Origin: Astropecten irregularis
Lineage: Eukaryota > Echinodermata > Asteroidea > Paxillosida > Astropectinidae
Direction of reading: 5' to 3'
NCBI GenBank assembly: GCA_963971285.1
Contig: OZ020246.1
Location: forward strand, 12,073,217-12,137,216
Length of the DNA: 64,000 bases
Every line of letters begins with the position of its first letter. Within the stretch, counting starts at the first letter, position 1. The notes beneath the pieces are model-generated. The model worked only from the letters and a program-made list of their open reading frames with translations. It was not told the DNA's origin and did no database searches. Made by a program: the position numbers and the translations under genes. Shown in pieces: positions 1 to 64,000 of this stretch.

Positions 1-59
1 ATGAGGGCGCTATTTTGTTAGTCCACTAATGATTAAAAAAACTGATATAAAACACTGAC

Positions 60-300
60 CAATGAGGGCGCTATTTTGTAAACAAACTTTCACAAGATGG
101 ACACCACTGCCATGTGGGAGAACAGCACAACAAATTTTGATAAAAAATTGGTGTCTCCTTTCTTGCCCAGGACGAAGCAGATCTGGCAATTTCCAGGTGA
201 GATTGGTCTTGGGTTGACTATAGATTATCTTGAATACATTTTTAGCTCAGGACGAAGTATTTTTGTAGCTTTTTTGCAGTAGATTTTAAAAGCTGTCTGA
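60..300 (+). repeat. Diverged repeat, copy A-left (paired with 12899-13140)
   Basis: This stretch begins AATGAGGGCGCTATTTTGT and aligns by eye, at roughly 70 percent identity, with 12899-13140. Shared landmarks are the GAGGGCGCTATT start, a TTTCCAGGTGAG site that looks like a splice donor (near 193-202 and 13036-13045), and an AT-rich tail with GATTATCTT. The 18-base start is also present once more at 1-18, about 61 bases upstream. It contains a short open frame but nothing recognisable as a protein. The donor-like site could mark an old 5' exon; I cannot tell. Confidence 0.6.
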
Positions 301-1062
301 CAGTCAGTGAATGACAAGTTGACAACACACTAAGTTACTTGTCACTAGCTATGTTGTCTTCATCGTGAGCAACTTAGAACAACTCGCAGCCAGGATTGAG
401 GTTTAAAATAGCCCTTTTCTTATTCCAAAAGCACTTGGAATATTTTACCGACGCTCCCTTTGGAACAATAGCACAATTCAAAACACTGTGTTCGCTGAGA
501 CAAAATAAGGCGATTGTGGGTTAACGGGATCCCAAAACACATTGATTTTTTTGGCTCTGAACTAACTTCTACTCCTCAAAAATAATACTTTTGACTTTCA
601 GCAAATGTTCCTGGGTCCTTAAAAGCCTAGATTGAAGAAATTTGTTAAACATTTCAGGGTTAAAATTCAATTTTCTTACGCGCTTCTTGTAAACTTAAAA
701 ACAGGCCGTCTGATCGCGTGAGGCCATTTTGTCTGGTCTGGTTAGTCTAGTGCCCAGACCCAACATGTCAAGAGTCCTCAAAATGTCAGAGTGGAAACCA
801 GACTATTCTCGTGTGCGGCCGTCCGTGCAGCGGTGAAATGTTACAATCTTGGTTACCGATTTTACCCCATAATTTCCCTCAAAAATCAAAGCCCTGCCCT
901 CTTTCCAAAAAACTAACCTTGGTAATATAGAGGAGAAGACCAACAAAGTATATGTAGGTAAGTTACTTTTCAAAAAGAAGTTTCCTTTCCTTTATAGTTT
1001 TAGGACCCGTAAAGCTACAATCCCCCAAAATAATGTGTGACAATCTTGCCAGCATTTTCTAG
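301..1062. other. No recognisable feature
   Basis: I see no gene, RNA or clear repeat here. A short weak match to copy B exists near 950-965, where GTATATGTAGGTAAGTTA resembles 13321-13338. That suggests the A/B relationship continues through this stretch but has decayed. Confidence 0.4.
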
Positions 1063-1503
1063 TGCAGGGAGTCGACAGTGCATGAGTGTACCCGTGTGCA
1101 GTGCAGTTATTTACATGTATGTTGCATGCGTGTTGAGTGCCATTTGTTGTGTCTCTGTCCTTATCTAATCTTTGCCTCGGAACTAAAAACACCTGGCAAT
1201 ATTAAGCTTGCTCTGATAAAACAAGGATACGACTATCAGCAGTTTGCATGAGGTTTGTTAATCATGGTAACTCTCTTCTTACACTTTTACTTCTAACTCT
1301 TCTGTTGTGGAACATTTGGTGATAGTGTAGGTTAGGCCACCTAAGCAGATAATGGCTTTAATGGTAATATCATAAAGTGGTTTTTATCAAAGAAATACAA
1401 ATTATGGGCAAAAACATCAAGACAGATACTTAACAGTCTTTTGTGAAAATTTCAGTCCCTTACGGCATGTACGGTGCCCACTTCCTGAGAAAAATACAGC
1501 CAC

Positions 1504-1662
1504 AGTATTTCTTTAAGTCTTTCATCTTTTATTTTTGATATTGTAAAAGATCAAAAAGATTTGTGGTCGTTGTTTTACCAATTTCTTTATATATATACCA
1601 TATTAATGGTATACATGTTTCTACCACTACCATCGTCATACCCTGTAACTGAGTTATACATG
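1504..1662. other. Insertion in copy A absent from copy B
   Basis: Copy B joins AAATACAGCCAC directly to AATCTGTGAAC. In copy A about 158 AT-rich bases lie between them. They contain the palindrome ATACCAT-ATTA-ATGGTAT near 1597-1614 and no recognised element ends. This could be an insertion in A or a deletion in B. Confidence 0.6.
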
Positions 1663-2016
1663 AAATCTGTGAACATTTCTGCTTTGGTTTCTTACCAAAG
1701 TACATGTATGATAAAAGCCCTGCCAAGTTTCCACAATTGTAACCTTAATATTCAAGAGGACTGTTACCACCACCAAGGTATTTAGGTGACTAACTTTACA
1801 AAAGTGGTTTAAGCTACAATCAGTGGCCTTAATTACACTATTAGTTTACCATACATTTTCTCCATTGACCACCTTCAATTTTTTCTGTTTTTCATTATTC
1901 CTGATTGGTAGGCCTTGCTAAAAATCCATAAGCTCTTTTGAAGATGAAGACAGTGATAAAGTCCAGGAACTGCCTCACAAGAAAGATTTGATCGGTGAGT
2001 AGAACACTTCATTACT

Positions 2017-2180
2017 GCATTTTAACGATGGAAGACTTTGGAGAATCAGTCTTGAGTCAACAGCGCCCGCGCAAACCATGCTTGCGCAATTGTGAGTATG
2101 CGCATGTTGAATTGGGTGCTCGTGCTTGCATGTGCGCTGTTGACTTGAAGACTGGTTCTCCAAAAGTCTCCCATTTTGAC
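2017..2180. repeat. Long hairpin (inverted repeat), copy A
   Basis: The arm at about 2017-2066 pairs with the arm at about 2134-2180. Both contain GACTTTGGAGAATCAGTCTT or its near complement, and both end in CAACAGCGC or GCGCTGTTG. The arms are roughly 48 bases with few mismatches and the loop is about 67 bases, rich in GCGC and CATGC. The same hairpin is kept in copy B at 16676-16839. It could be a short inverted-repeat element or a small-RNA precursor; neither is proven. Confidence 0.7.
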
Positions 2181-2502
2181 ATAACCGGTTGTAGAGGCCT
2201 CCAAGGGCTCCAAAGTTGTTTACTGAAATAACCACCAAGACAATTTCCAACCCCTCAAATGAAAGTAACTTGAAAATTTGTGAATAAATTACTCAGCGCG
2301 GTGTTCAATGGTGTCATGTATGTAGGATAATTGACAAAAACTACTCATTTTGAGTCTGACTCCCGTACGTGTCCAACTATCTACATGTAGCGTGCTTTGT
2401 GAGATCCATAGTATCACATGTCTCACATAATTAGCCCTGTAGCAGTTTCCATATCCTTAAGCCTCACAACACATATCTTACAGAATAAGAAGACATTAAG
2501 AA

Positions 2503-2961
2503 AAACCGATGTGGTCCCCCACAGCAGTTTTTTTCAATTTTGACCCAAAACCGACTTTTTTCAGAAATGCGCGCTATCTTCCTCATAGGTCGCTATGACT
2601 ACCAGGAACCATTTCGAACAAAAAAATGCCAATCAACTTGTCATGGAAGGATTTTTGTGTAATTTGAGGCCATTTTGTTTGTGACCGAAACTTCAAAAAT
2701 TTTATGTGGTCCCCCACATGAGTTTTTTTTATTTTTGCCCCAAAACTGACTTTTTTCAGAAATGCGCGCTATCTTCCTCAGGTCGCTATGAGTACCAGGA
2801 ACCATTTCGAACAAGAAAAATGCCAATCAACTTGTCATGGAAGGATTTTTGTGTAATTTGAGGCCATTTTGTTCGTGACTGAAACTTTAACAATTTTATG
2901 TGGTCCCCCACATGAGTTTGCCCAAAAACTGACTTTTTTCAGAAATGCGCGCTATCTTCCT
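2503..2961 (+). repeat. 195-bp satellite, short locus (about 2.4 monomers)
   Basis: Two full monomers and part of a third of the same satellite that fills 17197-58410. The first monomer has the edge-type motif GATGTGGTCCCCCACAGCAG; the next two have the CCCACATGAG type. Monomers run from GTGGTCCCCCACA through TTTTTTCAGAAATGCGCGCT and CATTTCGAACAA to GACTGAAACTT. The third stops abruptly at GCGCTATCTTCCTGG (about 2961), where unrelated sequence begins. The left flank matches the left flank of the large array. Confidence 0.9.
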
Positions 2962-3105
2962 GGTCTAGCTCATTAAACTCGCCGTGCTTGAGAGCACACA
3001 TCCGTCCAGTCTGCAGAATCACGGCCTCCTTGGCAACCGCAGACTCTCCGTGCGGAACGCAGACTTCCTGCAGAATAACGCGCAGTCAATTTTGAGAAGG
3101 CGCCT
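2962..3105. other. Short unique linker between satellite and HMBS cassette
   Basis: This GC-richer linker is not present at the right edge of the large array. It contains no recognised feature. The HMBS cassette that follows is truncated at its left side here: it starts at CCTTACTGTTTTTATGCTCC, while other copies extend about 100 bases further upstream. Confidence 0.4.
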
Positions 3106-3252
3106 TACTGTTTTTATGCTCCTGTGCGGCGGACAAGGCATGCCGTAACTGTGCAATACCATCTGACCCATCCAGTCCTTTTATGGGCCTTCTGCATTGA
3201 GAATCTACAATCCATTTTGTTTCTTTCATTTTCCTCTTTCTTTATTTGACAG
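3106..3252 (+). repeat. HMBS cassette, upstream intron part, copy 1
   Basis: This is the same sequence that precedes the HMBS-like exon at 59660-59918, 61380-61655 and 62490-62758, here cut short on the left. It ends in a pyrimidine-rich tract and TTTATTTGACAG, a good splice acceptor. Confidence 0.8.
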
Positions 3253-3436
3253 TTACAATGGACAAAAACGTTGACACGATTCAGGTTCAGCTACCTTCAA
3301 ATATCAGGATAACCAGCCTGTTCACCTATGAACTGGAGAGGGCGCTAGTTGCTGACAAGCTTGATATGATCATCCATTCGTTAAAGGATTTGCCATCTGT
3401 GTTACATGAGGGAACGTCAATCTGAACCATCTGCAG
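3253..3436 (+). pseudogene. HMBS: Hydroxymethylbilane synthase exon remnant, copy 1 of 4
   Basis: A 184-base exon-like block lies between a splice acceptor (TTTGACAG) and a donor (GTAAGG). Its translation contains SLFTYELERALVADKLDMII followed by HSLKDLPSVLHEG. This matches the HMBS (porphobilinogen deaminase, haem pathway) region around the catalytic Asp, the Lys-Asp of HSLKDLP. TGA at 3423-3425 lies where the family has a small residue, giving GTSI-stop-TIC against the usual GFTIGAIC. There is no frameshift. It is one internal exon only; I recognise no other HMBS exons here. All four copies share the stop, so this is a pseudogene fragment carried in a repeat and not a working enzyme. Assignment to HMBS is from motif memory and is fairly secure. 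Confidence 0.8.
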
Positions 3437-3486
3437 GTAAGGATGTTTTCATATCAACATCTGCATGTTTGATTTACAGCGATTGC

Positions 3487-3600
3487 TAATGGGGTTGCCG
3501 TAGACAGTGTCTGTCTCCCTCTAGTGATCATGATGAGTCAGGTATTGCCACTCAAGTGAGTGTCTGTCTCCTTCTAGTAATCATCGTGAGTCAGGTATTG
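3487..3600 (+). repeat. 54-bp minisatellite, short run (about 2 units)
   Basis: The units contain GAGTGTCTGTCTCC, TCTAGTAATCATC or TCTAGTGATCATG, and GTCAGGTATTGCCACTCAAG. The same family recurs at 4028-4260, 59388-59640, 60705-61370 and 61905-62010. Confidence 0.8.
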
Positions 3601-3980
3601 CCCACTGATCTATACAAAAGATCTAATCTGACATCGGACTTGCCTGAAATATATCAAAATTTCGCATTATCATCACGGGTCAAAAAGTGGATGTTTTCAC
3701 CAGGTCCGGACCTGATAGCCAGCGGGCAGTTTCAACACTGGTAGCCAGGGGTCCTGGGTGCGAGACCCGAAACGGCATAATGTTTTTTTCCGACACCAAA
3801 AATCTAATCTGACATTTGATTGGTTGCTATGTCCGTTTGTTTGTCGGCCTACTTGTTCTCCAGTGTCATAAGTTTGCCTATCTGAAACCAAAATCTGAAT
3901 TGGGTCGACTTAAAGTCGCTCCTGATCTATTGAGTTCAATGGCAATGCTGGGACGCCTGTCTGAAACGGGGGTTATAAAT
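3601..3980 (+). repeat. GGTCCGGACC repeat unit with downstream cassette segment
   Basis: 3601-3790 is a single unit of the GGTCCGGACC family: AAATATATCAAAATTTCGC, then TCACGGGTCAAAAAGTGG, then the palindrome, then GGGTGCGAGACCC. 3790-3980 is a segment shared with 58514-58630, 60465-60645 and 62210-62385 (landmark GGGTCGACTTAAAGTCGCTC). No function is recognised for either part. Confidence 0.75.
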
Positions 3981-3981
3981 T

Positions 3982-4095
3982 GAGTGGCAATACCTGACTC
4001 ATCATGATCACTAGAGGGAGACAGACATTGTCTATGGCAACCAAGGGAGTGTCTGTCTGCCTCTAGTGATCATCATGAGTCAAGTATTGCCACTC
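3982..4095. repeat. 46-bp-arm hairpin, copy 1
   Basis: The arm at 3982-4027 (GAGTGGCAATACCTGACTCA onward) is complementary to 4050-4095 at 43 of 46 positions, with a 22-base loop TTGTCTATGGCAACC-AAGGGAG. The right arm is itself the first unit of the 54-bp minisatellite, so the hairpin equals one minisatellite unit facing its own inverted copy. Other copies are at 60649-60762, 62387-62479 (right arm short) and 58629-59450 (loop split by an insertion). Confidence 0.85.
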
Positions 4096-4260
4096 AAGTG
4101 AGTGTCTGTCTCCTTCTAGTAATCATCGTGAGTCAGGTATTGCCACTCAAGTGAGTGTCTGTCTCCTTCTAGTAATCATCGTGAGTCAGGTATTGCCACT
4201 CAAGTGAGTGTCTGTCTCCTTCTAGTAATCATCATGAGTCAGGTATTGCCCACTGATCTA
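4028..4260 (+). repeat. 54-bp minisatellite (about 4 units)
   Basis: Tandem units of GAGTGTCTGTCTCCTTCTAG followed by TAATCATCGTGAGTCAGG and TATTGCCACTCAAGT, nearly identical to each other. Read on the plus strand it creates a short open frame that I regard as incidental. Confidence 0.85.
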
Positions 4261-4263
4261 TAC

Positions 4264-5160
4264 AAAAGATCTAATCTGACATTGGACTCGCTTGAAATAT
4301 ATCAAAATTTCGCATTATCATCACGGGTCAAAAAGTGGATGTTTTCACCAGGTCCGGACCTGATAGCCATCGGCCATTTTTCACCAGGTCCGGACCTGAT
4401 AGCCAGGGGTTCCCTGGTGCGATATTCGAAACTTCATAATTTTTTTTTTCCTGACACTAAAAAATCTAATCTGACATTGGACTCGCTTGAAATATATCAA
4501 AATTTGGCATTATCATCACGGGTCAAAAAGTGGATGTTTTCACCATGTCCGGACCTGATAGCCATCGGTCATTTTTCACCAGGTCCGAACCTGATAGCCA
4601 GGGGTGCCGGGTGCGATATCCAAAAACTTTATAAAAATTTTTTCCTGACACTAAAAAATCTAATCTGACATCGGACTCACTTGAAATATATCAAAATTTG
4701 GCATTATCTTCATTGGTCAAAAAGTGGATGTTTTCACCAGGTCCGGACCTGATAGCCAGGGGTCCCAGGTGCGAAACCCGAAACTTCATAAATTTTTTTT
4801 CCAGACATTAAAAAATCTAATCTGACATCGGACTCGCTTGAAATATATCAAAATTTGGCTTTATCATCATGGGTCAAAAAGTGGATGTTTTCACCAGGTC
4901 CGGACCTGATAGCCAACGGCCATTTTTCACCAGGTCCAGACCTGATAGCCAGGGGTCCCGGGTGCGATATCCGAAACTTCATAATTTTTTTTTCCGACAT
5001 TAAAAAATCTAATCTGACATCGGACTCGCTTGAAATATATCGACATTTGGCATTATCATCTCCGGTCAAAAAGTGGGAGTTTTCACCAGGTCCGGACCTG
5101 ATAGCCAACGGCCAGTTTTTACCAGGTCCGGACCCGATAGCCAGGGGTCCCAGGTTTGTT
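4264..5160 (+). repeat. Tandem ~190-bp repeat carrying GGTCCGGACC palindromes (5 units)
   Basis: Units begin with AAATCTAATCTGACAT at about 4267, 4461, 4655, 4811 and 5004. The spacing is near 193 except for one unit of about 157. Each contains CGCTTGAAATATATCAAAAT, GGTCAAAAAGTGGATG, one or two copies of CACCAGGTCCGGACCTGATA and GGGTGCGAGACCC or GATATCC variants. The last block is like the B box of a tRNA promoter, so the unit may be built from a tRNA-derived element. Open frames on both strands arise from the repeat and are not treated as genes. Confidence 0.85.
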
Positions 5161-5700
5161 TGAGACCCAGAGCGGCAGGATTTTTTTCCCAGATTCCAAA
5201 ACTGCCACATTTTGACACGTGAGTCTAAAATAAAAATTCTGCAGCTCCGGGTCTCGAACCCGGGATTTCTGGCTCTCAGGTCGGGACCTGTTCTAAACTG
5301 CCACTCTTTGACACGCGAGTTAAAAAAGAAATCCTGCTCCTTCGGGTCTCGAAACTGGGATTTCTAGCTCTCAGGTCCGGATCTGTTCCAAACTGCCACA
5401 ATTTGACACGCGAGTTAAAAAAATCCTTCTTCTCCGGGTCTCGAAACTGGGATTTCTGGCTCACAGGTCCGGACCTGTTCCAAACTGCCACTTTTTGACA
5501 CACGAGTTGAAAAAAAAAATTCTTCAGATCCGGGTCTCAAACCAGGAATTTTTTGCTCTCAGGTCCGGACCTGTTCCAAACTGCCACTTCTTGACACGCG
5601 AGTTGAAAAAACAAATTGTGCTGCTCCGGGTCTCGAACCTGGGTTTTCTGGCTCTCAGGTCCAGACCTGTTCCAAACTGCCACTTTTTGACACGTGTCTG
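5161..5700. repeat. Tandem ~95-bp repeat (5-6 units), related palindrome
   Basis: Units are marked by TTTGACACGCGAGTT at about 5211, 5307, 5403, 5497, 5591 and 5687, giving a period of 94-96. Each unit carries GGGTCTCGAACC or a variant and CTCAGGTCCGGACCTGTTCC. On the minus strand the first motif reads GGTTCGAGACC, close to a tRNA gene B box. The repeat adjoins the 190-bp family and shares its GGTCCGGACC core, so the two probably have a common origin. Confidence 0.85.
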
Positions 5701-5839
5701 AAAACTTATTTCATCTATAATTTTGTCTTTTCAGAATTTGCTAGAAAACTAGAAAAAAAAAGCCAGTGGATCCATGGAATATTATGGCAGGCTGTCAAGG
5801 TCTGGATCTAAATCATCGCACAGGTATGATGTCTAAATC

Positions 5840-5960
5840 TTTTCCCAGATTCAAAAAAAAAAATTCGACACCATACTCGCTTGAAATATATCCAAATTTT
5901 GCATTATTGTCACGGGTCAAAAAGTTGCAGTTTTCACCAGCTCCGGATCCGAGAGCCACT
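5840..5960 (+). repeat. Decayed unit of the GGTCCGGACC family
   Basis: The segment has ACTCGCTTGAAATATATCC, CACGGGTCAAAAAGTTG and TTTTCACCAGCTCCGGATCC. These match the 190-bp family with several substitutions, including a changed palindrome (CTCCGGATCC). Confidence 0.7.
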
Positions 5961-5999
5961 GTTTGACACTTGAATCGAAAAAATCGAACTTTGGATTTT

Positions 6000-6045
6000 C
6001 GACTTGTTATGTCTTGTTGTGACTTGTAATGACTTATGGTGTTTT
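6000..6045 (+). repeat. Degenerate stub of the 10-bp minisatellite
   Basis: CGACTTGTTATGTCTTGTTG followed by TGACTTGTAATGACTTATGG is an imperfect run of the unit that forms the array at 7301-8090. It lies about 1.25 kb away, across the TGACGTCA repeat. Confidence 0.55.
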
Positions 6046-6107
6046 ATTAGCTGTTTCGCATGCAGCGAGACAGCTTTTGTTTTTCTTATTTTTGTTTTTC
6101 TTTTTAC

Positions 6108-6131
6108 TTTTTTTTTTTTTTTTTTTTTTTT
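6108..6131. repeat. Poly-T tract (24 T)
   Basis: An uninterrupted run of 24 T within a longer T-rich stretch (6076-6145). On the minus strand it is poly-A. It could be the tail of an old retroposed element on that strand, but no element body is recognised. Confidence 0.7.
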
Positions 6132-6139
6132 CTTTTTCC

Positions 6140-6905
6140 ACTTTTTTCCCATAGACATAACACAGGGGTTTTCTAAGAGCCACTTCTACCATTATGCCAA
6201 TTCCAATCAACTTCATACTTGGCACGTAGTTAGACCAACACCCCGAATAGTGTCCCGCATATGTACGTCATCGTGACGTCATCACGTGCACAGTTACGTA
6301 ATCATAAATGTGCACATTTTAGGGCTCTTTATCTCTGGAACGGCAAGTCCGATGCAACTCAAACTTGGTATGTAAGTATATGGGGACGTGTTATAGACAA
6401 AAATTGCAGTCACGTGTTGATGACGTCATCGTGCGATTTTATACGAATTATTCAATTTTATGACCTTTTCTTTATATCTCATGAACGACAAATCGTATTT
6501 TCAAAATTCTTTCGGTAAAATATTTGTTAGGCTATAGGCACATGCCACAAAATACCAAAAAGTGGTGACGTCATGATGACGTCATCAAAAAGCCGATTTT
6601 CTGATTCACATATAAGGGAATATCCGATGGTGATGAAACTTGGTGGATAGGTAGGGAATGGTACTAGTATCCTAAATCTGAAGTGACGTCACGATGACGT
6701 TCTCGGCTGATTTTTTATTGATTTTTGAATATTTAATTTTGCCATTTTTTCCCAGAAACACATATAAGCGAATATCTGATCGTAATAAAACTTGGTGGAT
6801 AGGTAGGAAATGGTATTAGTATCCCTAATGTGAAGTGACGTCATGATGATGTCATCGGCTGATTTTTTATTGAATTTTTTAATAATTAATTCGGCCATTT
6901 AGAGT
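6140..6905 (+). repeat. Diverged ~150-bp tandem repeat rich in TGACGTCA
   Basis: The clearest units are 6607-6758 and 6759-6905. Both have CACATATAAG, AAACTTGGTGGATAGGTAGG, a TGACGTCA palindrome followed by a second GATGACGT or GATGTCATC, and CGGCTGATTTTTTATTGA. Older units upstream keep the same order, with ACTTGG near 6218 and 6370 and GACGTCAT near 6275, 6420, 6566 and 6578. TGACGTCA is the CRE/ATF consensus site, but its presence in a repeat does not show regulatory use. No open frame is conserved between units. Confidence 0.7.
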
Positions 6906-7300
6906 CAAACATAACACAAAACACGGGCTTTGGAACTTTTTGGACCGCTGATATGGCTATCTGAAGTAGTGGCACAATTGTATACACGTGAATGGAGCAC
7001 GACGAGCTAGAAAATGAATCATTTTGCTGTTTCCACTGCCCATAAGCACAACCATACATACTATGCACGTTGGCCTATAGTAGACTTGTGTATTGCCACG
7101 TGTATGTATATGTATCAGTATACATACATAATGTGTATTGATGGACAAGTGACGACGCTCCTGATAGTTGTTAACGGCAATGAAGACACCACTGATTTGC
7201 TTTTTTCTGTACTGGGCCAATTGCGTTCATGTTTATTTTTCATATTATTTATAAAACATACGCGAAACAGCTCAGTGTTTGTCAACAAACACAGGTCTAG
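6906..7300. other. No recognisable feature
   Basis: AT-rich sequence between two repeats. Short open frames occur on both strands with no familiar motif, and none is supported. Confidence 0.4.
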
Positions 7301-8090
7301 TTTTGACTTGAGGTGACTTGTGATGACTTGAGTTGACTTGTGGTGACTTGTGATGACTTGTGGTGACTTGTGGTGACTTGTGATGACTTGAGTTGACTTG
7401 TGGTGACTTGTGATGACTTGTGGTGACTTGAGGTGACTTGTGGTGACTTGTGGTGACTTGAGTTGACTTGTGATGACTTGAGTTGACTTGTGATGACTTG
7501 TGGTGACTTGTGGTGACTTGTGGTGACTTGAGTTGACTTGTGGTGACTTGTGGTGAGTTGTGGTGACTTGTGGTGACTTGTGGTGACTTGAGTTGACTTG
7601 TGATGACTTTTGGTAACTTGTGATGACTTGTGGTGACTTGTGGTGACTTGTGATGACTTGTGGTGACTTGAGTTGACTTGTGGTGACTTGTGGTGACTTG
7701 TGGTGACTTGAGTTAACTTGAGTTGACTTGTGATGACTTGTGGTGACTAGTGGTGACTTGTGTTGCCCTCTGGTGACTTGTGGTGACTTGAGTTGACATG
7801 AGTTGACTTGTGATGACTTGTGGTGACTTGAGGTGACTTGTAGTGACTTGAGGTGACTTGTAGTGACTTGAGGTGACTTGTAGTGACTTGAGGTGACTTG
7901 TGGTGACTTGAGTTGACTTGAGTTGACTTGTGATGACTTGAGTTGACATGTGGTGACTTGTGGTGACTTGTTGTGACTTGTGGTGACTTGTAGTGAGTTG
8001 TAGTGACTTGAGGTGACTTGTGATGACTTGTGGTGACTTGTGTTGCCCTCTGGTGACTTGTGTTGCCCTCTGGTGACTTTTGATGAGTCA
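7301..8090. repeat. 10-bp minisatellite, about 79 units in strict phase
   Basis: The unit is TGGTGACTTG, with common variants AGTTGACTTG, TGATGACTTG, AGGTGACTTG and TAGTGACTTG. Across about 790 bases every unit is exactly 10 bases, with substitutions but no insertions or deletions. A rarer variant TGTTGCCCTC appears three times near the right end. Because 30 bases equal ten codons and stops are avoided in some frames, the minus strand shows long open frames rich in Ser, His, Lys, Gln and Thr. I treat these as by-products. Confidence 0.95.
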
Positions 8091-8206
8091 ATAACCAGCT
8101 GTGGCAAGACTCCAACAAACACAAGTTTTGTGGGTATTTGTTTATACTGTACCATTTCATTTGGAGGAAATTATAGTTTTCCTCTGACTTTTGTACTGAT
8201 TTGCAG

Positions 8207-8391
8207 GGTGATCGTTGTTCCGTGAACAAGCCCGGTATGAGGATGGATTACATCTTGTATGATACCAGGACCGGATTGCCGAGTGACTTGCCTTGAGAGT
8301 AGCCTGATACTGGCCAGCATACCAGGGACCAACATACACTACTCAGACCACACAGGTGTGGAAGCCCTCTTTGAAATGCAGAAGATCAAAG
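8207..8391 (+). pseudogene. SMPD2: Neutral sphingomyelinase-like exon with a frameshift
   Basis: The block is bounded by the acceptor TTTGCAG and a GT donor at 8392. It reads PGMRMDYILYDTRTGL in the first frame, then after about 8280 continues one base shifted as VTCLESSLILASIPGTNIHY and SDHTGVEALFEMQK. The pattern (Arg-x-Asp-Tyr-x-Leu-Tyr, then a Cys region, then Ser-Asp-His) is the end of the catalytic domain of SMPD2-type neutral sphingomyelinases, magnesium-dependent enzymes that cleave sphingomyelin to ceramide; SDH carries the catalytic His. One extra base near 8278-8284 breaks the frame. It is either a decayed exon or a sequencing error in a live one; the state of the next exon favours decay. 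Confidence 0.75.
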
Positions 8392-8425
8392 GTCAGTCCT
8401 ATATCATTAGTTTTTATTGAAAGGT

Positions 8426-8552
8426 GAACAAAGAATAATTGACTGGAGCAGGATTCGAACCTGTGACCTCCTGAATACCGTACAGGCGCTCTACCAGCTG
8501 AGCTATCCAGCCCTACATTGGTGGTTTCCCTAAATGTCAATTATCTTTGTTC
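8426..8552. mobile_element. Inverted-repeat element enclosing a tRNA-like sequence
   Basis: The arm GAACAAAGAATAATTGAC (8426-8443) is complementary to GTCAATTATCTTTGTTC (8536-8552) with one gap, and the tRNA-like body lies between. Inverted ends around a tRNA-like core are unusual for a SINE. This may be a chance hairpin or a small composite element. No flanking target duplication was found. Confidence 0.5.
8440..8512 (-). tRNA. tRNA-like sequence, probably pseudo-tRNA or SINE head
   Basis: On the minus strand 73 bases fold as a tRNA: acceptor GGCTGGA with TCCAGTC (one G-U pair), D arm GCTC-GAGC with A box TAGCTCAGCTGG, T arm around GGTTCGAATCC (perfect B box) and A at position 73. The anticodon arm is poor: one T-T mismatch, and C where the universal T33 should be. 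The position-based anticodon would be GGT (Thr). T-arm pair 49-65 is A-C. These defects argue for a pseudogene or tRNA-derived element. A 3'-end fragment of a related sequence is at 10420-10442. Confidence 0.6.
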
Positions 8553-8559
8553 GTTTGGC

Positions 8560-8817
8560 AGTCAGAAGCCATGAAACCATGCACATAGGCCTACTGCTTC
8601 AGTCAGTTTCCCTTGTGGTTATTTGATGATTATATAATTATTTTTATATTATATTTGTACATCACTTGAGCTGAGCCTTGGTCTGAACTATGCAAACCTG
8701 TTTTATGGTTTTATTGTGTATAATTATTTCAATATTTATTGCAATCATGACCTGCAGTGAATATTGTCAAAGTGTTCAATCAAGATTGAAAATTGAGCAT
8801 TGAGTGAGTGAAATAAC
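8560..8817. other. Presumed intron of the SMPD2-like pseudogene
   Basis: No feature is seen apart from AT-rich sequence. It lies between the two sphingomyelinase-like exons. Confidence 0.4.
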
Positions 8818-9053
8818 CTGGAGCCAATTTCATTTAAATGCTAAGCACAAACATTTGCTTAGCACAACAATGTCTTGCCCAATACAAAAGCAAACAACCA
8901 GTAAAAGTTGCATTTGATATTCATGGTCAATGAACAATGTGCTAAAGAACAATCACAAGTGATACACAACACATTCAAATGTTTTTTTATTAAGACAGAA
9001 ATGTCATGCTTAGCAAATGTTTGTGCTAAGCAGCGCCGTAAAATTGGCCCCTG
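8818..9053. mobile_element. Short non-autonomous DNA element with ~45-bp terminal inverted repeats
   Basis: The left end CTGGAGCCAATTT followed by GCTAAGCACAAACATTTGCT mirrors the right end, which on the minus strand reads CAGGGGCCAATTTT followed by GCTTAGCACAAACATTTGCT. The CAGGGGC end is typical of hAT-type elements. The length is about 236 bases, too short to encode a transposase, so this is a MITE. No clear 8-bp target duplication was found (GAAATAAC against TTTATTGC), which suggests age or boundary error. Confidence 0.7.
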
Positions 9054-9176
9054 TTTATTGCTAATAGTGGCAAGGTTGAGAAGTATTGGTGTACAGCCAA
9101 TACACAGTGTTTTCAGAAACAATTTTGTTGGTTGTTCATATTTCTCTGTTATTATTTCTTTGACTGAATACTGTAG

Positions 9177-9395
9177 GTCTAGGATCCAACGTTTCAGGCA
9201 CCGAGGAGGAGCATCTCTCTGGCTACTGGAAATCCTTCTGTATATCAATAATTTCAACCTGGTCACTGAGGAACAGCATGTCTAGTACCTCATGTCCTCA
9301 TTCGTCATCTTTCTCCTACTGATGTGCTTGTGGCTGGGTTGAGTCTTCCACTGTTGCACCAGCCGGTCTGCTCCTGTTTTGTGCTCTAGAGCTCT
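9177..9395 (+). pseudogene. SMPD2: Possible next exon of the SMPD2-like gene, heavily decayed
   Basis: An acceptor (ACTGTAG) at 9176 opens a block whose first codon is completed by the single base left over from the previous exon, so the phase fits. It reads GSNVSGTEEEHLSGYW, then in a shifted frame LVTEEQHV, TAG (9283-9285), then the hydrophobic stretch YLMSSFVIFLLLMCLWLG, TGA (9340-9342), and in another frame VAPAGLLLFCAL. SMPD2 proteins end in two membrane helices after the catalytic domain, which fits the hydrophobic parts. Two frame changes and two stops mean it cannot work as written. The right boundary is uncertain. The link to SMPD2 is inference from position, phase and hydrophobicity. 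Confidence 0.45.
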
Positions 9396-9399
9396 AGAG

Positions 9400-9658
9400 G
9401 TGCAATCCAATAAATTATCAGATGATGACGACATCCTAAAATCAATATGACGACATCCTGAGATAATTTATCACGGGATGATGACATCCTAAAATCAAGA
9501 TGACGACATCCTGAGATAATTTATTACGGGACGTTGACATCCTAAAATCAAGATGACGACTTCTTGAGATAATTTATCACGGGATGACGACATCCTAAAA
9601 TCAAGATATCGTCATCCCAAGATGCTTAGTCTCAAGATCTCAACAAGTCGGATGGCAC
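9400..9658. mobile_element. MITE with 8-bp CTCTAGAG target duplication and internal 53-bp repeats
   Basis: CTCTAGAG at 9392-9399 and again at 9659-9666 flank inverted ends GTGCAATCC and GGATGGCAC. The 8-bp duplication fits nTCTAGAn, the preferred target of Buster-type hAT elements. Inside, CCTAAAATCAAGATGACGAC starts at 9435, 9488, 9541 and 9594, an exact 53-bp period, with AGATAATTTATCACGGG between. A further CTCTAGAG sits at 9384-9391, so the outer boundary is slightly ambiguous. There is no coding capacity. Confidence 0.65.
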
Positions 9659-9669
9659 CTCTAGAGTTC

Positions 9670-10419
9670 CATACATTTACATTTCTTAAACTGAATTTAT
9701 TACGATTGTCAAAGTGCCTGAACCAAAGAAATTAATTTGTACAAATGCACAATTTGAAGTGGATCAAGAATCTATAATCCTATTTATTATTTTCTTACTG
9801 GCTGTATAGAAATTGATATAAATCTATCACAACATTATTATAGCTGAAGAAAGTATCAAAATATGTAACAATGATGTGCGCCAATATGAATGATGACCAC
9901 AAATCTTGCAGAAATGGTTATACAATACAGTGGAATGTCACTACAACAAACACGGCAGGATTCACAGAAATTGTCCATTATAGTGGTCATTTGTACACAA
10001 AATTGGGAGCCAAGGATGATGTTCAGTATAGCCCAATGTTCATTGTAGCAGCGTTCCACTGTACTGTACTTTTTTTTTCTACATTGTATAAACTCAATAA
10101 GTTACATGTATAATGTTCATGTACAGCTTTAGACACATCAGTGTCTATTACTGAACATTGACATATTGTGTATGATTTAGAGTTTGGAATGCTTGTTGTT
10201 TCAATTCAGGGCTTTTAGGCTTTGAGAAAGATCATGGTTTGATGGAAATGTCAGTTGCCTTGATATATTTCAGGTCATTCTTGTGGCTGATGAGCAGTTT
10301 GCAGCATTTTATCACTCATATATTTTAATGTATATTTATTCAGATTGACTTCAATATACATCATTATCAGTGTGTATGTCAGGTTTTTCAACTGACTGAA
10401 TTGCAATGCAACATTTGAT
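9670..10419. other. No recognisable feature
   Basis: AT-rich sequence with short chance open frames on both strands (for example 9856-10113). No motif or repeat was recognised. Confidence 0.4.
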
Positions 10420-10442
10420 CAGGTTCGAATCCTGCTCTAGTC
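10420..10442 (+). repeat. 3' fragment of tRNA-derived element
   Basis: AGGTTCGAATCCTGCTCTAG then TCA matches the T arm and acceptor end of the tRNA-like sequence at 8440-8512 (opposite strand) with one difference. The A-box half is missing. Confidence 0.6.
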
Positions 10443-11690
10443 AATATAACTTCGTCCACCATTCTACAATATTTATAATGTCAGAGTCTACAGAATGGTT
10501 GTAGTATGTACAAACTGTAGTTTTGCAAATGGAAGTTTGTATCTATGTCAAGTTTAGCAAAGACACTACATTACAATAATGTGTGAAGAAAGTAACTTTC
10601 AAGCTGTATGTATTTTATCTTAAATTTCACATGTTTTCCTCTTTCAAAATTATGTCAGTTATCTGGGCCTAATTGCATCAAATGTTGGAATTAGGGGCGC
10701 AATTTTAGCAATGCCAAATTTAATTTTAATTTTAATTTTCTGCCCTTATGACATCTCAGTCGACTAAAGGAACTAGCACTGACAAGGGATGCAAAATAAT
10801 GCGTCCTTTTCCATGACTTAGTGAATAAATCTGGGCTAGAGAGAAGGAACGGGAGGGAGGGAGGGGTTTCAACACGCACGCTCTTAATGGACACATGGCC
10901 ATATTTGCATTCATTCATGCGAAAAATCAGTCAGGTGTGAAAAAATCCACATTTGAAGGCAGATATCTCTGTCATCCCTTGCTCATTTTCCCTGTAGTTT
11001 CTAGAAAATGTGATTGATTCTTTAAAATTAAATTATCGTTGTGCAAATTACTTTTTGATAGCCTTGAGTCATATTGTCTTTATTCATTCATGCATGAAGT
11101 ACTTATCATATGAATAATATCAAATGAAAGCTGAGGAACTAAGCTTTCCAGATATGTGTCATTTATTATTCAAAAGTGAAATTCAAATAGGATTAAACAT
11201 TGACAAATCTCGGTTTCGTTTTATCTGGGGCTGCCTGTAAATTTTCAGGCTCAAGTATTATTCTCAACGCTCTCTTTTGAATTCTTTCAAGCAAATAACT
11301 TTGACATTTAGAGAGCCATTCTATACAGGTGTAGCATATTCAGTTATGAAATTTGGTCATAATGCATGTTTTGACAGAATCCTTTATGCTTGGCAAAGTT
11401 AGCTCCCCATGGATTACACTGTTCTATGTTACAATCTATGCTGTATTTGGTAGCTCTCATTATGATATTCATAACTCAAATTCAATCAAACATTTTGAAT
11501 ATTGGGGTTGTTCACAAGTTGAAATTCTGAGAAGGATTCTCGTAATAATTTATTCATAGATTAGTCCAATCATAGATAAGGAGTTTAAACATACTTTTAA
11601 CCATATCAGGTGATATTCAAATAAATGATTTGAAACGATGGCAAGAAACACAAATATCATGTCTTGAGTTTCATTCATTACTGGGTCCGA
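10443..11690. other. No recognisable feature
   Basis: No gene or repeat was identified apart from a short (TTTTAA)n-like run near 10718-10740. Confidence 0.35.
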
Positions 11691-11694
11691 GTAT

Positions 11695-11900
11695 AATGAG
11701 CAAAAATAATTTTGATCTTTGGAAGATCGAAAATCCTGTGAAAGGATTTATAAAAACTGGGCAATTTTGATTGTTTCCTTTAAAAAGTGGGCACCATATG
11801 GGACTGGGAATTTCACGGAAGACTGCTTTTGTATCTTTCTTTACCATGAATCTGCATTTCTTTGACAAAACCAAAGTATGATATGACCTCTAGTACATTT
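11695..11900 (+). repeat. Diverged direct repeat, copy 1 (paired with 12520-12745)
   Basis: Shared landmarks with 12520-12745 are TTTTTGATCTTTTGAAGAT-like starts, AAAAGTGGGCACCATATG or its variant, TTTCACGGAAGACTG or TTTCACAGATGACTG, and AATCTGCATTTCTTTGACAA. Identity is roughly 75 percent. No coding potential was recognised. Confidence 0.6.
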
Positions 11901-12519
11901 AGGCTGATTTTAAGTCACAACCTAAACACCTTCCATTTAACATAAAACTGGGTTTAATGTCTGTTGGCCTCCAATACTAAGATAAATAATGGAATCGTGG
12001 GGCAATTTTTATTTAAAAACCTAAATCTCAGTGTCTGTTGCTCATGAAATGTGATGTCAATCCAAATCGAAGATGACATCATATGACTTCATCAATAATT
12101 GATCCAAGCGAGAGACCTTACGCCCCCACCCCCATGCACACACCCACACATTTCAATATAGTAGGAATCATTTTTTAGAATGAAAGTTTCATTCAACATC
12201 ACTGTTGACTCTATGAAAGTTTCCAAAGACAATTAATTTGATATGAAGACCCCAGCTTGTAATAGCTTGCATGGTTTCATTGGAGAGTTCATTTTAATTG
12301 TTAAGGCCAAATTTTATCAATTTTCTTCTTCCCCATCTAAGTATTTTTTTAATTATTGATGCAAAGGTAGTATCATACTTCGGTAGCATATACCGAAACA
12401 GAAATCTGCAAGGTTTACTTATAACTTGCAGGGTATAAAGATGGTGTTGGTAGAAACGTAGTGTTATAATTTTTCTGCCTGAACTTGTATTTATCCAGAA
12501 AAGAGTAAAATCAGTGACT

Positions 12520-12745
12520 AAAATTATTTTTGATCTTTTGAAGATTAAAAGTGGAAAAAATTAAAAGCGGAATAAAAATGATAAAAAAAATACTGTGGCC
12601 GGTTTTCATTGTTTTTTTTCAAAAGTGGGCACCGTATGTGACTGAAACTTTCACAGATGACTGTTTTTGCATCTTTTTTGATATTCTTGCCCATAAATCT
12701 GCATTTCTTTGACAAAAACCTAAGTCTGATATTACCTTTAAGTAT
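12520..12745 (+). repeat. Diverged direct repeat, copy 2 (paired with 11695-11900)
   Basis: See the paired copy. This copy carries an extra A-rich stretch near 12550-12590. Confidence 0.6.
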
Positions 12746-12898
12746 TCGTATAATTATTAATCCTATCGTTTGTTTATTTTTGTGTGATTTATTTGTTTTA
12801 TAAGTTGAATTTGCAGTATATTGGCACTGTTTATCCTATACTGCTATAATTATATTCTCAAGTAAAAACGACCTAAACTGATAGCGAACATTCGACGC

Positions 12899-13140
12899 AT
12901 GAGGGCGCTATTGTTGTAAACACACACGCATTCATGAGAGACCATACATGTGTACATCAGCCGGTTGCTGCATTGAACGATTTGAGGAGATTTTTGTCTG
13001 CTTTCCTGCCCGAGTCCTAAGCAGAAGAGGCATTTTCCAGGTGAGTCTTGGTCTGAGGTTTACTAGAGATTATCTTAAATACACTTTTAGCTCAAAACGA
13101 GGTCTTTTTGTGGCTTTTTTTTACAGCAAATTTTAAATGC
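12899..13140 (+). repeat. Diverged repeat, copy B-left (paired with 60-300)
   Basis: It starts ATGAGGGCGCTATTGTTG, has a donor-like TTTTCCAGGTGAGTC near 13035-13048 and keeps GATTATCTTAAATACACTTT. The order relative to the satellite is the same as at 60-300. Confidence 0.6.
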
Positions 13141-13802
13141 CACTTCAACTTGTACACGAATTGCACTGACGACCATCATTTGTGCACAACTCTATGGAAC
13201 CAGCAGAGGGCGTTTTGAGATAAATTGCTGCTGCTGCATTCAAAGTGTATCATTGCAGGTAAAAAAAAATGGCATTACCTCAGTTTAGTACACTCAGGTT
13301 AGCTGGTACCGAGACCCAGTTGTATTTAGGTAAGTTAGTTTAGGGAGCCTATTGTAGAAGTAGCTGCAGTAACTGTAGCCTAATATTACTCCTGACGTTG
13401 TTGATATATATGGAAATCATCTGTTGAGAATTCCCCACCCCTAAAATGACTGTTATTTAGCGATCTTTGGCATAATGACTCACCCTGGTGTTCCTGATGT
13501 CGTGAAGAAGCATTCAGAAGAAACAAAATTCAATTCCCATTTCGGATTTCAACAAAACGAGCAATTTTCGGCCCAAATCTCAGTACATACAAAAATGACT
13601 TGGATTCTGAGTCAAATCTCCCATAGTGCTTTGCGAAATAATATAGGGAAATACATAAGAATTTAACTCTACCCTAGTACCCTGTCCAGTCTACATTTCA
13701 TTTACGTGCAATGGAGCGAACGGCACCAGTCTACTCCCTGATCTACACGTGCAGAATTCTCCATCTCGAGAATACTGCAGCTACTGTAGAAGCTGGGTAC
13801 CA
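13141..13802. other. Low-copy DNA, decayed counterpart of 301-1062
   Basis: Only short matches to copy A remain, such as TTTAGGTAAGTTAG near 13325. An open frame at 13475-13666 has no recognisable motif and is not called. Confidence 0.35.
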
Positions 13803-13845
13803 GCTAGTTGCGATGATCGTAACCCTAGGTCTGACATGGGGACAG

Positions 13846-13915
13846 GGCCCGATGAACAGGGATAATAATAATGTACAGCGCTTTGATCTTCTTGGAAAGG
13901 CGCTTTATTATTACC
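13846..13915. other. ~68-bp insertion inside the left inverted arm
   Basis: The right arm joins GGGGACTGGGAC to CTTAGGGTTACG directly. The left arm has extra sequence with AATAATAATGTACAGCGCTT and AAAGGCGCTTTATTATTA. GCGCTTT-type tails of this form end several animal retroposon families, so this may be a short retroposed fragment. Confidence 0.5.
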
Positions 13916-14335
13916 TTAGGGTTACGACACTTTGTTGAAAAAAAACGATCGAAACACTTTTTGGCCAACTTGTGAAGTACAATTGTCCTTAATTTTCCAC
14001 TTTCCAAAATCCTAACACAAAATCTGACTACATGGATCTGATTGATACTTATCAATGAGTCATATAAAACCACTTTGAATATCGAAATCTGATCATTTTC
14101 TGCAGAAAAAATTACCCAAAACTTACCGAAGGTGTCCAGATTCCCTCCGTTCACCCTCGGTCGGCCATTTTGAATAGTGCGCAGTGCCATCTCGACCAAA
14201 ATACGTCACGCGAAATGTCGTTTTGGCTGTTCCACCTTTCAAACTCAAACTCATAGCCCTATGGAGGGTGTCCCCAGAATAACACGTGCGCTGTTTGTGA
14301 TATAGCGCGTACGCGCATATCGCATACAGTATGGA

Positions 14336-15384
14336 GGAGGTTTTTTTTTTAAGTCCGCATTGTTTGCCCATGTGAAGCTGCCGCTGACAATTCAAATCTT
14401 TCATCATGAACTGAAGGAAATTGCTAAGATTTTCAAACGATTTCCTTTACGAATGGTCCCACAAACAGACAAATCAAGTCACAAACTCGGCACCGACCCA
14501 ATCCATGATCAAACAGAAATAAAATGTCATCCACCTCATCGTCACAGATCGCGCAGTGGTCGGAATTAACGGGTGGACTGCAAAATATATCCGGTCATCA
14601 ATTACACCCAAAATGATCATACCCGGTAGGACAGTGAGAACATATTCCTAAAAATATCACCGGAATATTCCATCGGAAAAAACACCATTTCTTACTGCAA
14701 ATCTGTACCGAGCCGGCCGGCCGTGAGCCACCGTCCGTAACGGTGGAATGAACCCGGCCGCGATCCAAAAATGGTAGCCCTTCCGACCGAGCGCAACACT
14801 TCATTTCAAGCCCACGGCATGCGTAATGTACTGATTGAGACTTTCGCTGGTGCACGTACACAATGTACGTTTGCTTTGAAACTGTAGCTATTACGCACGC
14901 GGATACCAGGCTGTCTGTCTCTGCCGTGTGGGCAATGTTTTTACGTCTTAATTTAATGCGATCGTCGGTCGGTTTCGGAAGGATTTTACGATATATTTTT
15001 TTAGATTAAGTATAATTATGAAAAGAGTGTTTCTACTTGGCCAATTGAACAAAATAACTGAGTGAAATTCAAGTAAGATTTATAATCTGATCAGCCTGCG
15101 ATTTGCGGTACTTTGGAAGGACGGTCGATCAGAATATTTTTAATTAGATCTTGCAACGATATAACACATACATATCGTGTATATACTGTACACTTCATTT
15201 CTTCCTCCATGAAACGTATTTTCGCATGTGTTCGATGTCGCTGTTGGATGTCGGAAAAAAAATCATGCCGTATACGTTTTTCTTCACCTGTCATGAGCGG
15301 CGAAAAATAAATTTAATTCGGCAGTTTCGGCACACGTAAAGGTGTTTTTAGGGGGTCTGGTCAATTCTATAACCTGTAATTTTT
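14336..15384. other. Spacer of the inverted-arm element
   Basis: No gene was recognised. A local GC-rich hairpin, CCACCGT-CCGTA-ACGGTGG, lies near 14727-14745 beside CCGGCCGGCC. Short open frames on both strands overlap each other and lack motifs. Confidence 0.4.
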
Positions 15385-15890
15385 TTAACCCAATACACCG
15401 AGCATGCTGTGTGCGGCGCGGCGGCCGTTGCTATGGAGTACACACTGTATCATGCGATATGCCGTGTATAGCACTGTAAAGCGTACGTGATACGAGCCCT
15501 CCATAGGGCTGTGAGTTTGAGTTTGAAAGGTGGAACAGCCAAAACGACATTTCGTGTGACGTATTTTGGTCGAGATGGCACTGCGCACTATTCAAAATGG
15601 CCGACCAAGGGCGAACGGAGGGAATCTAGACACCTTCGGTAAGTTTTGGGTAATTTTTTCTGCAGAAAATGATCTTTCGATATTCAAAGTGGTTTTATAT
15701 GACTCATTGATAAGTACCAATCAGATCCATGTAGTCGGATTTTGTGTTGGGATTTTGGAAAGTGGGAAATTAAGGACAATTGTATTTCACAAGTTGGCCA
15801 AAAAGTGTTTCGATCGGTTTTTCTTAACAAAGTGTCGTAACCCTAAGGTCCCAGTCCCCATGTCAGACCTAGGGTTACAATCATCGCAAC

Positions 15891-17196
15891 TAGGAGTCGA
15901 CAGTGCATGTGTATACCCGTGTGAAGTGCAGTTTTTGACGTTGCATGCGTGTTGAGTGCCATTTGTTGTGTCTCTTTCCTTATCTAATCTTTGCCTCGGA
16001 ACTAAAAACACCTGGCAATATTAAGCTGCTCACATAAAACAAGGATGCGGCTATCAGCAGTTTGCATGAGGTTTGTTAATCATGGTAACTCTCTTCTTAC
16101 ACTTTCTCTTACTCTTGTAGAACATTTGGTGATAGTGTAGGTTAGGCCACCTAAGCAGATAATGGCTTTAATGGTAATAACATAAAGTGGTTTTATCAAA
16201 GAAATTACAAATTATGGGCAAAAACATCAAGACAGATACTTAACAGTCTTTTGTGAAAATTTCAGTCCCTTACGGCATGTACGGTGCCCACTTCCTGAGA
16301 AAAATACAGCCACTCAATCTGTGAACATTTCTGTTTTGGTTTCTTACCAAAGTACATGTATGATACTGCCTTTAAAAGCACTGCCAAATTTCCACAATTG
16401 TAACCTTAATATTCAAGAGGACTGTTGCCACCACCAAGGTATTTAGGTGACTAACTTTACAAAAGTGGTTTAAGCTACAATTAGTGACCTTAATTACACT
16501 ATTAGTTTACCATACATTTTCTCCATTGACCACCTTCAATTTGTTCTGTATTTCGTTATTCCAGATTGGTAGGCCTTGGGCCAAAAATCCACGAGCTCTT
16601 TTGAAGATGAAGACAGTGATAAAGTCCAGGAACTCACAAGAAAGATTTGATCGGTGAGTAGAACCCTTCATTACTCCATTTTCACAATGGGAGACTTTGG
16701 AGAATCGGTCTTGAGTCAACAGCGCACGCGCAAACCATGCTTGCGCAATTGTGAGCATGCGCGTGTAGTATTACATTCTCGTGCGTGCACGTGCGAGTTT
16801 GACTTGAAGACCGGTTCTCCAAAAGTCTCCCATTTTGACATAACCGGTCGTAGAGGCCTCCAAGGGCTCCAAAGTTGTTAACTGATATAACCACCAAGAC
16901 AATTTCCAGCCCCTCAAATGAAAGTAACTTGAAGATTTGTGAATTAATTACTCAGCATGGTGTTAAATGGTGTCATGTATACATGTAGGATAATCGAGAA
17001 AAACTACAAATTTTGAGTCAAACTTCCGTACGTATGTGTCCGACTATCTACATGTAGCGTGCTTTGTGAGATCCATATTATCACATGTCTTACATAATTC
17101 TGAAAGCCCTGTAGCAGTTTCCCTATATCCTCAAGACTCATTGAGCTAGAGCCTCACAACACACATCTTACAGAATAAGAAGACCTTAAGAGAAAT
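15891..17196 (+). repeat. Segmental duplication, copy B (paired with 1063-2500)
   Basis: It begins GAGTCGACAGTGCATGTGTA, directly after the inverted-arm element, and follows copy A to the satellite border, where copy A has ACAGAATAAGAAGACATTAA and this copy ACAGAATAAGAAGACCTTAA. Differences are mostly single bases plus loss or absence of the 158-base block of copy A. Confidence 0.85.
16676..16839. repeat. Long hairpin (inverted repeat), copy B
   Basis: Arms at about 16676-16725 and 16796-16839 again pair GGGAGACTTTGGAGAATCGG with AAGACCGGTTCTCCAAAAGT. Some bases differ from copy A, including the G/C change that pairs with ACCGG on the other arm (position about 16706 with 16812), so pairing is kept. 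Confidence 0.7.
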
Positions 17197-17939
17197 CATG
17201 TGGTTCCCCACAGCAGTTTTTTTCAATTTTTGCCCAAAAGTTACTTTTTTCAGAAATGCGCGCTATCTTTCTCATAGGTAACTATGACTACCAGGAACCA
17301 TTTCGAAAAAAAAAAAATGCCTATCAACTTGTCATGCAAGGATTTTTGTGTAATTTGAGGCCATTTTGTTTGTGACTGAAACTTCAAAAATTGTATGTGG
17401 TCCCCCACATGAGTTTTTTCGATTTTTGCCCCAAAACTAACTTTTTTCAGAAATGCGCGCTATCTTCCTAATAGGTCGCTTTGACTTCCAGGAACCATTT
17501 CGAACAAGAAAAATGCCAATCAACTTGTCCTGCAAGGATTTTTGTGTAATTTGAGGCCATTTTGTTCGTGAATGAAACTTCAAAAACCGATGTGGTCCCC
17601 CACAGCAGTTTTTTTCAATTTTGGCCCCAAAACTGACTTTTTTCAGAAATGCGCTCTATCTTCCTCATAGGTCGCTTTGACTACCAGGAACCATTTCGAA
17701 CAAAAAAATGCCAATCAACTTGTCATGCAAGGATTTTTGTTAATTTGAGGCCACTTTGTTCGTGACTGAAACTTCAAAAATTTTATGTGGTCCCCCACAT
17801 GAGTTTTTTCGATTTTTGCCCAAAAACTGACTTTTTTCAGAAATGCGCGCTATCTTCCTCATAGGTCGCTATGACTACCAGGAGCCATTTCGAACAAAAA
17901 AATGCCAATCAACTTGTCATGGAAGGATTTTTGTGTAAT

Positions 17940-20690
17940 TTGAGGCCATTTTGTTCGTGACTGAAACTTGAAAAATTTTATGTGGTCCCCCACATGAGTT
18001 TTTTCGATTTTTGCCCAAAAACTGACTTTTTTCAGAAATGCGCGCTATCTTCCTCATAGGTCACTATGACTACCAGGAGCCATTTTAAACAAAAAAATGC
18101 CAATCAACTTGTCATGGAAGGATTTTTGTGTAATTTGAGGCCATTTTGTTTGTGACTGAAACTTCAAAAATTTTATGTGGTCCCCCACATGAGTTTTTTC
18201 GATTTTTGCCCAAAAACTGACTTTTTTCAGAAATGCGCGCTATCTTCCTCATAGGTCGCTATGACTACCAGGAGCCATTTCGAACAAAAAAATGCCAATC
18301 AACTTTTCATGGAAGGATTTTTGTGTAATTTGAGGCCATTTTGTTTGTGACTGAAACTTCAAAAATTTTATGTGGTCCCCCACATGAGTTTTTTCGATTT
18401 TTGCCCAAAAACTGACTTTTTTCAGAAATGCGCGCTATCTTCCTCATAGGTCGCTATGACTACCAGGAGCCATTTCGAACAAAAAAATGCCAATGAACTT
18501 GTCATGGAAGGATTTTTGTGTAATTTGAGGCCATTTTGTTTGTGACTGAAACTTCAAAAATTTTATGTGGTCCCCCACATGAGTTTTTTCGATTTTTGCC
18601 CCAAAACTGACTTTTTTCAGAAATGCGTGCTATCTTCCTCATAGGTCGCTATGACTACCAGGAGCCATTTCGAACAAAAAAATGCCAATGAACTTGTCAT
18701 GGAAGGATTTTTGTGTAATTTGAGGCCATTTTGTTTGTGACTGAAACTTCAAAAATTTTATGTGGTCCCCCACATGAGTTTTTTCGATTTTTGCCCCAAA
18801 ACTGACTTTTTTCAGAAATGCACGCTATCTTCCTCATAGGTCGCAATGACTACCAGGAGCCATTTCGAACAAAAAAATGCCAATCAACTTGTCATGGAAG
18901 GATTTTTGTGTAATTTGAGGCCATTTTGTTTGTGACTGAAACTTCAAAAATTTTATGTGGTCCCCCCACATGAGTTTTTTCGATTTTTGCCCAAAAACTG
19001 ACTTTTTTCAGAAATGCGCGCTATCTTCCTCATAGGTCGCTATGACTACCAGCAACCATTTCGAACAAAAAAATGCCAATCAACTTGTCATGGAAGGATT
19101 TTTGTGTAATTTGAGGCCATTTTGTTTGTGACTGAAACTTCAAAAATTTTATGTGGTCCCCTACATGAGTTTTTTCGATTTTTGCCCAAAAACTGACTTT
19201 TTTCAGAAATGCGTGCTATCTTCCTCATAGGTCGCTATGACTACCAGGGGCCATTTCGAACAAAAAAATGCCAATCAACTTGTCATGGAAGGATTTTTGT
19301 GTAATTTGAGGCCATTTTGTTCGTGACTGAAACTTGAAAAATTTTATGTGGTCCCCCACATGAGTTTTTTCGATTTTTGCCCAAAAACTGACTTTTTTCA
19401 GAAATGCGCGCTATCTTCCTCATAGGTCACTATGACTACCAGGAGCCATTTTAAACAAAAAAATGCCAATCAACTTGTCATGGAAGGATTTTTGTGTAAT
19501 TTGAGGCCATTTTGTTTGTGACTGAAACTTCAAAAATTTTATGTGGTCCCCCACATGAGTTTTTTCGATTTTTGCCCAAAAACTGACTTTTTTCAGAAAT
19601 GCGCGCTATCTTCCTCATAGGTCGCTATGACTACCAGGAGCCATTTCGAACAAAAAAATGCCAATCAACTTTTCATGGAAGGATTTTTGTGTAATTTGAG
19701 GCCATTTTGTTTGTGACTGAAACTTCAAAAATTTTATGTGGTCCCCCACATGAGTTTTTTCGATTTTTGCCCAAAAACTGACTTTTTTCAGAAATGCGCG
19801 CTATCTTCCTCATAGGTCGCTATGACTACCAGGAGCCATTTCGAACAAAAAAATGCCAATGAACTTGTCATGGAAGGATTTTTGTGTAATTTGAGGCCAT
19901 TTTGTTTGTGACTGAAACTTCAAAAATTTTATGTGGTCCCCCACATGAGTTTTTTCGATTTTTGCCCCAAAACTGACTTTTTTCAGAAATGCGTGCTATC
20001 TTCCTCATAGGTCGCTATGACTACCAGGAGCCATTTCGAACAAAAAAATGCCAATGAACTTGTCATGGAAGGATTTTTGTGTAATTTGAGGCCATTTTGT
20101 TTGTGACTGAAACTTCAAAAATTTTATGTGGTCCCCCACATGAGTTTTTTCGATTTTTGCCCCAAAACTGACTTTTTTCAGAAATGCACGCTATCTTCCT
20201 CATAGGTCGCAATGACTACCAGGAGCCATTTCGAACAAAAAAATGCCAATCAACTTGTCATGGAAGGATTTTTGTGTAATTTGAGGCCATTTTGTTTGTG
20301 ACTGAAACTTCAAAAATTTTATGTGGTCCCCCCACATGAGTTTTTTCGATTTTTGCCCAAAAACTGACTTTTTTCAGAAATGCGCGCTATCTTCCTCATA
20401 GGTCGCTATGACTACCAGCAACCATTTCGAACAAAAAAATGCCAATCAACTTGTCATGGAAGGATTTTTGTGTAATTTGAGGCCATTTTGTTTGTGACTG
20501 AAACTTCAAAAATTTTATGTGGTCCCCTACATGAGTTTTTTCGATTTTTGCCCAAAAACTGACTTTTTTCAGAAATGCGTGCTATCTTCCTCATAGGTCG
20601 CTATGACTACCAGGGGCCATTTCGAACAAAAAAATGCCAATCAACTTGTCATGGAAGGATTTTTGTGTAATTTGAGGCCATTTTGTTTGT
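17940..20690 (+). repeat. Higher-order repeat: 7-monomer block, two tandem copies
   Basis: Diagnostic variants recur 1,366 bases apart: CTGAAACTTGAAAAATTTTA at about 17965 and 19331, a sixth C in GGTCCCCCCACATG at about 18961 and 20330, and CAGCAACCATTT likewise. Seven 195-bp monomers make the unit. Confidence 0.8.
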
Positions 20691-23600
20691 GACTGAAACT
20701 TCAAAAATTTTATGTGGTCCCCCACATGAGTTTTTTCGATTTTTGCCCAAAAACTGACTTTTTTCAGAAATGCGCGCTATCTTCCTCATAGGTCACTATG
20801 ACTACCAGGAGCCATTTTGAACAAAAAAATGCCAATCAACTTGTCATGGAATGATTTTTGTGTAATTTGAGGCCATTTTGTTTGTGACTGAAACTTCAAA
20901 AATTTTATGTGGTCCCCCACATGAGTTTTTTCGATTTTTGCCCAAAAACTGACTTTTTTCAGAAATGCGCGCTATCTTCCTCATAGGTCGCTATGACTAC
21001 CAGGAGCCATTTCGAACAAAAAAATGCCAATCAACTTGTCATGCAAGGATTTTTGTGTAATTTGAGGCCATTTTGTTCCTGACTGAAACTTCAAAAATTT
21101 TATGTGGTCCCCCACATGAGCTTTTTCGATTTTTGCCCAAAAACGGACTTTTTTCAGAAATGCGCGCTATCTTCCTCATAGGTCGCTATGACTACCAGGA
21201 ACCATTTTGAACAAAAAAATGCCAATCAACTTGTCATGCAAGGATTTTTGTGTAATTTTAGGCCATTTTGTTCGTGACTGAAACTTCAAAAATTTTATGT
21301 GGTCCCCCACATGAGTTTTTTCGATTTTTGCCCCAAAACTGACTTTTTTCAGAAATGCGCGCTATCTTCCTCAAAGTTAGCTATGACTACCAGGAACCAT
21401 TTCGAACAAAAAAATGCCAATCAACTTGTCATGCAAGGATGTTTGTGTAATTTGAGGCCATTTTGTTCGTGACTGAAACTTCAAAAATTTTATGTGGTCC
21501 CCCACATGAGTTTTTTCGATTTTTGCCCAAAAACTGACTTTTTTCAGAAATGCGCGTTATCTTCCTCATAGGTCGCTATGACTACCAGGAGCCATTTCGA
21601 ACAAAAAAATGCCAATGAACTTGTCATGGAAGGATTTTTGTGTAATTTGAGGCCATTTTGTTTGTGACTGAAACTTCAAAAATTGTATGTGGTCCCCCAC
21701 ATGAGTTTTTTCGATTTTTGCCCAAAAACTGACTTTTTTCAGAAATGCGCGCTATCTTCCTCATAGGTCGCTATGACTACCAGGAGCCATTTCGAACAAA
21801 AAAATGCCAATGAACTTGTCATGGAAGGATTTTTGTGTAATTTGAGGCCATTTTGTTTGTGACTGAAACTTCAAAAATTTTATGTGGTCCCCCACATGAG
21901 TTTTTTCGATTTTTGCCCCAAAACTGACTTTTTTCAGAAATGCACGCTATCTTCCTCATAGGTCGCAATGACTACCAGGAGCCATTTCGAACAAAAAAAT
22001 GCCAATCAACTTGTCATGGAAGGATTTTTGTGTAATTTGAGGCCATTTTGTTTGTGACTGAAACTTCAAAAATTTTATGTGGTCCCCCCACATGAGTTTT
22101 TTCGATTTTTGCCCAAAAACTGACTTTTTTCAGAAATGCGCGCTATCTTCCTCATAGGTCGCTATGACTACCAGCAACCATTTCGAACAAAAAAATGCCA
22201 ATCAACTTGTCATGCAAGGATTTTTGTGTAATTTGAGGCCATTTTGTTTGTGACTGAAACTTCAAAAATTGTATGTGGTCCCCCACATGAGTTTTTTCGA
22301 TTTTTGCCCCAAAACTAACTTTTTTCAGAAATGCGCGCTATCTTCCTAATAGGTCGCTTTGACTTCCAGGAACCATTTCGAACAAGAAAAATGCCAATCA
22401 ACTTGTCCTGCAAGGATTTTTGTGTAATTTGAGGCCATTTTGTTCGTGAATGAAACTTCAAAAACCGATGTGGTCCCCCACAGCAGTTTTTTTCAATTTT
22501 GGCCCCAAAACTGACTTTTTTCAGAAATGCGCTCTATCTTCCTCATAGGTCGCTTTGACTACCAGGAACCATTTCGAACAAAAAAATGCCAATCAACTTG
22601 TCATGCAAGGATTTTTGTTAATTTGAGGCCACTTTGTTCGTGACTGAAACTTCAAAAATTTTATGTGGTCCCCCACATGAGTTTTTTCGATTTTTGCCCA
22701 AAAACTGACTTTTTTCAGAAATGCGCGCTATCTTCCTCATAGGTCGCTATGACTACCAGGAGCCATTTCGAACAAAAAAATGCTAATCAACTTGTCATGG
22801 AAGGATTTTTGTGTAATTTGAGGCCATTTTGTTCGTGACTGAAACTTGAAAAATTTTATGTGGTCCCCCACATGAGTTTTTTCGATTTTTGCCCAAAAAC
22901 TAACTTTTTTCAGAAATGCGCGCTATCTTCCTCATAGGTCACTATGACTACCAGGAGCCATTTTAAACAAAAAAATGCCAATCAACTTGTCATGGAAGGA
23001 TTTTTGTGTAATTTGAGGCCATTTTGTTTGTGACTGAAACTTCAAAAATTTTATGTGGTCCCCCACATGAGTTTTTTCGATTTTTGCCCAAAAACTGACT
23101 TTTTTCAGAAATGCGCGCTATCTTCCTCATAGGTCGCTATGACTACCAGGAGCCATTTCGAACAAAAAAATGCCAATCAACTTTTCATGGAAGGATTTTT
23201 GTGTAATTTGAGGCCATTTTGTTTGTGACTGAAACTTCAAAAATTTTATGTGGTCCCCCACATGAGTTTTTTCGATTTTTGCCCAAAAACTGACTTTTTT
23301 CAGAAATGCGCGCTATCTTCCTCATAGGTCGCTATGACTACCAGGAGCCATTTCGAACAAAAAAATGCCAATGAACTTGTCATGGAAGGATTTTTGTGTA
23401 ATTTGAGGCCATTTTGTTTGTGACTGAAACTTCAAAAATTTTATGTGGTCCCCCACATGAGTTTTTTCGATTTTTGCCCCAAAACTGACTTTTTTCAGAA
23501 ATGCGTGCTATCTTCCTCATAGGTCGCTATGACTACCAGGAGCCATTTCGAACAAAAAAATGCCAATGAACTTGTCATGGAAGGATTTTTGTGTAATTTG

Positions 23601-26600
23601 AGGCCATTTTGTTTGTGACTGAAACTTCAAAAATTTTATGTGGTCCCCCACATGAGTTTTTTCGATTTTTGCCCCAAAACTGACTTTTTTCAGAAATGCA
23701 CGCTATCTTCCTCATAGGTCGCAATGACTACCAGGAGCCATTTCGAACAAAAAAATGCCAATCAACTTGTCATGGAAGGATTTTTGTGTAATTTGAGGCC
23801 ATTTTGTTTGTGACTGAAACTTCAAAAATTTTATGTGGTCCCCTACATGAGTTTTTTCGATTTTTGCCCAAAAACTGACTTTTTTCAGAAATGCGTGCTA
23901 TCTTCCTCATAGGTCGCTATGACTACCAGGAGCCATTTCGAACAAAAAAATGCCAATCAACTTGTCATGGAAGGATTTTTGTGTAATTTGAGGCCATTTT
24001 GTTTGTGACTGAAACTTCAAAAATTTTATGTGGTCCCCCACATGAGTTTTTTCGATTTTTGCCCAAAAACTGACTTTTTTCAGAAATGCGCGCTATCTTC
24101 CTCATAGGTCACTATGACTACCAGGAGCCATTTTGAACAAAAAAATGCCAATCAACTTGTCATGGAAGGATTTTTGTGTAATTTGAGGCCATTTTGTTTG
24201 TGACTGAAACTTCAAAAATTTTATGTGGTCCCCCACATGAGTTTTTTCGATTTTTGCCCAAAAACTGACTTTTTTCAGAAATGCGCGCTATCTTCCTCAT
24301 AGGTCGCTATGACTACCAGGAGCCATTTCGAACAAAAAAATGCCAATCAACTTGTCATGCAAGGATTTTTGTGTAATTTGAGGCCATTTTGTTCCTGACT
24401 GAAACTTCAAAAATTTTATGTGGTCCCCCACATGAGCTTTTTCGATTTTTGCCCAAAAACGGACTTTTTTCAGAAATGCGCGCTATCTTCCTCATAGGTC
24501 GCTATGACTACCAGGAACCATTTTGAACAAAAAAATGCCAATCAACTTGTCATGCAAGGATTTTTGTGTAATTTTAGGCCAATTTGTTCGTGACTGAAAC
24601 TTCAAAAATTTTATGTGGTCCCCCACATGAGTTTTTTCGATTTTTGCCCCAAAACTGACTTTTTTCAGAAATGCGCGCTATCTTCCTCATAGGTCGCTAT
24701 GACTACCAGGTGCCATTTCGAACAAAAAAATGCCAATGAACTTGTCATGGAAGGATTTTTGTGTAATTTGAGGCCATTTTGTTTGTGACTGAAACTTCAA
24801 AAATTTTATGTGGTCCCCCACATGAGTTTTTTCGATTTTTGCCCAAAAACTGACTTTTTTCAGAAATGCGCGCTATCTTCCTCATAGGTCGCTATGACTA
24901 CCAGGAGCCATTTCGAACAAAAAAATGCCAATGAACTTGTCATGGAAGGATTTTTGTGTAATTTGAGGCCATTTTGTTTGTGACTGAAACTTCAAAAATT
25001 TTATGTGGTCCCCCACATGAGTTTTTTCGATTTTTGCCCCAAAACTGACTTTTTTCAGAAATGCACGCTATCTTCCTCATAGGTCGCAATGACTACCAGG
25101 AGCCATTTCGAACAAAAAAATGCCAATGAACTTGTCATGGAAGGATTTTTGTGTAATTTGAGGCCATTTTGTTTGTGACTGAAACTTCAAAAATTTTATG
25201 TGGTCCCCCACATGAGTTTTTTCGATTTTTGCCCCAAAACTGACTTTTTTCAGAAATGCACGCTATCTTCCTCATAGGTCGCAATGACTACCAGGAGCCA
25301 TTTCGAACAAAAAAATGCCAATCAACTTGTCATGGAAGGATTTTTGTGTAATTTGAGGCCATTTTGTTTGTGACTGAAACTTCAAAAAATTTATGTGGTC
25401 CCCCCACATGAGTTTTATCGATTTTTGCCCAAAAACTGACTTTTTTCAGAAATGCGCGCTATCTTCCTCATAGGTCGCTATGACTACCAGCAACCATTTC
25501 GAACAAAAAAATGCCAATCAACTTGTCATGGAAGGATTTTTGTGTAATTTGAGGCCATTTTGTTTGTGACTGAAACTTCAAAAATTTTATGTGGTCCCCT
25601 ACATGAGTTTTTTCGATTTTTGCCCAAAAACTGACTTTTTTCAGAAATGCGTGCTATCTTCCTCATAGGTCGCTATGACTACCAGGAGCCATTTCGAACA
25701 AAAAAATGCCAATCAACTTGTCATGGAAGGATTTTTGTGTAATTTGAGGCCATTTTGTTCGTGACTGAAACTTCAAAAATTTTATGTGGTCCCCCACATG
25801 AGTTTTTTCAATTTTTGCCCCATAACTGACTTTTTTCAGAAATGCGCGCTATCTTCCTCATAGGTCGCTATGACTACCAGGAACCATTTCGAACAAAAAG
25901 ATGCCAATCATCTTGTTATGGAAGGATTTTTGTGTAATTTGAGGCCATTTTGTTCGTGACTGAAACTTCAAAAATTTTATGTGGTCCCCCACATGAGTTT
26001 TTTCGATTTTTGCCCCAAAACTGACTTTTTTCAGAAATGCGCGCTATCTTCCTCATAGGTCGCTATGACTACCAGGAACCATTTCGAACAAGAAAATGCC
26101 AATCAACTTGTCATGGAAGGATTTTTGTGTAATTTGAGGCCATTTTGTTCGTGACTGAAACTTCAAAAATTTTATGTGGTCCCCCACATGAGTTTTTTCG
26201 ATTTCTGCCCCAAAACTGACTTTTTTCAGAAATGCGCGCTATCTTCCTCATAGGTCGCTATGACTACCAGGAATCATTTAGAACAAAAAAATGCCAATCA
26301 ACTTGTCATGGAAGGATTTTTGTGTAATTTGAGGCCATTTTGTTCGTGACTGAAACTTCAAAAATTTTATGTGGTCCCCCACATGAGTTTTTTCAATTTT
26401 TGCCCCATAACTGACTTTTTTCAGAAATGCGCGCTATCTTCCTCATAGGTCGCTATGACTACCAGGAACCATTTCGAACAAAAAGATGCCAATCATCTTG
26501 TTATGGAAGGATTTTTGTGTAATTTGAGGCCATTTTGTTCGTGACTGAAACTTCAAAAATTTTATGTGGTCCCCCACATGAGTTTTTTCGATTTTTGCCC

Positions 26601-29600
26601 CAAAACTGACTTTTTTCAGAAATGCGCGCTATCTTCCTCATAGGTCGCTATGACTACCAGGAATCATTTCGAACAAAAAAATGCCAATCAACTTGTCATG
26701 GAAGGATTTTTGTGCAATTTGAGGCCATTTTGTTCGTGACTGAAACTTCAAAAATTTTATGTGGTCCCCCACATGAGTTTTTTCAATTTTTGCCCCAAAA
26801 CTGACTTTTTTCAGAAATGCGCGCTATCTTCCTCATAGGTCGCTATGACTACCAGGAACCATTTCGAACAAGAAAATGCCAATCAACTTGTCATGGAAGG
26901 ATTTTTGTGTAATTTGAGGCAATTTTGTTCGTGACTGAAACTTCAAAAATTGTATGTGGTCCCCCACATGAGTTTTTTCGATTTTTGCCCCAAAACTGAC
27001 TTTTTTCAGAAATGCGCGCTATCTTCCTCATAGGTCGCTATGACTACCAGGAATCATTTAGAACAAAAAAATGCCAATCAACTTGTCATTGAAGGATTTT
27101 TGTATAATTTGAGGCCATTTTGTTCGTGACTGAAACTTCAAAAATTTTATGTGGTCCCCCACATGAGTTTTTTCAATTTTTGCCCAAAAACTGACTTTTT
27201 TCAGAAATGCGCGCTATCTTCCTCATAGGTCGCTATGACTACCAGGAGCCATTTCGAACAAAAAAATGCCAATCAACTTGTCATGCAAGGATTTTTGTGT
27301 AATTTGAGGCCATTTTGTTCCTGACTGAAATTTCAAAAATTTTATGTGGTCCCCCACATGAGCTTTTTCGATTTTTGCCCAAAAACGGACTTTTTTCAGA
27401 AATGCGCGCTATCTTCCTCATAGGTCGCTATGACTACCAGGAACCATTTTGAACAAAAAAATGCCAATCAACTTGTCATGCAAGGATTTTTGTGTAATTT
27501 TAGGCCATTTTGTTCGTGACTGAAACTTCAAAAATTTTATGTGGTCCCCCACATGAGTTTTTTCGATTTTTGCCCCAAAACTGACTTTTTTCAGAAATGC
27601 GCGCTATCTTCCTCAAAGTTAGCTATGACTACCAGGAACCATTTCGAACAAAAAAATGCCAATCAACTTGTCATGCAAGGATGTTTGTGTAATTTGAGGC
27701 CATTTTGTTCGTGACTGAAACTTCAAAAATTTTATGTGGTCCCCCACATGAGTTTTTTCGATTTTTGCCCAAAAACTGACTTTTTTCAGAAATGCGCGTT
27801 ATCTTCCTCATAGGTCGCTATGACTACCAGGAGCCATTTCGAACAAAAAAATGCCAATGAACTTGTCATGGAAGGATTTTTGTGTAATTTGAGGCCATTT
27901 TGTTTGTGACTGAAACTTCAAAAATTGTATGTGGTCCCCCACATGAGTTTTTTCGATTTTTGCCCAAAAACTGACTTTTTTCAGAAATGCGCGCTATCTT
28001 CCTCATAGGTCGCTATGACTACCAGGAGCCATTTCGAACAAAAAAATGCCAATGAACTTGTCATGGAAGGATTTTTGTGTAATTTGAGGCCATTTTGTTT
28101 GTGACTGAAACTTCAAAAATTTTATGTGGTCCCCCACATGAGTTTTTTCGATTTTTGCCCCAAAACTGACTTTTTTCAGAAATGCACGCTATCTTCCTCA
28201 TAGGTCGCAATGACTACCAGGAGCCATTTCGAACAAAAAAATGCCAATCAACTTGTCATGGAAGGATTTTTGTGTAATTTGAGGCCATTTTGTTTGTGAC
28301 TGAAACTTCAAAAATTTTATGTGGTCCCCCCACATGAGTTTTTTCGATTTTTGCCCAAAAACTGACTTTTTTCAGAAATGCGCACTATCTTCCTCATAGG
28401 TCGCTATGACTACCAGCAACCATTTCGAACAAAAAAATGCCAATCAACTTGTCATGCAAGGATTTTTGTGTAATTTGAGGCCATTTTGTTTGTGACTGAA
28501 ACTTCAAAAATTGTATGTGGTCCCCCACATGAGTTTTTTCGATTTTTGCCCCAAAACTAACTTTTTTCAGAAATGCGCGCTATCTTCCTAATAGGTCGCT
28601 TTGACTTCCAGGAACCATTTCGAACAAGAAAAATGCCAATCAACTTGTCCTGCAAGGATTTTTGTGTAATTTGAGGCCATTTTGTTCGTGAATGAAACTT
28701 CAAAAACCGATGTGGTCCCCCACAGCAGTTTTTTTCAATTTTGGCCCCAAAACTGACTTTTTTCAGAAATGCGCTCTATCTTCCTCATAGGTCGCTTTGA
28801 CTACCAGGAGCCATTTCGAACAAAAAAATGCCAATCAACTTGTCATGCAAGGATTTTTGTTAATTTGAGGCCACTTTGTTCGTGACTGAAACTTCAAAAA
28901 TTTTATGTGGTCCCCCACATGAGTTTTTTCGATTTTTGCCCAAAAACTGACTTTTTTCAGAAATGCGCGCTATCTTCCTCATAGGTCGCTATGACTACCA
29001 GGAGCCATTTCGAACAAAAAAATGCTAATCAACTTGTCATGGAAGGATTTTTGTGTAATTTGAGGCCATTTTGTTCGTGACTGAAACTTGAAAAATTTTA
29101 TGTGGTCCCCCACATGAGTTTTTTCGATTTTTGCCCAAAAACTAACTTTTTTCAGAAATGCGCGCTATCTTCCTCATAGGTCACTATGACTACCAGGAGC
29201 CATTTTAAACAAAAAAATGCCAATCAACTTGTCATGGAAGGATTTTTGTGTAATTTGAGGCCATTTTGTTTGTGACTGAAACTTCAAAAATTTTATGTGG
29301 TCCCCCACATGAGTTTTTTCGATTTTTGCCCAAAAACTGACTTTTTTCAGAAATGCGCGCTATCTTCCTCATAGGTCGCTATGACTACCAGGAGCCATTT
29401 CGAACAAAAAAATGCCAATCAACTTTTCATGGAAGGATTTTTGTGTAATTTGAGGCCATTTTGTTTGTGACTGAAACTTCAAAAATTTTATGTGGTCCCC
29501 CACATGAGTTTTTTCGATTTTTGCCCAAAAACTGACTTTTTTCAGAAATGCGCGCTATCTTCCTCATAGGTCGCTATGACTACCAGGAGCCATTTCGAAC

Positions 29601-29799
29601 AAAAAAATGCCAATGAACTTGTCATGGAAGGATTTTTGTGTAATTTGAGGCCATTTTGTTTGTGACTGAAACTTCAAAAATTTTATGTGGTCCCCCACAT
29701 GAGTTTTTTCGATTTTTGCCCCAAAACTGACTTTTTTCAGAAATGCGTGCTATCTTCCTCATAGGTCGCTATGACTACCAGGAGCCATTTCGAACAAAA

Positions 29800-32700
29800 A
29801 AATGCCAATGAACTTGTCATGAAAGGATTTTTGTGTAATTTGAGGCCATTTTGTTTGTGACTGAAACTTCAAAAATTTTATGTGGTCCCCCACATGAGTT
29901 TTTTCGATTTTTGCCCCAAAACTGACTTTTTTCAGAAATGCACGCTATCTTCCTCATAGGTCGCAATGACTACCAGGAGCCATTTCGAACAAAAAAATGC
30001 CAATCAACTTGTCATGGAAGGATTTTTGTGTAATTTGAGGCCATTTTGTTTGTGACTGAAACTTCAAAAATTTTATGTGGTCCCCCCACATGAGTTTTTT
30101 CGATTTTTGCCCAAAAACTGACTTTTTTCAGAAATGCGCGCTATCTTCCTCATAGGTCGCTATGACTACCAGCAACCATTTCGAACAAAAAAATGCCAAT
30201 CAACTTGTCATGGAAGGATTTTTGTGTAATTTGAGGCCATTTTGTTTGTGACTGAAACTTCAAAAATTTTATGTGGTCCCCTACATGAGTTTTTTCGATT
30301 TTTGCCCAAAAACTGACTTTTTTCAGAAATGCGTGCTATCTTCCTCATAGGTCGCTATGACTACCAGGAGCCATTTCGAACAAAAAAATGCCAATCAACT
30401 TGTCATGGAAGGATTTTTGTGTAATTTGAGGCCATTTTGTTTGTGACTGAAACTTCAAAAATTTTATGTGGTCCCCCACATGAGTTTTTTCGATTTTTGC
30501 CCAAAAACTGACTTTTTTCAGAAATGCGCGCTATCTTCCTCATAGGTCACTATGACTACCAGGAGCCATTTTGAACAAAAAAATGCCAATCAACTTGTCA
30601 TGGAAGGATTTTTGTGTAATTTGAGGCCATTTTGTTTGTGACTGAAACTTCAAAAATTTTATGTGGTCCCCCACATGAGTTTTTTCGATTTTTGCCCAAA
30701 AACTGACTTTTTTCAGAAATGCGCGCTATCTTCCTCATAGGTCGCTATGACTACCAGGAGCCATTTTGAACAAAAAAATGCCAATCAACTTGTCATGCAA
30801 CGATTTTTGTGTAATTTGAGGCCATTTTGTTCCTGACTGAAACTTCAAAAATTTTATGTGGTCCCCCACATGAGCTTTTTCGATTTTTGCCCAAAAACGG
30901 ACTTTTTTCAGAAATGCGCGCTATCTTCCTCATAGGTCGCTATGACTACCAGGAACCATTTTGAACAAAAAAATGCCAATCAACTTGTCATGCAAGGATT
31001 TTTGTGTAATTTTAGGCCATTTTGTTCGTGACTGAAACTTCAAAAATTTTATGTGGTCCCCCACATGAGTTTTTTCGATTTTTGCCCCAAAACTGACTTT
31101 TTTCAGAAATGCGCGCTATCTTCCTCAAAGTTAGCTATGACTACCAGGAACCATTTCGAACAAAAAAATGCCAATCAACTTGTCATGCAAGGATGTTTGT
31201 GTAATTTGAGGCCATTTTGTTCGTGACTGAAACTTCAAAAATTTTATGTGGTCCCCCACATGAGTTTTTTCGATTTTTGCCCAAAAACTGACTTTTTTCA
31301 GAAATGCGCGCTATCTTCCTCATAGGTCGCTATGACTACCAGGTGCCATTTCGAACAAAAAAATGCCAATGAACTTGTCATGGAAGGATTTTTGTGTAAT
31401 TTGAGGCCATTTTGTTTGTGACTGAAACTTCAAAAATTTTATGTGGTCCCCCACATGAGTTTTTTCGATTTTTGCCCAAAAACTGACTTTTTTCAGAAAT
31501 GCGCGCTATCTTCCTCATAGGTCGCTATGACTACCAGGAGCCATTTCGAACAAAAAAATGCCAATGAACTTGTCATGGAAGGATTTTTGTGTAATTTGAG
31601 GCCATTTTGTTTGTGACTGAAACTTCAAAAATTTTATGTGGTCCCCCACATGAGTTTTTTCGATTTTTGCCCCAAAACTGACTTTTTTCAGAAATGCACG
31701 CTATCTTCCTCATAGGTCGCAATGACTACCAGGAGCCATTTCGAACAAAAAAATGCCAATGAACTTGTCATGGAAGGATTTTTGTGTAATTTGAGGCCAT
31801 TTTGTTTGTGACTGAAACTTCAAAAATTTTATGTGGTCCCCCACATGAGTTTTTTCGATTTTTGCCCCAAAACTGACTTTTTTCAGAAATGCACGCTATC
31901 TTCCTCATAGGTCGCAATGACTACCAGGAGCCATTTCGAACAAAAAAATGCCAATCAACTTGTCATGGAAGGATTTTTGTGTAATTTGAGGCCATTTTGT
32001 TTGTGACTGAAACTTCAAAAAATTTATGTGGTCCCCCCACATGAGTTTTATCGATTTTTGCCCAAAAACTGACTTTTTTCAGAAATGCGCGCTATCTTCC
32101 TCATAGGTCGCTATGACTACCAGCAACCATTTCGAACAAAAAAATGCCAATCAACTTGTCATGGAAGGATTTTTGTGTAATTTGAGGCCATTTTGTTTGT
32201 GACTGAAACTTCAAAAATTTTATGTGGTCCCCTACATGAGTTTTTTTCGATTTTTGCCCAAAAACTGACTTTTTTCAGAAATGCGTGCTATCTTCCTCAT
32301 AGGTCGCTATGACTACCAGGAGCCATTTCGAACAAAAAAATGCCAATCAACTTGTCATGGAAGGATTTTTGTGTAATTTGAGGCCATTTTGTTCGTGACT
32401 GAAACTTCAAAAATTTTATGTGGTCCCCCACATGAGTTTTTTCAATTTTTGCCCCATAACTGACTTTTTTCAGAAATGCGCGCTATCTTCCTCATAGGTC
32501 GCTATGACTACCAGGAACCATTTCGAACAAAAAGATGCCAATCATCTTGTTATGGAAGGATTTTTGTGTAATTTGAGGCCATTTTGTTCGTGACTGAAAC
32601 TTCAAAAATTTTATGTGGTCCCCCACATGAGTTTTTTCGATTTTTGCCCCAAAACTGACTTTTTTCAGAAATGCGCGCTATCTTCCTCATAGGTCGCTAT

Positions 32701-35700
32701 GACTACCAGGAACCATTTCGAACAAGAAAATGCCAATCAACTTGTCATGGAAGGATTTTTGTGTAATTTGAGGCCATTTTGTTCGTGACTGAAACTTCAA
32801 AAATTTTATGTGGTCCCCCACATGAGTTTTTTCGATTTCTGCCCCAAAACTGACTTTTTTCAGAAATGCGCGCTATCTTCCTCATAGGTCGCTATGACTA
32901 CCAGGAATCATTTAGAACAAAAAAATGCCAATCAACTTGTCATGGAAGGATTTTTGTGTAATTTGAGGCCATTTTGTTCGTGACTGAAACTTCAAAAATT
33001 TTATGTGGTCCCCCACATGAGTTTTTTCAATTTTTGCCCCATGACTGACTTTTTTCAGAAATGCGCGCTATCTTCCTCATAGGTCGCTATGACTACCAGG
33101 AACCATTTCGAACAAAAAGATGCCAATCATCTTGTTATGGAAGGATTTTTGTGTAATTTGAGGCCATTTTGTTCGTGACTGAAACTTCAAAAGTTTTATG
33201 TGGTCCCCCACATGAGTTTTTTCGATTTTTGCCCCAAAACTGACTTTTTTCAGAAATGCGCGCTATCTTCCTCATAGGTCGCTATGACTACCAGGAATCA
33301 TTTCGAACAAAAAAATGCCAATCAACTTGTCATGGAAGGATTTTTGTGCAATTTGAGGCCATTTTGTTCGTGACTGAAACTTCAAAAATTTTATGTGGTC
33401 CCCCACATGAGTTTTTTCAATTTTTGCCCCAAAACTGACTTTTTTCAGAAATGCGCGCTATCTTCCTCATAGGTCGCTATGACTACCAGGAACCATTTCG
33501 AACAAGAAAATGCCAATCAACTTGTCATGGAAGGATTTTTGTGTAATTTGAGGCAATTTTGTTCGTGACTGAAACTTCAAAAATTGTATGTGGTCCCCCA
33601 CATGAGTTTTTTCGATTTTTGCCCCAAAACTGACTTTTTTCAGAAATGCGCGCTATCTTCCTCATAGGTCGCTATGACTACCAGGAATCATTTAGAACAA
33701 AAAAATGCCAATCAACTTGTCATTGAAGGATTTTTGTATAATTTGAGGCCATTTTGTTCGTGACTGAAACTTCAAAAATTTTATGTGGTCCCCCACATGA
33801 GTTTTTTCAATTTTTGCCCCAAAACTGACTTTTTTCAGAAATGCGCGCTATCTTCCTCATAGGTCGCTATGACTACCAGGAACCATTTCGAACAAGAAAA
33901 TGCCAATCAACTTGTCATGGAAGGATTTTTGGGTAATTTGAGGCCATTTTGTTCGTGACTGAAACTTCAAAAATTTTATGTGGTCCCCCACAGCAGTTTT
34001 TTCAATTTTGACCCGAAAACGACTTTTTTCAGAAATGCGCGCTATCTTCCTCATAGGTCGCTATGACTACCAGGAATCATTTCGAACAAAAAAATGCCAA
34101 TCAACTTGTCATGGAAGGATTTTTGTGCAATTTGAGGCCATTTTGTTCGTGACTGAAACTTCAAAAATTTTATGTGGTCCCCCACATGATTTTTTTCGAT
34201 TTCTGCCCCAAAACTGACTTTTTTCAGAAATGCGCGCTATCTTCCTCATAGGTCGCTATGACTACCAGGAATCATTTCGAACAAAAAAATGCCAATCAAC
34301 TTGTCATGGAAGGATTTTTGTGTAATTTGAGGCCATTTTGTTCGTGACTGAAACTTCAAAAATTTTATGTGGTCCCCCACATGAGTTTTTTCAATTTTTG
34401 CCCCATAACTGACTTTTTTCAGAAATGCGCGCTATCTTCCTCATAGGTCGCTATGACTACCAGGAACCATTTCGAACAAAAAGATGCCAATCATCTTGTT
34501 ATGGAAGGATTTTTGTGTAATTTGAGGCCATTTTGTTCGTGACTGAAACTTCAAAAATTTTATGTGGTCCCCCACATGAGTTTTTTCGATTTTTGCCCCA
34601 AAACTGACTTTTTTCAGAAATGCGCGCTATCTTCCTCATAGGTCGCTATGACTACCAGGAATCATTTCGAACAAAAAAATGCCAATCAACTTGTCATGGA
34701 AGGATTTTTGTGCAATTTGAGGCCATTTTGTTCGTGACTGAAACTTCAAAAATTTGATGTGGTCCCCCACATGAGTTTTTTCAATTTTTGCCCCAAAACT
34801 GACTTTTTTCAGAAATGCGCGCTATCTTCCTCATAGGTCGCTATGACTACCAGGAATCATTTAGAACAAAAAAATGCCAATCAACTTGTCATTGAAGGAT
34901 TTTTGTATAATTTGAGGCCATTTTGTTCGTGACTGAAACTTCAAAAATTTTATGTGGTCCCCCACATGAGTTTTTTCAATTTTTGCCCCAAAACTGACTT
35001 TTTTCAGAAATGCGCGCTATCTTCCTCATAGGTCGCTATGACTACCAGGAACCATTTCGAACAAGAAAATGCCAATCAACTTGTCATGGAAGGATTTTTG
35101 GGTAATTTGAGGCCATTTTGTTCGTGACTGAAACTTCAAAAATTTTATGTGGTCCCCCACATGAGTTTTTTCAATTTTTGCCCCAAAACTGACTTTTTTC
35201 AGAAATGCGCGCTATCTTCCTCATAGGTCGCTATGACTACCAGGAACCATTTCGAACAAGAAAATGCCAATCAACTTGTCATGGAAGGATTTTTGGGTAA
35301 TTTGAGGCCATTTTGTTCGTGACTGAAACTTCAAAAATTTTATGTGGTCCCCCACATGAGTTTTTTTGATTTTTGCCCCAAAACTGACTTTTTTCAGAAA
35401 TGCGCGCTATCTTCCTCATAGGTCGCTATGACTACCAGGAACCATTTCGAACAAGAAAATGCCAATCAACTTGTCATGGAAGGATTTTTGGGTAATTTGA
35501 GGCCATTTTGTTCGTGACTGAAACTTCAAAAATTTTATGTGGTCCCCCACATGAGTTTTTTTGATTTTTGCCCCAAAACTGACTTTTTTCAGAAATGCGC
35601 GCTATCTTCCTCATAGGTCGCTATGACTACCAGGAATCATTTAGAACAAAAAAATGCCAATCAACTTGTCATGGAAGGATTTTTGTGTAATTTGAGGCCA

Positions 35701-38700
35701 TTTTGTTCGTGACTGAAACTTCAAAAATTTTATGTGGTCCCCCCACATGAGTTTTTTCGATTTTTGCCCCAAAACTGACTTTTTTTAGAAATGCGCGCTA
35801 TCTTCCTCATAGGTCGCTATGACTTCCAGGAACCATTTCGAACAAAAAAATGCCAATCAACTTGTCATGCAAGGATTTTTGTGTAATTTGAGGCCATTTT
35901 GTTCGTGACTGAAACTTGAAAAATTTTATGTGGTCCCCCACATGAGTTTTTTCGATTTTTGCCCAAAAACTAACTTTTTTCAGAAATGCGCGCTATCTTC
36001 CTCATAGGTCACTATGACTACCAGGAGCCATTTTAAACAAAAAAATGCCAATCAACTTGTCATGGAAGGATTTTTGTGTAATTTGAGGCCATTTTGTTTG
36101 TGACTGAAACTTCAAAAATTTTATGTGGTCCCCCACATGAGTTTTTTCGATTTTTGCCCAAAAACTGACTTTTTTCAGAAATGCGCGCTATCTTCCTCAT
36201 AGGTCGCTATGACTACCAGGAGCCATTTCGAACAAAAAAATGCCAATCAACTTTTCATGGAAGGATTTTTGTGTAATTTGAGGCCATTTTGTTTGTGACT
36301 GAAACTTCAAAAATTTTATGTGGTCCCCCACATGAGTTTTTTCGATTTTTGCCCAAAAACTGACTTTTTTCAGAAATGCGCGCTATCTTCCTCATAGGTC
36401 GCTATGACTACCAGGAGCCATTTCGAACAAAAAAATGCCAATGAACTTGTCATGGAAGGATTTTTGTGTAATTTGAGGCCATTTTGTTTGTGACTGAAAC
36501 TTCAAAAATTTTATGTGGTCCCCCACATGAGTTTTTTCGATTTTTGCCCCAAAACTGACTTTTTTCAGAAATGCACGCTATCTTCCTCATAGGTCGCAAT
36601 GACTACCAGGAGCCATTTCGAACAAAAAAATGCCAATCAACTTGTCATGGAAGGATTTTTGTGTAATTTGAGGCCATTTTGTTTGTGACTGAAACTTCAA
36701 AAATTTTATGTGGTCCCCCCACATGAGTTTTTTCGATTTTTGCCCAAAAACTGACTTTTTTCAGAAATGCGCGCTATCTTCCTCATAGGTCGCTATGACT
36801 ACCAGCAACCATTTCGAACAAAAAAATGCCAATCAACTTGTCATGGAAGGATTTTTGTGTAATTTGAGGCCATTTTGTTTGTGACTGAAACTTCAAAAAT
36901 TTTATGTGGTCCCCTACATGAGTTTTTTCGATTTTTGCCCAAAAACTGACTTTTTTCAGAAATGCGTGCTATCTTCCTCATAGGTCGCTATGACTACCAG
37001 GAGCCATTTCGAACAAAAAAATGCCAATCAACTTGTCATGGAAGGATTTTTGTGTAATTTGAGGCCATTTTGTTTGTGACTGAAACTTCAAAAATTTTAT
37101 GTGGTCCCCCACATGAGTTTTTTCGATTTTTGCCCAAAAACTGACTTTTTTCAGAAATGCGCGCTATCTTCCTCATAGGTCACTATGACTACCAGGAGCC
37201 ATTTTGAACAAAAAAATGCCAATCAACTTGTCATGGAAGGATTTTTGTGTAATTTGAGGCCATTTTGTTTGTGACTGAAACTTCAAAAATTTTATGTGGT
37301 CCCCCACATGAGTTTTTTCGATTTTTGCCCAAAAACTGACTTTTTTCAGAAATGCGCGCTATCTTCCTCATAGGTCGCTATGACTACCAGGAGCCATTTC
37401 GAACAAAAAAATGCCAATCAACTTTTCATGGAAGGATTTTTGTGTAATTTGAGGCCATTTTGTTTGTGACTGAAACTTCAAAAATTTTATGTGGTCCCCC
37501 ACATGAGTTTTTTCGATTTTTGCCCAAAAACTGACTTTTTTCAGAAATGCGCGCTATCTTCCTCATAGGTCGCTATGACTACCAGGAGCCATTTCGAACA
37601 AAAAAATGCCAATGAACTTGTCATGGAAGGATTTTTGTGTAATTTGAGGCCATTTTGTTTGTGACTGAAACTTCAAAAATTTTATGTGGTCCCCCACATG
37701 AGTTTTTTCGATTTTTGCCCCAAAACTGACTTTTTTCAGAAATGCACGCTATCTTCCTCATAGGTCGCAATGACTACCAGGAGCCATTTCGAACAAAAAA
37801 ATGCCAATCAACTTGTCATGGAAGGATTTTTGTGTAATTTGAGGCCATTTTGTTTGTGACTGAAACTTCAAAAATTTTATGTGGTCCCCCCACATGAGTT
37901 TTTTCGATTTTTGCCCAAAAACTGACTTTTTTCAGAAATGCGCGCTATCTTCCTCATAGGTCGCTATGACTACCAGCAACCATTTCGAACAAAAAAATGC
38001 CAATCAACTTGTCATGGAAGGATTTTTGTGTAATTTGAGGCCATTTTGTTTGTGACTGAAACTTCAAAAATTTTATGTGGTCCCCTACATGAGTTTTTTC
38101 GATTTTTGCCCAAAAACTGACTTTTTTCAGAAATGCGTGCTATCTTCCTCATAGGTCGCTATGACTACCAGGAGCCATTTCGAACAAAAAAATGCCAATC
38201 AACTTGTCATGGAAGGATTTTTGTGTAATTTGAGGCCATTTTGTTTGTGACTGAAACTTCAAAAATTTTATGTGGTCCCCCACATGAGTTTTTTCGATTT
38301 TTGCCCAAAAACTGACTTTTTTCAGAAATGCGCGCTATCTTCCTCATAGGTCACTATGACTACCAGGAGCCATTTTGAACAAAAAAATGCCAATCAACTT
38401 GTCATGGAAGGATTTTTGTGTAATTTGAGGCCATTTTGTTTGTGACTGAAACTTCAAAAATTTTATGTGGTCCCCCACATGAGTTTTTTCGATTTTTGCC
38501 CAAAAACTGACTTTTTTCAGAAATGCGCGCTATCTTCCTCATAGGTCGCTATGACTACCAGGAGCCATTTTGAACAAAAAAATGCCAATCAACTTGTCAT
38601 GCAAGGATTTTTGTGTAATTTGAGGCCATTTTGTTCCTGACTGAAACTTCAAAAATTTTATGTGGTCCCCCACATGAGCTTTTTCGATTTTTGCCCAAAA

Positions 38701-41700
38701 ACGGACTTTTTTCAGAAATGCGCGCTATCTTCCTCATAGGTCGCTATGACTACCAGGAACCATTTTGAACAAAAAAATGCCAATCAACTTGTCATGCAAG
38801 GATTTTTGTGTAATTTTAGGCCATTTTGTTCGTGACTGAAACTTCAAAAATTTTATGTGGTCCCCCACATGAGTTTTTTCGATTTTTGCCCCAAAACTGA
38901 CTTTTTTCAGAAATGCGCGCTATCTTCCTCAAAGTTAGCTATGACTACCAGGAACCATTTCGAACAAAAAAATGCCAATCAACTTGTCATGCAAGGATGT
39001 TTGTGTAATTTGAGGCCATTTTGTTCGTGACTGAAACTTCAAAAATTTTATGTGGTCCCCCACATGAGTTTTTTCGATTTTTGCCCAAAAACTGACTTTT
39101 TTCAGAAATGCGCGCTATCTTCCTCATAGGTCGCTATGACTACCAGGTGCCATTTCGAACAAAAAAATGCCAATGAACTTGTCATGGAAGGATTTTTGTG
39201 TAATTTGAGGCCATTTTGTTTGTGACTGAAACTTCAAAAATTTTATGTGGTCCCCCACATGAGTTTTTTCGATTTTTGCCCAAAAACTGACTTTTTTCAG
39301 AAATGCGCGCTATCTTCCTCATAGGTCGCTATGACTACCAGGAGCCATTTCGAACAAAAAAATGCCAATGAACTTGTCATGGAAGGATTTTTGTGTAATT
39401 TGAGGCCATTTTGTTTGTGACTGAAACTTCAAAAATTTTATGTGGTCCCCCACATGAGTTTTTTCGATTTTTGCCCCAAAACTGACTTTTTTCAGAAATG
39501 CACGCTATCTTCCTCATAGGTCGCAATGACTACCAGGAGCCATTTCGAACAAAAAAATGCCAATGAACTTGTCATGGAAGGATTTTTGTGTAATTTGAGG
39601 CCATTTTGTTTGTGACTGAAACTTCAAAAATTTTATGTGGTCCCCCACATGAGTTTTTTCGATTTTTGCCCCAAAACTGACTTTTTTCAGAAATGCACGC
39701 TATCTTCCTCATAGGTCGCAATGACTACCAGGAGCCATTTCGAACAAAAAAATGCCAATCAACTTGTCATGGAAGGATTTTTGTGTAATTTGAGGCCATT
39801 TTGTTTGTGACTGAAACTTCAAAAAATTTATGTGGTCCCCCCACATGAGTTTTATCGATTTTTGCCCAAAAACTGACTTTTTTCAGAAATGCGCGCTATC
39901 TTCCTCATAGGTCGCTATGACTACCAGCAACCATTTCGAACAAAAAAATGCCAATCAACTTGTCATGGAAGGATTTTTGTGTAATTTGAGGCCATTTTGT
40001 TTGTGACTGAAACTTCAAAAATTTTATGTGGTCCCCTACATGAGTTTTTTTCGATTTTTGCCCAAAAACTGACTTTTTTCAGAAATGCGTGCTATCTTCC
40101 TCATAGGTCGCTATGACTACCAGGAGCCATTTCGAACAAAAAAATGCCAATCAACTTGTCATGGAAGGATTTTTGTGTAATTTGAGGCCATTTTGTTCGT
40201 GACTGAAACTTCAAAAATTTTATGTGGTCCCCCACATGAGTTTTTTCAATTTTTGCCCCATAACTGACTTTTTTCAGAAATGCGCGCTATCTTCCTCATA
40301 GGTCGCTATGACTACCAGGAACCATTTCGAACAAAAAGATGCCAATCATCTTGTTATGGAAGGATTTTTGTGTAATTTGAGGCCATTTTGTTCGTGACTG
40401 AAACTTCAAAAATTTTATGTGGTCCCCCACATGAGTTTTTTCGATTTTTGCCCCAAAACTGACTTTTTTCAGAAATGCGCGCTATCTTCCTCATAGGTCG
40501 CTATGACTACCAGGAACCATTTCGAACAAGAAAATGCCAATCAACTTGTCATGGAAGGATTTTTGTGTAATTTGAGGCCATTTTGTTCGTGACTGAAACT
40601 TCAAAAATTTTATGTGGTCCCCCACATGAGTTTTTTCGATTTCTGCCCCAAAACTGACTTTTTTCAGAAATGCGCGCTATCTTCCTCATAGGTCGCTATG
40701 ACTACCAGGAATCATTTAGAACAAAAAAATGCCAATCAACTTGTCATGGAAGGATTTTTGTGTAATTTGAGGCCATTTTGTTCGTGACTGAAACTTCAAA
40801 AATTTTATGTGGTCCCCCACATGAGTTTTTTCAATTTTTGCCCCATAACTGACTTTTTTCAGAAATGCGCGCTATCTTCCTCATAGGTCGCTATGACTAC
40901 CAGGAACCATTTCGAACAAAAAGATGCCAATCATCTTGTTATGGAAGGATTTTTGTGTAATTTGAGGCCATTTTGTTCGTGACTGAAACTTCAAAAATTT
41001 TATGTGGTCCCCCACATGAGTTTTTTCGATTTTTGCCCCAAAACTGACTTTTTTCAGAAATGCGCGCTATCTTCCTCATAGGTCGCTATGACTACCAGGA
41101 ATCATTTCGAACAAAAAAATGCCAATCAACTTGTCATGGAAGGATTTTTGTGCAATTTGAGGCCATTTTGTTCGTGACTGAAACTTCAAAAATTTTATGT
41201 GGTCCCCCACATGAGTTTTTTCAATTTTTGCCCCAAAACTGACTTTTTTCAGAAATGCGCGCTATCTTCCTCATAGGTCGCTATGACTACCAGGAACCAT
41301 TTCGAACAAGAAAATGCCAATCAACTTGTCATGGAAGGATTTTTGTGTAATTTGAGGCAATTTTGTTCGTGACTGAAACTTCAAAAATTGTATGTGGTCC
41401 CCCACATGAGTTTTTTCGATTTTTGCCCCAAAACTGACTTTTTTCAGAAATGCGCGCTATCTTCCTCATAGGTCGCTATGACTACCAGGAATCATTTAGA
41501 ACAAAAAAATGCCAATCAACTTGTCATTGAAGGATTTTTGTATAATTTGAGGCCATTTTGTTCGTGACTGAAACTTCAAAAATTTTATGTGGTCCCCCAC
41601 ATGAGTTTTTTCAATTTTTGCCCCAAAACTGACTTTTTTCAGAAATGCGCGCTATCTTCCTCATAGGTCGCTATGACTACCAGGAACCATTTCGAACAAG

Positions 41701-44500
41701 AAAATGCCAATCAACTTGTCATGGAAGGATTTTTGGGTAATTTGAGGCCATTTTGTTCGTGACTGAAACTTCAAAAATTTTATGTGGTCCCCCACAGCAG
41801 TTTTTTCAATTTTGACCCGAAAACGACTTTTTTCAGAAATGCGCGCTATCTTCCTCATAGGTCGCTATGACTACCAGGAATCATTTCGAACAAAAAAATG
41901 CCAATCAACTTGTCATGGAAGGATTTTTGTGCAATTTGAGGCCATTTTGTTCGTGACTGAAACTTCAAAAATTTTATGTGGTCCCCCACATGAGTTTTTT
42001 CGATTTCTGCCCCAAAACTGACTTTTTTCAGAAATGCGCGCTATCTTCCTCATAGGTCGCTATGACTACCAGGAATCATTTCGAACAAAAAAATGCCAAT
42101 CAACTTGTCATGGAAGGATTTTTGTGCAATTTGAGGCCATTTTGTTCGTGACTGAAACTTCAAAAATTTTATGTGGTCCCCCACATGAGTTTTTTCAATT
42201 TTTGCCCCAAAACTGACTTTTTTCAGAAATGCGCGCTATCTTCCTCATAGGTCGCTATGACTACCAGGAACCATTTCGAACAAGAAAATGCCAATCAACT
42301 TGTCATGGAAGGATTTTTGTGTAATTTGAGGCAATTTTGTTCGTGACTGAAACTTCAAAAATTGTATGTGGTCCCCCACATGAGTTTTTTCGATTTTTGC
42401 CCCAAAACTGACTTTTTTCAGAAATGCGCGCTATCTTCCTCATAGGTCGCTATGACTACCATGAATCATTTAGAACAAAAAAATGCCAATCAACTTGTCA
42501 TTGAAGGATTTTTGTATAATTTGAGGCCATTTTGTTCGTGACTGAAACTTCAAAAATTTTATGTGGTCCCCCACATGAGTTTTTTCAATTTTTGCCCCAA
42601 AACTGACTTTTTTCAGAAATGCGCGCTATCTTCCTCATAGGTCGCTATGACTACCAGGAACCATTTCGAACAAGAAAATGCCAATCAACTTGTCATGGAA
42701 GGATTTTTGGGTAATTTGAGGCCATTTTGTTCGTGACTGAAACTTCAAAAATTTTATGTGGTCCCCCACAGCAGTTTTTTCAATTTTGACCCGAAAACGA
42801 CTTTTTTCAGAAATGCGCGCTATCTTCCTCATAGGTCGCTATGACTACCAGGAATCATTTCGAACAAAAAAATGCCAATCAACTTGTCATGGAAGGATTT
42901 TTGTGCAATTTGAGGCCATTTTGTTCGTGACTGAAACTTCAAAAATTTTATGTGGTCCCCCACATGAGTTTTTTCGATTTCTGCCCCAAAACTGACTTTT
43001 TTCAGAAATGCGCGCTATCTTCCTCATAGGTCGCTATGACTACCAGGAATCATTTCGAACAAAAAAATGCCAATCAACTTGTCATGGAAGGATTTTTGTG
43101 TAATTTGAGGCCATTTTGTTCGTGACTGAAACTTCAAAAATTTTATGTGGTCCCCCACATGAGTTTTTTCAATTTTTGCCCCATAACTGACTTTTTTCAG
43201 AAATGCGCGCTATCTTCCTCATAGGTCGCTATGACTACCAGGAACCATTTCGAACAAAAAGATGCCAATCATCTTGTTATGGAAGGATTTTTGTGTAATT
43301 TGAGGCCATTTTGTTCGTGACTGAAACTTCAAAAATTTTATGTGGTCCCCCACATGAGTTTTTTCGATTTTTGCCCCAAAACTGACTTTTTTCAGAAATG
43401 CGCGCTATCTTCCTCATAGGTCGCTATGACTACCAGGAATCATTTAGAACAAAAAAATGCCAATCAACTTGTCATTGAAGGATTTTTGTATAATTTGAGG
43501 CCATTTTGTTCGTGACTGAAACTTCAAAAATTTTATGTGGTCCCCCACATGAGTTTTTTCAATTTTTGCCCCAAAACTGACTTTTTTCAGAAATGCGCGC
43601 TATCTTCCTCATAGGTCGCTATGACTACCAGGAACCATTTCGAACAAGAAAATGCCAATCAACTTGTCATGGAAGGATTTTTGGGTAATTTGAGGCCATT
43701 TTGTTCGTGACTGAAACTTCAAAAATTTTATGTGGTCCCCCACATGAGTTTTTTCAATTTTTGCCCCAAAACTGACTTTTTTCAGAAATGCGCGCTATCT
43801 TCCTCATAGGTCGCTATGACTACCAGGAACCATTTCGAACAAGAAAATGCCAATCAACTTGTCATGGAAGGATTTTTGGGTAATTTGAGGCCATTTTGTT
43901 CGTGACTGAAACTTCAAAAATTTTATGTGGTCCCCCACATGAGTTTTTTTGATTTTTGCCCCAAAACTGACTTTTTTCAGAAATGCGCGCTATCTTCCTC
44001 ATAGGTCGCTATGACTACCAGGAACCATTTCGAACAAGAAAATGCCAATCAACTTGTCATGGAAGGATTTTTGGGTAATTTGAGGCCATTTTGTTCGTGA
44101 CTGAAACTTCAAAAATTTTATGTGGTCCCCCACATGAGTTTTTTTGATTTTTGCCCCAAAACTGACTTTTTTCAGAAATGCGCGCTATCTTCCTCATAGG
44201 TCGCTATGACTACCAGGAATCATTTAGAACAAAAAAATGCCAATCAACTTGTCATGGAAGGATTTTTGTGTAATTTGAGGCCATTTTGTTCGTGACTGAA
44301 ACTTCAAAAATTTTATGTGGTCCCCCCACATGAGTTTTTTCGATTTTTGCCCCAAAACTGACTTTTTTTAGAAATGCGCGCTATCTTCCTCATAGGTCGC
44401 TATGACTTCCAGGAACCATTTCGAACAAAAAAATGCCAATCAACTTGTCATGCAAGGATTTTTGTGTAATTTGAGGCCATTTTGTTCGTGACTGAAACTT
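29800..44500 (+). repeat. Higher-order repeat: ~4.5-6 kb block duplicated at 7,804-base offset
   Basis: Sequence from about 29.8 to 34.3 kb recurs at 37.6 to 42.1 kb, exactly 7,804 bases (40 monomers) later. Examples are the frames at 33256/41060 and 33857/41661, and the CCTCAAAGTTAGC variant at about 31126/38930. Similarity continues to about 35.9 and 44.5 kb, with whole-monomer gains and losses. The 5-monomer block 41060-42033 is itself repeated at 42034-43007 (974-base offset). Confidence 0.8.
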
Positions 44501-47500
44501 CAAAAATTGTATGTGGTCCCCCACATGAGTTTTTTCAATTTTTGCCCAAAAACTGACTTTTTTCAGAAATGCGCGCTATCTTCCTCATAGTTAGCTATGA
44601 CTACCAGGAACCATTTCGAACAAGAAAAATGCCAATCAACTTGTCATGCAAGGATTTTTGTGTAATTAAAGGCCATTTTGTTCGTGACTAAAACTTCAAA
44701 AATTGTATGTGGTCCCCCACATGAGTTTTTTCGATTTTTGCCCAAAAACTGACTTTTTTCAGAAATGCGAGCTATCTTCCTCATAGTTAGCTATGACTAC
44801 CAGGAACCATTTCGAACAAAAAAATGCCAATCAACTTGTCATGGAAGGATTTTTGTGTAATTTGAGGCCATTTTGTTCGTGACTGAAACTTCAAAAATTT
44901 AATGTGGTCCCCCACAGCAGTTTTTTCAATTTTGACCCAAAAACGACTTTTTTCAGAAATGCGCGCTATCTTCCTCATAGGTCGCTATGACTACCAGGAA
45001 CCATTTCGAACAAGAAAATGCCAATCAACTTGTCATGGAAGGATTTTTGTGTAATTTGAGGCCATTTTGTTCGTGACTGAAACTTCAAAAATTTTATGTG
45101 GTCCCCCACATGAGTTTTTTCAATTTTTGCCCCAAAACTGACTTTTTTCAGAAATGCGCGCTATCTTCCTCATAGGTCGCTATGACTACCAGGAACCATT
45201 TCGAACAAGAAAATGCCAATCAACTTGTCATGGAAGGATTTTTGTGTAATTTGAGGCCATTTTGTTCGTGACTGAAACTTCAAAAATTTTATGTGGTCCC
45301 CCACATGAGTTTTTTCGATTTCTGCCCCAAAACTGACTTTTTTCAGAAATGCGCGCTATCTTCCTCATAGGTCGCTATGACTACCAGGAATCATTTCGAA
45401 CAAAAAAATGCCAATCAACTTGTCATGGAAGGATTTTTGTGTAATTTGAGGCCATTTTGTTCGTGACTGAAACTTCAAAAATTTTATGTGGTCCCCCACA
45501 TGAGTTTTTTCAATTTTTGCCCCATAACTGACTTTTTTCAGAAATGCGCGCTATCTTCCTCATAGGTCGCTATGACTACCAGGAATCATTTAGAACAAAA
45601 AAATGCCAATCAACTTGTCATGGAAGGATTTTTGTGTAATTTGAGGCCATTTTGTTCGTGACTGAAACTTCAAAAATTTTATGTGGTCCCCCACATGAGT
45701 TTTTTCAATTTTTGCCCCATAACTGACTTTTTTCAGAAATGCGCGCTATCTTCCTCATAGGTCGCTATGACTACCAGGAACCATTTCGAACAAAAAGATG
45801 CCAATCATCTTGTTATGGAAGGATTTTTGTGTAATTTGAGGCCATTTTGTTCGTGACTGAAACTTCAAAAATTTTATGTGGTCCCCCACATGAGTTTTTT
45901 CGATTTTTGCCCCAAAACTGACTTTTTTCAGAAATGCGCGCTATCTTCCTCATAGGTCGCTATGACTACCAGGAATCATTTCGAACAAAAAAATGCCAAT
46001 CAACTTGTCATGGAAGGATTTTTGTGCAATTTGAGGCCATTTTGTTCGTGACTGAAACTTCTAAAATTTTATGTGGTCCCCCACATGAGTTTTTTCAATT
46101 TTTGCCCAAAAACTGACTTTTTTCAGAAATGCGAGCTATCTTCCTCATAGTTAGCTATGACTACCAGGAACCATTTCGAACAAAAAAATGCCAATCAACT
46201 TGTCATGGAAGGATTTTTGTGTAATTTGAGGCCATTTTGTTCGTGACTGAAACTTCAAAAATTTAATGTGGTCCCCCACAGCAGTTTTTTCAATTTTGAC
46301 CCAAAAACGACTTTTTTCAGAAATGCGCGCTATCTTCCTCATAGGTCGCTATGACTACCAGGAACCATTTCGAACAAGAAAATGCCAATCAACTTGTCAT
46401 GGAAGGATTTTTGTGTAATTTGAGGCCATTTTGTTCGTGACTGAAACTTCAAAAATTTTATGTGGTCCCCCACATGAGTTTTTTCAATTTTTGCCCCGAA
46501 ACTGACTTTTTTCAGAAATGCGCGCTATCTTCCTCATAGGTCGCTATGACTACCAGGAACCATTTCGAACAAGAAAATGCCAATCAACTTGTCATGGAAG
46601 GATTTTTGTGTAATTTGAGGCCATTTTGTTCGTGACTGAAACTTCAAAAATTTTATGTGGTCCCCCACATGAGTTTTTTCGATTTCTGCCCCAAAACTGA
46701 CTTTTTTCAGAAATGCGCGCTATCTTCCTCATAGGTCGCTATGACTACCAGGAATCATTTCGAACAAAAAAATGCCAATCAACTTGTCATGGAAGGATTT
46801 TTGTGTAATTTGAGGCCATTTTGTTCGTGACTGAAACTTCAAAAATTTTATGTGGTCCCCCACATGAGTTTTTTCAATTTTTGCCCCATAACTGACTTTT
46901 TTCAGAAATGCGCGCTATCTTCCTCATAGGTCGCTATGACTACCAGGAATCATTTAGAACAAAAAAATGCCAATCAACTTGTCATGGAAGGATTTTTGTG
47001 TAATTTGAGGCCATTTTGTTCGTGACTGAAACTTCAAAAATTTTATGTGGTCCCCCACATGAGTTTTTTCAATTTTTGCCCCATAACTGACTTTTTTCAG
47101 AAATGCGCGCTATCTTCCTCATAGGTCGCTATGACTACCAGGAACCATTTCGAACAAAAAGATGCCAATCATCTTGTTATGGAAGGATTTTTGTGTAATT
47201 TGAGGCCATTTTGTTCGTGACTGAAACTTCAAAAATTTTATGTGGTCCCCCACATGAGTTTTTTCGATTTTTGCCCCAAAACTGACTTTTTTCAGAAATG
47301 CGCGCTATCTTCCTCATAGGTCGCTATGACTACCAGGAATCATTTCGAACAAAAAAATGCCAATCAACTTGTCATGGAAGGATTTTTGTGCAATTTGAGG
47401 CCATTTTGTTCGTGACTGAAACTTCAAAAATTTTATGTGGTCCCCCACATGAGTTTTTTCAATTTTTGCCCCAAAACTGACTTTTTTCAGAAATGCGCGC

Positions 47501-50500
47501 TATCTTCCTCATAGGTCGCTATGACTACCAGGAACCATTTCGAACAAGAAAATGCCAATCAACTTGTCATGGAAGGATTTTTGGGTAATTTGAGGCCATT
47601 TTGTTCGTGACTGAAACTTCAAAAATTTTATGTGGTCCCCCACATGAGTTTTTTTGATTTTTGCCCCAAAACTGACTTTTTTCAGAAATGCGCGCTATCT
47701 TCCTCATAGGTCGCTATGACTACCAGGAATCATTTAGAACAAAAAAATGCCAATCAACTTGTCATGGAAGGATTTTTGTGTAATTTGAGGCCATTTTGTT
47801 CGTGACTGAAACTTCAAAAATTTTATGTGGTCCCCCCACATGAGTTTTTTCGATTTTTGCCCCAAAACTGACTTTTTTTAGAAATGCGCGCTATCTTCCT
47901 CATAGGTCGCTATGACTTCCAGGAACCATTTCGAACAAAAAAATGCCAATCAACTTGTCATGCAAGGATTTTTGTGTAATTTGAGGCCATTTTGTTCGTG
48001 ACTGAAACTTCAAAAATTGTATGTGGTCCCCCACATGAGTTTTTTCAATTTTTGCCCAAAAACTGACTTTTTTCAGAAATGCGCGCTATCTTCCTCATAG
48101 TTAGCTATGACTACCAGGAACCATTTCGAACAAGAAAAATGCCAATCAACTTGTCATGCAAGGATTTTTGTGTAATTAAAGGCCATTTTGTTCGTGACTA
48201 AAACTTCAAAAATTGTATGTGGTCCCCCACATGAGTTTTTTCGATTTTTGCCCAAAAACTGACTTTTTTCAGAAATGCGAGCTATCTTCCTCATAGTTAG
48301 CTATGACTACCAGGAACCATTTCGAACAAAAAAATGCCAATCAACTTGTCATGGAAGGATTTTTGTGTAATTTGAGGCCATTTTGTTCGTGACTGAAACT
48401 TCAAAAATTTAATGTGGTCCCCCACAGCAGTTTTTTCAATTTTGACCCAAAAACGACTTTTTTCAGAAATGCGCGCTATCTTCCTCATAGGTCGCTATGA
48501 CTACCAGGAACCATTTCGAACAAGAAAATGCCAATCAACTTGTCATGGAAGGATTTTTGTGTAATTTGAGGCCATTTTGTTCGTGACTGAAACTTCAAAA
48601 ATTTTATGTGGTCCCCCACATGAGTTTTTTCAATTTTTGCCCCAAAACTGACTTTTTTCAGAAATGCGCGCTATCTTCCTCATAGGTCGCTATGACTACC
48701 AGGAACCATTTCGAACAAGAAAATGCCAATCAACTTGTCATGGAAGGATTTTTGTGTAATTTGAGGCCATTTTGTTCGTGACTGAAACTTCAAAAATTTT
48801 ATGTGGTCCCCCACATGAGTTTTTTCGATTTCTGCCCCAAAACTGACTTTTTTCAGAAATGCGCGCTATCTTCCTCATAGGTCGCTATGACTACCAGGAA
48901 TCATTTCGAACAAAAAAATGCCAATCAACTTGTCATGGAAGGATTTTTGTGTAATTTGAGGCCATTTTGTTCGTGACTGAAACTTCAAAAATTTTATGTG
49001 GTCCCCCACATGAGTTTTTTCAATTTTTGCCCCATAACTGACTTTTTTCAGAAATGCGCGCTATCTTCCTCATAGGTCGCTATGACTACCAGGAATCATT
49101 TAGAACAAAAAAATGCCAATCAACTTGTCATGGAAGGATTTTTGTGTAATTTGAGGCCATTTTGTTCGTGACTGAAACTTCAAAAATTTTATGTGGTCCC
49201 CCACATGAGTTTTTTCAATTTTTGCCCCATAACTGACTTTTTTCAGAAATGCGCGCTATCTTCCTCATAGGTCGCTATGACTACCAGGAACCATTTCGAA
49301 CAAAAAGATGCCAATCATCTTGTTATGGAAGGATTTTTGTGTAATTTGAGGCCATTTTGTTCGTGACTGAAACTTCAAAAATTTTATGTGGTCCCCCACA
49401 TGAGTTTTTTCGATTTTTGTCCCAAAACTGACTTTTTTCAGAAATGCGCGCTATCTTCCTCATAGGTCGCTATGACTACCAGGAATCATTTCGAACAAAA
49501 AAATGCCAATCAACTTGTCATGGAAGGATTTTTGTGCAATTTGAGGCCATTTTGTTCGTGACTGAAACTTCAAAAATTTTATGTGGTCCCCCACATGAGT
49601 TTTTTCAATTTTTGCCCAAAAACTGACTTTTTTCAGAAATGCGAGCTATCTTCCTCATAGTTAGCTATGACTACCAGGAACCATTTCGAACAAAAAAATG
49701 CCAATCAACTTGTCATGGAAGGATTTTTGTGTAATTTGAGGCCATTTTGTTCGTGACTGAAACTTCAAAAATTTAATGTGGTCCCCCACAGCAGTTTTTT
49801 CAATTTTGACCCAAAAACGACTTTTTTCAGAAATGCGCGCTATCTTCCTCATAGGTCGCTATGACTACCAGGAACCATTTCGAACAAGAAAATGCCAATC
49901 AACTTGTCATGGAAGGATTTTTGTGTAATTTGAGGCCATTTTGTTCGTGACTGAAACTTCAAAAATTTTATGTGGTCCCCCACATGAGTTTTTTCAATTT
50001 TTGCCCCGAAACTGACTTTTTTCAGAAATGCGCGCTATCTTCCTCATAGGTCGCTATGACTACCAGGAACCATTTCGAACAAGAAAATGCCAATCAACTT
50101 GTCATGGAAGGATTTTTGTGTAATTTGAGGCCATTTTGTTCGTGACTGAAACTTCAAAAATTTTATGTGGTCCCCCACATGAGTTTTTTCGATTTCTGCC
50201 CCAAAACTGACTTTTTTCAGAAATGCGCGCTATCTTCCTCATAGGTCGCTATGACTACCAGGAATCATTTCGAACAAAAAAATGCCAATCAACTTGTCAT
50301 GGAAGGATTTTTGTGTAATTTGAGGCCATTTTGTTCGTGACTGAAACTTCAAAAATTTTATGTGGTCCCCCACATGATTTTTTTTTAATTTTTGCCCCAT
50401 AACTGACTTTTTTCAGAAATGCGCGCTATCTTCCTCATAGGTCGCTATGACTACCAGGAATCATTTAGAACAAAAAAATGCCAATCAACTTGTCATGGAA

Positions 50501-50975
50501 GGATTTTTGTGTAATTTGAGGCCATTTTGTTCGTGACTGAAACTTCAAAAATTTTATGTGGTCCCCCACATGAGTTTTTTCAATTTTTGCCCCATAACTG
50601 ACTTTTTTCAGAAATGCGCGCTATCTTCCTCATAGGTCGCTATGACTACCAGGAACCATTTCGAACAAAAAGATGCCAATCATCTTGTTATGGAAGGATT
50701 TTTGTGTAATTTGAGGCCATTTTGTTCGTGACTGAAACTTCAAAAATTTTATGTGGTCCCCCACATGAGTTTTTTTGATTTTTGCCCCAAAACTGACTTT
50801 TTTCAGAAATGCGCGCTATCTTCCTCATAGGTCGCTATGACTACCAGGAATCATTTCGAACAAAAAAATGCCAATCAACTTGTCATGGAAGGATTTTTGT
50901 GCAATTTGAGGCCATTTTGTTCGTGACTGAAACTTCAAAAATTTTATGTGGTCCCCCACATGAGTTTTTTCAATT
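43955..50975 (+). repeat. Higher-order repeat: 18-monomer (3,510-bp) block, two tandem copies
   Basis: Every diagnostic variant in about 43955-47465 returns 3,510 bases later: CTTTTTTTAGAAATGCG at 44371/47881, GTGTAATTAAAGGCC at about 44660/48170, GACTAAAACTTC and others. A single-base length change near 50383 shifts the last part to 3,511. The two copies are almost identical, so this is a recent event. Confidence 0.85.
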
Positions 50976-52669
50976 TTTGCCCCAAAACTGACTTTTTTCA
51001 GAAATGCGCGCTATCTTCCTCATAGGTCGCTATGACTACCAGGAACCATTTCGAACAAGAAAATGCCAATCAACTTGTCATGGAAGGATTTTTGTGTAAT
51101 TTGAGGCAATTTTGTTCGTGACTGAAACTTCAAAAATTGTATGTGGTCCCCCACATGAGTTTTTTCGATTTTTGCCCCAAAACTGACTTTTTTCAGAAAT
51201 GCGCGCTATCTTCCTCATAGGTCGCTATGACTACCAGGAACCATTTCGAACAAGAAAATGCCAATCAACTTGTCATGGAAGGATTTTTGTGTAATTTGAG
51301 GCAATTTTGTTCGTGACTGAAACTTCAAAAATTGTATGTGGTCCCCCACATGAGTTTTTTCGATTTTTGCCCCAAAACTGACTTTTTTCAGAAATGCGCG
51401 CTATCTTCCTCATAGGTCGCTATGACTACCAGGAATCATTTAGAACAAAAAAATGCCAATCAACTTGTCATTGAAGGATTTTTGTATAATTTGAGGCCAT
51501 TTTGTTCGTGACTGAAACTTCAAAAATTTTATGTGGTCCCCCACATGAGTTTTTTCAATTTTTGCCCCAAAACTGACTTTTTTCAGAAATGCGCGCTATC
51601 TTCCTCATAGGTCGCTATGACTACCAGGAACCATTTCGAACAAGAAAATGCCAATCAACTTGTCATGGAAGGATTTTTGGGTAATTTGAGGCCATTTTGT
51701 TCGTGACTGAAACTTCAAAAATTTTATGTGGTCCCCCACATGAGTTTTTTTGATTTTTGCCCCAAAACTGACTTTTTTCAGAAATGCGCGCTATCTTCCT
51801 CATAGGTCGCTATGACTACCAGGAATCATTTAGAAAAAAAAAATGCCAATCAACTTGTCATGGAAGGATTTTTGTGCAATTTGAGGCCATTTTGTTCGTG
51901 ACTGAAACTTCAAAAATTTTATGTGGTCCCCCACATGAGTTTTTTCAATTTTTGCCCCAAAACTGACTTTTTTCAGAAATGCACGCTATCTTCCTCATAG
52001 GTCGCTATGACTACCAGGAACCATTTCGAACAAGAAAATGCCAATCAACTTGTCATGGAAGGATTTTTGTGTAATTTGAGGCAATTTTGTTCGTGACTGA
52101 AACTTCAAAAATTGTATGTGGTCCCCCACATGAGTTTTTTCGATTTTTGCCCCAAAACTGACTTTTTTCAGAAATGCGCGCTATCTTCCTCATAGGTCGC
52201 TATGACTACCAGGAATCATTTAGAACAAAAAAATGCCAATCAACTTGTCATTGAAGGATTTTTGTATAATTTGAGGCCATTTTGTTCGTGACTGAAACTT
52301 CAAAAATTTTATGTGGTCCCCCACATGAGTTTTTTCAATTTTTGCCCCAAAACTGACTTTTTTCAGAAATGCGCGCTATCTTCCTCATAGGTCGCTATGA
52401 CTACCAGGAACCATTTCGAACAAGAAAATGCCAATCAACTTGTCATGGAAGGATTTTTGGGTAATTTGAGGCCATTTTGTTCGTGACTGAAACTTCAAAA
52501 ATTTTATGTGGTCCCCCACATGAGTTTTTTAGATTTTTGCCCCAAAACTGACTTTTTTCAGAAATGCGCGCTATCTTCCTCATAGGTCGCTATGACTACC
52601 AGGAATCATTTAGAACAAAAAAATGCCAATCAACTTGTCATGGAAGGATTTTTGTGTAATTTGAGGCCA

Positions 52670-55600
52670 TTTTGTTCGTGACTGAAACTTCAAAAATTTT
52701 ATGTGGTCCCCCATATGAGTTTTTTCGATTTTTGCCCCAAAACTCACTTTTTTCAGAAATGCGCGCTATCTTCCTCATAGGTCGCTATGACTACCAGGAA
52801 TCATTTAGAACAAAAAAATGCCAATCAACTTGTCATGGAAGGATTTTTGTGTAATTTGAGGCCATTTTGTTCGTGACTGAAACTTCAAAAATTTTATGTG
52901 GTCCCCCACAGCAGTTTTTTCAATTTTGACCCAAAAACGACTTTTTTCAGAAATGCGCGCTATCTTCCTCATAGGTCGCTATGACTACCAGGAATCATTT
53001 CGAACAAAAAAATGCCAATCAACTTGTCATGGAAGGATTTTTGTGCAATTTGAGGCCATTTTGTTCGTGACTGAAACTTCAAAAATTTTATGTGGTCCCC
53101 CACATGAGTTTTTTCAATTTTTGCCCCATAACTGACTTTTTTCAGAAATGCGCGCTATCTTCCTCATAGGTCGCTATGACTACCAGGAACCATTTCGAAC
53201 AAAAAGATGCCAATCATCTTGTTATGGAAGGATTTTTGTGTAATTTGAGGCCATTTTGTTCGTGACTGAAACTTCAAAAATTTTATGTGGTCCCCCACAT
53301 GAGTTTTTTCGATTTTTGCCCCAAAACTGACTTTTTTCAGAAATGCGCGCTATCTTCCTCATAGGTCGCTATGACTACCAGGAATCATTTCGAACAAAAA
53401 AATGCCAATCAACTTGTCATGGAAGGATTTTTGTGCAATTTGAGGCCATTTTGTTCGTGACTGAAACTTCAAAAATTTTATGTGGTCCCCCACATGAGTT
53501 TTTTCAATTTTTGCCCCAAAACTGACTTTTTTCAGAAATGCGCGCTATCTTCCTCATAGGTCGCTATGACTACCAGGAATCATTTAGAACAAAAAAATGC
53601 CAATCAACTTGTCATTGAAGGATTTTTGTATAATTTGAGGCCATTTTGTTCGTGACTGAAACTTCAAAAATTTTATGTGGTCCCCCACATGAGTTTTTTC
53701 AATTTTTGCCCCAAAACTGACTTTTTTCAGAAATGCGCGCTATCTTCCTCATAGGTCGCTATGACTACCAGGAACCATTTCGAACAAGAAAATGCCAATC
53801 AACTTGTCATGGAAGGATTTTTGGGTAATTTGAGGCCATTTTGTTCGTGACTGAAACTTCAAAAATTTTATGTGGTCCCCCACATGAGTTTTTTCAATTT
53901 TTGCCCCAAAACTGACTTTTTTCAGAAATGCGCGCTATCTTCCTCATAGGTCGCTATGACTACCAGGAATCATTTAGAACAAAAAAATGCCAATCAACTT
54001 GTCATGGAAGGATTTTTGTGTAATTTGAGGCCATTTTGTTCGTGACTGAAACTTCAAAAATTTTATGTGGTCCCCCCACATGAGTTTTTTCGATTTTTGC
54101 CCCAAAACTGACTTTTTTTAGAAATGCGCGCTATCTTCCTCATAGGTCGCTATGACTTCCAGGAACCATTTCGAACAAAAAAATGCCAATCAACTTGTCA
54201 TGCAAGGATTTTTGTATAATTTGAGGCCATTTTGTTCGTGACTGAAACTTCAAAAATTTTATGTGGTCCCCCACATGAGTTTTTTCAATTTTTGCCCCAA
54301 AACTGACTTTTTTCAGAAATGCGCGCTATCTTCCTCATAGGTCGCTATGACTACCAGGAACCATTTCGAACAAGAAAATGCCAATCAACTTGTCATGGAA
54401 GGATTTTTGGGTAATTTGAGGCCATTTTGTTCGTGACTGAAACTTCAAAAATTTTATGTGGTCCCCCACATGAGTTTTTTTGATTTTTGCCCCAAAACTG
54501 ACTTTTTTCAGAAATGCGCGCTATCTTCCTCATAGGTCGCTATGACTACCAGGAATCATTTAGAACAAAAAAATGCCAATCAACTTGTCATGGAAGGATT
54601 TTTGTGTAATTTGAGGCCATTTTGTTCGTGACTGAAACTTCAAAAATTTTATGTGGTCCCCCATATGAGTTTTTTCGATTTTTGCCCCAAAACTCACTTT
54701 TTTCAGAAATGCGCGCTATCTTCCTCATAGGTCGCTATGACTACCAGGAATCATTTAGAACAAAAAAATGCCAATCAACTTGTCATGGAAGGATTTTTGT
54801 GTAATTTGAGGCCATTTTGTTCGTGACTGAAACTTCAAAAATTTTATGTGGTCCCCCACAGCAGTTTTTTCAATTTTGACCCAAAAACGACTTTTTTCAG
54901 AAATGCGTGCTATCTTCCTCATAGGTCGCTATGACTACCAGGAATCATTTCGAACAAAAAAATGCCAATCAACTTGTCATGGAAGGATTTTTGTGCAATT
55001 TGAGGCCATTTTGTTCGTGACTGAAACTTCAAAAATTTTATGTGGTCCCCCACATGAGTTTTTTCAATTTTTGCCCCAAAACTGACTTTTTCCAGAAATG
55101 CGCGCTATCTTCCTCATAGGTCGCTATGACTACCAGGAACCATTTCGAACAAGAAAATGCCAATCAACTTGTCATGGAAGGATTTTTGTGTAATTTGAGG
55201 CAATTTTGTTCGTGACTGAAACTTCAAAAATTGTATGTGGTCCCCCACATGAGTTTTTTCGATTTTTGCCCCAAAACTGACTTTTTTCAGAAATGCGCGC
55301 TATCTTCCTCATAGGTCGCTATGACTACCAGGAATCATTTAGAACAAAAAAATGCCAATCAACTTGTCATTGAAGGATTTTTGTATAATTTGAGGCCATT
55401 TTGTTCGTGACTGAAACTTCAAAAATTTTATGTGGTCCCCCACATGAGTTTTTTTGATTTTTGCCCCAAAACTGACTTTTTTCAGAAATGCGCGCTATCT
55501 TCCTCATAGGTCGCTATGACTACCAGGAATCATTTAGAACAAAAAAATGCCAATCAACTTGTCATGGAAGGATTTTTGTGTAATTTGAGGCCATTTTGTT

Positions 55601-57145
55601 CGTGACTGAAACTTCAAAAATTTTATGTGGTCCCCCATATGAGTTTTTTCGATTTTTGCCCCAAAACTCACTTTTTTCAGAAATGCGTGCTATCTTCCTC
55701 ATAGGTCGCTATGACTACCAGGAACCATTTCCAACAAAAAAATGCCAATCAACTTGTCATGCAAGGATTTTTGTGTAATTTGAGGCCATTTTGTTCGTGA
55801 CTGAAACTTCAAAAATTTTATGTGGTCCCCCACATGAGTTTTTTCGATTTTTGCCCAAAAACTGACTTTTTTCAGAAATGCGCGCTATCTTCCTCATAGG
55901 TCGCTATGACTACCAGGAACCATTTCGAACAAGAAAATGCCAATCAACTTGTCATGGAAGGATTTTTGTGTAATTTGAGGCCATTTTGTTCGTGACTGAA
56001 ACTTCAAAAATTTTATGTGGTCCCCCACATGAGTTTTTTCAATTTTTGCCCCAAAACTGACTTTTTTCAGAAATGCGCGCTATCTTCCTCATAGGTCGCT
56101 ATGACTACCAGGAACCATTTCGAACAAGAAAATGCCAATCAACTTGTCATGGAAGGATTTTTGTGTAATTTGAGGCCATTTTGTTCGTGACTGAAACTTC
56201 AAAAATTTTATGTGGTCCCCCACAGCAGTTTTTTCAATTTTGACCCAAAAACGACTTTTTTCAGAAATGCGTGCTATCTTCCTCATAGGTCGCTATGACT
56301 ACCAGGAATCATTTCGAACAAAAAAATGCCAATCAACTTGTCATGGAAGGATTTTTGTGCAATTTGAGGCCATTTTGTTCGTGACTGAAACTTCAAAAAT
56401 TTTATGTGGTCCCCCACATGAGTTTTTTCAATTTTTGCCCCAAAACTGACTTTTTCCAGAAATGCGCGCTATCTTCCTCATAGGTCGCTATGACTACCAG
56501 GAACCATTTCGAACAAGAAAATGCCAATCAACTTGTCATGGAAGGATTTTTGTGTAATTTGAGGCAATTTTGTTCGTGACTGAAACTTCAAAAATTGTAT
56601 GTGGTCCCCCACATGAGTTTTTTCGATTTTTGCCCCAAAACTGACTTTTTTCAGAAATGCGCGCTATCTTCCTCATAGGTCGCTATGACTACCAGGAATC
56701 ATTTAGAACAAAAAAATGCCAATCAACTTGTCATTGAAGGATTTTTGTATAATTTGAGGCCATTTTGTTCGTGACTGAAACTTCAAAAATTTTATGTGGT
56801 CCCCCACATGAGTTTTTTTGATTTTTGCCCCAAAACTGACTTTTTTCAGAAATGCGCGCTATCTTCCTCATAGGTCGCTATGACTACCAGGAATCATTTA
56901 GAACAAAAAAATGCCAATCAACTTGTCATGGAAGGATTTTTGTGTAATTTGAGGCCATTTTGTTCGTGACTGAAACTTCAAAAATTTTATGTGGTCCCCC
57001 ATATGAGTTTTTTCGATTTTTGCCCCAAAACTCACTTTTTTCAGAAATGCGTGCTATCTTCCTCATAGGTCGCTATGACTACCAGGAACCATTTCCAACA
57101 AAAAAATGCCAATCAACTTGTCATGCAAGGATTTTTGTGTAATTT
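52670..57145 (+). repeat. Higher-order repeats of 5, 7 and 10 monomers near the right end
   Basis: The marker CCCCCATATGAG with AAAACTCACTTTTTTC occurs at about 52710, 54660, 55634 and 56998. The offsets are 1,950, 974 and 1,364 bases, that is 10, 5 and 7 monomers. The block 54846-55780 returns almost unchanged at 56210-57144. Confidence 0.8.
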
Positions 57146-58410
57146 GAGGCCATTTTGTTCGTGACTGAAACTTCAAAAATTTTATGTGGTCCCCCACATG
57201 AGTTTTTTCGATTTTTGCCCAAAAACTGACTTTTTTCAGAAATGCGCGCTATCTTCCTCATAGGTCGCTATGACTACCAGGAACCATTTCGAACAAGAAA
57301 ATGCCAATCAACTTGTCATGGAAGGATTTTTGTGTAATTTGAGGCCATTTTGTTCGTGACTGAAACTTCAAAAATTTTATGTGGTCCCCCACATGAGTTT
57401 TTTCAATTTTTGCCCCAAAACTGACTTTTTTCAGAAATGCGCGCTATCTTCCTCATAGGTCGCTATGACTACCAGGAACCATTTCGAACAAGAAAATGCC
57501 AATCAACTTGTCATGGAAGGATTTTTGTGTAATTTGAGGCCATTTTGTTCGTGACTGAAACTTCAAAAATTTTATGTGGTCCCCCACATGAGTTTTTTCA
57601 ATTTTTGCCCCAAAACTGACTTTTTTCAGAAATGCGCGCTATCTTCCTCATAGGTCGCTATGACTACCAGGAACCATTTCGAACAAGAAAATGCCAATCA
57701 ACTTGTCATGGAAGGATTTTTGTGCAATTTGAGGCCATTTTGTTCGTGACTGAAACTTCAAAAATTTTATGTGGTCCCCCACATGAGTTTTTTCAATTTT
57801 TGCCCCAAAACTGACTTTTTTCAGAAATGCGCGCTATCTTCCTCATAGGTCGCTATGACTACCAGGAACCATTTCGAACAAGAAAATGCCAATCAACTTG
57901 TCATGGAAGGATTTTTGTGTAATTTGAGGCAATTTTGTTCGTGACTGAAACTTCAAAAATTGTATGTGGTCCCCCACATGAGTTTTTTCGATTTTTGCCC
58001 CAAAACTGACTTTTTTCAGAAATGCGCGCTATCTTCCTCATAGGTCACTATGACTACCAGGAACCATTTCGAACAAAAAAAATGCCAATCAACTTGTCAT
58101 GCAAGAATTTTTGTGTAATTTGAGGCCATTTTGTTCGTGACTGAAACTTCAAAAATTTTATGTGGTCCCCCACTTGACTGTTTTCGATTTTTGCCCCAAA
58201 ACTGACCATTTTGTTAGTGAGTGAAATTTCAGAAAAACCGATGTGGTCCCCCGGCCACAGCAGTTTTTTTCAATTTTGACCCAAAACCGACTTTTTTCGC
58301 GCTATCTTCCTCATAGTTAGCTATGACTACCAGGAACCATTTCGAGCAAGAAAAATGCCAATCAACTTGTCAATGGAAGGATTTTGGTGTAATTCTAGGC
58401 CATTTTGTTT

Positions 58411-58677
58411 AAATCTGACATCGGACTTGCTTGAAATGTATCATAATTTCGCATTATCATCACGCGTCAAAAAGTGGATGTTTTCACCAGGTCCGGACCT
58501 GATAGCCAGCGGTCATAAGTTTGCCTATCTGAAACCAAAATCTGAATTGGGTCGACCTAAAGTCGCTCCTGATCTATTGAGTTCAATGGCAATGCTGGGA
58601 CGCCTGTCTGAAACGGGGGTTATAAATTGAGTGGCAATACCTGACTCATCATGATCACTAGAGGGAGACAGACATTG
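58411..58677 (+). repeat. Cassette segment at the right edge of the satellite
   Basis: The last monomer breaks at GGCCATTTTGTTT and continues directly as AAATCTGACATCGGACTTGC, a GGTCCGGACC-family unit. It is followed by the GGGTCGACCTAAAGTCGCTC segment and the left arm (58629-58674) of the 46-bp hairpin. The sharp join suggests the satellite and cassette were fused by recombination within repeats. Confidence 0.8.
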
Positions 58678-59387
58678 GATTCAGAGCCCGATTTTACATG
58701 GGGTGTACACAATATTATAAGGGAGAATGTGCACGTTTGTATGGCCACCACGGGTCAATGACCTAACACTTTAAGCCGTGCCATAGAAAAACGCAATAAT
58801 ATTTTTCAATTTTGTTTTCACATATGAGCTCAGTGTCATAAACTCTACATTTTGAGCCTAATTGGACAACCAATTTTTTAAAGTTGACCCCCCCTTATAG
58901 GATGCACCACACTAAATAGCTCAAAAATCAATGCGCCGAGCTGATTATCATAATGTGTGTACCCTCAAATGTTTTTTAAATATGCAATTTGGGGGGTCGT
59001 GCAATTAATATATTGTGTAATTTTGACTGGTTATGACAACCTGGGGGTTCAGTGCTTCAGCCTGTTGTGGAGACTTGAGATATTTTGGTTTAAAATCCGG
59101 TCCTACATTGTCTTGAACGTGGAGGGTTTCTTCATGAAAACTCGTAGCAAGTCGGTTAGGGAAGAAGGACATTTCGGGGGTGTTTTTTTCTTGGGGCAAT
59201 TAGCAATAAATCCAATCGGTTACCCATCCAAAAATTGAAAAGAATTGGGTAGATGAGAGTTCACACTATCATTTACACTATTGCACCAACAACTGAGAAA
59301 CTTCTGGATGGGGTTTTTTGAACTGTGAAGTTGAGGGATTTTACACTAAGGTCAATGGGAGTTTATTTTATAGTGTGGTGCACCCCT
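58678..59387. mobile_element. ~0.7-kb insertion in the hairpin loop, with GTGCACCACACTATA ends
   Basis: Other cassette copies read GACATTGTCTATGGCAACC. Here about 710 bases separate GACATTG from TATGGCAACC. The right end (minus strand) reads TAGGGGTGCACCACACTATA. A close match, TAGGATGCACCACACTAAAT, lies inverted at 58898-58917, and a weaker one, GGGGTGTACACAATATTATA, at 58700. The best reading is a non-autonomous DNA element of about 490 bases (58898-59387) plus a flanking piece. No transposase frame was recognised; the open frame at 58957-59238 has no known motif. Confidence 0.6.
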
Positions 59388-59640
59388 ATGGCAACCAAGT
59401 GAGTGTCTGTCTCCTTCTAGTAATCATCGTGAGTCAGGTATTGCCACTCAAGTGAGTGTCTGTCTCCTTCTAGTAATCATCGTGAGTCGGGTATTGCCAC
59501 TCAAGTGAATGTCTGTCTCCTTCTAGTAATCATCGTGAGTCAGGTATTGCCACTCAAGTGAGTGTCTGTCTCCTTCTAGTAATCATCGTAAGTCAGGTAT
59601 TGCCACTCAAGTGAATGTCTGTCTTTCTCTAGTGATCATT
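59388..59640 (+). repeat. 54-bp minisatellite (about 5 units)
   Basis: Units of GAGTGTCTGTCTCCTTCTAG then TAATCATCGTGAGTCAGG and TATTGCCACTCAAGT follow the inserted element. Confidence 0.85.
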
Positions 59641-59918
59641 CATCTCAATATTTATGTGCACTTTATAGACTCCCCACTCTTGAAAATAGAAGACGTGTTA
59701 ACATGGTTAATTATTGTATTTTCTTATATAAGCATTTTCATAATCATTTCACCAACATAGATGCAAACCCTTACTGTTTATATGCTCCTGTGCGGCGGAC
59801 AAGGCATGCCGTAGCTGTGCTTTACCATATGACCCATCCAGTCCTTTTATGGGCCTTGTGCATTGAGAATCTACAATCCATTTTGTTTCATTCATTTTCC
59901 TCTTTCTTTATTTGACAG
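59641..59918 (+). repeat. HMBS cassette, upstream intron part, copy 2
   Basis: It carries CCCCACTCTTGAAAATAGAA, CTCCTGTGCGGCGGACAAGG and the acceptor tract ending TTTGACAG. It is nearly identical to 61385-61655 and 62490-62758. An open frame across it (59703-59915) is shared by the copies but has no recognised domain. Confidence 0.8.
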
Positions 59919-60102
59919 TTACAATGGACAAAAACGTTGACACAATTCAGGTTCAGCTACCTTCAAATATCAGGATAACCAGCCTGTTCACCTATAAACT
60001 GGAGAGGGCGCTAGTTGCTGACAAGCTTGATATGATCATCCATTCGTTAAAGGATTTGCCATCTGTGTTACATGAGGGAACGTCAATCTGAACCATCTGC
60101 AG
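59919..60102 (+). pseudogene. HMBS: Hydroxymethylbilane synthase exon remnant, copy 2 of 4
   Basis: The same 184-base exon with acceptor and GTAAGG donor. TGA is at 60089-60091, the same codon as in copy 1. Compared with copy 1 it has a Glu-to-Lys change in the SLFTY-LERAL region (TATAAACTGG) and CACAATTCAG for CACGATTCAG. HSLKDLP, with the catalytic Asp, is intact. Not a functional gene. Confidence 0.8.
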
Positions 60103-60648
60103 GTAAGGATGTTTCCATATCAACATCTGCATGTATGATTTACAGCGGTTGCTAATGGGGCTGCCGTAGACAGTGTCTGTCTCCCTCTAGTGATCATGAT
60201 GAGTCAGGTATTGCCACTCAAGTGAGTGTCTGTCTCCTTCTAGTAATCATCGTGAGTCATGTATTGCCCACTGATCTATACAAAAGATCTAATCTGACAT
60301 CGGACTTTCTTGAAATATATCAAAATTTCGCATAATCATCACGGGTCAAAAAGGGGATTTTTCACCAGGTCCGGACCTGATAGCCAGCGGGCAGTTTCAA
60401 CACTGGTCGCCAGGGGTCCTGGGTGCGAGACCCGAAATGGCATAATGTTTTTTTCCGACACCAAAAAATCTAATCTGACATCAGATTGGTTGCTATGTCC
60501 GTTTGTTTGTAGGCCTACTTGTTCTCCGGTTGTCATAAAATTGCCTATCTGAAACTAAAATCTGAATTGGGTCGACCTAAAGTCGCTCCTGATCTATTGA
60601 GTTCAATGGCAATGCTGGGACGCCTGTCTGAAACGGGGGTTTTAAATT
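60103..60648 (+). repeat. Cassette segment between exon copy 2 and hairpin
   Basis: Intron start, about two 54-bp units (60165-60270), one GGTCCGGACC unit (60277-60480) with GGGTGCGAGACCC, then the GGGTCGACCTAAAGTCGCTC segment. The order is the same as 3437-3981. Confidence 0.8.
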
Positions 60649-60762
60649 GAGTGGCAATACCTGACTCATCATGATCACTAGAGGGAGACAGACATTGTCT
60701 ATGGCAACCAAGTGAGTGTCTGTCTCCCTCTAGTGATCATCATGAGTCAAGTATTGCCACTC
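60649..60762. repeat. 46-bp-arm hairpin, copy 3
   Basis: Arms 60649-60694 and 60717-60762 with the 22-base loop TTGTCTATGGCAACC-AAGTGAG. Pairing is a little better than in the 3982 copy. Confidence 0.85.
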
Positions 60763-61375
60763 AAGTGAGTGTCTGTCTCCTTCTAGTAGTCATCGTGAAT
60801 CAGGTATTGCCACTCAAGTGAATGTCTGTCTCCTTATAGTAATCATCGTGAATCAGGTATTGCCACTCAAGTGAATGTCTGTCTCCCTCTAGTGATCAAC
60901 ATGAGTCAAGTATTACCACTCAAGTGAGTGTCTGTCTCCTAGTAATCATCGTGAGTCAGGTATTGCCACTCAAGTGAGTGTCTGTCTTCCTCTAGTGATC
61001 ATCATGAGTCAAGTATTGACACTCAAGTGAGTGTCTGTCCCCTTCTAGTATTTCATCGTGAGTCAGGTATTGCCACTCAAGTGAGTGTCTGTCTCCTTCT
61101 AGTAATCATCGTGACTCAGGTATTGCCACTCAAGTGAGTGTCTGTCTCCCTCTAGTGATCATCATGAGTCAAGTATTGCCACTCAAGTGAGTGTCTGTCT
61201 CCTTCTAGTAATCATCGGGAGTCAGGTATTGCCACTCAAGTGAGTGTCTGTCTCCTTCTAGTTATTCATCGTGAGTCAGGTATTGCCACTCGAGTGAGTG
61301 TATGTCTCCATCTAGTAATCATCGTTAGTCAGGTATTGCCACTCAAGTGAATGTCTGTCTTTCTCTAGTGATCAT
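60705..61375 (+). repeat. 54-bp minisatellite, longest run (about 12 units)
   Basis: About twelve units with small length changes (for example TAGTATTTCATCG and TAGTTATTCATCG). Two unit types alternate: TCTCCCTCTAGTGATCATCA and TCTCCTTCTAGTAATCATCG. This run accounts for the longer spacing between exon copies 2 and 3 (1,737 bases) than between copies 3 and 4 (1,103 bases). Confidence 0.85.
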
Positions 61376-61655
61376 TCATCTCATTTATTTATGTGCACTT
61401 TATAGACTCCCCACTCTTAAAAATAGAAGACGTGTTAACATGGTTTATTATTGTATTTTCTTATATAAGCATTTTCATAATCATTTCACCAACATAGATG
61501 CAAACCCTTACTGTTTATATGCTCCTGTGCGGCGGACAAGGCATGCCGTAGCTGTGCTATACCATCTGACCCATCCAGTCCTTTTATGGGCTTTCTGCAT
61601 TGAGAATCTACAATCCATTTTGTTTAATTCATTTTCCTCTTTCTTTATTTGACAG
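61376..61655 (+). repeat. HMBS cassette, upstream intron part, copy 3
   Basis: As 59641-59918, with single-base differences, and the same acceptor TTTGACAG. Confidence 0.8.
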
Positions 61656-61839
61656 TTACAATGGACAAAAACGTTGACACAATTCAGGTTCAGCTACCTT
61701 CAAATATCAGGATAACCAGCCTGTTCACCTATGAACTGGAGAGGGCGCTAGTTGCTGACAAGCATGATATGATCATCCATTCTGTAAAGGATTTGCCATC
61801 TGTGTTACATGAGGGAACGTCAATCTGAACCATCTGCAG
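61656..61839 (+). pseudogene. HMBS: Hydroxymethylbilane synthase exon remnant, copy 3 of 4
   Basis: A 184-base exon with both splice sites and TGA at 61826-61828, the shared stop. Private changes are CTT to CAT in ADK-L-DM (Leu to His) and TCG-TTA to TCT-GTA (Leu to Val in HSLKDLP). No indels. Confidence 0.8.
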
Positions 61840-62386
61840 GTAAGGATGTTTCCATATCAACATCTGCATGTATGATTTACAGCGGTTGCTAATGGGGTTG
61901 CCATAGACAGTGTCTGTCTCCCTCTAGTGATCATGATGAGTCAGGTATTGCCACTCAAGTGAGTGTCTGTCTCCTTCTAGTAATCATCGTGAGTCAGGTA
62001 TTGCCCACTGATCTATACAAAAGATCTAATCTGACATCGGACTAGCTTGAAGTATATCAAAATTTCGCATTATCATCACGGGTCAAAAAGGGGATGTTTT
62101 CATCAGGTCCGGACCTGATAGCCAGCGGGCAGTTTTCAACACTGGTAGCCAGGGGTCCTGGGTGCGAGACCCGAAACGGCATAATGTTTTATTCCGACAC
62201 CAAAAAATCTAATCTGACATCAGATTGGTTGCTATGTCCGTTTGTTTGTAGGCCTACTTGTTCTCCGGTGTCATTAGTTTGCCTATCTGAAACCAAAATC
62301 TGAATTGGGTCGACCTAAAGTCGCTCCTGATCTATTGAGTTCAATGGCAATGCTGGGACGCCTGTCTGAAATGGGGGTTATAAATT
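61840..62386 (+). repeat. Cassette segment between exon copy 3 and hairpin
   Basis: The same order as 60103-60648: short 54-bp run, one GGTCCGGACC unit (62020-62220), then the GGGTCGACCTAAAGTCGCTC segment. Confidence 0.8.
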
Positions 62387-62479
62387 GAGTGGCAATACCT
62401 GACTCATCATGATCACTAGAGGGAGACAGACATTGTCTATGGCAACCAAGTGAGTGTCTGTCTCCCTCTAGTGATCATT
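62387..62479. repeat. 46-bp hairpin, right arm shortened, copy 4
   Basis: The left arm 62387-62432 is complete. The right arm (62455-62479) stops after TGTCTGTCTCCCTCTAGTGA and runs into the HMBS upstream segment. Confidence 0.75.
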
Positions 62480-62758
62480 CATCTCATTTATTTATGTGCA
62501 CTTTATAGACTCCCCACTCTTGAAAATAGAAGACGTGTTAACATGGTTAATTATTGTATTTTCTTATATAAGCATTTTCATAATCATTTCACCAACATAG
62601 ATGCAAACCCTTACTGTTTATATGCTCCTGTGCAGCGGACAAGGCATGCCGTACCTGTGCTATACCATCTGACCCATCCAGTCCTTTAATGGGCCTTCTG
62701 CATTGAGAATCTACAATCCATTTTGTTTCATTCATTTTCCTCTTTCTTTATTTGACAG
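62480..62758 (+). repeat. HMBS cassette, upstream intron part, copy 4
   Basis: As the other copies; one base differs in CTCCTGTGCAGCGGACAAGG. Confidence 0.8.
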
Positions 62759-62942
62759 TTACAATGGACAAAAACGTTGACACGATTCAGGTTCAGCTAC
62801 CTTCAAATGTCAGGATAACCAGCCTGTTCACCTATGAACTGGAGAGGGCGCTAGTTGCTGACAAGCTTGATTTGATCATCCATTCGTTAAAGGATTTGCC
62901 ATCTGTGTTACATGAGGGAACGTCAATCTGAACCATCTGCAG
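62759..62942 (+). pseudogene. HMBS: Hydroxymethylbilane synthase exon remnant, copy 4 of 4
   Basis: A 184-base exon with acceptor and GTAAGG donor, and TGA at 62929-62931. Private changes include ATC to GTC in SNIRIT and ATG to TTG in LDMII. Downstream of the donor the sequence jumps into a GGTCCGGACC-family unit (GATGACCTGATAGCC), so the usual intron is truncated here. Confidence 0.8.
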
Positions 62943-62949
62943 GTAAGGA

Positions 62950-63195
62950 TGACCTGATAGCCAGCGGGCAGTTTTTAGCCAGGGGTCCCAGGTGCGAGAC
63001 CCGAAATGTCATAATTTGTTTTTCCCGACACCAAAAAATCTAATCTGACATCGGACTCGCTTGAAATATATCAAAATTTGGCATTATCATCATGGGTCAA
63101 AAAGTTGGAGTTTTCACCAGGTCCGGGCCTATTAGCCAACGGGCAGTTTTCACCAGGTCCGGACCTGATAGCCAACGGGCAGTTTTCACCAGGTC
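62950..63195 (+). repeat. GGTCCGGACC-family units, right end of the cassette region
   Basis: One partial and one full unit with CGCTTGAAATATATCAAAAT, then three palindrome blocks of the GTTTTCACCAGGTCCGGACC type, the last cut after ACCAGGT. This is the right boundary of the repeated region. Confidence 0.8.
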
Positions 63196-63380
63196 ATGTA
63201 TATTTTTATATTTTGCTGGAAGTATTTATCAGGCTCATAGCTTTTATTGTTGCACTTGGTGCTAAGCCAATTGATCATCATAATAATGAATATCAGTAGA
63301 ACTTTGTTTTGACATGTAATGTAGTCCATTCAGTCCTTACACGTACAACTTCATTGCTTTTTTTTATACAAACCGGCAAC
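63196..63380. other. No recognisable feature
   Basis: AT-rich sequence between the cassette region and the tRNA-like element. Nothing supported. Confidence 0.4.
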
Positions 63381-63460
63381 GCGCACATGTGGCAAGTGCG
63401 TTTGGCACTCGCCTCTCTCCAATGTGGCCCGGTTTCGATCCCGGCTTGGGTCATACCGTC
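63381..63460 (+). repeat. tRNA-derived SINE fragment
   Basis: An A-box-like TGGCAAGTGCGTTTGG (63390-63405) and a B-box-like GGTTTCGATCC (63431-63441) are spaced as in a tRNA promoter, with the linker CACTCGCCTCTCTCCAATGT between them. Downstream GTCATATGTGAGTAGAG looks like a SINE body. The cloverleaf is incomplete, so it is not a tRNA gene. Confidence 0.6.
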
Positions 63461-63610
63461 ATATGTGAGTAGAGTTGTGCAGAGTTGGATGATTAGCCCT
63501 CCCAAAATCATCATATGTAACACTAAACAGTCAGGGCTATCGTTTTTAGATTGAAATGCCTGTACGATCACTTTACAGTTATTATTGGTTCATTTCTATT
63601 GATTTCACAG

Positions 63611-63726
63611 GAGAGAAGCCATATTTTTGCCAAGAGGATGGATGTGATCGATCATTTAACACACAGTACAGTCTCAAGAGCCATAAGAAAGGACATGATA
63701 AACAGTCATCAACAGCAACATTGCAG
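63611..63726 (+). CDS. MTF1: Exon encoding a C2H2 zinc finger like finger 6 of MTF1 (partial gene)
   Basis: An exon of 116 bases lies between TGATTTCACAG and the donor GTATGG. It enters in phase 1 (the split first codon gives Gly) and leaves after 38 full codons. It reads [32 protein letters not shown], then a Ser/Thr stretch. Cys-X4-Cys-X12-His-X3-His is a complete zinc finger preceded by the GEKP linker. [14 protein letters not shown]-type sequence is characteristic of the last of the six fingers of metal-responsive transcription factor 1, which binds metal response elements and induces metallothionein genes. No stop or frameshift is seen. Other exons are not recognised in the window, so the gene must extend beyond it, or this is an isolated exon copy. 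A different C2H2 protein is possible. Confidence 0.75.
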
Positions 63727-64000
63727 GTATGGTCTTACAATTCATTATGTAGTTATGTACGGTACATGTGATTACACGAGCGCACAGTTTTGAATGGCGC
63801 CCTCTATTGATTAAGGGAGCTCATCCAAAAGGTTACACCGCGGTGTCACCGCAATCACCGCGGTTTGGACGGGTCCTTAACAACCAGCCGACTTTCGACA
63901 GTCCTTGCTTATTTAGCATATTAAAAGAACTGACTAACAAAACTCCCTATTGTTATTTTAACTACCCACTGAACGCGGTGGCCGCGGCGCAACCGCAGAC
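63727..64000. other. Downstream intron with GC-rich palindromes
   Basis: Following the zinc-finger exon. It contains the perfect 12-base palindrome ACACCGCGGTGT (63835-63846), further CACCGCGGT at 63856-63864 and GCGGTGGCCGCGG near the end. No coding region was recognised. Confidence 0.5.

Follow-up and report, generated by a model that had tools for sequence, protein, structure and literature searches.

Two arrays of one 195-bp satellite lie about 14 kb apart in the 64,000-nt stretch of DNA analysed here (the window), a short one at locus A and a long one at locus B. Does the short array preserve the seed from which the long one grew, or is it the clipped remnant of a larger array? The original prediction held that a single composite of left segment, satellite and HMBS-exon cassette had been duplicated, after which one copy expanded its repeat, and that the short locus had kept the edge-type first monomer expected of a seed.

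Two arrays with a common left flank and entry point

According to TRF, array A holds 2.4 copies of a 194-bp unit (2509-2961) and array B, at its length as assembled, 210.2 copies of a 195-bp unit (17198-58206). Cutting array B at monomer starts gave 211 starts, from 17198 to 58160, which correspond to 210 full monomers and an 81-bp remnant; a terminal partial monomer (58241-58410) lies beyond that remnant. The predicted contrast of 2.4 with about 211 monomers is thus borne out by both procedures. The monomers average 97% identity to their consensus, a mean over 211 rows that includes a 46-bp piece at only 22%, and array B is a long head-to-tail run of similar monomers, as in a satellite array. 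We found no third copy of the satellite in the rest of the window, where the search returned one 17-bp match (E 0.54) and nhmmer returned none at E 1. The features of the left sides and of the arrays are as follows.

1068..2508, plus strand: left flank of locus A, collinear with 15893-17197
2509..2703, plus strand: A1, edge-type 195-bp monomer
2704..2897, plus strand: A2, core-type monomer
2898..2961, plus strand: A3, the last unit of array A, cut to 64 bp; it has a core-type head and has lost about 11 bp internally
13804..15893, no strand assigned: 2.1-kb element bounded by long terminal inverted repeats; its right end coincides with the left border of the locus B flank
15893..17197, plus strand: left flank of locus B
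17198..17394, plus strand: B001, edge-type first monomer of the long array
17395..58159, plus strand: core array, B002-B210, with nested block copies
58160..58240, plus strand: 81-bp monomer remnant with an internal deletion
58241..58410, plus strand: Bend, the last monomer, of edge type and cut short at the right junction

The left flanks align by BLAST in two parts, 1068-1503 with 15893-16313 (92.9%) and 1664-2505 with 16316-17195 (88.3%); between them, 160 bp of the A flank (1504-1663) have no counterpart in B. With gaps ignored, substitutions amount to 23/421 in the first part (94.5% identity) and 61/840 in the second (92.7%), or 84/1261 (6.7%) over the whole flank, and they are unevenly spread, at 3-10% per 150 bp. 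The identity of about 95 percent first given for the flanks therefore holds for part 1 with gaps ignored, but not for part 2 or overall. The alignment crosses the junction, interrupted there by a gap of one base, and continues into monomer 1, so the satellite is entered at the same point in both loci to within one base, as claimed, and the absence of a shared junction, which had been named as the outcome that would count against a duplication, is not what is seen. The first monomers, A1 and B001, differ at 14/195 positions, and the flank rate predicts 13.0. Thus, flank and monomer 1 fit a joint duplication.

Farther left, only short and weaker matches connect the two loci (147-293 with 12990-13140, 79%; 39-87 with 12875-12925, 82%), and because they are more diverged than the flank they look older or separate. 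The pair at 147-293 and 12990-13140 includes a splice-donor-like site, upstream of both loci. Diverged copies of an interspersed repeat occur in both orientations at 1358-1702, 11765-11892, 12376-12741 and 16168-16304, partly within the duplicated flank. The element at 13804-15893 has inverted-repeat arms of 47 bp and about 356 bp, the longer arms being 96.3% alike with gaps aside, and a six-frame scan of it gave no Pfam domain. Also between the two loci are a minisatellite of about 78 copies of the 10-bp unit TGACTTGTGG (7304-8079) and a tRNA-Thr gene on the minus strand (8440-8512; called by ARAGORN and identified as a tRNA by Rfam).

Edge monomers, core monomers and block copying

The relationships among monomers were examined in a maximum-likelihood tree (HKY+G4, midpoint root) of the 82 distinct full B monomers together with A1, A2 and Bend; A3 and the 81-bp remnant, being too short, were left out. 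A1, B001 and Bend split off together (UFBoot 99), and A2 falls among the core monomers. B001 and Bend lie on average 10.6% and 10.2% from the core, within which the mean distance is 4.3% and the maximum 10.8%, so the edges of the long array are more divergent than its interior. A1 and Bend differ at 6/164 positions (Poisson P 0.08 against the flank rate). The short locus does keep an edge-type first monomer, as proposed, but the CACAGCAG variant also occurs away from the edges: 14/210 full B monomers carry it, B001 included, and they are spread along the array. With 13 of those 14 carriers away from the left edge, the CACAGCAG head is ruled out as an edge-only mark, and the edge signature is the set of variants that A1, B001 and Bend share beyond that head.

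Beyond the first monomer the correspondence between the arrays fades. A2 differs from B002, its partner in register, at 15/193 positions, whereas the nearest core monomer elsewhere is at a distance of 0.031 (about 6/193) and the average distance of A2 to the core, 4.9%, is itself less than the flank predicts. The nearest distance falls below the flank expectation with a Poisson P of 0.03, a value that is overstated as the smallest of 209 comparisons. The head of A3 is core-type, and its register partner B003 is of the CACAGCAG type. Because A2 is not nearest to B002 and A3 does not match B003, the flank and monomer 1 alone are clearly orthologous; register is lost after that, and the closeness of A2 to a core monomer means that exchange between the arrays is possible. 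Since A already contains a core-type monomer, edge and core types probably predate the split, unless A2 arrived by later exchange.

Array B bears the marks of growth by blocks. Its 210 full monomers comprise 82 distinct sequences, and diagonal runs of 23, 15, 13 and 7 monomers recur with 5, 4, 2 and 0 differences, respectively. When monomers were typed at up to 2 differences, 153/210 belonged to blocks with an earlier copy in the array, whereas 200 shuffles averaged 34.3 such monomers. The longest copied block was 18 monomers, against 4 in the shuffles; block copying is therefore well beyond chance. Copies of a block differ by 0-0.1%, and if rates are alike the flank split would be tens of times as old as the youngest blocks. 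The two halves of the array are slightly different (4.2% within the left, 3.9% within the right, 4.5% between them). Because the core mean of 4.3% is lower than the flank divergence of 6.7%, much of the present diversity of B is younger than the split; core pairs as far apart as 10.8% indicate that some of it may be older, so not all B diversity arose afterwards. The predicted sequence of duplication followed by expansion of one copy accordingly holds for the left flank, junction and monomer 1, which share ancestry, and for B, which grew after the split, but it does not extend to the composite as a whole.

Right junctions and HMBS-exon cassettes

The right sides of the two loci contain the following features.

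2962..3102, no strand assigned: 141 bp after array A, unmatched in a window-wide comparison
3103..5186, plus strand: the locus A cassette (HMBS exon and GGTCCGGACC), to which parts of 58411-63195 are related
58411..58677, plus strand: cassette fragments adjoining array B, like 3625-3728 and 3865-4030
58678..59385, no strand assigned: 708 bp without other match in the window
59769..63195, plus strand: three more HMBS-exon cassettes, starting at 59769, 61506 and 62609 (the last shorter), with 53-bp and GGTCCGGACC repeats

Array A stops in mid-monomer, after 64 bp of monomer 3. The sole match in the window for the adjoining 141 bp is 12 bp at 63989-64000 (E=1), running off the window end, and is likely due to chance. 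Array B stops inside its edge monomer at 58410. Next come the cassette fragments and the 708 unmatched bp, then 53-bp repeats, and the first full cassette begins at 59769. Array A has no counterpart of the monomer at B's right edge, and the two right junctions are unrelated to each other. Duplication of a whole composite should leave both flanks collinear with common breakpoints, and this was found on the left and not on the right. The claim that both loci repeat the order flank, satellite, cassette is thus correct in that related cassettes lie to the right of each array, but the order of elements and the junction itself differ. A tandem duplication extending past the right side was also considered and rejected, as the 805 bp at 63196-64000 gave no match to 5695-17190 at E 0.1. 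To the right of the A cassette, a 96-bp repeat is present in 5.3 copies (5194-5694) that have no match on the B side and none in Rfam at the gathering threshold; it carries what we take to be a tRNA B-box-like stretch.

The cassettes have a history of their own. At E 1e-10, sequence from B covers 80% of A 3103-5694, and sequence from A covers 77% of B 58411-63195. The locus A cassette and the first two full cassettes of B (B1 and B2) are about equidistant, at some 3% (29/929 for A-B1, 29/971 for A-B2 and 26/931 for B1-B2), and the three-way comparison is star-like, with 16, 16 and 13 private differences in A, B1 and B2, gaps counted. A four-way comparison over 343 bp gave 8-11 differences in all six pairs. 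The A-B2 divergence of 29/971 is lower than the 84/1261 of the flank (Fisher P 8e-5; P 0.03 against flank part 1 alone). Given this lower divergence, the cassette probably did not just travel with the flank when that was duplicated; probably the cassettes spread later or exchanged sequence, although a slower cassette rate is also possible, and because flank divergence ranges over 3-10% per 150 bp the gap could partly be rate variation. The part of the original prediction in which the HMBS cassette was duplicated within one unit is therefore not supported, given the differing right junctions and the star-like cassettes at about 3%, below the 6.7% of the flank. Within the A cassette, the GGTCCGGACC repeat region (4264-4758) has a 195-bp period like that of the satellite, to which its sequence has no match.

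The exon fragment in the cassettes resembles porphobilinogen deaminase (hydroxymethylbilane synthase): phmmer against PDB gave 3.3e-7 to positions 69-109 of chain 3eq1_A, and Pfam Porphobil_deam matched at 2.7e-9 in A and at 1.5e-9 and 1.2e-20 (summed over two copies) in B. All four copies (3253-3436, 59919-60102, 61656-61839 and 62759-62942) have splice-like borders and an in-frame TGA, and 5/7 variable sites affect the first or second position of a codon. Together, the stop codon in every copy and the positions of the variable sites give no sign of coding constraint, as expected of a captured pseudo-exon, an unconstrained passenger that spread within a repeat cassette.

Right of the last cassette is a C2H2 zinc-finger exon (63612-63727), apparently intact and with splice-like borders, which we assume to be MTF-1-like; the best domain of its top PDB phmmer entry scored 2.3e-4, and its Pfam match was below the cut-off. 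As six-frame scans of the flanks gave no other C2H2 match, both arrays may be situated inside one very long intron.

Seed or clipped remnant

The reading we favour, at a probability of roughly 55%, is that A and B descend from one segment that included the beginning of a 195-bp array and have since diverged, B expanding by block copying and A being clipped. The collinear flank and the shared entry point show that common origin, and the monomer tree suggests that the ancestral array already had edge-type and core-type monomers. After the split, B would have reached about 210 monomers largely through repeated copying of blocks of about 2-23 monomers like those seen along the array, most simply by unequal exchange or replication-slippage-like events, and the edge monomers may have escaped this turnover, retaining old variants. 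A would have lost its right part either when the duplication ended inside the array or when a deletion cut it in mid-monomer, leaving 2.4 monomers. The lower divergence of the HMBS-exon cassettes suggests that they form a distinct and younger repeat, which reached the right sides of both arrays by spreading or by exchange between them. The whole would then be selfish or neutral repeat turnover, without a selected function. Because B is bracketed by edge monomers at both ends, and A consists of an edge monomer, a core monomer and a cut third, the simplest account is an array that had its edges before the split and was clipped on the right in A.

The same left-hand evidence (flank, junction and an edge-type first monomer common to both loci) is also what would be seen if A preserved a seed of about two monomers and B were its expanded product, after duplication of one composite, and a mean core diversity in B (4.3%) under the flank divergence fits such growth as well. 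The right-hand evidence makes this account doubtful. The right junction is not common to the two loci, A ends in mid-monomer beside unmatched DNA and lacks B's right-edge monomer, and the core-type A2 is already present; furthermore, an edge-type monomer also closes B on the right, so that an edge-bracketed array probably preceded the split, and the cassette is less diverged than the flank. The proposal that A is a preserved seed is weakened accordingly. It is far less probable still that the pair is an assembly artefact, with one locus resolved twice or an array length made by the assembler. Long blocks with no or about 0.1% divergence are indeed hard to assemble, but A and B differ by 6.7% in the flank, by the 160-bp indel, by the 2.1-kb inverted-repeat element and in their right flanks, and are thus not one locus.

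Both loci might instead be insertions of one composite non-autonomous element, for example HINE/Helentron-like, with central tandem repeats that later expanded in B. Satellite-centred elements of this type are described in molluscs (PMC7492417, PMC5139131), the flank includes part of an interspersed repeat (1358-1702), a relative of which lies inverted at 12376-12741, and both arrays begin at a short palindrome with 5-bp arms. We consider this unlikely, since A and B have unrelated right flanks, not the conserved HINE/Helentron right flank with 3' subTIR and palindrome, and two copies only are visible within the window. Comparison of the left 100 bp with the 141-150 bp right flanks, taken as presumptive element ends, for 5'/3' subTIR matches (11-12 bp) gave no inverted 9-mer at A and one at B, shorter than 11 bp. 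Six-frame Pfam scans of 1-17200 and 58206-64000 contained no transposase or other mobile-element domain; porphobilinogen deaminase was the only match above the Pfam cut-off, and a coding mobile element was rejected for these regions. Matches below the family cut-offs were to three C2H2 models, DUF1951, Disulph_isomer, AIF_C, VPS51_Exo84_N, SH3_YKFC_2nd and DUF3896. Rfam at the gathering threshold gave one tRNA and no ribozyme. A scan of viral contigs with one satellite pattern and one cassette pattern, which may miss near records, returned 0 matches for each.

The two loci could tentatively be viewed as a dated pair, a near-quiescent remnant that retains its edge beside a block-copying sister, so that growth onset, block sizes and edge conservation could be read against the 6.7% flank clock; A may be the pre-expansion state. 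We consider this extension possible rather than probable.

The growth of satellites is usually deduced from entire families dispersed across a genome. Subrepeats of the Ogre retrotransposon in Lathyrus sativus, as described, likewise form short and long arrays of one repeat, the long ones inferred to grow from short ones inside the element, but those are dispersed copies in a coding retrotransposon accounting for 45% of the genome (PMC7004042), whereas here there are two neighbouring loci and no element protein was found. In the Tetris foldback transposon of Drosophila virilis, with its TIR-220 satellite, element-internal repeats of ~220 bp are similarly reported to be amplified into arrays of up to 66 copies; these sit in terminal inverted repeats (PMC4079207), whereas no ends of this kind were seen on either side of the array here. 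The Cg_HINE Helentrons of Crassostrea gigas are described with the same layout of left module, central satellite-like repeats and right module (PMC7492417); they have a conserved right flank, whereas those of A and B are unrelated, and the intervals compared here yielded no match of 11-12 bp like their subTIRs. Mollusc satellites, in the published account of their junctions, also have abrupt borders, one of them at a palindrome, and element arrays that can shrink to monomer segments; their border monomers are no different from the pool, whereas here the edge monomers group apart (PMC5139131). Because the growth of short arrays has already been described for Ogre and Tetris, the present pair is a clear example of a known process, with a usable internal clock. 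The term "195 bp" satellite was absent among the matches listed in an open-access keyword search, which is weak evidence of absence.

In human alpha satellite, array edges are more divergent than the core, and the same is seen here. The homogenised core with block (higher-order) copies is a further likeness, as that satellite is described (PMC8122249). Unlike human alpha satellite, the array here is small, at 41 kb, and has a short relative about 14 kb away. One entry point is thus present in two copies of opposite array length, about 14 kb apart and with a usable flank clock, and a comparison of individuals and sister species could show whether intact seeds give rise to arrays or whether most short arrays are remnants left by clipping.
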